DNA from: SAR324 cluster bacterium
Lineage (GTDB): Bacteria > SAR324 > XYD2-FULL-50-16 > JAERRU01
Reading direction: 5' to 3'
Assembly: GCA_016735295.1 (NCBI GenBank)
Contig: JAERRU010000015.1
Coordinates: 1-64,000, forward strand
Length of the DNA stretch: 64,000 bases
The notes under the pieces were generated by a model that was not told the DNA's origin, did no database searches, and saw only the letters and a list, made by a program, of their open reading frames with translations. A program made the translations under genes and the position numbers. Shown piece after piece: positions 1 to 64,000 of the stretch. Each line of letters starts with the position of its first letter. Positions within the stretch are counted from its first letter, which is position 1.

Positions 1-158
1 ATTTACCGTAATTAAGGATGATACCTAACCCCACCTTGCGTTAAACGATTACCATCTTACCCAAATTGCTATTTGGATTGTGTTACGCACCGCTTGCCAT
101 TTACCGTAATTAAGGATAATACCTAACCCCATCTTATGTGAGGCTATTATCATCTTAT
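1..158. repeat. Two-copy 98-bp tandem repeat at the 3' side of the M23 peptidase gene
   Basis: The opening motif atttaccgtaattaagga occurs at position 1 and again at 99, giving a 98-bp period. The first 33 or so bases of the two copies are nearly identical. After that they drift, but still share blocks such as atcttacc/atcttatc. The second copy runs into the final codons of the minus-strand M23 peptidase gene, whose stop codon is at 159-161. The left edge of the window cuts the array, so more copies may lie upstream. No coding potential was seen. Confidence 0.75.
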
Positions 159-1118
159 CTAAAATTCCACGCTAAATTGATCAGTTACCACCGGTAATCC
201 TTCCAAAATATAGTTAGCAGGGTTAACCGGTTTGCCCTTCAACCATACCTCATAATGCAAATGATACCCGGTGCTTCGCTTGCCTGAATTACCCATTCTC
301 GCCACTATAGTGCCGCGCTTAACTTTTTTGCCTACCGCCACATCTTCGGATTTAGCCAAATGGGCATATAACGTTTTTATGTAATTACCATGATTAATCA
401 ACACCACATTACCAAAACTAACACTTTTATAAACCCTTTCCACCACTCCATCGGCAGTGGCGTAAACTGGGGTATATGGTAAAAATGCCCAGTCCACTCC
501 ATAATGCATGCGCTGCACTCCTAAAAATGGGTCACCTCGTAAACCATAACCAGAGGTTAAATATCCCGCTCTTACCGGCTTTATTAACGGAGTACTTGAT
601 AATTTATCCTTGTAAGACAATAAATATGCTTGAAGCTCGCTAAATGATTTTTTTATATTGGATAAATTAGTTATATTTTTTAAACTTACCTCAGTAATCA
701 ATGAAATAATTTTATTATCTTTAAAAAAGCTTTTATCGGATAAATTAACCCTATCTAAATTACTTGGTTGGCTAACATCAATCCCTTTTTCAAAATAACT
801 AACCGCATCACCACTAGAGCCTAAAGTTAATCTTAACTTATCATTAAACTTCACTAATTCTGCCAATTGGATAGATTCTTTATTTCGTTTAATCAAAATA
901 TTTTGTAATTTGATTTCTTGAAATTCATAATCTGTCATCATGCTTTGAAAGCTATTAACATTTTTCCAATAGACCACATACTGAAAAATCACATAACAAG
1001 TTAGTAAAAAAAATAAAAAGCTAGCCCACCGAAATACATCAATAAATACCGATGGAAATGCTATCTTTATTACCCTAGATAACTCTCTAGGCATTAACAC
1101 AAGGGTGCTTTTACGCAT
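159..1118 (-). CDS. M23 (LytM-type) zinc metallopeptidase, membrane-anchored
   Basis: Probable peptidoglycan endopeptidase or LytM-domain regulator acting in the periplasm. Residues about 31-50 form one transmembrane segment. Residues 50-180 are mostly helical, a typical coiled-coil spacer. The M23 domain covers about 185-305. The zinc ligands expected for the family are visible: H205 and D209 in HYGVD, and H288 in HLH, with H253 in YAHL as the conserved extra histidine. The architecture resembles MepM/EnvC-like proteins, and the length (319 aa) is normal. It is last in a minus-strand run after the HD-GYP gene, 55 bp away. Its 3' end borders a tandem repeat. Whether it cleaves D,D-crosslinks or only activates an amidase cannot be told from sequence, but the complete metal site favours an active enzyme. 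Confidence 0.9.
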   Translation of the reverse strand: MRKSTLVLMPRELSRVIKIAFPSVFIDVFRWASFLFFLLTCYVIFQYVVYWKNVNSFQSMMTDYEFQEIKLQNILIKRNKESIQLAELVKFNDKLRLTLGSSGDAVSYFEKGIDVSQPSNLDRVNLSDKSFFKDNKIISLITEVSLKNITNLSNIKKSFSELQAYLLSYKDKLSSTPLIKPVRAGYLTSGYGLRGDPFLGVQRMHYGVDWAFLPYTPVYATADGVVERVYKSVSFGNVVLINHGNYIKTLYAHLAKSEDVAVGKKVKRGTIVARMGNSGKRSTGYHLHYEVWLKGKPVNPANYILEGLPVVTDQFSVEF

Positions 1119-1173
1119 ATTTATTTATAATATTATTTAATTCAATCATCATTACACATCACAAGGATTAGAC

Positions 1174-2604
1174 TTACATATCCAATTTCATAAAAAATTG
1201 TAATGCGTCATTACCTTTAAAAAAAGTACGGTGATCAACCGCCGCTTCTATGTTTACATCTTTAAATTCCTTATTTGTTAAATCCATAATATCTGGTTTA
1301 CCAATTCTTTTACCATCTTTATCAAAACATATCATTAAAGTAGGCCTTAATGAATATTGATCATTAGATATCACAAATCCATACTGATTGTTGGATAAAT
1401 GCAAAAAAGAACCCACCGGATAAATACCAAATGCCTTAATAAAAACGTCCACCAGCCAGCTATCAAATTGCTTTGGAGCCCAAGATCTAATTTTTTTAAG
1501 TGCCAAAAATGGCGTGTCTGGGTCACGGTAAGGGCGGTTAGTTACCAATGCCTGATAAACATCAACTATCATTAGCAATCTAACAATCTCGGCTGTATTT
1601 TGATAGTCCACACTGTGCGGATAGCCAGTATCATCTTTTCTAGAATGATGAGAAAATCCCATTTCTATCTGCAAACCTTTCATATTAAGGCCTCGCATAA
1701 TTTCTGCAGAGTAAACGGGGTGCAATTTCATCATTTCCCATTCTTCCTCATTTAATCTGCCTGGCTTGTTCAACACTTTGAGGGGAATTTTGGATTTCCC
1801 TATATCATGAAATAACGCCCCTACCGTAATTTCTTGCAAGGCCTGTTCATCATAACTGCCCATATACTTAAGTACATATAACAATTGATTAGAAACATCA
1901 ACACAGTGGCGAAAAGTATAATCATCATGATCTTTTAAAATCATCAGCACGCTAGATGCTTGATTATTTCGCGGCATATTGTAACACATTTTAGAGGCTA
2001 AATTTTCAATATTTTTTGTTTTAATGGGCTGCCTATTCCCATAACCGAAAAAATTACCTAATAGCTCTGCACCATCTTCTTGAATTTTTTCTGACGCTGG
2101 AATATCATCTTGTAGTTGATGAAATTCTGTTAACACAGCAGTCACATGTTTATTGACTCTGCTTTTAGCAGGAGATCTTATCACTGAAGTAGGGTCTAGG
2201 CTGTAAAAATCCTCTATAGACAAGTTAGGATTTAGTATTTTCAAATTGTCCAGTTCCTCTTCATTCATATATTGAACAAAGATATTATCGATTTCCATGC
2301 TTTTTAAAAGCTCGATATGCTCGGGTGATTTAATTCTAAAATGATTTTTCATCCGCCCAAGTTTAATAATTTTATCAGTAGGCCTAATATTCTCATAAGA
2401 TACTAGCCTATCTTTACCTTCACGTGTAACGGTGATGTGGCCAAATTGATATTTTTCTAAAAATTTTTGGGTGATATTGCTAGTAGAGCGAGTTGCACAA
2501 AATCTAGGAGGTGTGCCGTCTAATCCGACTACTATCATCCCTAATTTTAGTTCACTAGCTAATATCACATCATATACATTCTTTTGTTCAGCTTCCGTTC
2601 CCAT
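1174..2604 (-). CDS. HD-GYP domain protein, probable cyclic-di-GMP phosphodiesterase
   Basis: Cytoplasmic signalling protein that in its family hydrolyses cyclic-di-GMP. With the start used here (476 aa) the N-terminal part, about residues 10-60, looks like a DUF3391-type domain. The HD-GYP domain covers about 220-390: H233, the metal-binding HDIGK at 266-270, paired histidines at 319-320 and GYP at 327-329. The stretch before GYP reads HHSRKDDTGYP, whereas the usual form is HHE-x2-DG-x-GYP, so the Glu is replaced and activity is not certain. The ATG at 2602-2604 was chosen because AGGAAGAG lies just upstream. A longer in-frame start at 2652 would overlap the end of hemB by 26 bp. The gene starts 22 bp after hemB and is probably cotranscribed with it. 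The PilZ protein at 42.6 kb is a possible receptor for the same messenger. Confidence 0.85.
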   Translation of the reverse strand: MGTEAEQKNVYDVILASELKLGMIVVGLDGTPPRFCATRSTSNITQKFLEKYQFGHITVTREGKDRLVSYENIRPTDKIIKLGRMKNHFRIKSPEHIELLKSMEIDNIFVQYMNEEELDNLKILNPNLSIEDFYSLDPTSVIRSPAKSRVNKHVTAVLTEFHQLQDDIPASEKIQEDGAELLGNFFGYGNRQPIKTKNIENLASKMCYNMPRNNQASSVLMILKDHDDYTFRHCVDVSNQLLYVLKYMGSYDEQALQEITVGALFHDIGKSKIPLKVLNKPGRLNEEEWEMMKLHPVYSAEIMRGLNMKGLQIEMGFSHHSRKDDTGYPHSVDYQNTAEIVRLLMIVDVYQALVTNRPYRDPDTPFLALKKIRSWAPKQFDSWLVDVFIKAFGIYPVGSFLHLSNNQYGFVISNDQYSLRPTLMICFDKDGKRIGKPDIMDLTNKEFKDVNIEAAVDHRTFFKGNDALQFFMKLDM

Positions 2605-2626
2605 TTTTCTCTTCCTAAGTTTAAAA

Positions 2627-3616
2627 TTAACTGCCCGACAAAGTTTTCGCAACTTCTAGTGCACTATAAGAGATAATTATATTAGCTCCTGCACGCTTAA
2701 AGGCATAAAAAATTTCCAAAACACAGCTTTCATAATTCAAAAATCCCTTATCGTTCGCCAATTTTAACATAGTATATTCTCCCGACACATTATAAACAGC
2801 AACTATCGCATTAAGATTATCACTAAAACTCTTCACCACATCAATATAAGCCAAACCCGGCTTAACTATTATAATATCTGCTCCTTCATCCAAATCTAAC
2901 TTTGCCTCACGCAAGGCTTCATCCCCATTTCGATAATCCATTTGATAGGTTTTCTTATCACCCTTTAATATTGATGAGCCTAGTGCCCCCCGAAATGGCC
3001 CATAAAAAGCTGACGCATATTTAGCACTATATGACATTATTAACACATCAGTAAATCCATGATTATCTAACTCTCGGCGAATAAAAGCCACTCGCCCATC
3101 CATCATATCAGAAGGAGCCACAATATCAGCTCCTGCCTCGGCTTGCGCCACCGCCATATCGGCTAATAAAGGCAGAGTTTCATCATTCAAAATTATACTT
3201 CCTTCCAACACCCCATCGTGACCATGATCAGTATAAGGATCTAACGCTACATCTGTTGCTATAGTTATTTCAGGGAAATTAGATTTTATCTTTTTGATTA
3301 TCTCAAAATAATAAAAATCTCTATCCCGAGATAAAGATCCATACTTATCTTTTTTATCGGCATCTACTAACGGAAATAATAATATGGTAGAAATATTAAA
3401 TTTTAATAACTCTTCTATATGAATCAATAAAGCGGTTAATGAATAGCTAAAAATTCCTGGCATAGAAGCTATCTCTTGCTTGCCTTTTCGCTTATCTGTT
3501 ACAAAAATTGGTTGGATAAATTCAGTTGCACTTAAAGTATTTTCAGCCACTAAATCCCTTATTGACGGTGATTTTCTAACTCGTCTGAGTCTATGTGTAA
3601 GGCTTTGCTTTTTCAT
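2627..3616 (-). CDS. hemB: Delta-aminolevulinic acid dehydratase (porphobilinogen synthase)
   Basis: Condenses two 5-aminolevulinate molecules to porphobilinogen in haem synthesis. The two Schiff-base/catalytic lysines are visible, K199 in SAKYAS and K252 in VKPG. The metal-binding loop reads DVALDPYTDHGHDG, the cysteine-free form typical of Mg-dependent enzymes such as that of Pseudomonas rather than the zinc/cysteine type. The ATG at 3614-3616 gives 329 aa and places MKKQ before the conserved RLRR motif. A GTG 36 bp upstream would add a 12-residue extension and is less likely. It precedes the HD-GYP gene with a 22-bp gap. Assignment is secure. Confidence 0.96.
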   Translation of the reverse strand: MKKQSLTHRLRRVRKSPSIRDLVAENTLSATEFIQPIFVTDKRKGKQEIASMPGIFSYSLTALLIHIEELLKFNISTILLFPLVDADKKDKYGSLSRDRDFYYFEIIKKIKSNFPEITIATDVALDPYTDHGHDGVLEGSIILNDETLPLLADMAVAQAEAGADIVAPSDMMDGRVAFIRRELDNHGFTDVLIMSYSAKYASAFYGPFRGALGSSILKGDKKTYQMDYRNGDEALREAKLDLDEGADIIIVKPGLAYIDVVKSFSDNLNAIVAVYNVSGEYTMLKLANDKGFLNYESCVLEIFYAFKRAGANIIISYSALEVAKTLSGS

Positions 3617-3923
3617 TTTTTTATCCAAATTAAATATTAATTTTATACTCACAAAATAACTATAACAATCATTATAGAAACTATGAAAGGAAATTATTAT
3701 TATTTAACCAAAAAGCAGCCTTCCTAAATTACTTATTTGAGAAATAAATATATTTGCTATGATAGACCTAGTTGATGTGTATTTGATATATTTGGACTTA
3801 TTGGACTTAGGTTAGCTCATTATATCCAGCCGATGAAAAATCAGCTAGACCAACTACTAATATTTTAGGTATAATCATTATTAAAAATAATGTCAACATA
3901 ATTTTATTGTTATTGCCATAATT
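3617..3923. other. AT-rich intergenic region between metF and hemB
   Basis: About 300 bp lie between the end of metF and the start of hemB, both on the minus strand. No open reading frame, tRNA or convincing hairpin was found. The stretch should hold the hemB promoter, but the AT-richness prevents picking -35/-10 boxes with confidence. Confidence 0.5.
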
Positions 3924-4766
3924 CTAAAAAGCAATATTGATCCACCGACATATTTGAAAAGTTAGTGAAGTGCTATTTAGGGTATAAAAATGAAAATGAT
4001 TAACCCCATTATCAATTAATCTTGTTACCTGGTGGCTCAACACATTCATCGCTAAAAGATTGTGGTGTAATGATTGATGGCTCATATCAGCAAACATCTC
4101 ATGCAAAAAATTAGGCACATTAGCCTGGCACCGCCTAGCGAAAATAAGTAACTTGTCAAAATTTAAAATAGGCAACAATCCCGGCACAATTTCCACCCTT
4201 ATCCCCGCCAAGTAAGCCTTATCGCGAAATCTTAAAAATACATCAGGGTCAAAAAAAAATTGAGTTATTACTCGGTTAGCCCCCTGATCCACCTTCATTT
4301 TAAGATTTTCAATATCCGCCGCCAAGCTAGTAGCCTTAGGGTGCTTTTCCGGATAACCGGCTACTGATATATCAAAATCTCCTTCTTGTTTTAAAATTTT
4401 CACCACTTGAGCAGCATCTTTTATTTCTTGACCAGAAAAGTCTCCATTTTCCAAGTCTCCTCGCAAAGCCACCACCCTTTTAATCCCTGATGCATAATAG
4501 TCTCTAGCCAATTCCCGTAAACTATTAACCGTTTGATTAATGCTAACTATATGAGCAACCGCTTCTATATTAGTATTTCGCTTAATCTTTAAAGTAAGCT
4601 CCTTAGTGCTTCCATTAGCTTGCGATTCTCCACTGCTAGTAACCGAAAAATAAGCCGGTGATAACGTTTTGAGCTCTGATATTGATTGCCAAAATCTTAT
4701 TTGAGCTTGCTTAGTTTTTGCGGGAAAAACCTCTAAACTAAAGCTTATCTTAGATTTTTTTTTCAT
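3924..4766 (-). CDS. metF: 5,10-methylenetetrahydrofolate reductase
   Basis: FAD enzyme that makes 5-methyl-THF, the methyl donor for the methionine synthase encoded just upstream. The family signature near the N-terminus is SLEVFPAK with the catalytic glutamate at E12. The TIM-barrel blocks VALRGD and TQFFFD, which bind folate and flavin, are present. At 280 aa it is slightly shorter than the E. coli protein (296 aa) but ends normally. It follows metE on the same strand after 36 bp, so metE-metF is an operon providing both steps of the final methyl transfer. Confidence 0.96.
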   Translation of the reverse strand: MKKKSKISFSLEVFPAKTKQAQIRFWQSISELKTLSPAYFSVTSSGESQANGSTKELTLKIKRNTNIEAVAHIVSINQTVNSLRELARDYYASGIKRVVALRGDLENGDFSGQEIKDAAQVVKILKQEGDFDISVAGYPEKHPKATSLAADIENLKMKVDQGANRVITQFFFDPDVFLRFRDKAYLAGIRVEIVPGLLPILNFDKLLIFARRCQANVPNFLHEMFADMSHQSLHHNLLAMNVLSHQVTRLIDNGVNHFHFYTLNSTSLTFQICRWINIAF

Positions 4767-4802
4767 TATATGGCTAATAATATCACCAAATTTACCACTA
4801 TT

Positions 4803-7100
4803 CTAACACAGCTCGCGCATAGTTTTTGCTGCTTGCACCATATTTTCTAATGATTTTTCAACTTCTGGCCAATTCCTAGTTTTTAACCCACAATCAGGAT
4901 TTACCCACAACTTCTCATGATCAATAAGTTGGCTCGCCTTTTTTAATAAATCAACCATCTCCTTTGTAGAAGGCACATTAGGTGAATGAATATCATAAAC
5001 TCCAGGGCCTATATCATTTGGATATTTAAAATTTTGTAACCCGCCAATCAACTCAAAACCAGAGCGTGACGCCTCTATTGAAATCACATCTGCGTCCATT
5101 TTAGCAATCGCGTCCATTATATCATTAAACTCGCTATAACACATATGAGTATGTATTTGCGTTTCATCTCTCACTCCTGATGAGGCCACTTGAAATGCTC
5201 CTACCGCCCAATCAAAATAATCTTTCCATTCACTATTTTTTAACGGCATACCCTCTCTAAAAGCAGGTTCATCTATTTGAATTATTTGAATACCCGCTTT
5301 TTCCAAATCTAATGTTTCCTCTTTAATAGCTAATGCCAATTGCAAAGCTACCTCCCTTTGTGTTAAATCATCTCTCACAAACGACCACCGCAACATAGTA
5401 ATAGGCCCAGTTAACATGCCTTTAACTATTTTATTGGCGTCAAGCTTGCTCTTTGCGTATGCACTCCACTTGATAGTAATTTCATTTGGTCGGGAAATAT
5501 CACCATAAATAATCGGTGGTTTCACACACCGAGAACCATAGCTTTGCACCCAGCCATATGTAGAAAATGCAAATCCCGCCATCTGCTCACCAAAATATTC
5601 AACCATATCATTCCTTTCCGGCTCTCCATGCACTAAAACATCTAATCCTATCTTAAGTTGCTTTTGTATTACCTTATCTATCTCCTCTTTTATTTTGTTT
5701 TCATATTCCACCAAACTCATTTGCGATGATTTATATAACCGCCGATATTTTCTTATTTGAGCAGTTTGCGGAAATGAGCCTATCGTGGTAGTAGGAAATA
5801 AAGGTAAATTTAGATTATCCTTTTGCTGTATTCTACGCTTAGCAAAGCTAGATTTTCGTTTATAATCAGATTCATCCAACCCAGCCACCTTGCCCCGCAC
5901 TTGTTGATTAATTACCTTCATTGACGCCTGCTTAACGGATAAAATTTCTTGACGCTCCTTTAATATATTAATAAATTCTTCCCCCTTTCCATCAATAAGC
6001 CCCAATCTTATTTGATTAAGCTCTGCTAATTTTTGCACACTAAAAGCTAGCCAAGATTTAACATCACTATCCATTTTTTCTTCAAGAGTAGCATCAACTG
6101 GCACATGCAATAAAGAACAACTAGGGGCTAGCCACAAATTTTGCCCCCGCCTTAAATAAGCCCCTCTTAGCATTTCTACCGACGCTGCTATATCATTTAT
6201 CCAAATATTACCACCATCCACAATGCCCGCAGATAATATTTTATCTTTAGCTAGCTTTTGCTCAACATAGCTAAAATCACTTTTCCCTTTAATCAAATCT
6301 AAATGTAGACCACCTACCGGCAAAGATATGGCTAGATCGCGATTTTCCCCTAGCTTATCAAAATAATTAGCTAGTAAAATATTTTTACCTGCCCCACTCT
6401 CATTAAATGCCGAGTACGCATCCTTTATCGCCTCTTGCCAATTTTCATCTAATTCCATTGATAAAATAGGTTCATCTAATTCAATCCACTCCACCCCTTG
6501 GGCTAATAGTTTGCTCAATATTTCCTGATATACATTTAATAAAGGCTTTAACAGGCTTAATTTATCAAAATCATCCCCCTTCACCTTGCCTAGCCATAAA
6601 TAGCTAACTGGGCCAATAAATACCGGTTTTGCCTTAAATCCAGCTTTATGTGCTTCTGCTACTTCATCAAATAAGCTCGAAAAACTTAACTCAAATTTCT
6701 GATTTTTTGTGAATTCAGGTACTATATAATGGTAATTAGTATCAAACCATTTTGTCATTTCAGAGGCACTTTCTTCAATTCCTCTTGCTGATCTGCCTCT
6801 GGCCATTAAAAACATATCATCTAAAGTAATATTTTTTCGATCTATGCTAGAAAATCTTGAAGGAATTACTCCCAAAGTTAATGAGGCATTTAATATGTGA
6901 TCATAATAATTAAAATCACCTACTGGCACATAATCTAACCCACTATTATTTTGTAATTGCCAATTATTTAATCTTAGCTCTTTGCCTAGTTTTTCTAATT
7001 TTTCAAGCGATATGTTACCACTCCAATAGCTTTCTATCGCCTTTTTCCATTCTCGATTTTTACCTATTTTGGGAAAGCCTAGGGAATGTAGTTTTATCAT
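4803..7100 (-). CDS. metE: Cobalamin-independent methionine synthase
   Basis: Transfers the methyl group of 5-methyltetrahydropteroyl-glutamate to homocysteine without B12. The full two-barrel length is present (765 aa). The zinc/homocysteine site is intact: H652 and C654 (HMC), E676 (SIEASRS) and C737 (NPDCGLK). All are offset by the same 11 residues from the E. coli ligands. The inter-barrel motif TTTIGSFPQT is also clear. It is first in the metE-metF operon. No sequence resembling a SAM or cobalamin riboswitch was recognised in the 275 bp before its start. Confidence 0.97.
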   Translation of the reverse strand: MIKLHSLGFPKIGKNREWKKAIESYWSGNISLEKLEKLGKELRLNNWQLQNNSGLDYVPVGDFNYYDHILNASLTLGVIPSRFSSIDRKNITLDDMFLMARGRSARGIEESASEMTKWFDTNYHYIVPEFTKNQKFELSFSSLFDEVAEAHKAGFKAKPVFIGPVSYLWLGKVKGDDFDKLSLLKPLLNVYQEILSKLLAQGVEWIELDEPILSMELDENWQEAIKDAYSAFNESGAGKNILLANYFDKLGENRDLAISLPVGGLHLDLIKGKSDFSYVEQKLAKDKILSAGIVDGGNIWINDIAASVEMLRGAYLRRGQNLWLAPSCSLLHVPVDATLEEKMDSDVKSWLAFSVQKLAELNQIRLGLIDGKGEEFINILKERQEILSVKQASMKVINQQVRGKVAGLDESDYKRKSSFAKRRIQQKDNLNLPLFPTTTIGSFPQTAQIRKYRRLYKSSQMSLVEYENKIKEEIDKVIQKQLKIGLDVLVHGEPERNDMVEYFGEQMAGFAFSTYGWVQSYGSRCVKPPIIYGDISRPNEITIKWSAYAKSKLDANKIVKGMLTGPITMLRWSFVRDDLTQREVALQLALAIKEETLDLEKAGIQIIQIDEPAFREGMPLKNSEWKDYFDWAVGAFQVASSGVRDETQIHTHMCYSEFNDIMDAIAKMDADVISIEASRSGFELIGGLQNFKYPNDIGPGVYDIHSPNVPSTKEMVDLLKKASQLIDHEKLWVNPDCGLKTRNWPEVEKSLENMVQAAKTMRELC

Positions 7101-7266
7101 GATATTCTTTTAATATGATATTATTATGTATGCTTAATAAATAAAATAAATCTAAACATTTTGCTCAACAAAGTAGTCTGGCATTCTTACAAAATAAATC
7201 ACAAAAGACAATCATATTATTTCTTATATTACAAAAAAATAACCCTTCCCAAAATATTATAAATAA

Positions 7267-7348
7267 AGCTTTCGCTTACTAAAATGATAAATCAGTATTA
7301 TTATGAGATAATATGAATGAGGATATTTGGCGATATTTGGCGAAAGCT
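7267..7348 (-). terminator. Possible terminator or leader hairpin between the lipoprotein gene and metE
   Basis: A perfect 9-bp inverted repeat, agctttcgc at 7267-7275 and gcgaaagct at 7340-7348, is separated by 64 bp. On the minus strand it lies 28 bp after the lipoprotein stop and is followed by a T-rich run. This would suit a terminator for that gene, or a leader structure upstream of metE. The long loop makes either reading tentative. Confidence 0.3.
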
Positions 7349-7375
7349 AATAAAAAAATAAATAGTTATATTCCT

Positions 7376-9118
7376 TTAAAAACTAGCCTTTCTTAAAATT
7401 ATTTGCCAATTATGAGCGACTGGCCCTAAAATTATACCTTTTGCTTGACTAGATTGAGCCACCTTGTTTATTTTAGTAAGATAAATATTTAAGCTACTAG
7501 CCATCTTGATATCATCGCTATAGGCAGCCTTTAAAAGCAACGTTTGCTTATCTTTCATCTCATCGCTAATTATTTGAGCTGCATTTTGATAATTTTTGAA
7601 TAATATCCCCGCTGATCGGGAAGTGCCTTTACCAACAATATTATGCTCACCAAGAACAAAAAAATCTACTGGTAAACCAATTATCTGTTTATAACTAATC
7701 GCATGCTTATACAATGATATAGAAACAGAATTTACCAATTCTGGAAAAATCTCTATACCCACATCCAACAAGGGATAATCAGCCTTAATTCTTTGCACCA
7801 TCTTAAGCAGTAAAAGATGGATTTTTGATACTTTCCACCGACTAAAATATACCAAATTATGACTAACCTTTTGGTTAACAGCAAAATTGCCATTTATCAA
7901 CTTTTCAGAAATATCTAAGGGCGAAAAATTATGCTCACTCTTTGCGTTATACGCAATTAAATTAATATCAGATAACCCTTCATTGATACTAAAAACATAA
8001 TCATCATCTATAATAATGCCATCTATATCGTATTTTGCTATCTCTCCCACTAAAGATAGTAAATATTCTAAACTATTATCGTGCAGTAAATTTAACTTTA
8101 AATTGTAATTAGTCTTCTTTCTAATAGGATCCCACGTTTGATCCATTAATTCTGAATAGCTAAAGTTAAGCCAGCTATGATCTCGCATCGGTAATTTAAT
8201 ATATAAACTCAACCCCACATCTTTAACTATAGAAACAAAGGTTTTGAATGTATTATTAACACTATTGATGTGCTGGCTAGCAAACAACGTTCCCCCGCCC
8301 GAATTTGAATGAGTGAATGGAACCAAATTGTGTGGTGGATTTTGAAAAGGTGTAAATATAACCCTCTTTAAATTATACTGCTTTAATTGCCCCAAATGCT
8401 CCCTAAAATCAATCCACGAATCAAAATTAAGCTCGCTTATCTCAATTGTGCCTTGCTTTAAAAATTTCCTATCGAAAAGCTCGTGATGAAAAAATTCATC
8501 TCTCATCTTTTCTACTTGATTAGTAAATTGGGACTCAGGATAACTTTCTAAAAATGCATCACTAAATTTTAAAAATTTAATCTGGTTTCGCTCACGAAAT
8601 AATCTTAATATAGCAAAAAACATCTTTTGCTCAGTAGTTTCTCCTATTAATTCATCGGCTACAATCAATTTATCTGCGCCTTCATCATCAATCAATAAAT
8701 TATCATCACCAAAATTAACCGCCCCTAACTCTCCCCCCGTATCCAAATAATCAGCCCCCCCTAAACCAATCAGGCCGTTATTAACTAAAGAATCTTGATT
8801 ATCCGTTAAATCATCGGCTAAATCATCGACTAAATCTTCTTCCAAGCCTTCGTCCAAGCCCTCCTCAGCTAAATCACTCGCTTCACCATCTGTCTCATTT
8901 CCTTGCTCAACTCCATCTTTATCATCATCAACTCCTTCAATTACTTCCTCAGGTACATCATTATCATCATCAATGATAATTTCTGAAAATTGATCGTCGG
9001 CTGGTTTATCGTAATTTTGTGCGTAATAATGTCTCTCTTCTAAGGGAACCTTAGATACGCACCCAGCCAGAATTGATACTACTGTTACTATCGCTATTTT
9101 TAAAAATTTATCGCCCAT
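7376..9118 (-). CDS. Lipoprotein with acidic linker and PgaB-like glycoside-hydrolase (TIM-barrel) domain
   Basis: A signal peptide ends in the lipobox LAGC (Cys19-20 region), so the protein should be a lipoprotein. Residues about 30-150 are extremely acidic and repetitive (runs such as EEGLDEGLEEDLVDDLADD), encoded by 9-12-bp DNA repeats near 8790-8880. The rest (about 160-580) resembles the C-terminal hydrolase-like domain of PgaB, the poly-N-acetylglucosamine deacetylase/hydrolase. The block YDIDGIIIDDDYVFS matches the PgaB strand carrying paired acidic residues, and the strands around VIFTPF and LYIKLPM fit a family-10-like barrel. The PgaB deacetylase domain is absent. A role in exopolysaccharide or cell-wall glycan processing is inferred. 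Substrate unknown. Confidence 0.6.
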   Translation of the reverse strand: MGDKFLKIAIVTVVSILAGCVSKVPLEERHYYAQNYDKPADDQFSEIIIDDDNDVPEEVIEGVDDDKDGVEQGNETDGEASDLAEEGLDEGLEEDLVDDLADDLTDNQDSLVNNGLIGLGGADYLDTGGELGAVNFGDDNLLIDDEGADKLIVADELIGETTEQKMFFAILRLFRERNQIKFLKFSDAFLESYPESQFTNQVEKMRDEFFHHELFDRKFLKQGTIEISELNFDSWIDFREHLGQLKQYNLKRVIFTPFQNPPHNLVPFTHSNSGGGTLFASQHINSVNNTFKTFVSIVKDVGLSLYIKLPMRDHSWLNFSYSELMDQTWDPIRKKTNYNLKLNLLHDNSLEYLLSLVGEIAKYDIDGIIIDDDYVFSINEGLSDINLIAYNAKSEHNFSPLDISEKLINGNFAVNQKVSHNLVYFSRWKVSKIHLLLLKMVQRIKADYPLLDVGIEIFPELVNSVSISLYKHAISYKQIIGLPVDFFVLGEHNIVGKGTSRSAGILFKNYQNAAQIISDEMKDKQTLLLKAAYSDDIKMASSLNIYLTKINKVAQSSQAKGIILGPVAHNWQIILRKASF

Positions 9119-9277
9119 CTTGATAATTTAGCTATCGCTGGTGTTATGCAAAATCTATTATTTCTTTGTTATCTCTGGAAAACATAATATTATCATTATG
9201 CAAGCATTGTGCGAATTTAATACTATATTATTATAATAACTAGTGAGCAAAAAAACGCTTAGCACTTAACTTATCAA

Positions 9278-10666
9278 TTATATATTACGACTCTGCCATA
9301 TTTTTAAAAAATCACCCAACAAATAAAGTGATCCTGTGATTACTAAAAGAGCAAATTCTTTGTATTTATCCTTTTTGATAGACTTCACAAACTCGGCTAA
9401 CTCAAGAGGCTTATTGGTAGTTAGTTTATGGGCTTCTAACTCCTTTTTGATAATATCAGCTGGTTTTGCTCTTTGGTTAGCCAATTTTAATGGTTGATAG
9501 GTGATTTTATGAAAATTATATTTATTATATGACAAACTCAAGCTCTTATCTTCCATCCAACATGTAGCTAGTAAAATTTTTTGTGATGAATGCTTATCCT
9601 TTAAATATTGAAATAAAGATTCAATCCCACTATCATTATGGGCAGCGTCAATCAATATAGCAGGCTTTTGAGAAATATATTCAAGTCGTCCAGGCCAGTC
9701 TATTTTTTTTAAAGTTTTCCTAATTTGAGACGCTCCTAGATAGCCCTTAGCCCCTACTAAATAATAATAGATCGCTAAAGCAGTAGCCGTATTTTGCCAT
9801 TGATAAGCTCCTACTAGCTTTAGGCTTTTCAGCTCACACTGCTGGCTAATTTGTTGATTATTATCAATCGATTTTTTAAAATTAGTATAGAATATTTTTT
9901 TATTGTGATCCCCGTCATGAATATATTTATAACCAAAATCTTTTCCATAATAATAAAAATCTTTCCTAACCGAATGCTCCCTAATAGCTTTTAGCACCTC
10001 AGGCGATTGTTTAGCGATAAAACAAGGAGCACCAGTTTTTACTATACCTAGCTTTTCTTTAGTTATCAAAGCTAAACTATTTCCTAAATACTTTTGATGA
10101 TCATAAGATATACTAGTAATCGCCACCAAATGGGGCACCACCACGTTAGTGGCATCTAGACGGCCGCCCAAGCCAGTTTCTACCAACATATAATCAACTT
10201 TTTTAAGCTTCGCCCAAACAAAAAACATCGCTATTTGAGCCTCAAAAAAGGTTGGTCTTATCTGCCACCTTTTAGGAAGATGGCAATTATCATCATTGAT
10301 GGAGCAAGCTTGCCAAACCCTACCTAAAACAAATGATAATTCTTGATTATTAATAGATTTGCCTTGATAACGAAATCTTTCATTAAATTCAATTAAGTGC
10401 GGGGAAACGGTGCTAGCTACTCTATATCCAGCAGCGATTAACAAAGATTCTAAAGTAATAATGCTTGAACCCTTGCCATTAGTGCCCGCAAAATGAATAA
10501 TTAAAGTGCCTTGGTGGGGATTATCTAGCTTAGCCAAAAGACGCTTAATGGTGCTTAACCCTAACTTAATATTAAATGCTCCTAAATTATAGAGAAAATC
10601 TATCCCTAATTTAGTATTAGTTTTGGTATTAGCATTAGCATTAATTTTAGCCACCTCGTCTAGCAT
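9278..10666 (-). CDS. folC: Bifunctional dihydrofolate synthase / folylpolyglutamate synthase
   Basis: Adds glutamate to dihydropteroate and then to reduced folates. The Mur-ligase-type P-loop GTNGKGS is at residues 61-67, followed by the folate-binding block STVSPHLIEFNERF. The loop ETGLGGRLDATN, diagnostic for FolC, is present. At 462 aa it is slightly long, and the N-terminus carries an Asn/Thr/Lys run (NANANTKTNTK) from a short nucleotide repeat. It lies 32 bp after gpsA on the same strand. Confidence 0.94.
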   Translation of the reverse strand: MLDEVAKINANANTKTNTKLGIDFLYNLGAFNIKLGLSTIKRLLAKLDNPHQGTLIIHFAGTNGKGSSIITLESLLIAAGYRVASTVSPHLIEFNERFRYQGKSINNQELSFVLGRVWQACSINDDNCHLPKRWQIRPTFFEAQIAMFFVWAKLKKVDYMLVETGLGGRLDATNVVVPHLVAITSISYDHQKYLGNSLALITKEKLGIVKTGAPCFIAKQSPEVLKAIREHSVRKDFYYYGKDFGYKYIHDGDHNKKIFYTNFKKSIDNNQQISQQCELKSLKLVGAYQWQNTATALAIYYYLVGAKGYLGASQIRKTLKKIDWPGRLEYISQKPAILIDAAHNDSGIESLFQYLKDKHSSQKILLATCWMEDKSLSLSYNKYNFHKITYQPLKLANQRAKPADIIKKELEAHKLTTNKPLELAEFVKSIKKDKYKEFALLVITGSLYLLGDFLKIWQSRNI

Positions 10667-10698
10667 GGTAATATTATCTAGTAGTATTATGCTATTAG

Positions 10699-11724
10699 CT
10701 ACTCCTTTTTTAGGGGCCTACTCATCAAGCTAATCAAAATTTTATCAACCGATTTATTTTCATAAAGAAGGCTATAGACCGCCATTATTAAAGGAGTATC
10801 AATATTATGTTTATGGGCTAACTGTTGCAATAACTTAGTCGCAAAATAGCCCTCAGGCACAGAGCGCCCCATTAGCTCCAATGCTCGAGAAACCGATCCT
10901 TGCTCAGTAATAAGCTTACCCAATCTGCAATTATGGCTGCTTTGGCTGCTATAACAAGTTAACACCAAATCACCAAGCCCGCTCAATCCATAAATTGTGC
11001 TAGGATTTACCTTAAAAATCTTTCCTAATCTGGTTATTTCAGTTAAGCCTCTTGTCACTAAAATAGCCCTTAACTCATCATTTAATTTAGCCCCTTCAAT
11101 AACTCCAGCCGCTATGGCAAACACATTTTTAACTGCTCCTAAAAACGCTACTCCCTTGACATCACTACTTAAATATAACCTTAAACTAGCCGAGCTCAAC
11201 TTTTCTTGCAAAATCAACGCTAGCTTATTATCTTTTCCCGCTAAAGTCTCTGATGCTATCGCCCCCTTACCCAGCAAACCATCAGGAAAGCAGGGACCTC
11301 CTAAATGAAAATAACTATTTTTAGGAAAAATATCGCTTACCAATTCAGGAATTAGCTGTAATTTCTTACCCACCATGCCCTTACTTATGCCTATAATAAT
11401 AGTTTTAGGGGAAAGATTAGTTATATTAGCCAACTCATCTTCTAAAAATGGAGTTGGTATAGCAATAACTATCAAATCCTGATCAGCTACCGCCCTATTA
11501 ATATCACTATAAACATTTATCGGTTTAGCAAAGGAATAATTGGGTAAATAAGAAGAATATCCAAAACCTTTTATTTGCCTTACGCTATCCTCACCATAAG
11601 AATACAGAGTTACTGAAAAATTTAATCGCTGAAGATAAATAGCAAAAGCACTTCCCCACCGCCCAGCTCCTAAGACTGCTACTTTATTATATTTATTATC
11701 ATTATTATTATCTCTATGCACCAC
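10699..11724 (-). CDS. gpsA: NAD(P)+-dependent glycerol-3-phosphate dehydrogenase
   Basis: Reduces dihydroxyacetone phosphate to sn-glycerol-3-phosphate for phospholipid synthesis. The dinucleotide-binding motif GAGRWG is at residues 19-24. The catalytic lysine region GAVKNVFAIAAG and the substrate-binding GLSGLGDLVLTCYS are clear. It starts at GTG (11722-11724) behind AAAGGTAG. The first dozen residues are Asn/Asp-rich from a trinucleotide run. It is 68 bp downstream of clpP on the same strand and followed by folC. Confidence 0.95.
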   Translation of the reverse strand: MVHRDNNNDNKYNKVAVLGAGRWGSAFAIYLQRLNFSVTLYSYGEDSVRQIKGFGYSSYLPNYSFAKPINVYSDINRAVADQDLIVIAIPTPFLEDELANITNLSPKTIIIGISKGMVGKKLQLIPELVSDIFPKNSYFHLGGPCFPDGLLGKGAIASETLAGKDNKLALILQEKLSSASLRLYLSSDVKGVAFLGAVKNVFAIAAGVIEGAKLNDELRAILVTRGLTEITRLGKIFKVNPSTIYGLSGLGDLVLTCYSSQSSHNCRLGKLITEQGSVSRALELMGRSVPEGYFATKLLQQLAHKHNIDTPLIMAVYSLLYENKSVDKILISLMSRPLKKE

Positions 11725-11792
11725 AATCTACCTTTATTATGCTGCATCTCAAAACAGGCATATCAACAGCCTTAACTATCATGCATGATAAT

Positions 11793-12560
11793 TTATTCGC
11801 GTCTATCTTCTCCCCCTTTGCGTCTATCATCTTTGTGTGTTCTCCTATCGTTTTTATATTTTCGCCTCTCATCTTGTTTATTTAGGTCTTTATCATCGGT
11901 ATGGGTTCTTCTATCGTTTTCATGCCTTCTCCTATCGTGATAATTATTTTGTTCACTATTCTCATTATCTTCATCCATCATCAATTCTTGGCGGCTACTA
12001 ACAACTTTATCAATTAAACCATATTTTAGGGCCTCTTTAGCGCTAAACCAGTTATCTCGATCCATATCTTTCAAAATTTTGTCTATTTTTTTACCAGTCA
12101 CACTTTTATAAATTTTGGCTATCTGGTGCCTCACTTTAATTATTTGTTGTGATCTTATCTCAATATCACTCGCTGGGGCTTGCATATTGCCTGATAGAGA
12201 TGGTTGATGGATCATAATTCTGGCACTAGGCAAAGCAAATTTTCTACCCTTATCGCCGGTTAAAGAAATGATAGAGCCCATGCTAGCTGATAAGCCCATC
12301 ACTAAAGTTGTGATTGGACAGGTGATTAAATTAAGCATATCAAAAATAGCAAATCCGCTATAAACATCACCACCTGGTGAATTAATCATTACTAGCACCC
12401 TTTTATTAGGATTATCATTTTCTAAAATTAAGATATCTTTAATCACCCGATCAGCTAATTTATCATCAACCGGTTTTGATATTATGATAGTGCGTGTTTC
12501 TAATAAAAACTTATCTTCAGATTTATTAGCATTTTTACACTGCTTAGTATGTTTTGTCAT
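11793..12560 (-). CDS. clpP: ClpP-type serine protease with a charged C-terminal tail
   Basis: Proteolytic subunit of an ATP-dependent Clp protease. The complete catalytic triad is visible: S93 in SASMGS, H118 in IMIHQPS and D169 in DRDNWFS, with spacing close to that of E. coli (97/122/171). The oxyanion strand NSPGGDVYSG is intact. The core ends near residue 195. About 60 more residues follow, made of Asp/Glu, Lys/Arg, His and Asn with repeated RR pairs (NDRRTHTDD, NDRRTHKDDRR), predicted disordered and absent from standard ClpP (about 195-205 aa). No ClpX or trigger-factor gene is adjacent, so this may be a second, specialised ClpP. Confidence 0.88.
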   Translation of the reverse strand: MTKHTKQCKNANKSEDKFLLETRTIIISKPVDDKLADRVIKDILILENDNPNKRVLVMINSPGGDVYSGFAIFDMLNLITCPITTLVMGLSASMGSIISLTGDKGRKFALPSARIMIHQPSLSGNMQAPASDIEIRSQQIIKVRHQIAKIYKSVTGKKIDKILKDMDRDNWFSAKEALKYGLIDKVVSSRQELMMDEDNENSEQNNYHDRRRHENDRRTHTDDKDLNKQDERRKYKNDRRTHKDDRRKGGEDRRE

Positions 12561-12628
12561 TGCAAAATAAATTAAAGGTTGTTAGTTGATACTGCTAGGC
12601 TATTAAGTATACACAATGTTTAGTTAAC

Positions 12629-12656
12629 TTGACGATATATACTTTATTTTTATTAT
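12629..12656 (+). promoter_or_regulatory. Candidate sigma-70 promoter for the MCE/MlaD gene
   Basis: In the divergent spacer between clpP and the MlaD-like gene, TTGACG (12629-12634) is followed after 16 bp by TATTAT (12651-12656), about 190 bp before the plus-strand start. The surrounding AT-richness makes chance matches likely. Confidence 0.3.
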
Positions 12657-12845
12657 CTGATTTGATAATATGTTTTACTAATGTAGCTTTCTGTCAGAAA
12701 ATAATAATATTACTATAAATGATAATAGCTATTTAACGCAAATTTTTTAAAATATTTATTTTATCGCTATAGATATTTATCACGTTTTATGTGCAATATA
12801 ATCTGATTAGTAATTGCGATTTACAGTATTTTATAGATTTATGCA

Positions 12846-14420
12846 ATGAATTTTTTAACTAAAATAGCATCAAAATTAAAATCATCCGTTGGGGTAGGAA
12901 TTTTATTTTTAGCTTCAGTATCTTTGTTAATCTATGTCTCTGTTAGGTTAACTAGCAAACGAATTGGCGGAAATGAAGGGACCTACACAATTTACGCCTC
13001 TGTAGTTGATTCAGCCGGTTTAATAGCCGGAACGTCTATTCGGAGTGCGGGAATTAAAATTGGTGTAATTGAAAGAATAAGCTTAGATAATCAACGAGCA
13101 AAAATAGAAATGATTATCATTAATAGCGTTAAACTCTATAAAAATGCCTCATTAGGCATAAAATCTTTAGGTATTTTGGGTGATAAATATTTAGATATCA
13201 ACCAAGGCTCTTCTAATTACGAACTTTTAGTTGATGGTGATGAAATTGTTGTTTTTCGTAAGCTAGGCAACATAGAGCAGATTATGGGAGAAATTAATAA
13301 TATCTTAAAAGACGTAAGAAGCATTACTCTGAGCCTAAAAAATACTATTGGCAGTGAAACAGGAGAAAATCACTTAGCTAATATCCTTAAAAATATGGAT
13401 AGTATTACCTTTTCTTTGCATAATACCCTAGATAATATAGACAGAAAATCGGCTGGAATTATTAACAATTTACATGATACTTTACTTAATGCCAGTGATT
13501 TTAGCCTCGCTTTAAACGAAACTTTAGCTGAAAATAGGCAAGGTTTAGCTGAAATTACTGCTAATTTAGCCAATATCAGTAAAACTTTAAATAATGATTT
13601 ACCCGATTTAACGGGTAATTTAAAAGGAATTTTGCAAGAAAATCGGCGAAATATTAAAGTGAGTTTAGATAACTTGCAAGAAGCTAGCTGGAAATTATCT
13701 GGTAGTTTGGAAAATTTAGAATCAGCTACTCGTAAAATAGACGAAGGAGAGGGAACCATAGGCAAGTTAGTGAGTGACGAGCAAATGGGAGATGATGTGA
13801 AAGACACTATTAGTGGTTTAAAAAGATTTTTAGGTGAGGCCAATCGCATTAAATTGGATTTAGGGGTGAGAATGGAATATCAACCAAGTGCTAAAGAAAC
13901 CAAAGGTTATTTAAGTTTATATTATATTCCTCGCCGTGAGCATTATTTTATATTTCAGTTAGTCAAAGACCCTCGCCCTGCCATTGAAAGAAAAATTGAA
14001 AATGTTTCTGTAACCACTAACTCAAACACATCTGTTAAGCGTACTATAACCGATACTTCAGTTAGTAAATATTTAGTTTCTTTACAATTAGCCCAGCGTT
14101 ATTATGATTCTTTGCTAAGATTCGGTTTATTTGAAGATAAGGTGGGGTTAGGTATAGATCAATATTTTGGTGAATTTGATCAATATAAATTAACTTTTGA
14201 GGCCTTTGATTTTGAACGAAAAGATGAGGGTGCCCACCTTAGGTTAATGGCTAATTGGCGATTTTTGGGAAATACCTACTTAGCGGTAGGAATAGATGAC
14301 CTTTCCAATCAAGAAACTCGCTACCGGCAAGGGTTTATTGGGATAGGGATAGATTTCAATGAAGACTCTTTAAAATTAATTGGCTCTAGTTTGCCAATTG
14401 GTAGTTTAGTGGGTCAATAG
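12846..14420 (+). CDS. MCE/MlaD-family lipid-transport substrate-binding protein
   Basis: Periplasmic, inner-membrane-anchored component of an Mla-type phospholipid transport system. One transmembrane helix lies at about residues 15-36. The MCE domain covers about 42-125, with the typical VVDSAGLIAGTSIRSAGIKIG start and LGILGDKYLDI. Residues 130-330 are a long helical region with Asn/Leu-rich repeats, as in MlaD proteins that form needle-like tubes. The last 190 residues (from LRMEYQP-like VRMEYQPSAK onward) are beta-rich, end in alternating short strands and resemble an outer-membrane or tunnel-ending domain. No MlaE or MlaF partner is adjacent in this window. The 524-aa length exceeds E. 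coli MlaD (183 aa) and is closer to PqiB/MCE long forms. Confidence 0.85.
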   Translation: MNFLTKIASKLKSSVGVGILFLASVSLLIYVSVRLTSKRIGGNEGTYTIYASVVDSAGLIAGTSIRSAGIKIGVIERISLDNQRAKIEMIIINSVKLYKNASLGIKSLGILGDKYLDINQGSSNYELLVDGDEIVVFRKLGNIEQIMGEINNILKDVRSITLSLKNTIGSETGENHLANILKNMDSITFSLHNTLDNIDRKSAGIINNLHDTLLNASDFSLALNETLAENRQGLAEITANLANISKTLNNDLPDLTGNLKGILQENRRNIKVSLDNLQEASWKLSGSLENLESATRKIDEGEGTIGKLVSDEQMGDDVKDTISGLKRFLGEANRIKLDLGVRMEYQPSAKETKGYLSLYYIPRREHYFIFQLVKDPRPAIERKIENVSVTTNSNTSVKRTITDTSVSKYLVSLQLAQRYYDSLLRFGLFEDKVGLGIDQYFGEFDQYKLTFEAFDFERKDEGAHLRLMANWRFLGNTYLAVGIDDLSNQETRYRQGFIGIGIDFNEDSLKLIGSSLPIGSLVGQ

Positions 14421-14486
14421 TAGGTGCATAATAGTTAAATAATTTGATTAAATTTGATTAAAAACTAATTTTTTAAGGAGTAGGTA

Positions 14487-14657
14487 ATAGATACTTTTTT
14501 TTTGATATTGGCTGGTTTATTGATTGCTGATAGCATGATTGGCGTGATTGGTTTTAATAAATTCAGCCATATTTTATCAAAATTTATAAGTAAATCTAAC
14601 CTTAAGATATTTTTGGTAATAGAATTTTTTATCGGTTTGGCTCTGTTAGCGATTTAG
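14487..14657 (+). CDS. Probable small membrane protein with non-canonical start
   Basis: A clear hydrophobic reading frame of about 50-56 codons ends at TAG 14655-14657. It has two predicted helices, FLILAGLLIADSMIGVIGF and FLVIEFFIGLALLAI, separated by a lysine/serine loop. AAGGAG at 14475-14480 is placed correctly for the codon ATA at 14487. There is no ATG or GTG, and TAG lies two codons before ATA. Start is therefore ATA (very rare, known for infC-like cases as AUU/AUA) or TTG at 14502, which is too far from the ribosome site. The nine-T run at 14495-14503 could also hide a slipped base. It sits between the MCE gene and hldE2 on the same strand. Function unknown. Confidence 0.5.
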   Translation: MDTFFLILAGLLIADSMIGVIGFNKFSHILSKFISKSNLKIFLVIEFFIGLALLAI

Positions 14658-14715
14658 ATAAAGATATTTCGGTAATTTGGCAAGTGATCTATTCAAATAA
14701 TATATCCATTTAGTT

Positions 14716-15246
14716 ATGATAAGCGAGGAATCTAGGGTTTATACTAAGCAGGTTATGGGTAAAATTTTAGCCCCTTTGGAATTTTGTAAATTGGGAAAAA
14801 AGCTTGCTTTACAAGGCTCTAAGCTAGTTTTTACTAATGGTTGTTTTGATATATTGCACGCGGGGCATGCCCAGTATTTATCACAAGCTAGGTATTTAGG
14901 GGATTATTTATTTTTGGCAATCAACAGCGATGAATCGGTAAGGGGGCTCAAAGGAGATAAAAGACCGATTAACAAACTTGATGATCGGATGTTGATATTG
15001 GCATATCTATCTTTTGTGGATTATATCACTTATTTTAATGAAGACACCCCGATTAAGTTGATTAGTGATTTGCTACCTAGCGTGCTAGTTAAAGGAGGAG
15101 ATTGGCTTATTCATGATATTGTGGGCCATGACGTGGTTAAAAATAATGGTGGGCAGGTCTTTTCGTTACCTTTTATGGAAGGAAAAAGCACATCTAATGT
15201 AATTGATAATATATTGATTCGTCATGGGAAAGGAGAAAAAAGTTGA
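14716..15246 (+). CDS. hldE: D-glycero-beta-D-manno-heptose 1-phosphate adenylyltransferase
   Basis: Activates heptose 1-phosphate with ATP to give ADP-heptose for the LPS inner core. The cytidylyltransferase-type motif TNGCFDILHAGH is at residues 40-51, with the HxGH nucleotide site at 48-51. The downstream NSDESVRGLKGDKRPIN matches the RfaE domain II family. Only the adenylyltransferase half is present (176 aa), so the kinase half must be encoded elsewhere, as in organisms with split HldA/HldC. Residues 1-13 may be an extension, with a second possible start at M14. It overlaps the next gene by 23 bp. Confidence 0.92.
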   Translation: MISEESRVYTKQVMGKILAPLEFCKLGKKLALQGSKLVFTNGCFDILHAGHAQYLSQARYLGDYLFLAINSDESVRGLKGDKRPINKLDDRMLILAYLSFVDYITYFNEDTPIKLISDLLPSVLVKGGDWLIHDIVGHDVVKNNGGQVFSLPFMEGKSTSNVIDNILIRHGKGEKS

Positions 15247-15442
15247 TTGTTTCAAGTGTCAACATTTTATCATCACGTGGGATAAGAAGGCTCCTTATGG
15301 TTGTCGAATATTTAACTTTAAAACAAGCAAGCTACCTTCAATCATAGTTAAGAAAAATTCTAATCAGGATTGTCAATTTTTCAAAGTTAAGCAAAAAAAG
15401 CTGGGGGGTGGTGATAAAATAAAAGGTGATTCTGATAATTAA
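15224..15442 (+). CDS. Small Cys-rich, probably metal-binding protein
   Basis: A 72-residue protein beginning inside the end of hldE (23-bp overlap, other frame) behind the purine-rich run CATGGGAAAGGAG. It has CFKCQHF near the N-terminus, YGCRIF in the middle and DCQFFK near residue 50, four cysteines in all. This C-x2-C...YGC...C pattern recurs in short proteins of Beta- and Deltaproteobacteria, sometimes mislabelled as uracil-DNA glycosylase. A zinc-binding fold is inferred. The C-terminal 20 residues are Lys/Gly/Asp-rich. Its tight coupling to hldE suggests cotranslation. Function unknown. Confidence 0.65.
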   Translation: MGKEKKVDCFKCQHFIITWDKKAPYGCRIFNFKTSKLPSIIVKKNSNQDCQFFKVKQKKLGGGDKIKGDSDN

Positions 15443-15455
15443 TACTATTTTATCA

Positions 15456-16346
15456 TTTTAGAAAATATAAATTTAGATGACCCAGCTTGAACATACCAAA
15501 ATTACCAAGCACCGGATATTATGTAAAGCGTTATGTCTGTGTGAAAAATATAAATTTAGATGCCCCAGCTTGAATATACCAAAATTATCAAGCACCGGAT
15601 ATTATGTGAGCCGTTATGGTCTGTGTGAAAAAATTTGAATTTAGATGACCCAGCTTGAATATACCCAAATTACCAAGCACCGGATATTATGTGCGCCGTT
15701 ATGTCTGTGTATAAAATTTGAATTTAGATGACCCAGCTTGAACATACCAAAATTATCAAGCACCGGATATTATGTGAACCGTTATGGTCTGTGTATAAAA
15801 TTTGAATTTAGATGACCCAGCTTGAATATACCAAAATTACCAAATGCCAGATATTATGTGAGGCGTTATGTCTGTGTATAAAATTTGAATTTAGATGACC
15901 CAGCTTGAATATACCAAAATTATCAAGCACCGGATATTATGTGAGGCGTTATGTCTGTGTATAAAATTTGAATTTAGATGACCCAGCTTGAATATACCAA
16001 AATTACCAAATGCCGGATATTATGTGAGGCGTTATGTCTGTGTGAAAAATATAAATTTAGATGACCCAGCCTGAATATACCAAAATTACCAAGCACCGGA
16101 TATTATGTGAGCCGTTATGTCTGTGTGAAAAATATAAATTTAGATGACCCAGCCTGAATATACCAAAATTACCAAGCACCGGATATTATGTGAGGCGTTA
16201 TGTCTGTGTGAAAAATATAAATTTAGATGACCCAGCTTGAATATACCAAAATTACCAAGCACCGGATATTATGTAAAGCGTTATGTCTATGTATAAAATA
16301 TAAATTTAGATGACCCAGCTTGAACATACCAAAATTACCAAATACC
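15456..16346. repeat. Eleven-copy 83-bp tandem repeat array
   Basis: The core gatgacccagcttgaa recurs at 15476, 15559 (variant gatgccc), 15644, 15727, 15811, 15894, 15977, 16060, 16143, 16226 and 16309, with spacings of 83-85 bp. Each unit continues with taccaaaattacc, an accggatattatgtg block and ttatgtctgtgt. Two linker subtypes exist: gaaaaatataaattt at both ends and tataaaatttgaattt in the middle units. The last, partial unit runs into the final codons of the minus-strand SNase-like gene, including its stop (16335-16337). Because 83 is not a multiple of three no long frame is maintained. It is a minisatellite in about 890 bp that otherwise contains no gene. Confidence 0.95.
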
Positions 16347-16982
16347 TGATTTATTTTTTCTAGCGATATCTTCAGCTTTAATAAATTCAGGAATAATATC
16401 TCTTTGTTTTTTGGGGAGAATATAGGGGGATAACCCATTTTTGATTATCCAATAATTCAAAGATTTACTCAAATCTTTCACATCGGCGTTTGGTAAAAAT
16501 AATACTCCGCTTAGTACTCGCCCAGCAGCTTTCATTTCAAAGATAAGGGATAATTCTTTATTTTTAGTTATTTTATTGATGATATGGGCGATTTTAGCAT
16601 TTTTTTGTTTATTTAATTTTTTCGATTTGGTGGCCAAAGGATTAAAAGATATTCCTTCTAGGGAGATGGCTATCCAAGAATTTTTTTCATTTTTAAAATT
16701 AATATCAACATCTTGGCTTAACAGAGTATAAACGTTTCTATCTTCTATCAGCATCCAAATAAGATTACCGGAAAGTTTAATAATTTGGGCATCAATTAAC
16801 TGTTTTTTCCCCGGAAAAGGCCTAACTAGCCCTTTAACGCTTTTGGCATTACGATTAACTTTTGTGTAGCGATAAACTTGAATTTTTTCATCATAATATC
16901 CGCCATATTCATCAAGTTTTTCATCTTCACAGCTAGGCAGTATTAACGCTGAGGCCAAGAGCATAAAGGCAAGTAATTTCAT
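16335..16982 (-). CDS. Lipoprotein with degenerate staphylococcal-nuclease-like fold
   Basis: The signal peptide ends in the lipobox LPSC with Cys18, giving an exported lipoprotein of 215 aa. The region about 50-215 looks like the SNase/thermonuclease beta-barrel. The C-terminal block PEFIKAEDIARKNKSGIW is the characteristic end of that family (E-x2-AR-x-x-K-x-G-I/L-W). The catalytic Arg-Glu-Arg set of active nucleases is not obvious, so a binding rather than cleaving role is possible. The last three codons and stop lie in the 83-bp tandem array, so the C-terminus may have been reshaped by repeat expansion. It is monocistronic as far as can be seen. Confidence 0.65.
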   Translation of the reverse strand: MKLLAFMLLASALILPSCEDEKLDEYGGYYDEKIQVYRYTKVNRNAKSVKGLVRPFPGKKQLIDAQIIKLSGNLIWMLIEDRNVYTLLSQDVDINFKNEKNSWIAISLEGISFNPLATKSKKLNKQKNAKIAHIINKITKNKELSLIFEMKAAGRVLSGVLFLPNADVKDLSKSLNYWIIKNGLSPYILPKKQRDIIPEFIKAEDIARKNKSGIW

Positions 16983-17221
16983 TATTTTACTATTATATGG
17001 ATTAGTTTGTTTTAAAGTAAATTTTTAATTTATCTAACTAGTTATATTGTTATCTATTAGCGTTATCAGTAGTTAAACGATGATTAATTTTAAGATAGGT
17101 TTGTGGCCTGCTAATTTAAAATATGATAAATAGGTTTGCAAAAATTATGCATGTGTACTAGTTTAGTAAGTAAACTATTAATTAAAGTGCTGTTAATAAA
17201 GTTAAAGATAAAGTATCTGGC

Positions 17222-18616
17222 ATGAAGAACATAAAAACTAACACTCTAATAATAGGCGGCGGGCCGGCTGGTTACCCAGCTGCTATCAGGCTAGGCCAGC
17301 TTAAAGTGCCCACTATATTAGTCGAAAAATCATCTCTCGGGGGCACATGCCTTAATGTGGGATGTATTCCCTCAAAAGCGTTGATCGGAATAGCCGCTAA
17401 ATATAATTTTTTATCAACAGAAGCAAAAAAGGTGGGGATAAGTGCAGAAAAACCAAAAATAAATTGGTCTGACACCATAACCTGGAAAGATAAGCTAGTA
17501 AACAAATTAACTAGCGGTGTTAAAACTCTGCTTAAGGCTAATAATGTAACTCAAATTAATGGTCATTGCAAAATTTTAACAAAAAACCTATGCCAAGTTG
17601 ATGATGGGCAAAAGATAGAATTTGAAAATTTGATTATCGCTACTGGCTCAAAAACTATTGAGTTACCTGGTTTTGAATTTAATTCATCAGAAGTATTAAA
17701 TTCTACTGATTTATTGAGTTTAAAAAAATTACCTAAATCTATGATCATCATGGGTGGTGGGATAATAGGCATGGAGATAGGCACTATTTACGCTAGTTTG
17801 GGCTGCCAAGTTACTATTGTGGAAATGCAAGAACGCATTTTAGGTATGTATGATGAAGATGCGGTGAAAATAGTGCAAAAATCATTTGAATCCTTAGGAG
17901 GAGCAGTGCTAACAGACACTAAAGCCCTTAGCTGGCGAAAAGTGGGTAAAGGTATAGAATTAAAAGTTAATACTAAAGGTGAAAAGGATGCGCTAAAAGC
18001 AGATAAATTAGCGGTGATGGTGGGTCGAGAGGCTAATTTTGATGGATTAAACCTATCAGTATTGCCTATTGAGCTAGCTCATAACCGGGTAGTTGTTAAT
18101 GATCAAATGCAAACATCTTTACCTAACATTTACGCAGTAGGAGATATAGTTACTGGCCCAATGCTAGCACATAAAGCTACTTTAGAAGGGGTGTTAGCCG
18201 CTGAAGTTATTGGGGGGCACAAGGTTTCTAGAGCAGATGTTAAAGTAATACCTGATGTGGTTTATACCAAGCCTGAAATAGCGAAAGTTGGCTATAGCGA
18301 GTCTCAAGCAAGAGATAAGGGAATTGAGGTAACGATAGGTAAATTTCCTTTAGCCGCTCTAGGCATTGCAGCTAGTGCTTTGGAGGATAAGGGATATGTT
18401 AAATATATAGCAGAAAAAAGCACAAATCGCATTGTGGGGGCAACAATTGTTTCATACCGAGCAGCGGATATGATTAGCGAGGCAACTTTGGCCATAGAAA
18501 TGGGAGCACATCTTGAAGATATTGCCCTTAGCGTTCATCCTCATCCATCTTTTGGGGAGGCTCATATGGAGGCGGCTTTAGCTGGTTTAAAGCAAGCGAT
18601 ACACATTGTTAACTAA
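17222..18616 (+). CDS. lpd: Dihydrolipoyl dehydrogenase
   Basis: E3 flavoprotein that reoxidises dihydrolipoamide for 2-oxoacid dehydrogenase complexes. The FAD motif GGGPAGYPA starts at residue 12 and the redox disulfide is C43/C48 in CLNVGC. The NAD motif GGGIIGMEIG is present. The acid-base pair sits in HPHPSFGE (H441, E446) near the C-terminus. There is no lipoyl domain at the N-terminus. It stands 69 bp upstream of aceE on the same strand, an order reversed from the classical aceE-aceF-lpd. Confidence 0.96.
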   Translation: MKNIKTNTLIIGGGPAGYPAAIRLGQLKVPTILVEKSSLGGTCLNVGCIPSKALIGIAAKYNFLSTEAKKVGISAEKPKINWSDTITWKDKLVNKLTSGVKTLLKANNVTQINGHCKILTKNLCQVDDGQKIEFENLIIATGSKTIELPGFEFNSSEVLNSTDLLSLKKLPKSMIIMGGGIIGMEIGTIYASLGCQVTIVEMQERILGMYDEDAVKIVQKSFESLGGAVLTDTKALSWRKVGKGIELKVNTKGEKDALKADKLAVMVGREANFDGLNLSVLPIELAHNRVVVNDQMQTSLPNIYAVGDIVTGPMLAHKATLEGVLAAEVIGGHKVSRADVKVIPDVVYTKPEIAKVGYSESQARDKGIEVTIGKFPLAALGIAASALEDKGYVKYIAEKSTNRIVGATIVSYRAADMISEATLAIEMGAHLEDIALSVHPHPSFGEAHMEAALAGLKQAIHIVN

Positions 18617-18666
18617 TAAAAATTTTAGTAATTTATTTATAATATAAATTATAAAATATAAATTAT

Positions 18667-18675
18667 AAAGGAGGC
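18667..18675 (+). promoter_or_regulatory. Strong ribosome binding site of aceE
   Basis: AAAGGAGGC lies 10 bp before ATG 18686. It fixes the start of aceE ahead of a non-conserved Asn/Lys/Asp-rich N-terminus. Full Shine-Dalgarno matches are uncommon among genes in this window. Confidence 0.7.
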
Positions 18676-18685
18676 TTAACTTAAG

Positions 18686-21409
18686 ATGAATAGACAAATA
18701 TCAAGTAGTAAAAATAATAAAGATAATAAAGATAATAACGATGATAATGGCAAAAATAACCTAGATCCTGCCAAAACTGCCAAGGAACAAGAAATTCAAG
18801 AATGGTTGGATTCTTTGTTATATGTCATTAAAAATGAAGATGAAAAGCATGTTTTAGATATATTAAGATCTTTGCAAATGGCAGCTTTTGGCCAGGGGCT
18901 AAGGCTTCCTTTTACGCGTACTACTCCTTATATAAACAGCATTCCTGTGGAAAAACAGCCAATTTTTCCTGGTAACCACGCTTTAGAAAGGAAGATACGG
19001 GGCTATATCAGGTGGAATGCACTAGCGTTAGTATCTTGTGCTAACCAAAAATCTTCTGAATTAGGGGGCCATATATCAACATTCGCCTCATCGGCAACTC
19101 TTTACGAAACGGGGTTTAATCATTTTTTTAAAGCTGCTAGTAAGGATTATGGCGGTGATTTGATTTATATACAAGGCCACGCTTCACCAGGAATATATGC
19201 TAGGGCATTTTTGGAGGGCAGGTTGAGTTTATCACAAATGGAGAATTTTCGGCAAGAATTGGCCAAAGGAGGGGGATTGCCATCATATCCACATCCTCGA
19301 TTATTGCCATCATTTTGGCAATTTCCTACAGTCTCAATGGGTTTAAGCCCGATAATGGCGATTTATCAGGCTAAATTTTCTAAATATTTAGAAAATCGTT
19401 CATTAAAACCAGCTAATGGGGGCAAGGTGTGGGCCTTTTTGGGAGATGGAGAAACTGATGAGCCAGAGACTTTAGGGGCGATTGATTTGGCGGCGAGAGA
19501 AAAATTAGATAATTTAGTGTTTGTGATAAACTGCAATTTACAAAGATTAGATGGCCCTGTAAGGGGTAATGGCAAGATTATTCAAGAATTAGAGGGAATG
19601 TTTCGCGGGGCTGGTTGGAATGTAATTAAGATCATATGGGGCAATCGGTGGGATCATTTAATTAATAATGATACTACTGGTCTTTTACAAAAACGAATGT
19701 TGGAGGTAGTTGATGGCGATTATCAAAAATATTCGGCTTCTTCTGGAGCCTATGTGCGAAAGCATTTTTTTGGTAAATACCCAGAATTATTATCGTTAGT
19801 TAAAACTATGAGCGATGATGAGCTGGCTAACTTAAATCGAGGGGGGCATGATTCTATTAAAGTTTATTCAGCTTTTAAATCGGCGGCAGATAACACAGAA
19901 GCGCCCACGGTTATTTTAGCTAAAACTATTAAAGGTTATGGCATGGGCGGGGGAGTGCAGGCAAGAAACATCACTCATCAACAAAAATCATTACCTAAAA
20001 AAGATTTACTTAAATTTAGAACTAACTTTAGCCTGCCTTTATCGGATAAAGAAGCGGCAAACATTTCATTTGTTAAACCGGCTAAAGATAGTGTAGAAAT
20101 TAAATATTTACAACAAAAGAGAGCCAGCTTAAATGGTTTTTTACCGGCTAGAAAAGAAGTATTTTCTTCTTTAAAATTTTCCAATGAAATTTATCAAGAA
20201 TTTGCTGAAGGCAGCAATGGCAGGGAAGTATCTACTACTATGTCTTTTGTCAGGCTGTTAACGAAAATGCTAAGAGATGAAAAACAAGGTAAGTATGTAG
20301 TGCCTATCGTACCAGATGAAGCTAGAACTTTTGGTATGGAAGGCTTGTTTAGCCAAGTGGGTATTTATTCTAGTTTGGGGCAAACGTATGAACCTGTGGA
20401 TAAAGATTCTTTGCTTTATTATAATGAAAAGGTTGATGGACAGCTTTTAGAAGAAGGGATTACTGAAGCGGGGGCAATGAGCTCTTTTATTGCGGCGGGC
20501 ACGGCATATGCCAATTATTCCATACCTATGTTGCCTTTCTTTATATACTATTCAATATTTGGCTTTCAACGCATTGGTGATTTAGCGTGGGCTGCTGGTG
20601 ACATTATGGCTAAAGGATTTATGATTGGGGCCACTGCTGGGCGTACTACTTTAGCGGGGGAAGGCTTGCAACATCAAGATGGCCATAGTCTGGTATTGGC
20701 TAGCACTATTCCTTGTCTTAAATGTTATGATCCGGCGTTTGCTTATGAATTAGCGGTTATCATTAAAGATGGCATCAAGCAGATGTATCAAGATAAAAAG
20801 CATATTTATTATTATATCACTGTTTATAATGAAAATTATTCAATGCCTGAAATGCCTAAGGGAATTGAAGATCAAATTTTAAAGGGAATATATAAATTTA
20901 AATCATCAAATAAAAAAGGTCCCAAAGCTCATCTTTGGGGGAGCGGGGCTATTTTGAATGAAGCGTTAAAAGCCGCTGATATTTTAACTACTTATGGAAT
21001 AAATTCCGATGTATGGAGTGTTACTAGTTATGTAGAATTAAGAAAAGAGGCCTTAGCTTGTGAAAGGCATAATCTTTTTCATCCTACCAAGCTTAAAAAG
21101 CCTTATATTACTAAAATATTTGCCAATGAAAAAGATATAGTAGTAGCCACTTCTGATTATATGAAAGTTTTGCCTGATTCTTTGATGAAGTGGGTGCCAC
21201 TGCCTAACGTTTCTTTGGGAACTGATGGATTTGGCCGCTCAGAGACTAGGATGAAACTAAGGGATTATTTTGAAATAGATGCCAAGCACATAGCATGGGC
21301 AGCAGCTAGCAAGCTTCATAACATCGGCAAGCTAGATGCTAATAAACTAGACAAGATTAAACGGGAGTTGAAAATAACTTTTAATAAAATTTCTCCAGTT
21401 GACATATAG
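18686..21409 (+). CDS. aceE: Pyruvate dehydrogenase E1 component, homodimeric type
   Basis: Thiamine-diphosphate enzyme that decarboxylates pyruvate and acetylates lipoyl-E2. The ThDP/Mg motif GDGETDEP is at 253-260 with the closing NLQ near 284. Conserved blocks GGHISTFASSATLYE, QGHASPGIYARAF and LAGEGLQHQDGHS identify the AceE family (907 aa, typical about 890). The first 30 residues are a slippage-prone run of Asn, Asp and Lys codons absent from relatives. lpd is directly upstream, but no aceF (E2) follows. The next genes are a tiny ORF and an aminotransferase, so E2 must be encoded elsewhere. Confidence 0.97.
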   Translation: MNRQISSSKNNKDNKDNNDDNGKNNLDPAKTAKEQEIQEWLDSLLYVIKNEDEKHVLDILRSLQMAAFGQGLRLPFTRTTPYINSIPVEKQPIFPGNHALERKIRGYIRWNALALVSCANQKSSELGGHISTFASSATLYETGFNHFFKAASKDYGGDLIYIQGHASPGIYARAFLEGRLSLSQMENFRQELAKGGGLPSYPHPRLLPSFWQFPTVSMGLSPIMAIYQAKFSKYLENRSLKPANGGKVWAFLGDGETDEPETLGAIDLAAREKLDNLVFVINCNLQRLDGPVRGNGKIIQELEGMFRGAGWNVIKIIWGNRWDHLINNDTTGLLQKRMLEVVDGDYQKYSASSGAYVRKHFFGKYPELLSLVKTMSDDELANLNRGGHDSIKVYSAFKSAADNTEAPTVILAKTIKGYGMGGGVQARNITHQQKSLPKKDLLKFRTNFSLPLSDKEAANISFVKPAKDSVEIKYLQQKRASLNGFLPARKEVFSSLKFSNEIYQEFAEGSNGREVSTTMSFVRLLTKMLRDEKQGKYVVPIVPDEARTFGMEGLFSQVGIYSSLGQTYEPVDKDSLLYYNEKVDGQLLEEGITEAGAMSSFIAAGTAYANYSIPMLPFFIYYSIFGFQRIGDLAWAAGDIMAKGFMIGATAGRTTLAGEGLQHQDGHSLVLASTIPCLKCYDPAFAYELAVIIKDGIKQMYQDKKHIYYYITVYNENYSMPEMPKGIEDQILKGIYKFKSSNKKGPKAHLWGSGAILNEALKAADILTTYGINSDVWSVTSYVELRKEALACERHNLFHPTKLKKPYITKIFANEKDIVVATSDYMKVLPDSLMKWVPLPNVSLGTDGFGRSETRMKLRDYFEIDAKHIAWAAASKLHNIGKLDANKLDKIKRELKITFNKISPVDI

Positions 21410-21485
21410 TTTAATTGGTGCTCTAATATAAGGAAAGTTTTTGGTTACATATTAATAAAACATTGATCTAGATAAAAATATTATT

Positions 21486-21587
21486 ATGTCTTTTAGCCCT
21501 CACGAAGTTTCAATTTTAGCAACCGTTATTGGTATCGCTACTGCTTATGTTATCGTTTTTCTGGTATATGAAAAAACCATTAAATAA
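21486..21587 (+). CDS. Possible 33-residue single-helix membrane peptide
   Basis: ATG 21486 to TAA 21587 encodes MSFSPHEV followed by one hydrophobic helix (about 20 residues) and a charged end, YEKTIK. This is the layout of small single-pass accessory peptides. No clear ribosome site precedes it and no homologue was recognised. It lies between aceE and the aminotransferase on the same strand, 21 bp before the latter. It may be a chance frame. Confidence 0.4.
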   Translation: MSFSPHEVSILATVIGIATAYVIVFLVYEKTIK

Positions 21588-21608
21588 ACAACTTAGCCCA
21601 TTAATAGC

Positions 21609-22913
21609 ATGCATCACATTGCCACTGCGCTTAATAAACAGCTAGAAGTTGACTATCCTCACATTTGGCGAGTTTTAAGCGATTTAGGAAAAAGAATTTA
21701 TTTCCCTAAAGGAATATTAGCTCAATCGCAAGAAGCTGCTTTGAAAGCTACATTATTTAACGCCACTATTGGTATATCCACTGAACATAAAAAGCCAATG
21801 CATCTACCGCAGGTGCAAGGCATGTTTAATGATTTACCACCTAGCAATATCTATGGCTACGCCCCTGCTGGTGGAAGAAAGAATTTACGTAACCTCTGGT
21901 GGGAAAAAATTAAAAAAACTAGCCCCATGCTTTCTGATGTTCATTGTAGCTTGCCTATTGCTACTTCTGGCATCACCCATGCAATTGCTTTAGCTGCCCA
22001 GATGTTTGTTAAACCTGGTGATAAGGTGGTTATTCCTGAGCAAAATTGGGAAAATTATCACCTCATTTTTGAAGTTGAAAGAGAGGCTACTATTGCTAGC
22101 TATCCTTTATTTAACAAGCGAAATCGATTTAATGTGGAGGGCTTGAAAAGAACCCTATTAGAAGTATTGAAAACTCAAGATCAGGCAGTAGTAGTGCTTA
22201 ATTTCCCTAATAACCCTACTGGATACTCTTTAACTGATAAAGAACAAGATGAAATTGTTCATTTATTAACATCAATCGCTAGTCCTGGTAAATTTTTGAT
22301 GGTTTTGTGCGATGATGCCTATTTTGGTCTATTTTTCGAAAACGATTTAGCTAAACAAAGTTTATTTGCTAAATTAGCCAATGTAAATCAGCATCTATTG
22401 GCGATTAAACTTGATGGGCCAACAAAAGAATTTTTCATGTGGGGCTTTAGATTAGGATTCATCACCTTTGGTTATAATAACGCTCAAAAAGGCCTTTATG
22501 ATATACTTGAACAAAAAATAACTGGTTTAATTAGAGCAAAACTTTCTAATTGTTCGCACCCGGCACAATCTATTTTAGAAAAAATATTAACTGACAGTCT
22601 TCACCAAGAAGAGGCTCATAGGTTATTTTTACTTTTACAAGAGAGGGCGTTAAAGGTAAAAAAATTATTATCGACTGGGCGTTATGCGAAGTATTTTGAT
22701 TTTTATCCTTTCAATGCGGGTTACTTTATGTGTATCATCTTAAAGGATATTCCCGCAGAAAAACTTAGATTAAAATTACTTGATGATTATCAAATAGGCA
22801 CTATTTCATTTGGTAAATATGATCTAAGAATTGCTTTTAGCTCGTTAGATCTAGATGATATAGATGAGCTATTTGAAAAGATTAATTTAGCTTGCGAAGA
22901 GTTGCATTCTTGA
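21609..22913 (+). CDS. PLP-dependent aminotransferase, class I/II
   Basis: Fold-type I aminotransferase of 434 aa. The nucleotide-like PLP pocket is supported by ATSGITHAIALA, the conserved NFPNNPTG (substrate carboxylate/PLP phosphate region), CDDAYFGLFF with the PLP-binding Asp and Tyr, and the Schiff-base lysine in LDGPTKEFFMWGFRLGF. The Arg for the substrate carboxylate is in YDLRIAFSS near the C-terminus. The substrate cannot be assigned. The HASP-type short N-terminal region and the context give no pathway. Its last 54 bp are part of a 208-bp duplication spanning the convergent junction with the next gene. Confidence 0.85.
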   Translation: MHHIATALNKQLEVDYPHIWRVLSDLGKRIYFPKGILAQSQEAALKATLFNATIGISTEHKKPMHLPQVQGMFNDLPPSNIYGYAPAGGRKNLRNLWWEKIKKTSPMLSDVHCSLPIATSGITHAIALAAQMFVKPGDKVVIPEQNWENYHLIFEVEREATIASYPLFNKRNRFNVEGLKRTLLEVLKTQDQAVVVLNFPNNPTGYSLTDKEQDEIVHLLTSIASPGKFLMVLCDDAYFGLFFENDLAKQSLFAKLANVNQHLLAIKLDGPTKEFFMWGFRLGFITFGYNNAQKGLYDILEQKITGLIRAKLSNCSHPAQSILEKILTDSLHQEEAHRLFLLLQERALKVKKLLSTGRYAKYFDFYPFNAGYFMCIILKDIPAEKLRLKLLDDYQIGTISFGKYDLRIAFSSLDLDDIDELFEKINLACEELHS

Positions 22914-23232
22914 TGAGTTTGGTGATTAGTTTGTTTTTATTATTGGGGTTTGTGTAATAAAATAATTCCCAATTGGGCTGGTCATACTTGCTTATCATAT
23001 CCTTACCCAAATATGCTTACCCAAATATCCTTACCCGAATATCATTACCAAGATTTTTTGTGGTGCTATAGATGAGCTATTGGAAAAGATTAATTTAGCT
23101 TGCGAAGAGTTGCATTCTTAATTAGTTTGGCGATTAGTTTGTTTTTATTGTTGGGATTTGTATAATAAAATAATTCCCAATTGGGCTGGTCGTACTTGCT
23201 TATCATATCCTTACCCAAATATCCTTGCCAAA
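22860..23232. repeat. Two-copy 208-bp duplication across a convergent gene junction
   Basis: The sequence starting atagatgagctatt is at 22860 and again at 23068. The copies stay close to identical through taatttagcttgcgaag, the aaataattcccaattgggc block and the cttatcatatccttaccc block. Copy 1 carries the true 3' end of the aminotransferase (stop at 22911-22913). Copy 2 carries the true 3' end of the minus-strand gene (stop at 23090-23092). Each copy therefore contains a spare end of the other gene. Inside copy 1, cttacccaaatat is itself repeated three times. Confidence 0.93.
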
Positions 23233-25042
23233 ATATAATAATTGTTGTTCCAAATTCTTTCAGAATTGGCTGAGCCATTTTTGCCGATTCTAAATTAAGT
23301 TGGCAAATCACCAGATCGGGCTTTATGCCTGCTAACTTGGTTTTGATATTTTGCCAATCTTTGCTAATATTTTTATAATTATATAGATATTGCGAGGAAC
23401 TCACATTAGTTGAATGTTCTTCATGTTTGTTATTTTTCGGATTAGATATTTCGCTAAAGTTGGTGAAAAACTCTGTTTCATATCCTATCTGAAAAATATT
23501 GCCTGAAAATGCTTTTTTAATGGATTTATCTTTATCACTAGCTAACTTTTTATTGATTTTACCAATAAAACTAACCGATTCTTGATCAATGCACTGGGCA
23601 GTAATATTTTTCAAAATTGGCTCCCAAAGATCTATCATCACACGTTGCAGAGCAAATTTTTCCAATTGTAAATATTCGCTACCGGTTATTTCGGTAATGT
23701 TAGCTAAACTACCTTCAGTCACCCCTTTATTTTCGGCATTTAACAGCCAACGGCTAATGCGCTTGGCACAACTTTTACTGGTAATTATAACAGCTTTTTT
23801 ACCAAATTTATGATATTTAGAAAAATCTAGCTTAGCTAAATCATCGATAGTTTTAATACGGTTTAAATCGAGCCATAGCACTCTAGAATTTTTCTTTATA
23901 CCTTGATAAATTTCACTTAGCATATCCTCATCATAAGATAATAATAATATTTGTTGTGAGGAATTTTCATCACCATCTAAGCTAGTAAATTCGGTGGCTT
24001 TTGCTAGGCTATCTCGCAAATTTTTCAGATTTAATTGCCTTTCTGCTATTACATATTTTTCTTGTAACGCTAATTTTTTAATTTTTTGCTTATTTTGTAA
24101 TTCCAACAAATTATTATTAAAAGCAGTCACTAATTCAGCCGGCTCCATGGCACGAAATTTAACTAACATTTTCGCTAAGGATTGATAGTTTTTTTTCTCG
24201 TCTGGCTGCTCATCTTGATTAAAAAGTTGATCGCCCAATTTTATCACGCTATCAAATAAATGATGATAATCCTGATAAGTTTGCTGATTAATAAAATAAG
24301 ATTTAATCGTTCTAATCAGCAAAGGCTGCACCAATGGTTTTGCTAAAATATAAGGCTCAAGCTTAGCTGGTAATGTAGATTTATGCCAATGTTCATTAAG
24401 TAACCCATCGAGCCAGTTAGATGTGGTGACAATTTTCAAGGATGGGGTTAGCCTTTTCACGCGATTTTCAGCCAATTTTTCCTTTTGTTGCTGACAAAAT
24501 ATTTGTCGTTTTTGAGCAAATAAATCTTCAGTTAACTGCTGCCAAGCCTGGGGATTATTTTTAAATTTCCCATCAAACAAGATATGCTCTATTTGACCTT
24601 CTTTAAATTTTAAATTTATCAAATTATCAAAAGAGTGCGATAGCTTATAATCCTGCTTTAAGCTTGCCTTTTCTAAAGATTTAGTTAGTTCGCCCAAATC
24701 AGCTGGTAGCTGCTTTACTTGAGTATTTTTTTCTGATGTAGGATGCAATCTAGCTAACAGGTGCAATATATTAAAATTTTGTTCCCAGCAGATTATGCTA
24801 ATTTGTGGTAGATTACTTAAGTTCAACAAGGCTTTAAATTTCTTTAAGCCTAACTCTGAAAAGCAAGCTAATATCCAACAATGTTTATCGCCTAAATTTC
24901 GACAATAAAAGTCGGGCATTTGCCAGAATCTATCACCTGGTTTTAAAATTTCTATTTTAGATTCTAAAAGCTTGGCCTCATATTTAAATACAGCAGTTAG
25001 ATCATCTATCGTAGAGCTGTTGCTCAAAAGGATTAGTCTCAC
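23090..25042 (-). CDS. Large uncharacterised protein
   Basis: A 650-residue protein that I do not recognise. It has no signal peptide and no clear transmembrane segment. It alternates hydrophobic strands (RLILLSNSS at the start, CWILACFSELG, VLWLDLNRI, AVIITSKSCAK, LVICQLNLE, TTIIIFWQG) with long charged helices between about 160 and 370 (Gln/Lys/Leu-rich). The strand pattern suggests two Rossmann-like alpha/beta parts flanking a helical middle. The start is GTG (25040-25042). It converges with the aminotransferase, and its last eight codons are the antisense of that gene's terminal codons, inherited from the 208-bp duplication. Function unknown. Confidence 0.75.
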   Translation of the reverse strand: MRLILLSNSSTIDDLTAVFKYEAKLLESKIEILKPGDRFWQMPDFYCRNLGDKHCWILACFSELGLKKFKALLNLSNLPQISIICWEQNFNILHLLARLHPTSEKNTQVKQLPADLGELTKSLEKASLKQDYKLSHSFDNLINLKFKEGQIEHILFDGKFKNNPQAWQQLTEDLFAQKRQIFCQQQKEKLAENRVKRLTPSLKIVTTSNWLDGLLNEHWHKSTLPAKLEPYILAKPLVQPLLIRTIKSYFINQQTYQDYHHLFDSVIKLGDQLFNQDEQPDEKKNYQSLAKMLVKFRAMEPAELVTAFNNNLLELQNKQKIKKLALQEKYVIAERQLNLKNLRDSLAKATEFTSLDGDENSSQQILLLSYDEDMLSEIYQGIKKNSRVLWLDLNRIKTIDDLAKLDFSKYHKFGKKAVIITSKSCAKRISRWLLNAENKGVTEGSLANITEITGSEYLQLEKFALQRVMIDLWEPILKNITAQCIDQESVSFIGKINKKLASDKDKSIKKAFSGNIFQIGYETEFFTNFSEISNPKNNKHEEHSTNVSSSQYLYNYKNISKDWQNIKTKLAGIKPDLVICQLNLESAKMAQPILKEFGTTIIIFWQGYLGKDMISKYDQPNWELFYYTNPNNKNKLIAKLIKNATLRKLN

Positions 25043-25353
25043 CTTTTCATTATTTTATTAATCCTCAAAAAACTATTTTTTATGATAAAATTTTAATGAA
25101 TTATCCGGTATAGTGCAAATTAAATCAAATTAAAGCTTATTATTACAAAATAAGAACCGGTTTACCAAATCATTATTTTAATAATTTATTATTATGGCAT
25201 TATTTATCTGTTAAGGTAACTTATCAAATAAATAATTGCTCATAAATAAACTTGACTTATTTTTTAAAGTGCATTACCACTTAGGTTGCGTATTTGGATA
25301 TATATTTAGAATATTTTTAAAAAGATAACTTTAACCGCAAAAGAGGGTTTAAT
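25043..25353. other. Divergent AT-rich intergenic region
   Basis: The 311 bp between the unknown minus-strand gene and tatA must contain promoters for both directions. No ORF, RNA gene or strong hairpin was found. TTGACT at about 25253 has no convincing -10 partner. Confidence 0.5.
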
Positions 25354-25608
25354 ATGGGAAGCTTTAGCCTAGTCCACTGGGTAATATTCTTTTTAGTAGT
25401 GATAGTTCTGTTTGGTGCGAGCCGATTACCTAAAATAGGTGAGGGGTTGGGCAAGGGAATCAGATCATTTCGTAAAGAAATCAAAGATATCACTGACGAT
25501 GATGGTGACGATGACGACGATTTGGTGGGAAATGAAAAAATTAAAATTATCAAAAGAAAAGCCCATCCTGCTAAAAAATCGGCACGTAAAAGGGCAAAAA
25601 AGGTTTAG
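25354..25608 (+). CDS. tatA: Sec-independent protein translocase subunit TatA
   Basis: Pore-forming subunit of the twin-arginine translocase. An N-terminal membrane helix (about residues 5-22) is followed by the hinge FGASRLPKIGEGLGKGIRSFR, the amphipathic helix typical of TatA. The tail has an Asp run (DDDGDDDDD) from repeated GAC/GAT codons and then a very basic end (KKSARKRAKKV). At 84 aa the length is normal. tatB and tatC are not nearby. Confidence 0.92.
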   Translation: MGSFSLVHWVIFFLVVIVLFGASRLPKIGEGLGKGIRSFRKEIKDITDDDGDDDDDLVGNEKIKIIKRKAHPAKKSARKRAKKV

Positions 25609-25703
25609 CTAAAAGATATATTATAACCAAAAATATAATAAATTAAATCGCAGCTAGTGATTGTAGTATTATTTTTTTAACGATTGCTGGCCCTATTGCT
25701 CGA

Positions 25704-25755
25704 TTAGCCATGACTTGCTTGCTTAGCTGGTTAAATTTTTTTTGATTATTATTTT
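25704..25755 (+). terminator. Putative Rho-independent terminator after tatA
   Basis: TTAGCCA (25704-25710) can pair with TGGTTAA (25738-25744), including one G-U pair, and is followed immediately by a run of nine T. It lies 96 bp after the tatA stop. The stem is short and AU-rich. Confidence 0.45.
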
Positions 25756-25817
25756 AAAAAATATCAAAGCTTCTAATTGCTAATTCTTCTTCTATTTCTT
25801 CATGACTAAGCACAATA

Positions 25818-25843
25818 TTTATTATTATTATTATTATTATTTT
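25818..25843. repeat. Trinucleotide (ATT)n microsatellite upstream of ileS
   Basis: About seven to eight tandem ATT units end 28 bp before the ileS start codon. They lie where the ribosome site or promoter would be. Copy-number change could alter the leader length. Confidence 0.85.
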
Positions 25844-25870
25844 CTGCTCGTCTTTTAACAACCAATCAAT

Positions 25871-28800
25871 ATGTTTAAAACTATAACTAGTAAAGTATCC
25901 TTTAGCGAATTAGAAGAAACGGTATTAGCCTTTTGGGAAAAAGAAGAAATATTCAAAAAATCTTTATCTAATAGAAAAGATGGTAAAATATTCTTCTTTT
26001 ATGATGGCCCCCCCTTTGCCACTGGTTTGCCTCATTATGGGCATATGTTAGCTGGCACAATTAAAGATGTAATTCCACGCTATAAAACTATGACCGGCCA
26101 TTATGTAGAAAGAAGATTTGGTTGGGATTGCCATGGATTGCCCGTAGAATTTGAGGCGGAGAAGGAGTTAAAATTAAAGGGAAAGGTTGATATAGAAAAG
26201 TTAGGTATCGCTAATTTTAATGAATATTGCCGCAGCATAGTACTGCGTTATACCAAAGAATGGCGTTATTTAGTTTCTCGAATGGGGAGATGGGCTGATT
26301 TAGAAAATGACTATAAGACTATGGATACAGATTTTATGGAAACCATTTGGTGGGTTTTCGACAATCTATATCGCAAAGGGCTAATATACTTAAGCAATAA
26401 AATAGTAGCCTATAGCCCTAGGCTAAGCACGCCGATATCTAATTTTGAGGTAAACTTAGGCTACCGAATGACGACAGACCCTTCAGTCACTATAAAATTT
26501 AAGGTGCAAGGAGAAGATAGCACCTATCTATTAGCCTGGACAACTACCCCTTGGACATTAATATCTAACGCTTCTTTAACTGTAGGTAAGGATTTAGACT
26601 ATAGTTTAGTGCAAATAGAAGATGAAAAATATTACCTAGCAACTTCATCATTAAAAAGAGTATTAGCCAATTATGATTACCAAGAGATAAAGCAAGTAAA
26701 AGGAGCTAGTTTAGAATATCTCTCTTACTGTCCATTATTTCCTTATTTCGAGGATTTGGCCAAAAAAGATGGCGATAATGATAGTAATAGTAATAATAAT
26801 AAAGGGGCGTTTTTTGTTACTTTAGGAAATTATGTAGATACAGAAACAGGCACAGGGATAGTGCATACTGCTCCATTTTTTGGGGAAGATGATTTTAATA
26901 CCGGCAAGGTTTATTCTTTACCCTTGATGATGCCTTTTGATGATGCCGGTTTTTTCACCAGCAAAGCCGGTCCTTATAAGGGATTATTTTTTAAAGATGC
27001 TGATAAGGTTATTATCAAGGATTTAATAAAACGAGGGCTAATGTTCAAAAATACAAAACTTGAACATAGCTATCCATTTTGTTGGCGAACAGACGCTCCT
27101 TTGATGTACCGAGCGGTGCCTAGCTGGTTTTTAAATGTAGAAAAAATAAAATCAAAACTATTAGAGCACAACCAAGACATCAATTGGCAGCCTGCTCACA
27201 TAAAAAATGGCCGTATGGGAAAATGGCTGGAAAATGCTCGCGATTGGGCAATTAGCCGAAATCGTTTTTGGGGAACTACTATTCCCGTATGGGTTTGTCA
27301 AAATTGCCACGAGACCTTATCCTTTGGGAGCATCAAAGATTTAGAAAAAAAGAGTGGCCAAGTAATCAAGGATTTACATCGGCATTTTGTTGATGATATT
27401 GTGCTAGATTGTGATAAGTGCGAAGGTAAAATGAAACGCACTCCAGAAGTATTGGATTGTTGGTTTGAATCTGGCTCTATGCCTTATGGGCAAGAGCATT
27501 ATCCATTTGAGAATCGACAAAAATTTGAAACTTCTTTTCCCGCTGATTTCATTAGTGAAGGATTAGATCAAACAAGGGGCTGGTTTTATACATTAATGGT
27601 GCTAAGTGCGGCTTTATTTGAAAAACCGGCATTCAAAAATTGTGTAGTTAGTGGGTTAGTGCTCGCAGAAAATGGGCAAAAGATGAGCAAGCGGCTCAAA
27701 AATTATCCACCACCAGGCAAGATAATTGATAAATATGGAGCTGATACGATCAGGCTTTATATGCTCAATTCTGGTGCCATCAAGGCTGAGGAGCTTAAAT
27801 TTTCAGAGCAGGGGCTAATAGAAATTTTACGTGGCTATATGCTGCCTTTATGGAATGTGCTTAAATTTTTCACTACCTACGCCAATTTAGATGGATGGCA
27901 AGCGTCAAATAAAGAGGTTAGTAATGAATTATCCAAGTTAGAAAATCCTTTAGATATTTGGATTATATCTCGCTTAGAATCTTTAATTGATCAGGTCACT
28001 ACCGCTCTGGAGAGCTACAAATTGGGCGAGGCGATTGAGCCTATATTAAAATTTATCAATGAATTAACTAATTGGTATTTAAGAAGAAGTCGGCGCAGGT
28101 TTTGGAAAAGCGATATTTCTACCGATAAAAATCAGGCATATACCACCATCTATCACACCTTAATGACGCTCACCAAACTTTTAGCCCCCATTGTTCCTTT
28201 TTTAAGTGAAACTATTTACCAAGTATTAAAAACTAAGCAAGACCCGGCTAGTGTTCATTTTTGTGACTATCCGCACTTTGCAGTAAAGAGACAAAACATA
28301 AAATTAGAATCGGCAATGGCAGTGGCAATAAAGGTTTGTCGATTAGGAAGGACGCTAAGAACAAGGCAAAATATAAAAATACGTCAAGCATTGCAATCAT
28401 TAACAATAGTATCAACTGAGCCTGAAATAGCAGAGTATTTACCTATTATTAAACCTTTCATTATAGAAGAATTAAATATTAAACAATTATTAATCGCTAA
28501 AAATGAAGTGGGGCTGGTAAATTATTCTGCTCGGCCTAATTTACCCGTATTAGGTAAAAAATATGCTAAATTAACCCCCTTAATAAAAGAGGCATTAGCT
28601 AAGGTTGCGTCTGCTGATTTAGCTAAATTAGCCCAAAAAGAGGGCGTGCTCAATTTAACAATTAAAGGTGATAAAGGTTTAGTTAATGTGCCATTAGAGC
28701 TATCAGATATTTTATTAGATCGCTATGAAAAAGAGGGCTCTTTTAGCTTGAGTGAGCAAAATATGACTATTTTAATGGATTTTCACATCACAAAAGATTT

Positions 28801-29062
28801 AAAATATGAAGGATTAGGTCGTGAATTTTTAAATCGCATTCAAACTGCCAGAAAAGAATTGGATTTAGCGGTTGAAGATAAAATTAACGTTATTTTTTGG
28901 GCAAGCGATGATTTTCATGACGCAATAGTTAAGCATAGTAAATATATTATGGAAGAATCCTTATCGCAAAAATTAGAATTTAGTGAGCATAATCTAGATC
29001 GCTCACCCTTACTCGAAATTGATGATTACAAATTAAAATTTTCTATTACAAAAGTTAAATAA
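25871..29062 (+). CDS. ileS: Isoleucyl-tRNA synthetase, type 2 (eukaryote-like)
   Basis: Class I aminoacyl-tRNA synthetase charging tRNA-Ile. The HIGH motif is HYGH at residues 55-58 and the KMSKS motif is KMSKR at 604-608, followed by LKNYPPP. The KMSKR-x-KNYP form and the DVLDCWFESGSMPYGQEHYPF block are those of type 2 (eukaryotic/IleS2) enzymes, which are typically insensitive to mupirocin, not of the usual bacterial type 1. The C-terminal zinc-finger of type 1 is absent. At 1063 aa it has the type 2 size. A low-complexity insert, DGDNDSNSNNNK near residue 305, comes from a trinucleotide repeat. Confidence 0.95.
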   Translation: MFKTITSKVSFSELEETVLAFWEKEEIFKKSLSNRKDGKIFFFYDGPPFATGLPHYGHMLAGTIKDVIPRYKTMTGHYVERRFGWDCHGLPVEFEAEKELKLKGKVDIEKLGIANFNEYCRSIVLRYTKEWRYLVSRMGRWADLENDYKTMDTDFMETIWWVFDNLYRKGLIYLSNKIVAYSPRLSTPISNFEVNLGYRMTTDPSVTIKFKVQGEDSTYLLAWTTTPWTLISNASLTVGKDLDYSLVQIEDEKYYLATSSLKRVLANYDYQEIKQVKGASLEYLSYCPLFPYFEDLAKKDGDNDSNSNNNKGAFFVTLGNYVDTETGTGIVHTAPFFGEDDFNTGKVYSLPLMMPFDDAGFFTSKAGPYKGLFFKDADKVIIKDLIKRGLMFKNTKLEHSYPFCWRTDAPLMYRAVPSWFLNVEKIKSKLLEHNQDINWQPAHIKNGRMGKWLENARDWAISRNRFWGTTIPVWVCQNCHETLSFGSIKDLEKKSGQVIKDLHRHFVDDIVLDCDKCEGKMKRTPEVLDCWFESGSMPYGQEHYPFENRQKFETSFPADFISEGLDQTRGWFYTLMVLSAALFEKPAFKNCVVSGLVLAENGQKMSKRLKNYPPPGKIIDKYGADTIRLYMLNSGAIKAEELKFSEQGLIEILRGYMLPLWNVLKFFTTYANLDGWQASNKEVSNELSKLENPLDIWIISRLESLIDQVTTALESYKLGEAIEPILKFINELTNWYLRRSRRRFWKSDISTDKNQAYTTIYHTLMTLTKLLAPIVPFLSETIYQVLKTKQDPASVHFCDYPHFAVKRQNIKLESAMAVAIKVCRLGRTLRTRQNIKIRQALQSLTIVSTEPEIAEYLPIIKPFIIEELNIKQLLIAKNEVGLVNYSARPNLPVLGKKYAKLTPLIKEALAKVASADLAKLAQKEGVLNLTIKGDKGLVNVPLELSDILLDRYEKEGSFSLSEQNMTILMDFHITKDLKYEGLGREFLNRIQTARKELDLAVEDKINVIFWASDDFHDAIVKHSKYIMEESLSQKLEFSEHNLDRSPLLEIDDYKLKFSITKVK

Positions 29063-29125
29063 ATGTTATATACATCTACTATTAAAAAAATATATCTACT
29101 AACTTTGATTAAAAATTAAAGCATA

Positions 29126-29428
29126 ATGAGTGAAATTAACATTTTATCATCAATTTTCGCTCAAATAAAAGCGAATAAGGATAAAAATCCTGCTAACTCT
29201 TATAGTGCGAGGCTGTATCAATCAAAAAAAGGAAAAAATAAAGTATTAGAAAAATTGGGCGAAGAAGCGGTAGAAACTATTATCGCCGCAAAAGATGGAA
29301 ACAAAGAGCAGCTAATCAATGAAATGGCGGATTTATGGTTTCATTCGTTAGCCACATTGGCTATTCATGAAGTAGAATTGACTGATTTATTTGACGAATT
29401 ACAACGCAGGCAAAAAGTTTATAAATAG
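29126..29428 (+). CDS. hisE: Phosphoribosyl-ATP pyrophosphatase
   Basis: Second step of histidine synthesis, hydrolysing PR-ATP to PR-AMP. The signature SYSARLYQSKKGKNKVLEKLGEE with EAVETIIAAKDGN and EMADLWFHSL supplies the acidic metal-binding residues of the all-alpha NTP-PPase fold. The 100-aa length is that of a standalone HisE. No other his genes are nearby. Confidence 0.93.
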   Translation: MSEINILSSIFAQIKANKDKNPANSYSARLYQSKKGKNKVLEKLGEEAVETIIAAKDGNKEQLINEMADLWFHSLATLAIHEVELTDLFDELQRRQKVYK

Positions 29429-29480
29429 CCTAAAATAGTTAATCATTTACATATAAATTAATTAAAAATAGGCCTAAATA

Positions 29481-30665
29481 ATGATATCTAAAGAAGTTAA
29501 AGCTGATCTTAAAAAGGGTTCTTGGGTCAGACAAATGTTTGACCGAGGAGCTGAGCTTAAAAAACAATCGGGAGAAGATAAGGTTTTAGATTTTTCTTTA
29601 GGAAACCCTAGCATTGAGCCCCCCCAAGAATTTTTTAATGGAATTAAAGAATTGCTTGATGAGGCGGGTAAGGGCAAGCATAGATACATGCCTAATGCGG
29701 GTTTTAGTAATATTAGAGCGGCGGTGGCTAATCAAATGCAAAAGGTGCATAATTTAGAATTTAGCGATAAGCATGTGGTAATGACAGTGGGGGCTGGAGG
29801 AGGGCTTAACATTAGTTTAAAATCAATATTGAATCCGCTAGATGTGGTGGTGGTGCTGGCTCCTTTTTTTATGGAATATGAGTTTTATGTAAAAAATCAT
29901 GGCTGCATGATTAGGAAAGTGGATACAAACGAAGAATTTATGCCTGATTTAGAGGCGTTAGAAGCCGCGATGAGTGATAAGGTGCGGGCAGTATTAGTTA
30001 ATTCACCTAATAATCCTAGTGGGGCAGTTTATAGCCAAGAGGTGATGAATGGAATTGGAGACGTACTAAAGAGGGCTGAGAAAAAATATAACCGGACTAT
30101 ATATTTAGTGTCGGACGAGCCATATAGCAAAATTTTATATGACTTAGCCGAGCATGGTTCGGTTTTTAAGGCTCATGTGAATAGTATTATAGTTAGTTCA
30201 CATTCTAAGGATTTTGGATTGGCGGGAGAGAGGATAGGCTATGTGGTGGTTAATCCTGAGATAAAAAATGGCGAAGAATTAATTGATGCTATAATATTTT
30301 GTAATAGAACTTTAGGATTTGTAAATGCACCGGCTTTAATACAAAGAATATTACCTAGGCTGTATGCTAGTAAAGATAGCACTGCTGATTATTCCCCATT
30401 AAAAGAATTAGCGTGCAACATTTTGAGAGAAGCTAATTATGAATTTATTAAACCTAAGGGAACATTTTATATATTTCCTAAATCACCGTTAGCCAACGAT
30501 TTAGAATTTGTTGATTTAGCATTTAAAAATAATGTTTTATTGGTTCCTGGCACGGGATTTGGAAGATCTGGATATTTTAGGATGTCTTTTGCAGTTGAAG
30601 AAGATACACTACTTAAGGCAAAAGATGTATTAAAGAACTTAGCCGATCAGGCGGCTGGTGGGTAG
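29481..30665 (+). CDS. PLP-dependent aminotransferase (AspC-like)
   Basis: Fold-type I aminotransferase of 394 aa. Typical landmarks are VGAGGGLNISLKSIL (PLP-phosphate loop), VNSPNNPSGAVYS, VSDEPYSKILYD (PLP-ring Asp and Tyr), the Schiff-base lysine in SSHSKDFGLAGERIGYV, and RMSFAVEE with the substrate Arg. It is closest in look to aspartate/alanine-type enzymes in anaerobic and delta lineages. The amino-acid substrate is not assignable. Only 17 bp separate it from nuoE, so it may share that operon by readthrough. Confidence 0.88.
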   Translation: MISKEVKADLKKGSWVRQMFDRGAELKKQSGEDKVLDFSLGNPSIEPPQEFFNGIKELLDEAGKGKHRYMPNAGFSNIRAAVANQMQKVHNLEFSDKHVVMTVGAGGGLNISLKSILNPLDVVVVLAPFFMEYEFYVKNHGCMIRKVDTNEEFMPDLEALEAAMSDKVRAVLVNSPNNPSGAVYSQEVMNGIGDVLKRAEKKYNRTIYLVSDEPYSKILYDLAEHGSVFKAHVNSIIVSSHSKDFGLAGERIGYVVVNPEIKNGEELIDAIIFCNRTLGFVNAPALIQRILPRLYASKDSTADYSPLKELACNILREANYEFIKPKGTFYIFPKSPLANDLEFVDLAFKNNVLLVPGTGFGRSGYFRMSFAVEEDTLLKAKDVLKNLADQAAGG

Positions 30666-30682
30666 TATATTATTTATAAAAT

Positions 30683-31207
30683 ATGGGTAAAGATAGAGAT
30701 AAAGATAAAGATAAAGAACTTACATCTAAAAATGAGATGAAACTTTCGCAAGAATTTTATAAAAAGGCGCAAGAATTATTTAAAGATTATCCCAAGCGGG
30801 TTCACGCTTTGTTGCCTTTATTGCATATGATACAAAAAGAGCAAGGGCAAATTAGCGACCAGGCAATGGAAGAGGTTGCCGATTTAGTGGATGTAGCAAT
30901 CACTCATGTGCAAGGAGTGGTAACTTTTTATACTATGTACTCCCTAAAAAAGCGTGCTCCTAATTATATAGGAGTGTGCACCAATTTATCTTGTTGGTTA
31001 AGGGGCTCAAAAGAGTTATCACAATCTTTACTTAAAATGATAGATGAAGAAAAAGACTTTAAAGGTAAATTTCATCTAGAAGAAACTGAGTGTTTAGGAG
31101 CTTGCGACCACGCTCCTGTGGCTTTATGCAATGAAAAATATATGGAAGACGCTAATTTAGATGATTTAAAAGATTGGTGTTTAGCTAAATGTAGCAAAGA
31201 TAAATAG
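30683..31207 (+). CDS. nuoE: NADH-quinone oxidoreductase subunit E
   Basis: Carries the N1a [2Fe-2S] cluster of the NADH-dehydrogenase arm of complex I. The four ligands are C99, C104, C137 and C141 in CTNLSC and ECLGAC. The thioredoxin-like C-terminal domain is intact. At 174 aa the length is standard. The N-terminal dozen residues (DRDKDKDKE) come from a six-base tandem repeat. It is the first of three genes nuoE-F-G, two bases upstream of nuoF. Confidence 0.95.
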   Translation: MGKDRDKDKDKELTSKNEMKLSQEFYKKAQELFKDYPKRVHALLPLLHMIQKEQGQISDQAMEEVADLVDVAITHVQGVVTFYTMYSLKKRAPNYIGVCTNLSCWLRGSKELSQSLLKMIDEEKDFKGKFHLEETECLGACDHAPVALCNEKYMEDANLDDLKDWCLAKCSKDK

Positions 31208-31209
31208 TA

Positions 31210-32463
31210 ATGATTAAAGAAACATTAGTACTGTTAAAAAATATTCGTCAAGCCGGTTACAAAGGGACGATAGAAGAATATCAGCAAACGGGTGGCTATA
31301 GCGTTTGGAAAAAGGTATTAAAAGATCTCACCCCAGATGACGTAAAAAAGCAAGTTAAGGATTCTGGCTTAAGAGGTCGCGGTGGGGCAGGTTTTCCGAC
31401 TGGTTTTAAGTGGGGATTTATGGCTGATGTGAAGGGAAAACCAAATTATTTAGTATGCAATGCTGATGAAGGGGAGCCAGGCACGTTTAAAGATCGAGAG
31501 TTAATGATAAAAGATCCGCATCTTTTTTTGGAAGGTATGCTAATTAGTTGCTTTGCGGTTAAATGCAATACTGGATATATATATGTGCGTGGAGAATATT
31601 ATGAAGCGATAAAAATTCTAAAAAGAGAGATAGCTCAGCTAAATAAGGCCAAATTTTTAGGAGATAATATTTTAGGTAGTGGTTATTCACTCAAATTGGT
31701 TGTCCATTCTGGAGCAGGGGCTTATATTTGTGGGGAAGAGACGGCTTTATTGGATTCTTTAGAAGGCAAACGGGGTTTACCCAGAGTTAAGCCTCCATTT
31801 CCTGCGGTTTCTGGGTTTAACGCTTGCCCCACATCAGTAAATAATGTAGAAACTTTGGCTAATGTGCCTTTTATTATGGAAAAAGGAGCCGAGGCATTCA
31901 AGGCCAATGGAACCATAAATAATGCAGGAACTAGGTTAATTAGCGTTAGCGGTTTGGTTAAACGCCCGGGAGTTTATGAAATTAAGATGGGGGTAAATTT
32001 AAAAGATATTATATATGATTTTGGGGGAGGGACTTTGCCTAATCGCACTTTAAAAGCGGTTATTCCAGGGGGTTCATCTTCACCTGTTCTTTTGGCTGAT
32101 GAGATAGATATAGGATGTGATTTTGATTGTTTACAAAAAGCAAAGTCTATGTTAGGCTCAGCTGGGGTGGTGGTGTTAGATGATACTGTTGATATGCCAA
32201 GGCTTTTGCACCGATTGATAGAATTTTACGCTCATGAATCTTGTGGGCAGTGCACACCTTGTCGAGAGGGATTAAATTGGATTAGGATATTGCTAAGAGA
32301 TTTGTTAGCACGGCGTCTTGAGAAAAGTTGGGTAGATCAAATATATCGAATTGCGGGTAACATTACTGGTACTACTTTATGTGCTTTAGGCGATGCTGGG
32401 GCTATACCGGTGATGAGTTTTATAGATAAATTTCGCGAAGAATTTTTGGGTTACTGTAAATAA
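31210..32463 (+). CDS. nuoF: NADH-quinone oxidoreductase subunit F
   Basis: NADH- and FMN-binding subunit of complex I. The NADH loop GLRGRGGAGFPTGFKW and FMN segment NADEGEPGTFKDRE are clear. The N3 [4Fe-4S] ligands are C345, C348 and C351 (ESCGQCTPC) with C391 (TTLCALGDA). At 417 aa it is normal. It follows nuoE by two bases and precedes nuoG by about 30 bp. Confidence 0.97.
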   Translation: MIKETLVLLKNIRQAGYKGTIEEYQQTGGYSVWKKVLKDLTPDDVKKQVKDSGLRGRGGAGFPTGFKWGFMADVKGKPNYLVCNADEGEPGTFKDRELMIKDPHLFLEGMLISCFAVKCNTGYIYVRGEYYEAIKILKREIAQLNKAKFLGDNILGSGYSLKLVVHSGAGAYICGEETALLDSLEGKRGLPRVKPPFPAVSGFNACPTSVNNVETLANVPFIMEKGAEAFKANGTINNAGTRLISVSGLVKRPGVYEIKMGVNLKDIIYDFGGGTLPNRTLKAVIPGGSSSPVLLADEIDIGCDFDCLQKAKSMLGSAGVVVLDDTVDMPRLLHRLIEFYAHESCGQCTPCREGLNWIRILLRDLLARRLEKSWVDQIYRIAGNITGTTLCALGDAGAIPVMSFIDKFREEFLGYCK

Positions 32464-32494
32464 TAACAATCAAATTTATCAAGAGATAGTGAGC

Positions 32495-34066
32495 ATGGGG
32501 AATTATTTTTTTATAGATGGCAAAAAGATTCCATTTGAGCCTGGTGAATCTATATTAAAAGCGGCCTTAAGAGCTGGTTTTGATATACCTCACTATTGCT
32601 ATCATCCTTCATTAAGCACGCCAGCCACTTGCAGAATGTGCTTGATAGATGTTGTGGACTCGGGAAATGGCAAGGGCTTACCTACCTTGCAGACGTCTTG
32701 CACAACATTGGCTAAGGCTGATATTAAGATATCGGCTCAGGGGGAAAAGGTGGTACGAGCTAGAGAGGGGGTGTTAGAATTTTTATTGGTAAATCATCCT
32801 TTAGATTGCGTGATATGCGATCAGGCAGGAGAGTGCACTTTGCAAGATTTTGCATTTGAATATGGTTCGGGTGTTTCTATCGTAAACCATGAGAAGCGGG
32901 TTTATGGATTAAGAAAGATTGGTAGTTTTTTAGAGTTAGAGCGTAATAGATGCATACACTGCACAAGATGTGTTAGGTTTTCGCAAGAAATCACGGGAAA
33001 TAGCGAGTTAGGCACTTTTGGCAGGGGGCACCAGCTAACGGTTGATACTTTTATTGATAAACCGCTTAGCGATCAATTTCAGGGTAATTTAGCAGATATT
33101 TGCCCGGTGGGTGCTATTACTTTAAAGGATTTTCGTTTTAAAAAGCGGGTGTGGAAATTAAAATCTGTTCCTTCTATTTGTGATCGCTGTGCTACTGGTT
33201 GTAGTATTAATTTAGATCATAAAGATGGCACAATTTACCGCATTACTCCGCGGGAGAACCAAGAGGTTAACCGTTGGTGGATGTGCGATCATGGCAGGGT
33301 GGGTTTTCATGATTATTATGCTGATGATAAATTACAAAAATTTTATACTAAGGGCTCACAAAAAATAGATCGATCGCAAGCTTTAACCAATATGTTAACT
33401 ACTATTAAAGCTAGTGCTGGCTCGATTTGTTTTATTAATACGGCGTCTTCTACTTTAGAAGAGGCTTATTCATTAAAATTATTCGCTAAATTATTAGGTG
33501 ATAAGGCTAAAATATATTATCCTAAGCCTGTCGCTCAGAGGAAGGATTCTGATATATGGATAGATAATCTTATATCTGATGATAAATCACCTAACTCAAG
33601 GGGATTAAAGTTGTTAGGATTTTCTAGTTTAGAAGAAGAATCTTTTTCTAAAATAATCAAAGATTCTACTGATACTATCATAGTGGTTGGTCAATTAAAT
33701 AAAAGTTGGCAAACTCTGTTATCAGATATTACAGATAATCAACGGTTGATTCAATTGACTTGCCTTAAAAATGAATTATTAGGTGGTATGGGTTTAGGCT
33801 TGCCTCTCATTCCTGTTTTTGAAAAATCTGGTATATATGTAAATCGGCAGGGGCGGGCTCAAAAAGTAAATCGCCTGAACTTTTCTAATGGAACTTCTTT
33901 AGAGGAGTGTAGTTTATGGAAAAATTTAGCTGATGAATTAGATCCAATTGATAATGATCAACCTAAAGATAATGCAGAGGCGTTAATTAAATTAGCCGAA
34001 AGCGATAAACGGTGGCAAGATTTAACGGATAAAAAATTATTAGCTAAAGGCATATTAATTGACTAA
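32495..34066 (+). CDS. nuoG: NADH-quinone oxidoreductase subunit G, short form
   Basis: Iron-sulfur chain subunit of complex I. In order: [2Fe-2S] site HYCYHPSLSTPATCRMC, His-containing N-cluster HPLDCVICDQAGECTLQ, ferredoxin-type NRCIHCTRCVRF with later DICPVG, and a second-cluster block CDRCATGCS. The molybdopterin-oxidoreductase-like tail is much reduced, so the protein has about 523 aa, against about 690-900 in common homologues. ATG 32495 is chosen because AAGAGA at 32481 sits 8 bp before it. GTG 32489 is only 2 bp away. No nuoH or later subunits follow in the window. Confidence 0.93.
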   Translation: MGNYFFIDGKKIPFEPGESILKAALRAGFDIPHYCYHPSLSTPATCRMCLIDVVDSGNGKGLPTLQTSCTTLAKADIKISAQGEKVVRAREGVLEFLLVNHPLDCVICDQAGECTLQDFAFEYGSGVSIVNHEKRVYGLRKIGSFLELERNRCIHCTRCVRFSQEITGNSELGTFGRGHQLTVDTFIDKPLSDQFQGNLADICPVGAITLKDFRFKKRVWKLKSVPSICDRCATGCSINLDHKDGTIYRITPRENQEVNRWWMCDHGRVGFHDYYADDKLQKFYTKGSQKIDRSQALTNMLTTIKASAGSICFINTASSTLEEAYSLKLFAKLLGDKAKIYYPKPVAQRKDSDIWIDNLISDDKSPNSRGLKLLGFSSLEEESFSKIIKDSTDTIIVVGQLNKSWQTLLSDITDNQRLIQLTCLKNELLGGMGLGLPLIPVFEKSGIYVNRQGRAQKVNRLNFSNGTSLEECSLWKNLADELDPIDNDQPKDNAEALIKLAESDKRWQDLTDKKLLAKGILID

Positions 34067-34076
34067 ATTAAGATAG

Positions 34077-34154
34077 AGTATGCCACTAAGCTTGGATTAT
34101 AGAGTCTGCTATTACGCCATAGGGTAAAGTTTAACTAGCCTAAACCGGCATACT
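34077..34154 (+). terminator. Possible hairpin downstream of nuoG
   Basis: agtatgcc (34077-34084) and ggcatact (34147-34154) are exact inverted repeats starting 10 bp past the nuoG stop, with a 62-bp loop. The right arm is followed by atttaattct. This may mark the end of the nuoEFG transcript. The long loop keeps confidence low. Confidence 0.25.
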
Positions 34155-34209
34155 ATTTAATTCTATATCAACATTATCTTTGATGTTTATTGATTAGATT
34201 AATAATTTG

Positions 34210-34806
34210 ATGAAAGCATTATTGTTAATCGATTTACAAAATGATTTTTGTGCTGGGGGAGCGCTAGCGGTGAATGGGGGGGATGAGGTTATAAAAGTAG
34301 CTAATCAATTTATTAATGAATTTAACATAGTCATAGCTACTCAAGATTGGCACCCTGCCAATCATTTAAGTTTCGCCATCAATCATGAACATCGAAAACC
34401 TGGCGATGTCATCAATCTAGCGGGTATAGAGCAGGTTTTATGGCCTAAACACTGTGTAGAATTTTCTAAAGGAGCTAAATTTCATAGTGATTTGCAGATA
34501 ACGGCGATTGATTATATTCAAAAAAAAGGAACTAATAAAATAATTGATAGCTACTCAGCTTTTTTTGAAAATGACCATAAAACTCATACTGGGCTAGATT
34601 TTTATTTAAAAAATAAAAATATTACTAGTTTGGTTATCCTAGGATTAGCTACTGATTATTGCGTAAAACATAGCGTGCTTGACGCTCGGCGATTATCCTA
34701 TAAAGTCAAAGTAGTAAAGGCTGGTTGCCGGGCGGTAAATCTCAAAAAAAATGACGAATCTTTAGCTTATCACGAAATGAGGCGGGCGGGAGCGGTTTTT
34801 ATTTGA
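34210..34806 (+). CDS. pncA: Nicotinamidase
   Basis: Deamidates nicotinamide to nicotinate in NAD salvage. The catalytic triad is D8 (LIDLQNDF), K106 (QKKGTNK) and C151 (ATDYCVKH). Metal ligands D46 and H48 (TQDWHPANH) and H81 (WPKHCV) are present. At 198 aa the size is normal. The ATG at 34210 is preferred over the TTG three bases upstream. The neighbouring nnrE/D repairs damaged NADH, so both genes concern nicotinamide cofactors. Confidence 0.95.
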   Translation: MKALLLIDLQNDFCAGGALAVNGGDEVIKVANQFINEFNIVIATQDWHPANHLSFAINHEHRKPGDVINLAGIEQVLWPKHCVEFSKGAKFHSDLQITAIDYIQKKGTNKIIDSYSAFFENDHKTHTGLDFYLKNKNITSLVILGLATDYCVKHSVLDARRLSYKVKVVKAGCRAVNLKKNDESLAYHEMRRAGAVFI

Positions 34807-34976
34807 TAAAAATTCATGTTTATTTAAAAAAATAAATGCTTATTTGATTAAAATGTATGATTTTTGAACGTAACTAAATGTTTATTTAATAAAATCATAT
34901 GATTGCTAAATATAGTTAAGCGATTATCTGGGAAAAATACCTGAAATTTTTACATTCATAAATCAACCAATGAACA

Positions 34977-36548
34977 ATGAAAATCTTTAGTGTACCTCAG
35001 CTAAAACTTTGGGATAAGCGTACGATAAATCAAAACCAAGTTGATAATTCTGCTAAGGTGAGCTCTGCCGTGTTAATAGAAAGAGCTGCTAGTGGGGTTG
35101 TTGATTGGTTATTGAACAAATTTTCATCCACTAAAGATGAGCTAACCTTCCATTTTTTTTGCGGGCCGGGCAATAATGGTGCTGATGGATTATTATCTGC
35201 TAATATATTACTGCAAAAGGGGTTAAAGGCGAAAGTATGGATATTTAAGGAGAGTGGTTCTGTTGATTATAACCGAGAATTAGCTAACCATAAGCTAGAA
35301 AATATTTATCACCTAAAAAATAAAAATGATAGCCTTAAGACTTTATCAGAGCTGGCAGAGCCTGATAACATTATTATAGATTCCATTTTTGGTAATGGAT
35401 TAAATAAAAAGCTTAGTGGAATCTTTGCCGAAACCATTTATTATTTGAATGATTTAGCAGGATTTAAAGTGGCTATTGACATGCCTAGCGGTTTGTTTGC
35501 TGATGATGAAACTATTGGTAAAGCTATTTTCAAGGCTGATACGGTGTTAACATTTGAGAAACCAAAATTATCTTTTTTTGTGGAAGATTCGCAAAAATTC
35601 ATCAAAAGTTGGAATATTATTAAGATCGGCTTAAGCAAGCATTTTGAGGAGGATTTATCATCTGATAATCATTATTTAACCAAAAATGAAATAGCCAAAT
35701 TAAAGATACCGCGTAATAAAATTTCCCATAAAAATACCTATGGCCATGTTTTGTTAGTTGGGGGAACAAAAGATAAATTTGGCTGTATCGCCTTAGCAGC
35801 TAAAGCCGCTTTGCGTAGCGGCTGTGGGTTGGTGAGCGTTGATTGTCCTTTAGAAGTAGGGGCTAAAGTTATTAGTATGATCCCAGAAGTTATGGCAGAG
35901 CAGGTATTTCATTATACTAATAATAATAAGGATGATGATGATGATAAAACTGATTATTCTCGCTGGACCGATAAAAATTATCACGCCATTGCCATAGGCC
36001 CAGGGCTAGAAATTAACTTGTTAGCGAAAGAAAGATTATTCGCTTTGCTAAATGTGCTTAATATGACTGATATACCCATTTTGATTGACGCTGATGGGCT
36101 AAATTTGATTGCTCGTTACCCTGAGCTTAAAAGTATGCTAGGCAGAAATTGCATTTTAACCCCTCACCCTAAAGAGTTTAGCCGTTTAGCGGGCCGCTCA
36201 TTTGATAATGGCTGGGATGAGCTAAAGGCTGCTCAAGATTTTGCGATTACACATAAACTGGTGCTGGTATTAAAAAAATCAGTTAGTATGATTTTCACGC
36301 CTGAAGGCAAAATTTATATATCAGAGCGTGGCACCCACGGAATGGCCACTGCTGGTAGTGGAGACGTATTAACTGGTATGATAACCAGCTTTTTAGGGCA
36401 AGGCTATACTCAACTAGATGCAGCACTGCTTGCCGTTTATTTACACGGCTTGGCGGGAGAAATTGGCGTAAACATTTTTTGCGCTGAATCTTTGATGGCC
36501 TCTGATATAATTGATAATATATCTGCTGCTTTTGGCATGCTTAGTTGA
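34977..36548 (+). CDS. nnrD: Bifunctional NAD(P)HX epimerase / ADP-dependent dehydratase
   Basis: Repairs hydrated NADH and NADPH. The N-terminal half (about 1-215) is the YjeF_N epimerase, with FCGPGNNGADG in place of the usual GxGNNGGDG. The C-terminal half (about 225-520) is the ribokinase-like dehydratase, with HVLLVGGTKDKFG, ITLTPHPKEFSRL-type ILTPHPKEF and the catalytic GTHGMATAGSGDVLTG. A run of Asn and Asp (NNNKDDDDDDK) near residue 318 comes from a trinucleotide repeat. It is preceded by pncA. Confidence 0.94.
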   Translation: MKIFSVPQLKLWDKRTINQNQVDNSAKVSSAVLIERAASGVVDWLLNKFSSTKDELTFHFFCGPGNNGADGLLSANILLQKGLKAKVWIFKESGSVDYNRELANHKLENIYHLKNKNDSLKTLSELAEPDNIIIDSIFGNGLNKKLSGIFAETIYYLNDLAGFKVAIDMPSGLFADDETIGKAIFKADTVLTFEKPKLSFFVEDSQKFIKSWNIIKIGLSKHFEEDLSSDNHYLTKNEIAKLKIPRNKISHKNTYGHVLLVGGTKDKFGCIALAAKAALRSGCGLVSVDCPLEVGAKVISMIPEVMAEQVFHYTNNNKDDDDDKTDYSRWTDKNYHAIAIGPGLEINLLAKERLFALLNVLNMTDIPILIDADGLNLIARYPELKSMLGRNCILTPHPKEFSRLAGRSFDNGWDELKAAQDFAITHKLVLVLKKSVSMIFTPEGKIYISERGTHGMATAGSGDVLTGMITSFLGQGYTQLDAALLAVYLHGLAGEIGVNIFCAESLMASDIIDNISAAFGMLS

Positions 36549-36673
36549 CGTTTAAATTATGTTTAGTAGATTTTTTTGTTGAAAAATTTTATCTGATATG
36601 CTAATAGCTATGCTGCTTAGTGTATTATACCATTTTATATTGTATATAAATTTTGCTTAAGAATAGGTTGAAT

Positions 36674-37615
36674 ATGAATATTGCTATTATTTTACCCGCT
36701 TTCAATGAAGAACATACTATCGCCAAAGTTATTACCAGCTTTCATAAAGAGCTCCCAAAAGCTAAAATTGTGGTAGTTAATAATGCTTCTACCGATAACA
36801 CCTTTAACGAAGCGACCAAAACTTTTGCCAAGCTTGATATTGGGGGCACTATCATCAATGAGGCCAGGCAAGGCAAGGGATTTGCCGTGCGAGCTGCCTT
36901 TACACAAATAGATGCTGATTATTATGTGCTTTGCGATGCTGATGACACTTACCCAGCTAACTCGGTTAAAGATTTATTAAACTTAGCCTATGAAGGAGCT
37001 GATTTAGTGGTGGGCAACCGCCTTAGCTCTGGATCATATAAAAAGCAAAATAACCGCCGCTACCACACTTTTGGTAATAGATTGATTAATTTTATCGTTA
37101 ATTGTCTTTTTTCAAATATTGATAAAATTAAAGATGTGATGAGTGGATACCGAGTTTTTAGCCGTAAATTTGTTAAAAATTATCCTATTTTGGTGCCCGG
37201 ATTTCAATTAGAAACTGATATGACCTTGCACGCCCTTGATAAAAGGTTTGTCGTGCGAGAAATGGAGGTTACTTACCAAAATCGTCCTAAAGAAAGCTTT
37301 TCAAAGCTTAATACTATATCTGACGGGCTTAAAGTACTTTTTTGTATTGCCAGGGTATTTCGCTATTACCGACCCTTATTCTTTTTTAGTATACTATCTC
37401 TCATATTTTTAATAACTGGTTTTTTATCGGCTATCCCAGTTTTACGAGATTGGATATTATATAGTTATATATATCACGTCCCTTTAGCTATTTTAGCTAG
37501 TTCTTTGGAATTGGTGGCTATACTAACTTTATTAGCAGGATTTATTTTGGATTCTTTGAGCCATCAAAATAAATTTATGTATGAGCATACTTTGCTTAAC
37601 CTCAAAAAAGATTAA
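36674..37615 (+). CDS. Glycosyltransferase family 2, polyprenyl-phosphate sugar synthase type
   Basis: GT-A glycosyltransferase of 313 aa resembling dolichyl/undecaprenyl-phosphate mannose or glucose synthases. It starts IILPAFNEEHTI. The nucleotide-sugar site is VNNASTDNT, and CDADDTYP supplies the acidic metal ligands. Two or three C-terminal hydrophobic helices (about 235-300) anchor it in the inner membrane. The ATG at 36674 begins directly at the family N-terminus. The upstream TTG at 36653 is less likely. With the next gene, a GT39-type membrane transferase, it would form a two-step system: sugar to lipid carrier, then to an acceptor. Its 3' end is copied twice more downstream. Confidence 0.85.
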   Translation: MNIAIILPAFNEEHTIAKVITSFHKELPKAKIVVVNNASTDNTFNEATKTFAKLDIGGTIINEARQGKGFAVRAAFTQIDADYYVLCDADDTYPANSVKDLLNLAYEGADLVVGNRLSSGSYKKQNNRRYHTFGNRLINFIVNCLFSNIDKIKDVMSGYRVFSRKFVKNYPILVPGFQLETDMTLHALDKRFVVREMEVTYQNRPKESFSKLNTISDGLKVLFCIARVFRYYRPLFFFSILSLIFLITGFLSAIPVLRDWILYSYIYHVPLAILASSLELVAILTLLAGFILDSLSHQNKFMYEHTLLNLKKD

Positions 37616-37802
37616 TATTTTTAATAATTATCCATAAGTTAAAATAGATTCATGTGCGAGCATGCTTTGCTTAATCGCAAAAAAGATTAATATGTTTAAT
37701 AATCTATCCATACGTTAAAATAGATTCATGTGCGAGCATACTGTGCTTAATTACAAAAAAGATTAATATGTTTAATAATTTATCTATACGTTGAAAATTT
37801 AA
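37579..37802. repeat. Three-copy 75-76-bp tandem repeat of the glycosyltransferase 3' end
   Basis: The motif gagcat with cttaa and caaaaaagattaatat occurs at 37583, 37658 and 37734. The first copy includes the last eleven codons and stop of the glycosyltransferase gene (stop 37613-37615). Copies two and three lie in the 197-bp spacer before the next gene and keep a recognisable degraded version of the coding end. Confidence 0.92.
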
Positions 37803-37812
37803 CATTACTCAT

Positions 37813-39363
37813 ATGCTAATGCTAAAAAATCATATAAATACTATTAAAACTATTAAAAATCCGTTTGCCACCAAATTTGAAATTTTGGCCCTACTCTTTT
37901 TAATATTTCATTTTGCACTGTGGACGTCTCTATCTACTTTATTTGATATCCACAGCGATATGGCTGATCATTTTATGAGCAGTCGATATTGGTCGTTATC
38001 CTATTATGAACATCCTCCTATGGTCGCTTGGAGCATGGCTTGGATTAACCTATTTCCCAATAGTTATCACATACCCTTATTAAAAATTGGCTCAGTAATT
38101 TTTAATTGCTTACTTTTATGGCAAGTATTTAGGATATCAATGTTGATAATGCCTAAACGCTATAGCCTTTACTCAATGCTGATTTTAGCGAGCACTGCAT
38201 ATCTTTCGTTAGGGTCGTTATTTTGGAGTATTGATCATCCTTATCTGCTTTTTTGGTTGTTGGCGACTAGATTTACTTTATTATATATTAACACCAAAAA
38301 CAGTAATTATCTTTTGCTGATGGGGGCTAGTTTGGGATTTGGAGCTCTATCTAAATACATCACAGTTTTATTTTATCTATCCCTATTCATCTGGGGCATA
38401 ATAACGCATAAGAGGTACAAATTACTTAAAAATTATTACTTTTACGCAGCAGGAATAATCTCATTTATCATTTTCCTTCCTGTCCTCTATTGGAATTATC
38501 AAAATGATTTTATGTCCTTTTGGTTCCACCTACAAAGAGTATTAACAGGAGTAAGTGGAATATCTAACCTGCTCATCTTTACGCTAGGGCATATACTTTT
38601 ATTTTCACCATTATTTGTATTTTTGGGTTGGATTAAATATGGCAAAGCTTTATTTGGCACTAGCCTCAACTCAGCTGATCAATTTTTAGGATTAAGTGCT
38701 GTAGTAGTGCTGGTATTCTTTTCTCTAGCTTCATTAACTGGCTCTATAGTGGAGCCTAAATATCTGAATGTTAGTTATTTATTTTTATATATTTTGTTAG
38801 CTAAACTTTTAACTAACAAGTTTTTAATTAAATATCGATATTATTTAAGATCCTCAATAGTTGTTACTTATCTAGCTAATATTGGTTTGGCTGTGTTTGT
38901 TTATGGGCAAGCTACTGGCTCTCACTTACCTTTACCAAGTGCGTTGCAAACAAAAATGGAAGGATTGTTATTTTGGAAAGATACTTCAGCTGGTATTAAT
39001 AATCTTTTGGAAATGAAAGATATCACGCCCCCGCCATTTGTAATATCACGTGACTATCAGTTATCGGGAATATTATCTTTGTATTTGAAGAATAAACCAT
39101 TTTCTCATACCATCGAAAAAGAAAAACGTAATTTATGGAGTAAGCCCCAAGATATTTCTGAAAAAGGTGCCCTGGTGGTTTGCTTGCAAGATGAGTGTAA
39201 TAAAACAATCAAAGATGTTCAAAAAAGACTTCCCAGCAATAGTATCAATAAATTGGGAATGGTTAAAGTAACCTTTCCTTCAAAGCACAATCGAGAATTA
39301 ATTATCTATTACCTAATGCCCCTAAATTTACCATGTGTGGGTTGTGAACTAAGCAAAAATTAG
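37813..39363 (+). CDS. GT39/ArnT-like polyprenyl-phosphate-sugar glycosyltransferase
   Basis: Integral membrane transferase of 516 aa with about ten predicted helices. The N-terminal loop contains FDIHSDMADHFMSSRYWSLSYYEHPP, with acidic residues followed by the YYEHPPM motif, which is typical of the PMT/ArnT (GT39/GT83) superfamily that uses lipid-phosphate sugars. A short periplasmic domain follows at about 390-516. It lies 197 bp after the lipid-phosphate-sugar synthase and probably uses its product to modify lipid A, another glycan or protein. The acceptor cannot be named. Confidence 0.82.
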   Translation: MLMLKNHINTIKTIKNPFATKFEILALLFLIFHFALWTSLSTLFDIHSDMADHFMSSRYWSLSYYEHPPMVAWSMAWINLFPNSYHIPLLKIGSVIFNCLLLWQVFRISMLIMPKRYSLYSMLILASTAYLSLGSLFWSIDHPYLLFWLLATRFTLLYINTKNSNYLLLMGASLGFGALSKYITVLFYLSLFIWGIITHKRYKLLKNYYFYAAGIISFIIFLPVLYWNYQNDFMSFWFHLQRVLTGVSGISNLLIFTLGHILLFSPLFVFLGWIKYGKALFGTSLNSADQFLGLSAVVVLVFFSLASLTGSIVEPKYLNVSYLFLYILLAKLLTNKFLIKYRYYLRSSIVVTYLANIGLAVFVYGQATGSHLPLPSALQTKMEGLLFWKDTSAGINNLLEMKDITPPPFVISRDYQLSGILSLYLKNKPFSHTIEKEKRNLWSKPQDISEKGALVVCLQDECNKTIKDVQKRLPSNSINKLGMVKVTFPSKHNRELIIYYLMPLNLPCVGCELSKN

Positions 39364-39411
39364 CCATATCTGAGCCGTTAAATTATTATATTTATCTGTT
39401 AGGTGATACGA

Positions 39412-40467
39412 CTAATTATTTTTATGCAACTCTGCATTTAAGCTAGCTGGAGCAAGGGTAGTCAAGCATTCTATCTGCCCATTAAGAGAATTACGCCTTA
39501 TCAGTAAATTATCTTTACCGGATAACTGACTAGCCTTAACACTTTCACTAACTATAACTCCATCTTTAGATAAAACCTTCAGCTTGCTCCCGGCGGTAAC
39601 ATAAAGCCCTGATTCAATAATACAATTATCACCTAAAGGAATTCCTAAACCGGCATTGGCACCTATCAAACAATTTTTACCAACTGAAATTAAAATATCT
39701 CCTCCGCCAGATAATCTGCCCATAGTAGACGCACCGCCCCCTAAATCAGAATTTTCATCCACCCACACCCCAGCAGAAATTCTGCCTTCTACCATATTAG
39801 GGCCTTGTGTGCCTGCGTTAAAATTGATAAAACCTTCATGCATCACAGTGGTGCCTGAGCCTAGATAGGCCCCTAATCTTATTCTAGCAGAATTGGCTAT
39901 TCGCACATTAGCGGGAATAACATAATCAGTTAAGCGGGGAAATTTGTCTATTGACCTGATAAATAGGGCGTCATCTGTAAATCTAGCTTTCCATAATTCA
40001 TCAGCTACATTAGCAGGGTTAATAGGGCCTTTATTGCTCCAGGCCACGTTAGGCAAAACGCTAAAGATATTGGTTAAATTTAATTCATTTGGCTTAAAAT
40101 GACGATAGGATAATAAATGTAATTTTAGATACGCCACCCCAACATCACTTAACGCCACATCATCGGTTAACAAAATAGCCACTAATTGGCGGTTTTTAGC
40201 TGACAAATAGCTAGCTTTCTTAGTCGCCTGAGCTATGAAATCAATCAATTTTTTGTGCTGATCGTTTGTTTTATCCAAGATAGCCAATAAATTAGCAATC
40301 ACCTTATCATCATTCAAACTCAGCGTCTGATTAGGGATAGTGATAATTTTTTTTAATTGATTTAAAAATTTATCATCAATCCCACTACAAGGCTCAACAA
40401 AAAAAAACTCAAGCCAGCCTAGCTTTTTATCCTTAGTCCCCAGCCCAATCGCCAAACTATTCACCAT
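39412..40467 (-). CDS. dapD: Tetrahydrodipicolinate N-succinyltransferase, long Pseudomonas-type
   Basis: Succinylates tetrahydrodipicolinate in the DAP/lysine pathway, feeding the meso-DAP used by MurE. A left-handed beta-helix of hexapeptide repeats begins near residue 190 (RIRLGAYLGSGTTVMHEGF). NFNAGTQGPNMVEGRISAGVWV and GGGASTMGRLSGGG match the approximately 345-aa DapD of Pseudomonas and actinobacteria rather than the 274-aa E. coli type. ATG 40467 gives MVNSLAIGLGT, aligning with that family. GTG 40476 is the alternative start. It is convergent with the GT39 gene and followed by nothing on its strand. Confidence 0.93.
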   Translation of the reverse strand: MVNSLAIGLGTKDKKLGWLEFFFVEPCSGIDDKFLNQLKKIITIPNQTLSLNDDKVIANLLAILDKTNDQHKKLIDFIAQATKKASYLSAKNRQLVAILLTDDVALSDVGVAYLKLHLLSYRHFKPNELNLTNIFSVLPNVAWSNKGPINPANVADELWKARFTDDALFIRSIDKFPRLTDYVIPANVRIANSARIRLGAYLGSGTTVMHEGFINFNAGTQGPNMVEGRISAGVWVDENSDLGGGASTMGRLSGGGDILISVGKNCLIGANAGLGIPLGDNCIIESGLYVTAGSKLKVLSKDGVIVSESVKASQLSGKDNLLIRRNSLNGQIECLTTLAPASLNAELHKNN

Positions 40468-40526
40468 ACCAGCCACCCAATTATATTAAAAAATATTACC
40501 AATATATAATAAAAATCTCTTCTTAA

Positions 40527-41534
<1,008 letters not shown>

Positions 41535-41576
41535 TTATAACTTTTTAAAATTTATGACTAATAATTAACAAAATAC

Positions 41577-42158
41577 TTAAATATATTCTCTACGCTCTTT
41601 ATCTAATATAGAAAAAGCTTCATTCACTATATATTTGCTCCAAAAATTAATATCTTTAGGCTTACTCACCAACTCTTGTGAGCTTATTTTGGGTATACCC
41701 CACCGCATAACATTAGGGCTATTTGCCTTCTTCCGTTTTTTATCAATCTCCCAACCAACCCTTTCCACCACCACCACCTTAGCTAAATTGATTATTTCAT
41801 CTGCTTTCTTCCATTCACCAAAACTACCCCACAGATCACTCCCTATATAAAGCACTAGCTTATACTTTATATCATAAACAGACCTTAACCTTGTTAAGTC
41901 TTCAATAGTATATGCTACCTTTTTATTATAAAAATTAAACCAATCAATTTTAGTTTCTCTTATCCCCTGAAAAGTAGCCACCACCAACCTAGACAAACAA
42001 TCTAATCTCTTGTGGTTAACCTTTAAGGGATTATTATTGATAGGTATTATTATTAATTTAGAAACTGATTTTGATGAAACTATTTTTTCGGCTAGCATCC
42101 TATGTCCCAAATGGGGCGGATTGAAACTACCTCCCAAAATAGCTATTTCTTTATCCAT
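41577..42158 (-). CDS. nadD: Nicotinate-nucleotide adenylyltransferase
   Basis: Adenylates nicotinate mononucleotide in NAD synthesis. The nucleotidyltransferase motif GGSFNPPHLGH is at residues 9-19. Later blocks LYIGSDLWGSFGEWKKADEI match the NadD substrate region. The expected ISS-T-R motif near the end is weak (ISSQELVSKPKDINFWSKY), so the 3' part is somewhat diverged. Length 193 aa. It heads the minus-strand nadD-gapA-dapD run. Confidence 0.88.
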   Translation of the reverse strand: MDKEIAILGGSFNPPHLGHRMLAEKIVSSKSVSKLIIIPINNNPLKVNHKRLDCLSRLVVATFQGIRETKIDWFNFYNKKVAYTIEDLTRLRSVYDIKYKLVLYIGSDLWGSFGEWKKADEIINLAKVVVVERVGWEIDKKRKKANSPNVMRWGIPKISSQELVSKPKDINFWSKYIVNEAFSILDKERREYI

Positions 42159-42603
42159 AATATGCTATTATCCTCCTTTATTTAGTTTTATCAATTAAAA
42201 AAATTAAAAAGATATCAATTATAACTTGGGACCTGCGTCAACCGGCTAGCACTCAATTTTTATTTCTTGATTATATAATTCATACCTCCAGCCATAGTCA
42301 TTAAGTATTGGTTATAATGTTTGCAATATAAAATATGGTTATATTAAACTATATAGAAGTAAATAAATTTAAGATATACGGTTATTTATAAAGTTATTGG
42401 CTTGCACTTGGTGTGTAATAAAAGTATAATCATAATTTCATGCCGATTAAAAAAATTTAATAAAAGGTTGTTTCTTTTAAAGATTTTATATTATATATTT
42501 GTTATCTATCTTATATACTTTATTTTTTAACCGATATTCTACTTAAGAAGTCTATTAAACAATTTAGTAATAGATACTAGTTTAGTTTAGTGCTTTTAAA
42601 AAA
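42159..42603. other. Divergent AT-rich intergenic region
   Basis: 445 bp between nadD (minus) and the PilZ gene (plus). It is strongly AT-rich with one GC-richer patch, gacctgcgtcaaccggctagc, near 42231. No ORF, tRNA or clear hairpin was found. Promoters for both flanking genes should be here. Confidence 0.5.
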
Positions 42604-43773
42604 ATGAATTTACCTATTTTTACTTTCTTAGATAAAGCTGCTCACTATAATATATACCTAGATAGGATTTACGAAAAATTTCTTACTCAACAAACTACCC
42701 AAAACTTTTTAAAAAGCTACCAAGACTACCAAAGAACTTCTATGGATTCTAAGGTATATTCGGTTTTAATATTTGTATTAGTGGCTTTTATTATAGGTGT
42801 AACGGGTATCGTTTTAATTCGTTATCTCTCCAAAGGTAAAATTAGCAGGCAAGTTGGTGATATCCATGATAACACGGCAACTTTACTGAAAAACCTTGCT
42901 ACCCAAAAATTACATGCCCTTAAGGCTTCTGCTGCTCAAATTAATGTTTTTTTTGAAATGTTAAAAAATGATAGTGATTATATAGAAGTCATTGAAAATC
43001 CCAACGTATTTGAAGAATACTTGAATTACTTCAAAATGGTGGAAGAAAATCCAGGTAAACTTAGACTAGCTGAATCACTACGTGATGTGTTTAATTTTAA
43101 TTTTAGCAACCTAAACGTTGAGTTTAGCCATACTAGAATGTTACCTGTTCGTCAAAAAATCAGAGTTTTCTTATACCGTGGGTTTAAAACGGCTGATTAT
43201 TTATCGGCGGTGGTTCGTAACCAACAAGACTTTTTTTCTATCTTACCCCCCAAAGTTAAGGGAGCGTGGGTTAGAATTGATGATTTGAAAGAGCTGGAAA
43301 TAAGAGTATCTAGAAAAGACGATAGTGAATATCAATTCTATTGCCCTTTAATGTGGCAATCTGACGATCAGGTTCCGCAAATTATACTGCAACATACTGA
43401 TAATATTACCAAAATTACTACCAGATTCTATAAACGATATCTCATAGAAATTCCTTGTAAAATTGCTAGATTTTCTAAAAATAATCTTAAATCTAGTGAA
43501 AAAATTAGCGTTACCACAAAAGATTTTAGCCAAGGGGGTATGTGTTTGGTTATTCCTAAAGCGGTGATTATTTCTCATGATGAGTTATTAGAAATTACTA
43601 TCCCTAGCACTCAGGTTAAAACTTTATTTGCCCGTATTGTAGCTCACAATTTATTAGATAATTCTGAAAATGCCTACCTTAATATAGAATTTACTGGTAT
43701 AACTGAAGTAGAACGCCTATTAATAGGTCGTTACATAAAATCTTTGCTTCCTATTGAGCAAATCGGTAGTTAG
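42604..43773 (+). CDS. Membrane protein with C-terminal PilZ domain
   Basis: Likely cyclic-di-GMP effector, 389 aa. A single transmembrane helix lies at about residues 52-73, followed by a helical middle section (about 80-270). The PilZ domain occupies about 275-385. KRYLIEIPCKI supplies the basic N-terminal loop, here weaker than the usual RxxxR, and DFSQGGMCL provides the D/N-x-S-x-x-G motif. No enzymatic domain was seen. Together with the HD-GYP protein at 1.2 kb it indicates a cyclic-di-GMP circuit. It is the only gene in its transcript as far as can be seen. Confidence 0.8.
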   Translation: MNLPIFTFLDKAAHYNIYLDRIYEKFLTQQTTQNFLKSYQDYQRTSMDSKVYSVLIFVLVAFIIGVTGIVLIRYLSKGKISRQVGDIHDNTATLLKNLATQKLHALKASAAQINVFFEMLKNDSDYIEVIENPNVFEEYLNYFKMVEENPGKLRLAESLRDVFNFNFSNLNVEFSHTRMLPVRQKIRVFLYRGFKTADYLSAVVRNQQDFFSILPPKVKGAWVRIDDLKELEIRVSRKDDSEYQFYCPLMWQSDDQVPQIILQHTDNITKITTRFYKRYLIEIPCKIARFSKNNLKSSEKISVTTKDFSQGGMCLVIPKAVIISHDELLEITIPSTQVKTLFARIVAHNLLDNSENAYLNIEFTGITEVERLLIGRYIKSLLPIEQIGS

Positions 43774-43875
43774 CTTTAATTAGTGGCTGGTGATTTTATT
43801 TTTCTATGAGTCCATTTACCATCAACAAATAGTATTTTTGCTGATCAAAAGTATTATTCACTAAAATTATTACCT

Positions 43876-45477
43876 ATGCCGATTCTAAAAGACATTATAA
43901 AATCATTAGAAGATAACAATAAAGTTGGTGCTTCACTAGATTTAGAATATACCGAAAAATCCTTACTTAATCTTGAAATTACCAACATTACTTATGATCC
44001 GGATAAAGTAAATTCACATTCGGCTTATTTGTGTTTGGAAAATGAGGAATTTCCTACTAATTTTGGGAAATACAATTCTTATCAACTAGCTAAAAAGGCT
44101 TACCAAAAGGGGGTTAGGTGTTTTATCAGCAGAAATGCTTTATCTTTTAGTCTAGATTGTGGTGGCGTTTTCACTATTATTTCCGATAATATCAACCGCT
44201 TAGGAGGATTTTTTGCTTCTATTGTATACCATAATCCTTTTAAGGATATACAGGTAATAGGCGTCACCGGCACTAAGGGAAAAACTACCACTAGTTTTTT
44301 TATAAATTCTATATTATCTCAAGCAAAAAAGAGAACTGGTATAATTGGTACTGTAGGTATTTTTTATCCTTCTACTCATGAAAGCACGGGATTTTTATCT
44401 AATCCCCCCGCGACGGATATATTTGAGATAGGAGTTAAGATGAGAAAAGAGCAAGTGGAGGTGTTGATTATGGAAATCACCAGCCATGGGGCTATTTTTG
44501 AAAGGAACTCGGCGTTAGAATTTGATATGATATTGATGACAAACATGAAATCAGATCATCTTGATTTTCACCGCACTTTATTAGAATATCGCAATGCCAA
44601 AATGCTTTATTTTGAAAGATTGAGCAGTTACGATAATCCGTGCATTGCCATATTTAATAAAGATGACATTCACACCAAAGAATTTATTCAAACTTGCCAC
44701 AAAGGCAAGGCAAACGGCTATGAGGTTTTGACTTATGGAATCACCGATAAACAAGCCGATCTTAATGCCCAAGTAATCAAAGAATCTGATCAGGGGAGCC
44801 TATTTGAATTATATTTTAAGGGTAAGCATATCGATCAAATTAATTTGCGTTTGCCAGGATTATTTAATGTATATAATGGTTTAGCCGCTATTTTGGCATG
44901 TCAATTACTAGGAATAAAGCACAAACATATTAAGCATGTTTTAGAAAATAGCGTTAATGTGCCTGGTAGATTTGAGATAATAGAAACAAAACTAGGCTTT
45001 AAGGTGGTAATAGATTACGCTCATACTTATGATTCTTTGCGAAATATAATTGAGAGTTTAAAAAAAATAACTCCTAAAAAGGTGATTGTGGTTTTTGGTT
45101 GTGGTGGTGATAGAGACAAAACAAAACGGCCTATGATGGGCGAGGTGGCTAGTAATTTAGCTGATATAGTAATCATCACATCTGATAATCCTCGTGATGA
45201 GAACCCTCTATCAATTATAAAAGACATAAATGCTGGGATAGATGATAATCATTTAGCCAAGGTGTTAGTTATTGCTGATCGCAAGGAAGCAATTTTAAAA
45301 GCACTCAAGATGGCGAGTAAAGGGGACATGCTGTTAGTTGCGGGAAAGGGGCATGAGAGGTATCAATTAATTAAGGGAAAATTTAATGATTTTGATGATA
45401 CTAAGATAGTTAATGAATTTTTAGTTGATTTAAGTTGTGAGGGAGATACAATTTATGACCATGAAACTACTTCTTAA
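43876..45477 (+). CDS. murE: UDP-MurNAc-tripeptide ligase, meso-DAP-adding
   Basis: Adds meso-diaminopimelate to UDP-MurNAc-L-Ala-D-Glu. The ATP loop GTKGKTT is at 132-138. The DNPR motif at 437-440 (SDNPRDENP) is the sequence that selects meso-DAP over lysine, agreeing with dapD in the window. At 533 aa it is slightly longer than E. coli MurE (495 aa). It overlaps alr by one base (TAATG), indicating translational coupling. Confidence 0.95.
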   Translation: MPILKDIIKSLEDNNKVGASLDLEYTEKSLLNLEITNITYDPDKVNSHSAYLCLENEEFPTNFGKYNSYQLAKKAYQKGVRCFISRNALSFSLDCGGVFTIISDNINRLGGFFASIVYHNPFKDIQVIGVTGTKGKTTTSFFINSILSQAKKRTGIIGTVGIFYPSTHESTGFLSNPPATDIFEIGVKMRKEQVEVLIMEITSHGAIFERNSALEFDMILMTNMKSDHLDFHRTLLEYRNAKMLYFERLSSYDNPCIAIFNKDDIHTKEFIQTCHKGKANGYEVLTYGITDKQADLNAQVIKESDQGSLFELYFKGKHIDQINLRLPGLFNVYNGLAAILACQLLGIKHKHIKHVLENSVNVPGRFEIIETKLGFKVVIDYAHTYDSLRNIIESLKKITPKKVIVVFGCGGDRDKTKRPMMGEVASNLADIVIITSDNPRDENPLSIIKDINAGIDDNHLAKVLVIADRKEAILKALKMASKGDMLLVAGKGHERYQLIKGKFNDFDDTKIVNEFLVDLSCEGDTIYDHETTS

Positions 45478-46610
45478 TGATGGTATACACTGCACCTGCT
45501 CTTAAAAATCGGGCTACTCTTTTTATATCAAGGCGGCAAGTTAATGATAATTTTAATATATTTTTGCTAGATAAGCCGGCAAATTTAAAATTTGCTGTGG
45601 TAGTAAAAAATAAAGGCGTTGGATTAGGGATAAACCTGTTAGCTGATATGGCTACCCAATATGGAGCTAGTTATTTGGTGTGTGCCTGTTTAGAAGAAGC
45701 CTTGTTAATAAAAAATAAATCCCTACCTATTTTAATTTTAGGGGAAAGATCAACCAATGAATTAGCAGAAATCGCTCAACATGAAATGCATATTCAAGTG
45801 CAATCATTTAAAATGGCAAATAACTTTGCTCGTGTTTGTGCAAAATATAACAAGTTAGCTAAAGTTCATTTTAAAATTGATAGTGGCTTAGGTAGATACG
45901 GGGTTAGGTGGGATAAGGCTGCTTTGGAATTTGATAAGATTAATCCTATTAAAAATTTGCAAATTATGGGTTTAATGACACATTTTGCAATGTCTGATGA
46001 AAAAGATAAATCTTACGCCAACCTACAATGGCAAAGATTTAAGGAAGCGTTAGCCCATATAAAAAAGCCTAAAAATTCTCTAATGCACGCTTGTAACACA
46101 GGAGGCTATCTGGATTTACCCGCTTATCACTGTGATATGTGCCGAATTGGGGTTTTGTTTAGTGGCAATTATCCATCAGCAAGTTGTCGACGAATAAAGG
46201 TAGGTGAAAATGAGTTAAGCTCAGCTTTCACCTTAAAAAGTAAATTATCTTTTATCAAAAAACTAAAAATAGGTGATTATTTGGGTTATGGCATGCACTA
46301 CCAAGCAAGCAAAGATATGTTAATCGGGGTTATACCTTTAGGATATGGTGATGGGTTTCCTCGATTAAGAAATAAAGGCCATGCTTTAATTAATGGGCAA
46401 AGGGTGGCTATATTGGGGGGCGTGGCAATGGATTGTATGATGATAGATTTAACTAACGCCCCTAAAGCCAATTTAGAAGATGAGGTGGTTTTGATGGGCC
46501 AACAGGGCAATCTATCTATAAATCCATATGATATGGGAAGGCAAGCTAACACGGTGGTTTATGACATTCTAACCGGGTGGCAGACTAGGTTAAATATAGA
46601 GTATTTTTAA
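45477..46610 (+). CDS. alr: Alanine racemase
   Basis: PLP enzyme making D-alanine for peptidoglycan. The PLP lysine is K44 in FAVVVKNKGVGLG. The usual sequence here is AVVKANAYGHG, so the Tyr and His of that loop are missing and the loop is diverged. The rest is standard: KIDSGLGRYGVRW, YGMHY carrying the catalytic Tyr region, VIPLGYGDGFPR and the MDCMMIDL block. At 377 aa it is full length. It starts within the stop of murE, so the pair forms a cell-wall unit. Confidence 0.88.
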   Translation: MMVYTAPALKNRATLFISRRQVNDNFNIFLLDKPANLKFAVVVKNKGVGLGINLLADMATQYGASYLVCACLEEALLIKNKSLPILILGERSTNELAEIAQHEMHIQVQSFKMANNFARVCAKYNKLAKVHFKIDSGLGRYGVRWDKAALEFDKINPIKNLQIMGLMTHFAMSDEKDKSYANLQWQRFKEALAHIKKPKNSLMHACNTGGYLDLPAYHCDMCRIGVLFSGNYPSASCRRIKVGENELSSAFTLKSKLSFIKKLKIGDYLGYGMHYQASKDMLIGVIPLGYGDGFPRLRNKGHALINGQRVAILGGVAMDCMMIDLTNAPKANLEDEVVLMGQQGNLSINPYDMGRQANTVVYDILTGWQTRLNIEYF

Positions 46611-46627
46611 TTGATATCATCACCGAT

Positions 46628-46653
46628 ATAATAATAATAATAATAATAATAAT
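46628..46653. repeat. Trinucleotide (ATA)n microsatellite upstream of purH
   Basis: About eight tandem ATA/AAT units lie between the alr stop and the purH start, 34 bp before the start codon. Slippage would change the purH leader length. Further imperfect caata repeats follow. Confidence 0.85.
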
Positions 46654-46686
46654 CACAATAACAATAGAATAACAATAATCATAACA

Positions 46687-48264
46687 GTGAAACAAGCATA
46701 TAAAATAAAGCGTGCCTTGGTTAGTGTAACAGATAAAACCAATTTAGCTGAATTTGCTAAAGGATTAAGTGAGCTAGGTTGCCAACTCATAGCTACTGAC
46801 GGCACTAATGCCCATCTTAAAAAATATGACATTAAAACTATTGATTTAGCCGATTTTAGTGATAGCCCAGCCTTATTTTCAGGACGCATAAAAAGTCTTA
46901 CCTTTAAAGTACAAAGTGCCATACTTTATGACCGCTTTAATCCCCAACATCAACAAGAAGCGAAAGAACATCAAATATCTACTATTGATTGCGTGATTTG
47001 CAATTTTTATGATTTTCAAAAGGCTCTTAATCAGCAAAAACAAGCTAATGCAGATGATAATTTAGCTTCCATTATTGAACACATAGATATAGGTGGTCCT
47101 AATATGGTTAGGGCTGCGGCGAAGAATTTTAAATCGGTTTTAGTTATTACTGATCCTGATGATTATCAAATAATACTAAAAGAGCTAACCGAAAATGAGG
47201 GAGCGATTAGCTATAATACTCGTTTATTGATGATGAAAAAGGCTTTTAGATTGATTTATCAATATGATCAATTAATCTTTGAGGGTTTAACTAGAAAAGA
47301 GATTAAATATGGAGAAAATTCCCATCAACAGGCTTATTACGTGCCTTTTGCTGATGATTATTTGGAAAATTTGAGCCAAAATCAAATATCATATAATAAT
47401 TATCTAGACGTAAATGCAGCCCTTGAATTGCTATATGACATTGATTTATCGCTAGGCAAAGGTGGGCTAGGTAATGCAGATAAAATGATCATCAATCAAT
47501 GTGCGGTGGTGATAAAGCATAATAACCCTTGTGGGTTAGCTAGTGCTAAAGATTTGGCTCAAGCCTTGAAATTAGCCTTGGATGGGGATAAAATGTCTGC
47601 TTTTGGCTCAGTGGTAGGAGTATCAGGAGTGGTTGATATGGAGATAGTAAACTCTTTAAAAGGCATTTTTATTGAGGTAATAGTAGCGTTTGATTATGAG
47701 AAAGAAGCTTTAACAATGTTAAAAAAACTAAAACGAAAATTAAAAATAATTAAAGTTACTCCTCCATCAAAAAGCTCAAATAATCCTTGGCAAAGAAGAT
47801 CTATTGAAAATGCTACCCTCCTACAATCAAAAGATGTAGGCACATATAAAGATTATCAGGCGGTCACTAAGAAAAAATTTACCAACGACTTATTAGGTTT
47901 AGCAAAATTTGCCATGCTCGCCGTTAAATCCTTAAAATCAAACGCAGTAGCTATTGCCCGCTATCATCAAGGGGCTTATCAATTAATTTCTACTGGCTCT
48001 GGGCAAACTAATCGCTTAGATGCAGTTAGGCTTTTGGCTATTCCTCGGGCTTTGGATAACTTTAAACAACTTGATTGGGATAAATGTGTTTTGGCGAGTG
48101 ACGCTTTTTTTCCTTTTGCCGATTCAATTGAGAGCTTAGCTCAACATAAATTAAAGCATATAGTTCAACCAGGGGGGAGCATTAGGGATAAAGAGGTGAT
48201 TAACGCTTGCGATGAGCATGATATAGCGATGATTTTAACTAATCGTCGCCATTTTAAGCACTAG
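46687..48264 (+). CDS. purH: Bifunctional AICAR formyltransferase / IMP cyclohydrolase
   Basis: Performs the last two steps of IMP synthesis. The cyclohydrolase half is at the N-terminus (IKRALVSVTDKT, DGTNAHLKKYDI). The transformylase half contains KHNNPCGLA (catalytic Lys-His region) and the typical FPFADSIE and QPGGSIRDKEVI near the end. Start is GTG 46687, giving the standard N-terminus. No ribosome site is visible. Length 525 aa matches the family. It lies downstream of alr on the same strand behind the ATA repeat. Confidence 0.96.
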   Translation: MKQAYKIKRALVSVTDKTNLAEFAKGLSELGCQLIATDGTNAHLKKYDIKTIDLADFSDSPALFSGRIKSLTFKVQSAILYDRFNPQHQQEAKEHQISTIDCVICNFYDFQKALNQQKQANADDNLASIIEHIDIGGPNMVRAAAKNFKSVLVITDPDDYQIILKELTENEGAISYNTRLLMMKKAFRLIYQYDQLIFEGLTRKEIKYGENSHQQAYYVPFADDYLENLSQNQISYNNYLDVNAALELLYDIDLSLGKGGLGNADKMIINQCAVVIKHNNPCGLASAKDLAQALKLALDGDKMSAFGSVVGVSGVVDMEIVNSLKGIFIEVIVAFDYEKEALTMLKKLKRKLKIIKVTPPSKSSNNPWQRRSIENATLLQSKDVGTYKDYQAVTKKKFTNDLLGLAKFAMLAVKSLKSNAVAIARYHQGAYQLISTGSGQTNRLDAVRLLAIPRALDNFKQLDWDKCVLASDAFFPFADSIESLAQHKLKHIVQPGGSIRDKEVINACDEHDIAMILTNRRHFKH

Positions 48265-48535
48265 TGGATACTTGATATTAACGTCAACCTTCACAATTTA
48301 TATTTTATATGTTGGCTTAGTTATTTGGTTTTCACTTGCTTTGGTGGGCAAGATGTTTTATAGCTAAGTAGCTGTGTTTCTGCTCGCGCAAACCAAGCAC
48401 CCTATTAGATTTATGGCGGGCGTGGCTACTTGATATTAACGTCAACCTTCACAATTTATATTTTATATGTTGGCTTAGTTATTTGGTTTTCACTTGCTTT
48501 GGTGGGTAAGATGTTTCATGACTAGGCGGTTGTGT
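48265..48535. repeat. Two-copy 158-bp direct duplication after purH
   Basis: cttgatattaacgtcaacc begins at 48271 and again at 48429. The copies are identical or nearly so for about 105 bp and then diverge. The first copy starts within 7 bp of the purH stop. They fill most of the 500-bp gap between purH and the HU/IHF gene. No ORF was found. Confidence 0.93.
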
Positions 48536-48728
48536 TGATATTCATATAAACCAGTTACTATATTAGTTTTATAGTAAATATTAATTTTATCTATCATAAA
48601 ATTTATGAATTTGCTTCCCAAAATATAGTATATTTAGTAACTTAAGACTCAATGCGCCACTTTTATCTGTTAAATAATATGAACAAATATCATATAAGTA
48701 TCGTTAATTTTTATTATCGCACTTTGTT

Positions 48729-48734
48729 TATAAT
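48729..48734 (+). promoter_or_regulatory. Candidate -10 box for the HU/IHF gene
   Basis: A consensus TATAAT lies 31 bp before the start codon. No good -35 box is visible 16-18 bp upstream, so the call rests on the -10 alone. Confidence 0.3.
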
Positions 48735-48764
48735 AGAATATAACCTATATTTAAAGTTTACATT

Positions 48765-49052
48765 ATGATTAAATATGATATTGCGCTCGCGTTATCCCAT
48801 AAATTTGATTTACCAACTAAACAGGCTGCCTATTTATCTGAGGCTATCTTAAAAAGTGTGAAAGACGCTTTAAAAACTGATGGAACTGTGATGATTACTG
48901 GGTTTGGTAAATTTGAAGTTAAGCAAAAAGCGGCTAGGATTGGTCGAAACCCGAAAACTAAACAAAAACATACCATCAAAGAACGTAAATCTATTAGTTT
49001 TTATCCTTCACCGATGTTTAAAAAGGATATCAATAAAAAAATAATTACTTAA
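48765..49052 (+). CDS. HU/IHF-family DNA-binding protein
   Basis: Nucleoid-associated DNA-bending protein of 95 aa. The helical N-terminal half and the beta-arm carrying RIGRNPKTKQ are typical; GRNPKT is the arm-tip motif with the proline that intercalates DNA. GFGKFEVK matches the family signature GFGxF. It looks nearer to IHF-alpha/HU-like proteins, but the subfamily cannot be settled by eye. It precedes cdaA by 157 bp. Confidence 0.92.
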   Translation: MIKYDIALALSHKFDLPTKQAAYLSEAILKSVKDALKTDGTVMITGFGKFEVKQKAARIGRNPKTKQKHTIKERKSISFYPSPMFKKDINKKIIT

Positions 49053-49209
49053 TTTGCTAATTGAGCTTTTAATGGTAGTATTTTAGTGATAAATAAAAAC
49101 TAATTAAGCCATAATTTTTTTATCTATATGCTTGATTTTTTTTTTCGATATGAATTTGCATAATTAGATCTGATAAACAGGTCTATCGTGACGATTAGTT
49201 AAATATACT

Positions 49210-49986
49210 ATGGAGCTTATCCAATACTTTTACTCATTAATACCACCTAGAATTAGCTATAAGGATTATATTGATATAATCATCTTATCGATGATTTTTT
49301 ACCGAGTAATTGTTTTAGTGCAGGGCACTAGCTCGGTGCAAATTATGCTAGGTGGAATATTTTTAGTTACCATTTATTTTTTAGCCGACTATTTTCATTT
49401 AATCGCACTCTACTATACTTTAGATTTATTCTTTAGCTCATTGGTGGTAATACTGGTGGTATTATTTAGTAATGATTTGAGGCGTGGTTTGGCTTCATTT
49501 AATTTTATTGGTTTTAAATGGAGAAATATATCTTTAGCTGATCCATATTTTTTTGATCGACTTTACCAAGCTTGCGAATATTTCACTACCCACAAGATAG
49601 GTAGTTTGATTGTGTTAGAAAAAAAACACTCTTTAAAGCATTATGCCCATTCAGGCACAATACTTAATGCTAGGATATCTTCTCCTTTACTAGTATCAAT
49701 TTTCAATAAAGATTCACCCTTGCATGATGGGGCTATTTTGATAAATCGTAAATTATCACTTTACGCAGCAGCTTGTATTTTACCGCTTACCGCGAGAATT
49801 AATTTAAATATAAAAATGGGCACTAGGCACCGCTCAGCTATTGGAATTAGTGAAGAAACTGATTGCCTTGCGGTTGTAGTGAGCGAAGAGAATGGCTGTA
49901 TATCCTTTTTTGAAAATGGAAAACAAGAATTAATTGAGCTTTGTGATTTTAAAGAAAAGCTTAAAAAAAGATTACTCTCACCTTAA
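49210..49986 (+). CDS. cdaA: Membrane diadenylate cyclase (c-di-AMP synthase)
   Basis: Makes cyclic-di-AMP from two ATP. N-terminal membrane helices lie at about residues 22-38, 45-62 and 66-86. The DisA_N/DAC domain spans about 95-235 with the catalytic DGA at 173-175 (LHDGAIL) and RHR at 206-208 (GTRHRSAIG). Length 258 aa equals that of CdaA/DacA of Firmicutes. It is 31 bp before a YbbR-domain gene, which in Firmicutes (cdaR) regulates the cyclase, so the pair is a conserved unit. The usual third gene glmM is not here; htpG follows. Confidence 0.95.
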   Translation: MELIQYFYSLIPPRISYKDYIDIIILSMIFYRVIVLVQGTSSVQIMLGGIFLVTIYFLADYFHLIALYYTLDLFFSSLVVILVVLFSNDLRRGLASFNFIGFKWRNISLADPYFFDRLYQACEYFTTHKIGSLIVLEKKHSLKHYAHSGTILNARISSPLLVSIFNKDSPLHDGAILINRKLSLYAAACILPLTARINLNIKMGTRHRSAIGISEETDCLAVVVSEENGCISFFENGKQELIELCDFKEKLKKRLLSP

Positions 49987-50017
49987 ATTATGATGAAGAG
50001 TTTTTAAATTTAGTTAT

Positions 50018-50680
50018 ATGAACAATAGATTTTTGTCTAAACTAATAAATATCGTAAAATTTATATTAAGAAATAACTTAGCTCATAAATTGAGTGCGAT
50101 TGCCTTAGCTTTAATGGTGTGGGCTATATTTAGCCATCAAGAATCTAGGGGAGGATTTGTGATATTTCCCATACAAATAGTTTACGCTGATATACCTGAA
50201 CATACTATTGTTACCTCTGAATTGCTAGATAGCGTTAATGTTACGTTTAAATTACGGGGTGATTATAAGGTAGTGACTAAAGATGATTTTAAGCTGGTGG
50301 TGCCTATGGCTGATATGTCTATTGGTAAAAATAAATTTAAAATATCGGCTAATCATATCATAGGGCCGGAGTCTGAGGTGCTATATATTGAGCCCGAGCT
50401 GCTCCATATTAAACTTGAGCAGCTTATAATGAAGATGATTACTATTGTCCCTAAACTAGATAGGCCTGATAATAGATTAAGGAGCAAGATACAAATTGTA
50501 CCATCGCAAATTGTTATATCTGGTCCTAAAAATTTAATTACCAAAATAAATAAAATTTCTACTAGCACTATAGAAATTAATTCACTCAAAAAAGGAGTGG
50601 AACTCAAAGCTAGTTTGGATTTACCACGTTACGTTTCCGCTAATGGGCAAGAAAGCATTATTGTTCAATTATTAGAATAA
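50018..50680 (+). CDS. ybbR: YbbR-domain protein, probable CdaA regulator
   Basis: A 220-residue protein with an N-terminal membrane anchor (about 26-42, AIALALMVWAIFSHQ) and an exported beta-rich part holding about two YbbR repeats: residues 55-130 and 135-220, with IQIVPSQIVISGPKNLI as the repeat hallmark. In Firmicutes, CdaR (YbbR) proteins bind and modulate CdaA. The 31-bp spacing from cdaA supports the same role here. Confidence 0.85.
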   Translation: MNNRFLSKLINIVKFILRNNLAHKLSAIALALMVWAIFSHQESRGGFVIFPIQIVYADIPEHTIVTSELLDSVNVTFKLRGDYKVVTKDDFKLVVPMADMSIGKNKFKISANHIIGPESEVLYIEPELLHIKLEQLIMKMITIVPKLDRPDNRLRSKIQIVPSQIVISGPKNLITKINKISTSTIEINSLKKGVELKASLDLPRYVSANGQESIIVQLLE

Positions 50681-50747
50681 TTATTATTTTTTAAATTTTT
50701 ACTCATATTTCAATATTTTGCTCATAAAATATAAAATATGTGCTACT

Positions 50748-50777
50748 TTGACATTCGTTTTAATTATAACTTAATTA
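50748..50777 (+). promoter_or_regulatory. Candidate promoter for htpG
   Basis: A perfect TTGACA (50748-50753) lies 47 bp before htpG. The best -10 at 17-18 bp is TAATTA-like and weak. No classical sigma-32 heat-shock site (CTTGAA...CCCCAT) was seen. Confidence 0.3.
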
Positions 50778-50799
50778 TCCTATTTAAAAATTAACTACT

Positions 50800-52701
50800 A
50801 TGAAACAAAAAACTGGCCCTAAAAATTATCAATTTCAAACTGAAATAGGCTCTTTATTAGATTTACTAGCGAACTCGCTATATTCAAATAAGGAAATTTT
50901 TTTAAGAGAATTAATATCAAATGCAGTAGATGCCTTGGCTAAGGTAAAATTTGATAGTTTGACTGATAATTCTTTGTTGGATAAAGACGAAGAGCTGAAA
51001 ATCGACATCAAAGTAGATGAAAAAGAAAAAAGCTTTTCTATTACTGATAATGGCGTGGGCATGACAAAGCAAGAATTAGTAGATAATTTGGGGACTATTG
51101 CTAAATCTGGTACTATGGCGTTTTTAAAGAATTTGGGCGACCAAAAAGAAAAGAATTTAGATTTAATAGGTAAATTTGGGGTAGGGTTTTACTCAGTTTT
51201 TATGGTGGCTACAGAGGTTAGCGTAGAAACTGCGTCTAGCCAGGATAAAAATGAATTTGCTCATCGGTGGGTATCTAATGGGGAAGGCGTTTTTACTATC
51301 GAAAAAATTGAACCTCGGGCTCGGGGAACTAAAATATCATTTAAATTTAAAAAAAATACTCACGATCTAGCATCTAAGTGGCGCATAGAAGAGGTGATCA
51401 AGCAATATTCTAATTTTACCCCCTTTAAGATTGAAGTAAATGGGGAACAGATTAATCGACAAAATGCTTTGTGGACCAAAAATAAATCCCAAATTAAAGA
51501 AGATGAATATAACGAACTCTTCAAATATTTATCTGGTACTGCTGAAAAACCTAGATTTACCTATCATTATAATTCTGACGCTCCTTTGCAGTTTAATGTG
51601 ATTATGTTTATTCCTCAAAAGGGAAATAATGCTCTTTTTCAAAATCAACGAGATAGCCAGTTACATCTTTATTGCAAGAAAGTATTTATTCAAGATGATT
51701 GTAAAGATATACTGCCCGCTTGGTTGCGGTTTGTTCATGGGGTAGTTGATTCTCATGATTTGCCCCTTAATGTTTCTCGGCAAACTTTGCAGAACAATCC
51801 TATATTGTCTAAAATTCAAAATTTTTTAATAAAAAAGATATTAGGAGAATGGGAAACACTTAAACGGACAAATAAGGAGGCTTTTCAAGAATTTTGGCAA
51901 AATTTTGGTGTTTTTGTTAAAGAAGGAATTTACAGTGATTTTGGCCGACGAGAAATGTTACTTAAATTATATCATTCTTACACATCTAAAAATAAAGATG
52001 AGATAGTATCCTTGCAAGAATATGTGGATCGCATGGGCCCAGAGCAAAAGGAGATTTATTATATTCATGGTAAAAGCCGCTCACAAGTGGAGGTTTCGCC
52101 TAATTTGGAATATTTTAAGCAAAATAAAATAGAAGTACTATACCTTTATGAAGAAGTTGATGAATTTGTGATTAGCAGCATTGGAACTTTTGCTGATAAG
52201 GCTATAGTGAGTGTGGATAAAGCGGAGATACAAGAGCCTAAATCAGATAGTAAAAAGGTTGATGATAAAAAGGAAGATACTAGCACAGATAGCCCATCTG
52301 AATTACAATTTACTAAGCTTAAAGAAAATTTTAAACATGTTTTGGGTGATAAAATATCTGATGTGCACTCTTCAAAAAGATTAGTAGATAGCCCTTGCAC
52401 CCTGGTATCGCATAAAGACGCTCCTACTTTTGGTATGGAAAAGGCTCTTAAAATGATGAATAAAGATTTTAGTGAGGCTAAAAATATTTTAGAGGTGAAT
52501 TTTAAGCATCCGATTATAAAAAACATGATCAAGATACAAAAACGTTTACCCCAAGATGCTATTATAAAAGAGACCATTGAGCTTTTATTTGATAATTGTT
52601 TAATCATCAAGCGAAATTTAGAATTAGACTCGTTAATTTTTTCTAAGATAAACAAGATGCTACATAAAACTACTAGTATTTATTTGAAATCATTAGATTA
52701 A
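50800..52701 (+). CDS. htpG: Molecular chaperone HtpG (Hsp90)
   Basis: Cytosolic Hsp90 chaperone. The ATP site is in the N-terminal GHKL domain: FLRELISNAVDAL (Glu and Asn), ITDNGVGMTKQEL (Asp, Gly) and GKFGVGFYSVFMVA. The middle domain begins with the Arg region DLPLNVSRQTLQ. The C-terminal dimer domain is complete. At 633 aa it is full length. It ends 12 bp before lptD. Confidence 0.97.
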   Translation: MKQKTGPKNYQFQTEIGSLLDLLANSLYSNKEIFLRELISNAVDALAKVKFDSLTDNSLLDKDEELKIDIKVDEKEKSFSITDNGVGMTKQELVDNLGTIAKSGTMAFLKNLGDQKEKNLDLIGKFGVGFYSVFMVATEVSVETASSQDKNEFAHRWVSNGEGVFTIEKIEPRARGTKISFKFKKNTHDLASKWRIEEVIKQYSNFTPFKIEVNGEQINRQNALWTKNKSQIKEDEYNELFKYLSGTAEKPRFTYHYNSDAPLQFNVIMFIPQKGNNALFQNQRDSQLHLYCKKVFIQDDCKDILPAWLRFVHGVVDSHDLPLNVSRQTLQNNPILSKIQNFLIKKILGEWETLKRTNKEAFQEFWQNFGVFVKEGIYSDFGRREMLLKLYHSYTSKNKDEIVSLQEYVDRMGPEQKEIYYIHGKSRSQVEVSPNLEYFKQNKIEVLYLYEEVDEFVISSIGTFADKAIVSVDKAEIQEPKSDSKKVDDKKEDTSTDSPSELQFTKLKENFKHVLGDKISDVHSSKRLVDSPCTLVSHKDAPTFGMEKALKMMNKDFSEAKNILEVNFKHPIIKNMIKIQKRLPQDAIIKETIELLFDNCLIIKRNLELDSLIFSKINKMLHKTTSIYLKSLD

Positions 52702-52713
52702 TTATCCTATTTA

Positions 52714-55071
52714 ATGTTGATTTGGCCAAGTGTTTCCTGTTTAACATTAAGACTTTTTAGATTATTTTTTTTTGTGTGGGGGGTTATTTCGCTTTTTTCT
52801 TATCAAGAAGTTAGAGCCCAATCTATTTCAAATTACTCTTCTAACAGAACTGAATTTTCGGTAGGCCAGGAAAAGATTGAATATGAGAATCCTCATTTCA
52901 CGGTAGGCACGGCTACAATCAAGGCTAACCGCGCTTCATTAAACACTAAAACCAACCTGATAAGCCTTTGGGGTGTGGTTTATAGTGATCACCCCATCTT
53001 CCTTTATGCTCACGAGGCTGAGATTGATGTAAACCAAATCAGCATTGAGCTAACTGATATATCTTTGTTTGATAGCGTTAATAAAATTTATGCTCGGGCA
53101 AAATTTGCGAAAAGATTAACTGGCGATAAATATTATATTGAGGGTGGGTTTTTCACCCAATGCCCAGCTGGTGAAGATGCTTGGGAAATGAGGGCTGATA
53201 AGATGTATTATGAAATTGAGAACTATGCATTTGGCTACCACGCTTGGTTTAGGTTTTATGATATTCCAATTTTATATTCTCCGGTATACGCTTTTCCCAC
53301 CACTACTAAGCGTAAGAGTGGATTTTTACTACCTGCTGTAAGCATAAAGAATATTTCAAAAGGAAATGGGTATGGCATAATGAGCCGCACGCCTTATTTT
53401 ATAAATATTGCTCCCGACCAAGATATCACCATTAATGGAGAAATATATACTGGCCGTGGGCTAGCTTTGGGGATAGAATATAATTTTGCGTTTAATCAGC
53501 AGCAAAAGGGGCAATTATTTGGTTGGTCAATTGCAGAATCATTTGCTCAGAGAAAATTAGGTGAAGAATATCGAATGACCGATGATAACGACAAGAACCC
53601 GACTAGGCATCATTTTTATTTTTCTTATCAAGATACGATCAGTAAATATGGATCTTTACAAATTACTGGAATAATCAATAGTGATAGCCGCCTATTAGAT
53701 GATTATCCTATTGCCAAAAATGGGGTTAGCGATATTTATAATTACGATGATAGAAAAAGATATATGTCCGCTTCGATGATATTTTCACATAGCGATCATT
53801 TATTTTCTGTTTATCATGATTTGAATGAAAGATTTTTATATTCATCAAGATATGATAAAAAGGGCGATGATAATAGCTTAAGCCAATCTAGTTTGGGCTA
53901 CGAGAAGAGTTGGTTTAATGTTTTTAAGAGTAATTTAAGTTTTATATTTAGGCATGATACCACCAATTTTAATCGACAAATTGGCTGGAACGCTCAAAAG
54001 AATAAATCCGTATTTACCTTAAAATATCCTCATAAGATAGCAACGTTAGATATTTATTATGACTTTACCTACGAATTTTTGCATTATAATACTCGCTATA
54101 TAGGCCCGAGGGTAGGTAATTTTAATTTTAATTCACCAGAAAATTTTGCTTTTCAAAGATTCACTAACAAGATTTTATTATCTAATAAATTTCGCTTTAT
54201 TTCCCCAAAGAATAACACTAAGCTAAAAATTATTCCTTTTATAGAATTTACTGAAAGAAGTGATATTGAACAGCGAGGATTATTAAAAATTAATTCTCAA
54301 GCTAAATTTAGCTATACAAATAGTGACTATAGCTCTTATCAAAGAAAACTTTCTGGTGAATCATTTTTATTAACCCGTAAAAGTGTTGATCTCGGCTTAT
54401 CCCTAACTCTCAAAAAGAGAAATAAAAATCCATATTTAAATTTTAAGCTATCTAGCACTTGGGACCTTTTAGATGGTATGAATAATTCTAAGAGTATATA
54501 TAAGGGTCCAATAATAGAAGAAGGTTACCAAGAAATAGGTAGGGTGCAAAAGTTTAATTTGCTCCGATTTTCAGGCTTTTATCATCCTAATAAACATTTA
54601 TTTATTAATACCAAATTTCGCTATCATATAGATGAAAATAATCTGTTAGAGCGTAAAATTGGGCTATCTTTTCAACCAGAAAGAAAGACTTCTGCTAGAA
54701 TCACCTATTATCAAAATGATAAAAATTATAAAGATTTAGATGGAGGATTATTTCCTAAGGCTGAAAATTTAACGATCAATAGTTATTTCATATTAACTTC
54801 TCGCTGGAATGTTAGGCTAGGCAATACTTGGAATTTTTTACGCAAAGATTTGCTGACTAACGCAAGATACCAGAGGCTGGATAATCTTTTAACTTATAGC
54901 AATATCGATTTTAATTATCGCCACTGTTGTTATAATATTAGCTTAGGCTATCGAGAGAATCTACGAACGAGAACCATTGCTAATGGAAATATTGAAGAAT
55001 ATATTGAGCAAAGTATATATTTGAATTTTGGTATTTTAGATAATGAACTTAAGATTAACTCATATTTTTAA
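52714..55071 (+). CDS. lptD: LPS-assembly outer-membrane protein LptD
   Basis: Outer-membrane barrel that inserts LPS at the cell surface. A signal sequence (about residues 10-36) ends at VRAQ. The LptA-like jelly-roll follows, then the barrel. The strand blocks GYHAWFRFYDIPILYSPVYAFP and RKSGFLLPAV are typical of LptD. Cysteines fit the disulfide-maturation pattern: C150 in TQCPAGEDAW and the adjacent pair C738-C739 (HCCYNISLGY) near the C-terminus. At 785 aa it matches E. coli (784 aa). It overlaps the following gene by 29 bp. Confidence 0.94.
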   Translation: MLIWPSVSCLTLRLFRLFFFVWGVISLFSYQEVRAQSISNYSSNRTEFSVGQEKIEYENPHFTVGTATIKANRASLNTKTNLISLWGVVYSDHPIFLYAHEAEIDVNQISIELTDISLFDSVNKIYARAKFAKRLTGDKYYIEGGFFTQCPAGEDAWEMRADKMYYEIENYAFGYHAWFRFYDIPILYSPVYAFPTTTKRKSGFLLPAVSIKNISKGNGYGIMSRTPYFINIAPDQDITINGEIYTGRGLALGIEYNFAFNQQQKGQLFGWSIAESFAQRKLGEEYRMTDDNDKNPTRHHFYFSYQDTISKYGSLQITGIINSDSRLLDDYPIAKNGVSDIYNYDDRKRYMSASMIFSHSDHLFSVYHDLNERFLYSSRYDKKGDDNSLSQSSLGYEKSWFNVFKSNLSFIFRHDTTNFNRQIGWNAQKNKSVFTLKYPHKIATLDIYYDFTYEFLHYNTRYIGPRVGNFNFNSPENFAFQRFTNKILLSNKFRFISPKNNTKLKIIPFIEFTERSDIEQRGLLKINSQAKFSYTNSDYSSYQRKLSGESFLLTRKSVDLGLSLTLKKRNKNPYLNFKLSSTWDLLDGMNNSKSIYKGPIIEEGYQEIGRVQKFNLLRFSGFYHPNKHLFINTKFRYHIDENNLLERKIGLSFQPERKTSARITYYQNDKNYKDLDGGLFPKAENLTINSYFILTSRWNVRLGNTWNFLRKDLLTNARYQRLDNLLTYSNIDFNYRHCCYNISLGYRENLRTRTIANGNIEEYIEQSIYLNFGILDNELKINSYF

Positions 55072-55789
55072 ATATAGGGCGAAGTGGCCACTTTCGCTAA
55101 GCCTATTGCTAATTCTATTATTAAGCAAAATTTGGATTGTGGAGCGTGCCACAGCACAAGTTAGTACTTACCAGAATTATTTAGATTATGAAGCACAGTA
55201 TCCTGATTTATTAACTCAAGTATTGCCTCATAAAGCGGTAACTGCTCATTCATCGCAAGGGATTGCTTATCAAAAATACTGCTATTTAAGCCTAGGCAGT
55301 GATGCATTTGATATTAAATGGGGTGATAATAGAAAAAGCAGCTCAGCTCAATTATCCCAAGGAATGAGCGGTATATTAGGCTGCCGATATTTGAGCTGGG
55401 GGGTAAATTTTGTGACTAAGCAAAATTTGATAAGTCTTGATTTTAACCATATAGATTATGGACAATCTGACTTTGTGTCTATAGACGCTTCGGGGGTTGG
55501 GGTAGATTATTTGATTTATCAAATTGATCATAGGCTAACATTTCATACCGGAATTATTCTATACGAATCAAACTTAGCTTTTTCTAGCAAAAACAGTGGA
55601 GGTGGGGCTAAAATGATAGAAAATAAATCTTATAAAAGATATTTAGGTGGTATAGTTGGTCAGATAAGTTATTTTTTTAGTAATCAATTGGCAATTTCGC
55701 TTTATTATGAGAGTATTTTACCAAAAAGCACTCCTTGGCAAAATTCATTAGGATTATACTTTAGTTTTCATAGTTTAATTAATCGTTAA
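55043..55789 (+). CDS. Probable exported or outer-membrane beta-rich protein
   Basis: 248 residues with an N-terminal signal peptide (about 15-39, leucine-rich and ending in RATAQ). The rest alternates short polar and aromatic segments in a way suggestive of a small outer-membrane barrel, ending in aromatic-rich LGLYFSFHSLINR. It starts inside the end of lptD (29-bp overlap, other frame), so it is translationally coupled and probably envelope-related. No family was recognised. Confidence 0.6.
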   Translation: MNLRLTHIFKYRAKWPLSLSLLLILLLSKIWIVERATAQVSTYQNYLDYEAQYPDLLTQVLPHKAVTAHSSQGIAYQKYCYLSLGSDAFDIKWGDNRKSSSAQLSQGMSGILGCRYLSWGVNFVTKQNLISLDFNHIDYGQSDFVSIDASGVGVDYLIYQIDHRLTFHTGIILYESNLAFSSKNSGGGAKMIENKSYKRYLGGIVGQISYFFSNQLAISLYYESILPKSTPWQNSLGLYFSFHSLINR

Positions 55790-55937
55790 ATTTTTTGAAA
55801 ATTATAAATACTATCGGCATATAAATTCCACTCGGCGTAGTTTGGTGATATGATTAATTATAGATTAATCATAATATTAGCTAGAAGAATATATACTATT
55901 AATGAATCAATATCTATTATAACAATCTGATAACTAG

Positions 55938-55947
55938 AAAAGGAGGA
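55938..55947 (+). promoter_or_regulatory. Strong ribosome binding site of phaB
   Basis: AAAAGGAGGA lies 8-9 bp before ATG 55956. Such full Shine-Dalgarno matches are rare among genes of this window, so strong translation is likely. Confidence 0.7.
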
Positions 55948-55955
55948 TTATTATT

Positions 55956-56708
55956 ATGCATCAAGGTAAAAAAGTAGCTTTCGTAACAGGAGGCACTGGG
56001 GGCATAGGAACTGCCATATGCCAAGAATTATATACTCATGGTTATTTTGTAGTAGCTGGATATTATAGCAGTGGCAACCATGGGCAAGCTAAAGAATGGG
56101 CGATAAAGCAAAAGGAGGATGGATATAAACTAGAAATCGCTTATGGGGAAATTACTAAATTTGATTCTTGCCAAAAGTGTATTAATGAAATTGTAGAAAA
56201 ATTCGGTAAAATAAGTATTCTAGTAAATAATGCCGGCATTACCAGAGACGCAACTTTTAGCAAGATGTCTTTAGAGCAGTGGACCGACGTGGTATCGGTT
56301 AACTTAAATAGCGTGTTTATGATGACTAAATTAGTTATAGAAGGCATGCTAGAAGAAAAATGGGGTAGAATTATTAATATTTCTTCAATTAACGCCCAAA
56401 AAGGACAATTTGGCCAAAGTAATTATTCGGCAGCTAAAGCTGGAATGCATGGATTTACTAAAGCTTTGGCGTTAGAAGTAGCACGCAAGGGTATTACTGT
56501 AAACACTATTTCCCCTGGATATATTGAAACTAAAATGATTGCTGATATTGATAGTGCTATTAAAAAGGAAATTTTGAAAAGCATTCCTATGGGCAGGTTT
56601 GGTCAACCATCAGAAATAGGTAAACTGGTGAGTTTTTTATCTAGCGATAGTGCCTCTTTTATCACAGGGGCTAATATCTCCATTAATGGCGGCCAACATA
56701 TGATGTAA
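55956..56708 (+). CDS. phaB: Acetoacetyl-CoA reductase (PHB pathway)
   Basis: NADPH-dependent short-chain dehydrogenase of 250 aa. The cofactor loop is TGGTGGIGTA, then NNAGI, with the catalytic tetrad Ser/Tyr/Lys in SSINAQKGQFGQSNYSAAKAG. That INAQKGQFGQ-NYSAAKAGMHGF string is the hallmark that separates PhaB from FabG. Acetoacetyl-CoA is reduced to (R)-3-hydroxybutyryl-CoA for polyhydroxybutyrate. No phaA or phaC is in the window. It is convergent with the ubiA-like gene. Confidence 0.9.
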   Translation: MHQGKKVAFVTGGTGGIGTAICQELYTHGYFVVAGYYSSGNHGQAKEWAIKQKEDGYKLEIAYGEITKFDSCQKCINEIVEKFGKISILVNNAGITRDATFSKMSLEQWTDVVSVNLNSVFMMTKLVIEGMLEEKWGRIINISSINAQKGQFGQSNYSAAKAGMHGFTKALALEVARKGITVNTISPGYIETKMIADIDSAIKKEILKSIPMGRFGQPSEIGKLVSFLSSDSASFITGANISINGGQHMM

Positions 56709-56736
56709 TTATCGGATAATCATCATCGGGTGCTGG

Positions 56737-56783
56737 TTAGCTGGCTAGATGGGTAGCTGACTAATAATAGTTTAGCCAGCTAA
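56737..56783. terminator. Putative bidirectional terminator between phaB and the ubiA-like gene
   Basis: A perfect 11-bp inverted repeat, ttagctggcta (56737-56747) and tagccagctaa (56773-56783), has a 25-bp loop and sits between two convergent stops. An alternative inner pairing of tagctg with cagcta is also possible. A/T-rich flanks follow on both sides. Confidence 0.55.
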
Positions 56784-56797
56784 AAATATTGTTGGTT

Positions 56798-57820
56798 TTA
56801 TAACACAAACTTTAACATCAACGCATCAACTAAGACCGCTAAAATATAAAGAGGGCCAAATATCTTATCATACCTTGTAGAAGCTACCGTATAATAAAGT
56901 GGCCAAGCCTGCTTTAATACTTTATCTTTTATCTCATCTTTCCCAGTAGGGCGTCGGCTAGCATAAATTTTTATGGTAGTAATCAATTTAGGAATAGCAA
57001 GTAGCGTGATTGCTATAGTAAAATGGAAAAAACCCACCATATAAAGAGCAAAAATTATCACAAAAGGTGTGATTAAACTAACTATCTCTATTCTTCTCGC
57101 CCAATCCATCCCTAATAAAACAGGTAAAGTTTTGATGTTTCCCTTTTTATATTCATTATATTTATCCATATGGGCACCAAGCAAAACACCAGACACACCC
57201 AAAGAATAGGGAATACTAGCTAGCAAAACATAATTACTCCACTCCCCAGTAATCACATAATAACCGCCCCCAATCATCAAAGGCCCCCAACTAATAGTGG
57301 TTACTATATTACCTAGTCCCATCACTTTGAAGGGCCATGTATAAAAGGTTACGGCTATCGCTCCACTCAAAAATAAAATCCAAATACCGATATCTTGATT
57401 TTTGATATACAACAAAGCAAAACCCACCGCTAAAGCCCCTATCGCAGAGACACTAGCGTATCTTATGATAAATGCTGATTTTGACATATAACCAGAAGCT
57501 AATGGATGAGCAGCATATCCATGCCTATATCCGGCCTTATCATCGTCTACACCCATAACATGATCAGTTATATCATTAAAAAAGTTAACTGTGGCATGAG
57601 ATAAAACCAGCCCCAAACTAACCAATAACCAAATGCCTATATCTAGCTTTTGAGCGTGCAAAGCAAAAAAACATAGTAAAATAGAAGCAAAAATAGTCGG
57701 TGGAAAAAATGATCCGCGCACCGCGATCAACCACCGAGAAATTATATCAAGCTCTTTCCACTCATCTTGAGAAACGTGCTGAGCCACCGTTAAAGATTTA
57801 ACCCACATAGAAACATTCAT
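56798..57820 (-). CDS. UbiA-family prenyltransferase
   Basis: Integral membrane prenyltransferase with eight or nine predicted helices, 340 aa. The first acidic motif is NFFNDITDHVMGVDD (N82-D83, D86, D92). The second expected motif is in the loop near GVLLGAHMDKYNEYKKG. Members attach isoprenoid chains to aromatic rings (UbiA, MenA) or make haem O. The layout is closest to MenA-like 1,4-dihydroxy-2-naphthoate polyprenyltransferases, suggesting menaquinone synthesis, but the subfamily is not certain. Confidence 0.82.
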   Translation of the reverse strand: MNVSMWVKSLTVAQHVSQDEWKELDIISRWLIAVRGSFFPPTIFASILLCFFALHAQKLDIGIWLLVSLGLVLSHATVNFFNDITDHVMGVDDDKAGYRHGYAAHPLASGYMSKSAFIIRYASVSAIGALAVGFALLYIKNQDIGIWILFLSGAIAVTFYTWPFKVMGLGNIVTTISWGPLMIGGGYYVITGEWSNYVLLASIPYSLGVSGVLLGAHMDKYNEYKKGNIKTLPVLLGMDWARRIEIVSLITPFVIIFALYMVGFFHFTIAITLLAIPKLITTIKIYASRRPTGKDEIKDKVLKQAWPLYYTVASTRYDKIFGPLYILAVLVDALMLKFVL

Positions 57821-58013
57821 TGCACAACTAATAAAAATTAATATTTACTTCGTACCAAAAAAAATAACCATAACTAAATAATTAACACATTGCAATAGAA
57901 TATCTAAAGCTCATTATTAATGAAGATAGCATCTATTATATAACCAGTTTTTTGTTTCGCTAAACCCTTTTTGAATTATAAAAATAATCTCTATCTCCAG
58001 ATTGAGCGTGCAT

Positions 58014-58565
58014 TTATATTTTATTAAATATTTTTGTGTTCATTTGCACATAACAAGAAAATTGATGCACATTTTCCCAAAATTCAATAATTTTATTTTC
58101 CGGTAAATTATAGATAATCGATTCTTGAATTTTAATTTTTTTCACATTTTGCCAACGATCATTATCAATTACCAACATCTTTTTATTTATTTTATGCATC
58201 CCAATCTCTAAACTCACTTGAGCTCTCATATAAAGTAAAGAAATCAAATTAACTCCCATCGCTTTGATTACTGATTCTAAAAAAATCAACGAATTATTGG
58301 TGGCAGGTTCTGCCAAAATAGATTTAGCCCCGCCGATAGGCTTAATATTCAAAGCGAAAATTGCTAAATCTGATATTTTTTGCCAAAAAACTTTTGGGAT
58401 ATAAAGGTGATGTTCATGCTTTAACCAATCATTATTTTCAGCTAAAACTATATTATCTTGCAAATAACGATATCGGTGCAAAATAGCGTGAAATATAGCC
58501 CTATCAATAATATCTATTTGGTCACGAAACACAATTAACCGGCTCTTAGCAGATTCTTTTTTCAC
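58014..58565 (-). CDS. Chorismate-mutase-like protein
   Basis: 183 aa starting at GTG 58563-58565. Residues 10-39 (RLIVFRDQIDIIDRAIF...LHRYRYL) match the first helix of AroQ chorismate mutases, including the R-x3-D-x2-D spacing and following Arg. The rest, beta/alpha mixed with KSILAEPATNN, does not show the remaining catalytic helix residues, so activity is doubtful. It starts 48 bp after the ntrX-like gene ends on the same strand, which suggests cotranscription. A regulatory or aromatic-acid-binding role is possible. Confidence 0.55.
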   Translation of the reverse strand: MKKESAKSRLIVFRDQIDIIDRAIFHAILHRYRYLQDNIVLAENNDWLKHEHHLYIPKVFWQKISDLAIFALNIKPIGGAKSILAEPATNNSLIFLESVIKAMGVNLISLLYMRAQVSLEIGMHKINKKMLVIDNDRWQNVKKIKIQESIIYNLPENKIIEFWENVHQFSCYVQMNTKIFNKI

Positions 58566-58613
58566 TATATTACTTAATTACTTATAATTATAACTATCAC
58601 TATTGCCTATCAC

Positions 58614-59987
58614 TTAATCTTTAAAATTAGGTGGTATGATATCATATTTTTTTATTATTATATGCAAATAACTACGCACAACACCAATCTTTTTAGCCGT
58701 TTCTGAAATATTCCAATCGTATTTTTTCAAATTAGCAATAAAATAATCTCTTTCAAATAAAGCTTTCGCTTCTTTGAAATTGACGTGCTGTTTGGTTGTA
58801 TTAACCAATTTAGTTGCCCCATTTTTTTGCAGTTCTTCCCCTAAATGAGAAGGCAAAATTTCATTTTCTTCAACCAAAATAAGCAATCGCTCCACAGTAT
58901 TTTTTAATTCCCTCACATTACCAGGCCAATCATATGCCTGCAAAAGCTTAATCGCTGATTGGCTTATTTTTTTCGCCGGTAAAGACTGCTTCACAAATTC
59001 TTTGATAAAATAATCCACCAACAAAGCAATATCATCTTTTCTATTACGCAAAGGAGGCAGCTTAATAGGAATTATCGCCAATCGGTAATAAAGATCTTCG
59101 CGGAACAATCCTTGGGTAATCAAATCTTGTAAATCCTTGTTAGTCGCCGATATAACCCTAACATCAACTCTTATATGCTCTTTTCCTCCCACCGGTTGAA
59201 TTTTCTGATCATCTAACGCCCTTAATACTTTAGATTGTGCATTTAGGCTCATATCCCCGATTTCATCAAGAAATAAAGTCCCTTGATTAGCCTGTTCAAA
59301 TTTGCCAATAGTCTTTTCAAATGCTCCCGTAAAAGAACCTTTCTCGTGCCCAAAAAGCTCACTTTCAATTAATGTATCAGGAATAGCGGCGCAATTAACT
59401 GCGATAAATGGCTTCTCAGCTCGGGCGCTATTTAGGTGTATTTGCCTTGCTATTAGCTCTTTGCCCGTGCCATTTTCACCTAAAATTATCACTCGGCTAT
59501 TGGTTTTGGCAATAGTATTTATATTTTTAATAATATCTTTAGTCGCTTTACTTTTACCTATTATTAAATATTTATCTTTAATCAGGTAATTTTTTAAATT
59601 CTTATTTTCCTTCTTTAATTGATACGACTGGCAGGTATGATTAAGTAAATGATAAATTTTATCTACGGAAAATGGTTTTTCCAAAAAATCATAAGCCCCT
59701 ATTTTCAGAGCCTGAACTGCCAATTCAATATTACCGTGACCTGATATCATTATTACTGGTATATGAGGATAGTCTTTTTTTATAATTTGCAAAACTTCTA
59801 TCCCACTCATCGAATCCATCCAAATATCCAATAAAATAGTTTGGATGCACTTATCTTGTTTCAGCAGTGCCAACCCCGCTTTACCAGAATCAGCTAAAAG
59901 TGCTGTTAACCCTTTATCGGCCAGTAAATCTTGAAGAGTTTTTCGTATTTTTGAATCGTCATCTATAATAAGTATCTTATTTGTCAT
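58614..59987 (-). CDS. ntrX: NtrX/NtrC-family sigma-54-dependent response regulator
   Basis: 457 aa. Receiver domain: phosphoacceptor D54 in ILLDIWMDS, acidic pair at D10-D11, K104 in EKPF. AAA+ domain: Walker A GENGTGKE at 170-177, sigma-54-contacting GSFTGAF (GAFTGA variant) at 217-223, Walker B TLFLDEIG at 237-244. Fis-type helix-turn-helix at the end (NISETAKKIGVVRSYLH). VIMISGHGNIE and the output helix match NtrX more than NtrC. The cognate kinase (ntrY) is not adjacent. Confidence 0.88.
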   Translation of the reverse strand: MTNKILIIDDDSKIRKTLQDLLADKGLTALLADSGKAGLALLKQDKCIQTILLDIWMDSMSGIEVLQIIKKDYPHIPVIMISGHGNIELAVQALKIGAYDFLEKPFSVDKIYHLLNHTCQSYQLKKENKNLKNYLIKDKYLIIGKSKATKDIIKNINTIAKTNSRVIILGENGTGKELIARQIHLNSARAEKPFIAVNCAAIPDTLIESELFGHEKGSFTGAFEKTIGKFEQANQGTLFLDEIGDMSLNAQSKVLRALDDQKIQPVGGKEHIRVDVRVISATNKDLQDLITQGLFREDLYYRLAIIPIKLPPLRNRKDDIALLVDYFIKEFVKQSLPAKKISQSAIKLLQAYDWPGNVRELKNTVERLLILVEENEILPSHLGEELQKNGATKLVNTTKQHVNFKEAKALFERDYFIANLKKYDWNISETAKKIGVVRSYLHIIIKKYDIIPPNFKD

Positions 59988-60167
59988 AAATCCTACCTTA
60001 TTGATATTACAGACTTTTAAAGCTAAATTTAATAAAATCTAACCTATTATTTTATTTTTATATAAAAATTACTTGCAAATCACACACAAAGAGCAGTAAA
60101 CTAGTTCCATATATCTAATAATTATTTATAAAAGCAATTAAATAATCAAACATCAACCAGATAAATC

Positions 60168-61052
60168 ATGAAATTTGTTGATCACGATAGCTTTAAGTTG
60201 GCTGATTATTGCATCAGTGCTGATGAATATCTACTCAAAATGAAAGAACATCCTAAGCCAATAGTACTAGATATAAGAGAAAAAGAAGTCTATCTCAGCG
60301 GAACTATAGAAAATGCATATAATTTACCCTATAGTGAGTTCGCAGAAAGACTAATTCAATTACCTCCATTTGGTACTATCATAATATATTCTGATGAAAA
60401 AAATCAACAAATAGACAAAACCGTTAAATTATTATGGGAAAATGGGTTTAGCGATATCTTCTATGTCGATAAAGGATATCAATCAATTGTGGCTAGCTTA
60501 TTTGAAGTATCAGATGATGTTTTGGATAAATGCATAGGCTTTTTAAAAGAGAATAACGCTAAAGCGATAAAATTAAATGTAGCAGCCTACGAACTAGGCT
60601 ATGACTTGGTAAATGAAAATCCAGATCCTGAAGAATATAAAGAGGTAGTGATAAATAACTTAATCATTTATTTTTCTCACCGCAAGCTAAGGCTAGTAGA
60701 AGGTACAATTATAAATTGGCAAGACGGCAAGCCTAGCTTAGATCATCCTAGATTACACCAAGAAAGACCCAAAGAATCCTTAAAGGAAAGAGTGCAAAAA
60801 TTATTAGACCAACAAGTAAACCCATCAGTCGCTTCTCATGGCGGGGATGTAAAATTAATTGATGTGAAGGACGATGTAGCCTATATCGAAATGATGGGTG
60901 GGTGCAAAGGCTGTGGGCAATCGGCAGCCACTCTAAAAAATGGTATTGAAGCGGCAATTTTTCATGGTGTTCCTGAAATTTCACAAGTTTTAGATACCAC
61001 CGACCACGCCTCAGGCACTAATCCCTATTATCAAAGCGACGCCAATGCTTAG
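60168..61052 (+). CDS. Rhodanese-like / A-type-like / NifU C-terminal fusion protein
   Basis: 294 aa. Residues about 28-112 form a rhodanese fold (LDIREKEVYLSGTIENAYNLPY, VDKGYQSI), but the active-site Cys is replaced: the loop reads YSDEKN, with Ser75 at that place. Residues about 115-195 resemble the degenerate A-type/HesB part of NfuA. Residues about 205-275 are a NifU C-terminal domain, with Fe-S ligands C246 and C249 in GGCKGCGQSAATLKNGIE. It should be an iron-sulfur carrier of the NfuA type with a non-catalytic rhodanese sensor or docking module. It is close to bolA/ibaG, another Fe-S cofactor gene. Confidence 0.8.
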   Translation: MKFVDHDSFKLADYCISADEYLLKMKEHPKPIVLDIREKEVYLSGTIENAYNLPYSEFAERLIQLPPFGTIIIYSDEKNQQIDKTVKLLWENGFSDIFYVDKGYQSIVASLFEVSDDVLDKCIGFLKENNAKAIKLNVAAYELGYDLVNENPDPEEYKEVVINNLIIYFSHRKLRLVEGTIINWQDGKPSLDHPRLHQERPKESLKERVQKLLDQQVNPSVASHGGDVKLIDVKDDVAYIEMMGGCKGCGQSAATLKNGIEAAIFHGVPEISQVLDTTDHASGTNPYYQSDANA

Positions 61053-61071
61053 GACTATGATGGATGCTGTT

Positions 61072-61618
61072 GTCGCCAGATTTTATTATATGAATTAAGA
61101 GCGGCTATCACCTAATCCATCATAAAAGCAGTGGCTTATTGGTGATATGATTATCTGAACCATCATAAAATAGTTGCCATTAATGATGTAATTATCTCCA
61201 TATTTTATCGTACAAATTTAGACTCGCCATCACCTAATCCATCATAAAAAGCGGTGGCTTATTGGTGATTTGATTATCTGAACCATCATAAAACGCTTGC
61301 CATTAACGATGTAATCATCGCCATATTTTATTATATGAATTAAGACCGGCTATCACCTAATTCATCATAAAAAATGGTGGCTTATTGGTGATTTAATTAT
61401 CTGAACCATCATAAAACGCTTGCCATTAACTATGTAAATTTAGACTCGCCATCACCTAATCCATCATAAAAAATGGTGGCTTATTGGTGATATGATTATC
61501 TGAACCATCATAAAACGCTTGCCATTAACGATGTAATCATCGCCAGATTTTATTATATGAATTAAGCCCGGCTATCACTTAATTCATCATAAAAGCAGTG
61601 GCTATTGGTGATGTAATA
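61072..61618. repeat. Five-copy 122-bp hairpin-forming tandem repeat array
   Basis: The motif atcacctaat (or ttaat) with ccatcataaaa occurs at 61107, 61229, 61352, 61451 and 61574. Spacings are 122, 123, 99 (24 bp deleted) and 123. Each unit contains an inverted pair, atcacc-aat and attggtgat, around gtggctt, so a single strand would form hairpins. It fills nearly all of the 590-bp spacer between the convergent Fe-S fusion gene and bolA. Unit edges vary between tatgaattaag and caaatttagac. No ORF was found. Confidence 0.93.
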
Positions 61619-61642
61619 TTGCCTTTTTAGGAGATAGATGAC

Positions 61643-61882
61643 CTAAGGAGCCCTAGTTATAACATTCAGCGCGTGCACCCTATCTCGAAAAATATCACCG
61701 AGTGCTTGATACACCATTTTATGTTGCTCCACCAAACTTTGTGAAATAAATTCCTTGCTAATCACACAAACTGATAAATGGCTGCCATCGCCTTTTTGAT
61801 CCACCAAATCTATCTTAGCATCTGGGAATCTCTTTTTTAGCAATTCTTCAATTTTTTGAGTACTAACATCTATTATTCTCAT
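61643..61882 (-). CDS. ibaG: BolA/IbaG-family protein
   Basis: 79 aa. The BolA fold is shown by KGDGSHLSVCVISKEFISQSLVEQHKMVYQALGD and VHALNVITRAP, with the conserved His near the C-terminus that co-binds [2Fe-2S] clusters with monothiol glutaredoxins. The short size suits IbaG/YrbA rather than BolA itself (about 105 aa). Role: iron-sulfur cluster trafficking. It is followed downstream by the repeat array. Confidence 0.88.
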   Translation of the reverse strand: MRIIDVSTQKIEELLKKRFPDAKIDLVDQKGDGSHLSVCVISKEFISQSLVEQHKMVYQALGDIFRDRVHALNVITRAP

Positions 61883-61963
61883 AATATATCTCTCACAATT
61901 AACGATTAATCTTATAAAGACTTAGTAAATCCATAAAATAGATCACAAAACAAACAATGCCAA

Positions 61964-62046
61964 TGCCGAGAAGGAGGGTCGAACTCCTATGAGCAAAGCC
62001 CACACGGCCCTGAACCGTGCGCGTCTACCAATTTCGCCACCTCGGC
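61964..62046 (-). tRNA. tRNA-Leu (anticodon CAG)
   Basis: The minus strand folds to a class II tRNA. The acceptor is gccgagg with tctcggc, the anticodon stem is cacgg/ccgtg around ttcaggg (anticodon CAG, reading CUG), a long variable arm (tgggctttgctcat) follows, and the T-loop is ggttcgac-like (gttcgac). The discriminator is A. The genomic sequence after it is TTG, so the CCA tail is not encoded. Confidence 0.93.
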
Positions 62047-62080
62047 TGGCACAAATCAAAATTTTATTCCATCAGCCAAA

Positions 62081-62335
62081 AATTACCACTGCCAATCTTT
62101 TAACATCTGACAAAGCAACCTAACATCAACTCCTGTCGCTACTTTGCTTTGATTCCATCAACCAAAATTACCACTGCCAATCTTTTAACATCTGACAAAG
62201 TAACCTACCATCAACTCCTGTCGCTACTTTGCTTTGATTCCATCAACCAAAATTACCACTGCCAATCTTTTAACATCTGACAAAGCAACCTGACTCCAAC
62301 TCCTGTCGCTCCTTTACTCGGATAAAAATCAACGT
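62081..62335. repeat. Three-copy 85-bp tandem repeat of the pepA 3' end
   Basis: aattaccactgccaatcttt occurs at 62081, 62166 and 62251. The third copy is the functional 3' end of pepA (stop 62253-62255) and runs about 80 bp into its coding sequence. The other two copies are downstream spares that still encode the pepA C-terminal peptide QMLKDWQW and a stop, with a few changes (for example GVDVRLL in place of GVGVRLL). Confidence 0.95.
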
Positions 62336-63776
62336 TTTTGCTGTCCCAAGCCGTGCCCGCTATATCTAGATGCACCCAAGGTGTTTTATCTACAAAGTTT
62401 TCTAAAAATTTAGCCGCCGTTGAAGCTCCTCCCCACCGGCTACCAACATTTTTTAAATCGGCATAATCGCTCTTAATCTCTTCTTGAAAAGCGTCATCAA
62501 TCGGTAAAGGCCAAACATGTTCCCCCACTTCTTTTGCTGCCACTTGCACCAATTTAGTTAATTTTTTGCTATTACTAAATAACCCAGTGTGACCCTTGCC
62601 CAGTGCCACCACGCAAGCTCCAGTTAAAGTTGCTAAGTCAATTATTGCCGTTGGTTTATATTTATCAACTCCATATGCCAAAGAATCGGCTAGCACTAAT
62701 CTTCCTTCAGCGTCAGTATTTATTACTTCAATCGTTTTTTTATTATAGGCAGTGAAAATATCGCCTGGCTTATAAGCTTTATCGCTAATCATATTTTCCG
62801 CCGTCGCCACCATCGCTACCACTCTAACTTTTGGTTTTAAAGTTGCTATTAAATTCATCACTCCCACCACGGTAGCTCCTCCACACATATCAAATTTCAT
62901 TTCCTCCATCGAACCAGCCGGTTTTAAGCTATAACCACCCGTATCAAAGGTTAAACCCTTGCCTACTAGCAAAAGAGTTTCCTTAAATTTAGTGGGCTTA
63001 TATTCCATAATATTTAAAAAAGCCGGCTCAGCTGAGCCCTTTGCCACTGCTTGAAAACACCCCATTCCCAATTTTTTAAAATCTTTTTCATCTAAAACAC
63101 TAAATTTTAGGCCTCCTGCCAAGCTAAGTTGGGCACATCTTTTCTTAAAGTGACTAGGGGTAAAGTCATTTCCCGCTATATTGCCACAATCTCGTGCTAT
63201 GTTAACACTATCCACCAAAACCCTTTTCATCGGCATCTCAGCTGATGACGCCCCACCTTTGCTAACTAAAACTATTTCTTTAAGCTTAGGTGCCCTATTT
63301 TTATCACTATAATAATGTGAAAAATGATAGCTAGCCAAACCTAATCCTTCAAAAAAATGCTCGCTTTTATTACCCAACTCCCCCACTGGTAATATTATAT
63401 GAGATTTAGTTAAATCTTGTTTTAACATTCGTTTAGCTATTTTAGCCCCAAGTCGTAAAACATCTAAATTATCAATTTCTTTTTTATAGCCCGCCAATAA
63501 TCCCTGATAGCTATCTCCTGAAGAGCCAACATAGAAAAAATCGTGAATTCCCAGTGAGTTATTCTTCCCATCACCTTGTTTATCTTGCTTATCTTGCTTT
63601 TCCTGCCTCTTGGTTATTTTTTTAAAGAAATTTTCTAAATATTTAGCTAAACCAGGCTCTTTTTTAGCTATATCAGCAGTAAGATACACCCCATCTGATT
63701 TATTATAAAAAACAACTAAATTACTATCATCTAAATCAGATAATCTTGGTAATGACTTCACTTCAGAAATTTTCAT
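62253..63776 (-). CDS. pepA: Cytosol (leucyl) aminopeptidase, M17
   Basis: Zn/Mn aminopeptidase of 507 aa. The catalytic domain has KGLTFDTGGYSLKP (metal Asp and Lys) and the M17 signature NTDAEGRLVLAD with its Asp, Glu and Arg ligands. A low-complexity EKQDKQDKQGDGK insert near residue 60 comes from a six- to nine-base repeat. It also binds DNA in some species (XerCD accessory), which cannot be judged here. Its 3' end is triplicated downstream. Confidence 0.95.
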   Translation of the reverse strand: MKISEVKSLPRLSDLDDSNLVVFYNKSDGVYLTADIAKKEPGLAKYLENFFKKITKRQEKQDKQDKQGDGKNNSLGIHDFFYVGSSGDSYQGLLAGYKKEIDNLDVLRLGAKIAKRMLKQDLTKSHIILPVGELGNKSEHFFEGLGLASYHFSHYYSDKNRAPKLKEIVLVSKGGASSAEMPMKRVLVDSVNIARDCGNIAGNDFTPSHFKKRCAQLSLAGGLKFSVLDEKDFKKLGMGCFQAVAKGSAEPAFLNIMEYKPTKFKETLLLVGKGLTFDTGGYSLKPAGSMEEMKFDMCGGATVVGVMNLIATLKPKVRVVAMVATAENMISDKAYKPGDIFTAYNKKTIEVINTDAEGRLVLADSLAYGVDKYKPTAIIDLATLTGACVVALGKGHTGLFSNSKKLTKLVQVAAKEVGEHVWPLPIDDAFQEEIKSDYADLKNVGSRWGGASTAAKFLENFVDKTPWVHLDIAGTAWDSKNVDFYPSKGATGVGVRLLCQMLKDWQW

Positions 63777-63808
63777 GTGCTATATACTAGATTTATAAAT
63801 TAAAAAAA

Positions 63809-64000
63809 TTACTTTTCTTCTTTGTTAACAAACTTAGCGGGAAACACCAATACAGGTATTTTTGTGTGCCGCACAACCGATTCAGCAACACTCCCTAAAA
63901 GTAAATGAGAAAAACCCGTTCTCCCATGAGAGCCCACCGCTATCATATCCGCCCCCCACTCATCGGCTGTATCTATAATCTTGTTCCAATTATCCCCTTC
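63809..64000 (-). CDS. Universal stress protein (UspA) family, 3' end only
   Basis: The gene runs off the right edge of the window; 63 codons of its C-terminal part are visible before the TAA at 63809-63811. The motif GSHGRTGFSHLLLGSVAESV is the G-x2-G-x9-G-S ATP-binding signature of the family, followed by the usual IPVLVF strand. It lies 33 bp upstream of pepA on the same strand. Confidence 0.85.
   Translation of the reverse strand, partial: EGDNWNKIIDTADEWGADMIAVGSHGRTGFSHLLLGSVAESVVRHTKIPVLVFPAKFVNKEEK

Follow-up and report, generated by a model that had tools for sequence, protein, structure and literature searches.

Among the described systems, Ehrlichia ruminantium resembles the genome studied here (assembly G000) in being small and rich in tandem repeats (PMC3287509). 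The figures cited there from Collins et al. (2005) are 201 rows of Tandem Repeats Finder (TRF) output covering 6.3% of a 1.516 Mb genome, with a mean period of 138.7 bp and a mean internal match of 91.6%, and slippage was proposed as their origin. In comparison with that 6.3%, arrays with a period of at least 30 bp cover 24.6 kb, or 1.6%, of G000, and their periods have a mode near 83 bp. The tandem-repeat load is likewise comparable in Wolbachia wMel, which has intergenic VNTRs and carries 93 tandem repeats amounting to 1.6% of its genome, with a mean period of 80.9 bp (PMC3287509). The wMel VNTRs contain partly deleted periods and concerted evolution has been proposed for them; two described Wolbachia VNTR units have hairpins (PMC3287509), whereas the G000 units show no extra folding. 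As portrayed in PMC9879509, the tandem repeats of the archaeal Borg elements have units divisible by three when inside ORFs, a property shared with G000, are commonly disordered, and are virtually absent from host genomes. The same account describes perfect, A-biased copies and quotes units of 18-21 nt, whereas the G000 copies are diverged, have units of ~83 bp and show no A bias (A content 0.346 in arrays against 0.362 in other spacers). Mycobacterial interspersed repetitive units (MIRU/VNTR) are likewise treated as minisatellites in a bacterial genome (PMC3635867). The G000 arrays consist of head-to-tail copies of units of tens to hundreds of bp lying in spacers, and are thus of a known kind, bacterial minisatellites; it is their unit-length mode that is unusual.

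The window is the whole stretch of DNA that was analysed, positions 1-64000 of contig C14 (67,912 bp). It belongs to a small, AT-rich genome assembled to 1,522,328 bp (1.52 Mb) in 42 contigs and 90% complete, in which five small contigs are N throughout. Even the smallest order-level relative compared is about twice the size of this assembly, which is also more AT-rich than the relatives sampled. Gene calling relied on our own simple codon-pair model, which yielded 1190 genes and a coding fraction of 87%; it overlooks some short genes, the 72-aa ORF 15224-15442 among them, and possibly misplaces some starts. The whole assembly was joined and scanned with TRF, and arrays with units of 30-354 bp were retained. 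Two tandem arrays of ~1013 bp were excluded as duplicated genes: C5:126657-130464 (L024:6657-10464) has 3.8 copies and C27:1-2390 has 2.3, in each case of ~1013-1016 bp, 86-87% alike and running to the contig end, and the two C5 copies tested both match glycosyltransferase family 9 (heptosyltransferase). Placement was assessed on 48 spacer arrays not situated at contig ends, with each array collapsed to one unit. An ungapped self-comparison of 898 spacers served as a second, independent scan.

The original prediction named seven tandem-repeat loci with unrelated units in the window. Six were recovered by TRF as strong arrays with copies 84-93% alike, and comparison of the units showed them to be unrelated to one another. 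The seventh, at the contig start, is real but truncated, the rest of the array lying on contig C37, where the 97/98-bp unit (95% identical) makes a four-copy array at the contig end (7156-7549). The arrays are:

1..158, unstranded: truncated array, 97/98-bp unit, directly adjoining the stop, at 159, of a minus-strand M23 peptidase-like gene
15462..16341, unstranded: array, 83 bp x 10.6 (TRF), between converging genes
22859..23236, unstranded: array, 208 bp x 1.8 (TRF)
37566..37798, unstranded: array, 76 bp x 3.1 (TRF)
48264..48572, unstranded: array, 158 bp x 2.0 (TRF), in a co-directional spacer
61073..61536, unstranded: array, 123 bp, about 3-4 copies (TRF x 3.0), in a convergent spacer
62062..62315, unstranded: array, 85 bp x 3.0 (TRF)

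It had also been claimed that the last codons of a gene form part of the unit at four or five of these loci. A stop lies inside the unit of four window arrays (22913, 37615, 62253 and 16335), with a coding part of 50-63 bp in three and of 7 bp in one; the stops at 48264, 61052 and 159 merely lie next to their arrays. Thus the aminotransferase-like gene 21609-22913 contributes its final 55 bp to the 22859 unit, the glycosyltransferase gene 36653-37615 its final 50 bp to the 37566 array, and the leucyl aminopeptidase gene 62253-63776 (minus strand) its final 63 bp to the 62062 array. The largest array begins 19 bp past the stop of ORF 15224-15442 and overlaps the last 7 bp of gene 16335-16982 on the minus strand, that at 48264 begins at the stop of purH (46687-48264), and that at 61073 begins 20 bp past the stop of the NfuA-like gene 60168-61052. 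The plus-strand ORF 15224-15442 (72 aa), read from the sequence just upstream of the largest array, has no Pfam match. The second copy of the 22859 array holds the end of the converging minus-strand ORF 23090-25042 and so encodes the C-terminus of its 650-aa product, which has no Pfam or NCBIfam match. Gene starts are not spared, contrary to what had been proposed: 14 bp separate the 37566 array from the ATG of the next ORF (37813), 15 bp separate the 62062 array from the 5' end of tRNA-Leu (61964-62046, minus strand), and 8/48 arrays genome-wide cross a 5' end.

In two window arrays, copies that are not neighbours can be the most alike. Such pairs often give the best match in the array of 10.6 copies (c5-c7 and c4-c6, both 96%, and c2-c8), and in the array at 61073-61536 copies 2 and 4 are 97% alike and copy 3 differs. 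This is a higher-order, block structure as from unequal exchange or slippage, and the patterns fit block slippage or unequal exchange following an initial duplication, which we infer to be the mechanism. The genes for RecA, MutS, RecJ and ExoVII are present in G000 (the RecJ score falls just under the curated cut-off), and loss of repair genes was therefore rejected as the cause. SbcC and SbcD were not detected in this 90% complete assembly, and nothing scored above cut-off in three relatives either, so this absence does not set the lineages apart. In the search for an ATP/ADP translocase, no control gave a match.

Across the whole genome TRF identified 75 arrays, 64 in spacers and 11 in genes. 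All-against-all comparison of the units revealed no dispersed repeat family; each array has its own sequence. The array-to-array matches that were found join one array split over two contig ends (C1/C32, C16/C4 and C34/C6), and arrays compared with whole contigs gave further cases split in the same way (C15/C33, C15/C10, C2/C28, C2/C3 and C37/C14). Beyond these, two adjacent protein-repeat arrays in C13 matched each other, and two matches were short and AT-rich. A mobile element or family of related sequences (MIRU, REP/BIME or MITE) was rejected, as related units do not occur at many loci. MIRUs form one related sequence family, whereas the G000 units are unrelated.

The periods of the 64 spacer arrays, in which a few arrays split over two contigs count twice, lie between 72 and 91 bp in 35 cases and are exactly 83 bp in nine; seven fall at 39-45 bp and none at 46-71 bp. 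At least five longer periods (169-268 bp) are multiples of 85-90 bp. The self-comparison scan agreed, with offsets of 80-84 bp in 20 and 75-89 bp in 35 of its 75 self-repeats. Length quanta in steps of ~42 bp, judged by eye, were unsupported, since periods of 147-151 and 97-108 bp do not fit them. The arrays inside genes lack the 83-bp mode. Their period is divisible by three in 11/11, against 25/64 spacer arrays, and all 11 encode protein repeats or low-complexity segments. The in-gene arrays are probably for the most part ordinary protein repeats and may differ in origin from the spacer arrays, and were given little weight. At C13:45929-46926 (L068), short ORFs at the end of a contig contain what we take from the sequence pattern to be Sel1-like repeats of 36 residues (108-bp period).

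The spacer arrays are distributed unevenly with respect to gene orientation. Convergent, co-directional and divergent spacers hold 20, 23 and 5 of the 48 arrays against 7.6, 24.9 and 15.5 expected from spacer length, so that convergent spacers are enriched 2.6-fold and divergent spacers depleted 3-fold. Density declines in the order convergent spacers (20 arrays over 26.2 kb), co-directional spacers (23 over 84.8 kb), divergent spacers (5 over 53.0 kb) and coding DNA (11 over about 1.3 Mb). Overlap with gene ends, counted over all 75 arrays, involves a 3' end in 29 and a 5' end in 9 (P=0.0017). When arrays were placed at random among spacers, the 25 crossings of 3' ends exceeded the 12.4 expected (P=0.0006), and the 8 crossings of 5' ends fell below the 13.7 expected; starts are depleted but are still hit, among them those of genes which we take, from their N-terminal sequences, to be accA-, queA-, parA-, pstS- and rluC-like. 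With the spacer held fixed and only the position shuffled, 28.9 crossings of 3' ends and 11.7 of 5' ends were expected, so arrays show no preference for the stop inside their own spacer. Similarly, the 23 arrays in co-directional spacers lie nearer the stop in 14 cases and nearer the start in 9 (P=0.40). As the 3' excess vanishes once the spacer is fixed, the bias concerns which spacer is occupied and is not a hold on the stop codon. The idea of one process at 3' ends is thus borne out genome-wide as a bias to the 3' side, including the excess over shuffled positions among spacers, but not as an aim at stops.

These observations are probably best explained by sequence-independent tandem duplication with continuing block exchange, filtered by selection, the products being minisatellites private to each locus. 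Any segment, whatever its sequence, could be duplicated head to tail, with replication slippage or template switching as the most likely route, and the array would then expand, contract and partly homogenise through block slippage or unequal exchange between copies. The duplication process would be blind to stop codons; selection would remove events that disrupt a reading frame, split a protein or interfere with a promoter, and survivors would accumulate in spacers bounded by gene 3' ends. A duplication between converging genes should leave promoters untouched; duplications that hit coding DNA or a promoter would usually be lost. A unit lying across a stop leaves the protein intact, and the last codons would therefore frequently be found inside the unit. 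We counted in favour of duplication with selection the lack of both a dispersed family and a stop preference, the density gradient, the in-gene periods divisible by three, and the non-adjacent copy matches together with the multiples of 85-90 bp and the presence of RecA, MutS, RecJ and ExoVII. Counted against it were the possible different origin of the in-gene arrays and the sharp ~83-bp mode, which selection alone does not predict. A further point against the selection account is that arrays with short periods (10-29 bp) are not in excess in convergent spacers (18/100, compared with 20/48 of the long ones; P=0.004), though bigger insertions near promoters may be less tolerated.

The self-comparison scan also bears on an alternative in which positive supercoils become trapped by convergent transcription at 3' ends, where forks stall, raising the rate of ~83-bp duplication, with selection acting in addition. 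Self-repeats were detected in 33/124 convergent, 34/628 co-directional and 8/146 divergent spacers, so that convergent spacers carry them at 6.3 times the odds of all others (33/124 against 42/774, P=1e-11). Divergent and co-directional spacers have about the same frequency and only the convergent class is high, which was counted against duplication with selection and fits a convergent hotspot equally. GapR-seq in E. coli places positive supercoils at gene 3' ends, above all between convergent genes (PMC8360656). Relaxed constraint, however, predicts much the same gradient, and inside spacers there is no excess at the stop itself, and we consider such a topological hotspot possible but unlikely. 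Conflict between replication and transcription, or arising from convergent transcription, may still play a part.

The narrow unit length is accounted for neither by selection, nor by the hotspot, nor by a system acting at 3' ends. A duplication process that measures length, producing units near 83 bp and preferring converging transcription, is a doubtful proposal; if it were true, the spacers of this lineage would preserve a record of how large a product is made by one specific event of replication stalling or template switching. The nearest genomes available for comparison were order-level relatives, four of which were sampled (673 kb) with TRF. Two arrays of comparable strength were found where 33 were expected at the G000 density, a difference of about 17-fold. 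One of the two, at L121:14486-14841 (relative G001, contig C2), is 87 bp x 4.1, lies near a contig end downstream of an apparent ORF end, and is the only one in the 673 kb whose unit length approaches 83 bp. From this single case, the ~83-bp unit size may not be confined to the G000 species.

Folding of the units bears on two further explanations. A stem-loop in each unit, of REP/BIME or terminator type, was unsupported, as z-scores below -2 occurred in 14% of units compared with 4-22% of control spacer segments. Units therefore fold no better than ordinary spacer segments, and a hairpin or terminator was rejected as the trigger, leaving the suggested slippage near terminators unsupported. It is very unlikely that selection maintains the arrays for a function, for example as tandem small RNAs or terminators: they lie downstream of genes, several copies persist, and near 61 kb there are three terminator-like sites rather than the 1.0 expected, the 61073-61536 array holding two, but the folding is ordinary, no Rfam family was found in the window and no sequence is conserved between arrays. 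A dedicated amplification system recognising gene 3' ends or terminators, as had also been put forward, could draw on the 29 arrays on 3' ends against 9 on 5' ends and on the narrow unit length, but it is highly improbable given that the units are unrelated and without extra folding, that starts are hit too, that placement within spacers shows no proximity to stops beyond the spacer's own, and that no candidate enzyme was noticed in the course of the analysis. That the repeats are assembly artefacts, collapsed or invented, is scarcely credible, for although 12/74 contig ends lie inside arrays and several have one array in common, the copies differ by 1-15%, which is not something assemblers invent. 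These breaks fit long or variable arrays, and the true arrays are probably longer than assembled.

For genome analysis, the lesson is that spacer geometry alone can produce an apparent anchor at stop codons. With its roughly 60 independent duplications, each private to its locus, their narrowly peaked sizes and a convergent bias that can be measured, G000 offers a natural test of whether converging transcription seeds small tandem duplications or whether they merely survive there.

Follow-up and report, generated by a model that had tools for sequence, protein, structure and literature searches.

The window analysed here, a stretch of 64,000 nucleotides at positions 1 to 64,000 of contig JAERRU010000015.1 (SAR324 cluster bacterium, assembly GCA_016735295.1), carries two convergent genes whose tail-to-tail junction is present twice. 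The first, on the plus strand (21609..22913), encodes a PLP-dependent aminotransferase of 434 aa belonging to the NF006388/PRK08637 family (NCBIfam, E = 3.6e-165), and ends on a TGA at 22911-22913. The second is an orphan ORF of 650 aa on the minus strand (23090..25042), with a GTG start and a TAA stop at 23090-23092. At present 176 bp separate the stop codons of the two genes, and terminator-like hairpins, sought between the aminotransferase and the minus-strand gene, were not found.

In an alignment of the aminotransferase with six relatives from its own order (43-46% identity), all proteins end within a few residues of one place, indicating that the end lying in the first copy of the junction is native and was not made by the duplication. 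In these relatives the downstream neighbour is also convergent. Judged by sequence motifs alone, this neighbour is an anhydro-N-acetylmuramic acid kinase-like gene in most of the relatives read, at a distance of 5-18 bp in the most closely packed of them, and a dehydrogenase-like gene in one, where it overlaps the aminotransferase by 4 bp. A convergent neighbour at close range is thus the normal state of this aminotransferase, although the partner differs. A scan of the contigs of the genome collection with the single aminotransferase sequence gave no match, and an alignment-based scan recovered relatives of at most 48% identity, apparently from other lineages.

The minus-strand protein matched no family, its searches against Pfam and PDB sequences returned chance-level matches only, and no relative was detected in 97 related genomes, including 51 others of the phylum; among the genomes searched, the sole match was its own. 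Its native end can therefore not be read by comparison. The ORF has a coding score of 0.175 per codon, against 0.215 in typical genes. Its structure, predicted without an alignment, had a mean pLDDT of 36 and was not used. Two C-terminal sequences, ...WQGYDKQVRPAQLGIILLYKSQQ and ...WQGYLGKDMISKYDQPNW..., are candidates for the native end of the 650-aa protein.

The duplicated junction

The junction forms a direct repeat of 173 nt (22856-23028 versus 23064-23236), 93% identical and with a start-to-start distance of 208; Tandem Repeats Finder delimits it as 22859-23236, with a period of 208, 1.8 copies and a score of 679. The match far exceeds chance, and the junction occurs once in the genome. 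A preliminary description had reported a duplication of 208 bp: its place and its 208-bp register are right, but the alignable unit is only about 170 bp, and some 38 bp of the spacing have no ungapped alignment. Copy 1 (22859..23028) contains the active end of the aminotransferase and a spare end of the minus-strand gene, while copy 2 (23067..23236) contains a spare end of the aminotransferase and the active end of the minus-strand gene. The sequence between the copies (23029..23066) consists of two extra 14-bp units of copy 1 and a short, unmatched filler (23050-23063).

Each copy also holds the stop codon of the other gene: a TAA of the minus-strand gene at 22882-22884 in copy 1, and a TAA in the aminotransferase frame (plus strand) at 23119-23121 in copy 2. 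As the preliminary description had stated, copy 1 ends the aminotransferase and copy 2 the 650-aa protein, a spare end of each gene is left over, and the codons for the C-terminal ATLRKLN of the latter are antisense to those for the INLACEELHS of the former. The two copies are adjacent, lie in direct orientation and share the flanking gene ends; the convergent junction has been tandemly duplicated across the 3' ends of both genes. The spare copy also contains an open frame of 38 aa on the minus strand (22882-22998), with an ATG at 22996-22998 and an AAGG just upstream (MISKYDQPNWELFYYTNPNNKNKLITKLIKNATLRKLN).

Since both stop codons are kept in both copies, collapsing the copies into one with the present frames gives a convergent overlap of 32 bp (22882-22913), one edge of which is marked by the spare minus-strand stop. 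The same description concluded that the two genes must have overlapped before the duplication. The collapse does yield that overlap, but it does not establish the original state, because a 14-bp repeat within the junction shifts the frame of the minus-strand gene.

A 14-bp array and the frame of the minus-strand gene

This 14-bp tandem array, absent from the preliminary description, has the unit ATATCCTTACCCAA (plus strand) and is present as 3.8 units in copy 1 (22997..23049) and as 2.3 units in copy 2 (23205..23236), where it lies inside the coding end of the minus-strand gene. Adjacent 14-mers equally alike were found in only five cases among 454,321 gene positions of the genome, a rarity that marks the array as a real product of slippage. 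Variable-number tandem repeats can alter the reading frame of a protein, and here likewise, as known from one genome, the number of short units sets the C-terminal frame of the minus-strand gene: 14 is not divisible by three, so that each extra unit shifts the frame by 14 mod 3 = 2 and changes everything read downstream. With one unit, the gene would read ...IIIFWQGYDKQVRPAQLGIILLYKSQQ and stop at 23145-23147 on the minus strand (22937-22939 in copy 1), leaving 23 bp between its stop and that of the aminotransferase, and no overlap. With two units it has its present tail, ...WQGYLGKDMISKYDQPNWELFYYTNPNNKNKLIAKLIKNATLRKLN, the last part of which is antisense to the aminotransferase end over 32 bp. 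Both copies have an A at position 12 of their outer 14-bp units; this single shared base, on which the order of the two duplications depends, gives weak support to a state with two units before the large duplication.

Codon statistics were compared for the two frames. The present 48-codon tail of the minus-strand gene has a codon score of 0.042 per codon, whereas real C-termini average 0.219 and only 2.5% of them lie at or below that value. Over the same stretch the frame that preceded the slippage scores 0.167, which is reached by 1.9% of wrong-frame windows, and the preference between the two frames flips at the 14-bp array. At third codon positions, the GC content of the genome as a whole is 0.29; the present tail, with 0.42-0.48, lies above it, and the alternative frame, with 0.24, below. 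Periodic Markov models of order 0-5, run on the 57 nt from the array to the alternative stop, favoured the alternative frame 1.5- to 13-fold, although orders 4-5 nearly tie and the frame statistics cover about 21 codons. In addition, we observed overlaps in only four of 59 convergent gene pairs in 596 kb of the genome, three measuring 4 bp and the fourth, which involves an ORF made by an array, 17 bp; on this scale an overlap of 32 bp would be the largest and is out of line, and a gap of 23 bp is typical.

The differences between the two copies give an opposite indication. Outside the 14-bp array, six out of seven are silent, falling at third positions of the present minus-strand frame, a pattern with p = 0.003-0.006 if nothing is constrained and about 0.03 if copy 2 alone is. 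This argues against a very recent frame shift. The present tail seems, from the sequence, to have been under selection as a protein for some time, and copy 1 does not seem to have been drifting freely.

These observations bear on whether the 32-bp overlap was a long-standing tail-to-tail arrangement that the duplication later resolved. The presence of both stops in both copies would fit such a history, as would the silent changes, which point to constraint on the present minus-strand frame. Against it, the 14-bp tandem repeat within the gene implies that the sequence downstream was once read in another frame, the codon usage of the tail does not look long established, and an overlap of such size is otherwise absent from the 59 convergent pairs. 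The array and the codon statistics thus speak for an overlap made by a frameshift, the silent-change pattern for an ancestral one. We regard a long-standing overlap as unlikely, while giving it more weight than any of the other alternatives considered below; that the genes overlapped before the duplication is likely, but in a state that was probably derived, not original.

Tandem arrays at gene ends across the genome

The junction is one of many such structures in this genome. In a sample of stretches amounting to 596 kb of the 1.52 Mb, we found 28 tandem arrays with a period of at least 40. Twelve of them lie across the 3' end of a gene and three across a 5' end (two-sided binomial test, about 0.035). 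Five others are inside genes (L035 1010-1173; L043 10738-10977; L050 16611-16945; L054 16235-16623; L055 13911-14067), with periods of 51, 60, 72, 78 and 123, all divisible by three, and the remainder are intergenic. A common repeat family behind the arrays of about 80 bp was considered and rejected: leaving aside one array that seems to be split between two contigs and one 16-bp match, no two units are related, and each array therefore arose locally. A general bias towards silent change in spare copies was also tested at other arrays and was not seen.

Within the window itself, an 83-bp unit is repeated 10.6 times at 15462-16341, starting at the 3' end of a minus-strand gene (16335-16982), and four further arrays overlap or abut gene 3' ends (37566-37798, 48264-48572, 61073-61536 and 62062-62315), with mutually unrelated units. 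Elsewhere, a 105-bp array found at two contig ends (L037 1-294 and L048 4559-4759) looks like one array split between them. Because the assembly breaks at arrays, their count is too low.

Two of the arrays are themselves expanded convergent junctions, one next to a queuine tRNA-ribosyltransferase gene (L036 5914-6311, 81 bp x 4.9) and the other beside a helicase-like gene (L041 8359-8610, 83 bp x 3). When collapsed, they leave gaps of a few bp and of 13 bp, without overlap. The preliminary description had presented the aminotransferase locus as a clean example of duplication resolving an overlap, and such a purpose is not supported: similar arrays are found at gene ends throughout the genome, and these two convergent pairs show no overlap when collapsed. 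A neutral process suffices, because similar arrays lie at many gene 3' ends. A gene stays intact when its 3' end is duplicated, so such a duplication survives, and a selective benefit need not be assumed. We accordingly view the locus as the neutral outcome of a duplication-prone genome, in which the separation of the two genes was a by-product.

A possible order of events and its significance

The history that we favour, giving it about an even chance of being correct, is one of nested tandem duplications, in which a frameshifting duplication of 14 bp created the overlap and one of about 170 bp then separated the genes. The minus-strand gene would originally have stopped about 23 bp before reaching the aminotransferase. 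Duplication of the 14-bp unit would have shifted its frame, so that translation passed the old stop and went on through sequence antisense to the final ten aminotransferase codons, giving the 32-bp tail-to-tail overlap. Subsequently, a segment of about 170-195 bp that included the ends of both genes would have been tandemly duplicated, by slippage or unequal exchange; the duplicated sequence is there to be read, while its place as the second step is our reconstruction. This would have left the aminotransferase ending in the first copy and the minus-strand gene in the last, both intact, with the spare ends between them. Further multiplication of the 14-bp units, directly visible in the spare part of copy 1, would have completed the sequence of events with no protein affected.

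Under these nested duplications the overlap is a derived intermediate; it would never have existed at all if the 14-bp slippage came last. In that case, the large duplication would have struck a non-overlapping pair, and the slippage would have followed in copy 2. The frame logic of the 14-bp unit fits this order too, and the two other expanded convergent pairs, which collapse to a few bp and to 13 bp of gap without overlap, speak for it. However, at least two 14-bp units are found in both copies, their outer units have a base in common, and the stop of the present minus-strand frame is kept in copy 1, all of which make this order improbable, somewhat more so than a long-standing overlap.

Alternatively, the two copies could have been brought together by unequal homologous exchange between two diverged strains, the aminotransferase end coming from one strain and the minus-strand gene end from the other, so that the copy differences would be older than the duplication. 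Such an exchange would account for the almost exclusively silent differences in the spare copy, but spare copies at other arrays of the genome carry many non-silent differences, which weakens a strain origin as the explanation here, as does the fact that the informative differences number only seven. We consider it a long shot, less likely than a late slippage. More doubtful still, and in our view very improbable, is that the 14-bp array works as a switch that decides how the minus-strand protein ends, one unit giving the short tail and a gap, two the present longer tail, and three an immediate stop, with the spare copy serving as a reservoir of units and perhaps also carrying a selected 38-aa frame. 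Finally, a single junction assembled twice is hardly credible: the assembly is a draft of 42 contigs that often end in tandem arrays, but the copies are distinguished by about 7% of their sites, by the number of 14-bp units and by changes silent in the minus-strand frame.

Returning to the nested duplications, the locus joins two known phenomena, namely spacer expansion by tandem repeats and convergent overlap made by a frameshift. As to the first, Ehrlichia ruminantium has long non-coding tandem repeats that expand and contract, as described in PMC10710844 on the basis of Collins et al. 2005 and Frutos et al. 2006. The resemblance lies in a small AT-rich genome with many locally derived non-coding tandem arrays that lengthen spacers, and such arrays are indeed numerous here (28 in 596 kb, from one genome in its family). 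The two differ in coding density, about 86% by ORFs here against about 64% reported for E. ruminantium, in the periods, which are often 76-85 bp here, and in the organism, which belongs to another, small phylum.

As to the second, convergent overlaps arising through a 3'-end frameshift or the loss of a stop have been described, many of the long annotated ones being of that type (Palleja et al. 2008, PMC2478687); overlaps by 3'-end extension are also attributed there, by citation, to Fukuda et al. (1999, 2003). As in those overlaps, a frameshift at the 3' end would have extended one gene into its convergent neighbour. In contrast to them, the shift would here stem from the tandem duplication of 14 bp, and another, larger duplication would then have drawn the genes apart. 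Among the papers searched, none describes overlapping or convergent genes being separated by a tandem duplication, which is not proof that no such case exists.

The locus offers a small and clear record of how tandem duplication can spread tightly packed genes apart with harm to neither. It also carries a caution, that an ancestral overlap need not follow from the collapse of such a junction where a short repeat has shifted the frame of one of the genes. The mechanism is an ordinary one and, taken as a class, arrays at gene 3' ends could allow the growth of spacers to be watched in reduced genomes.
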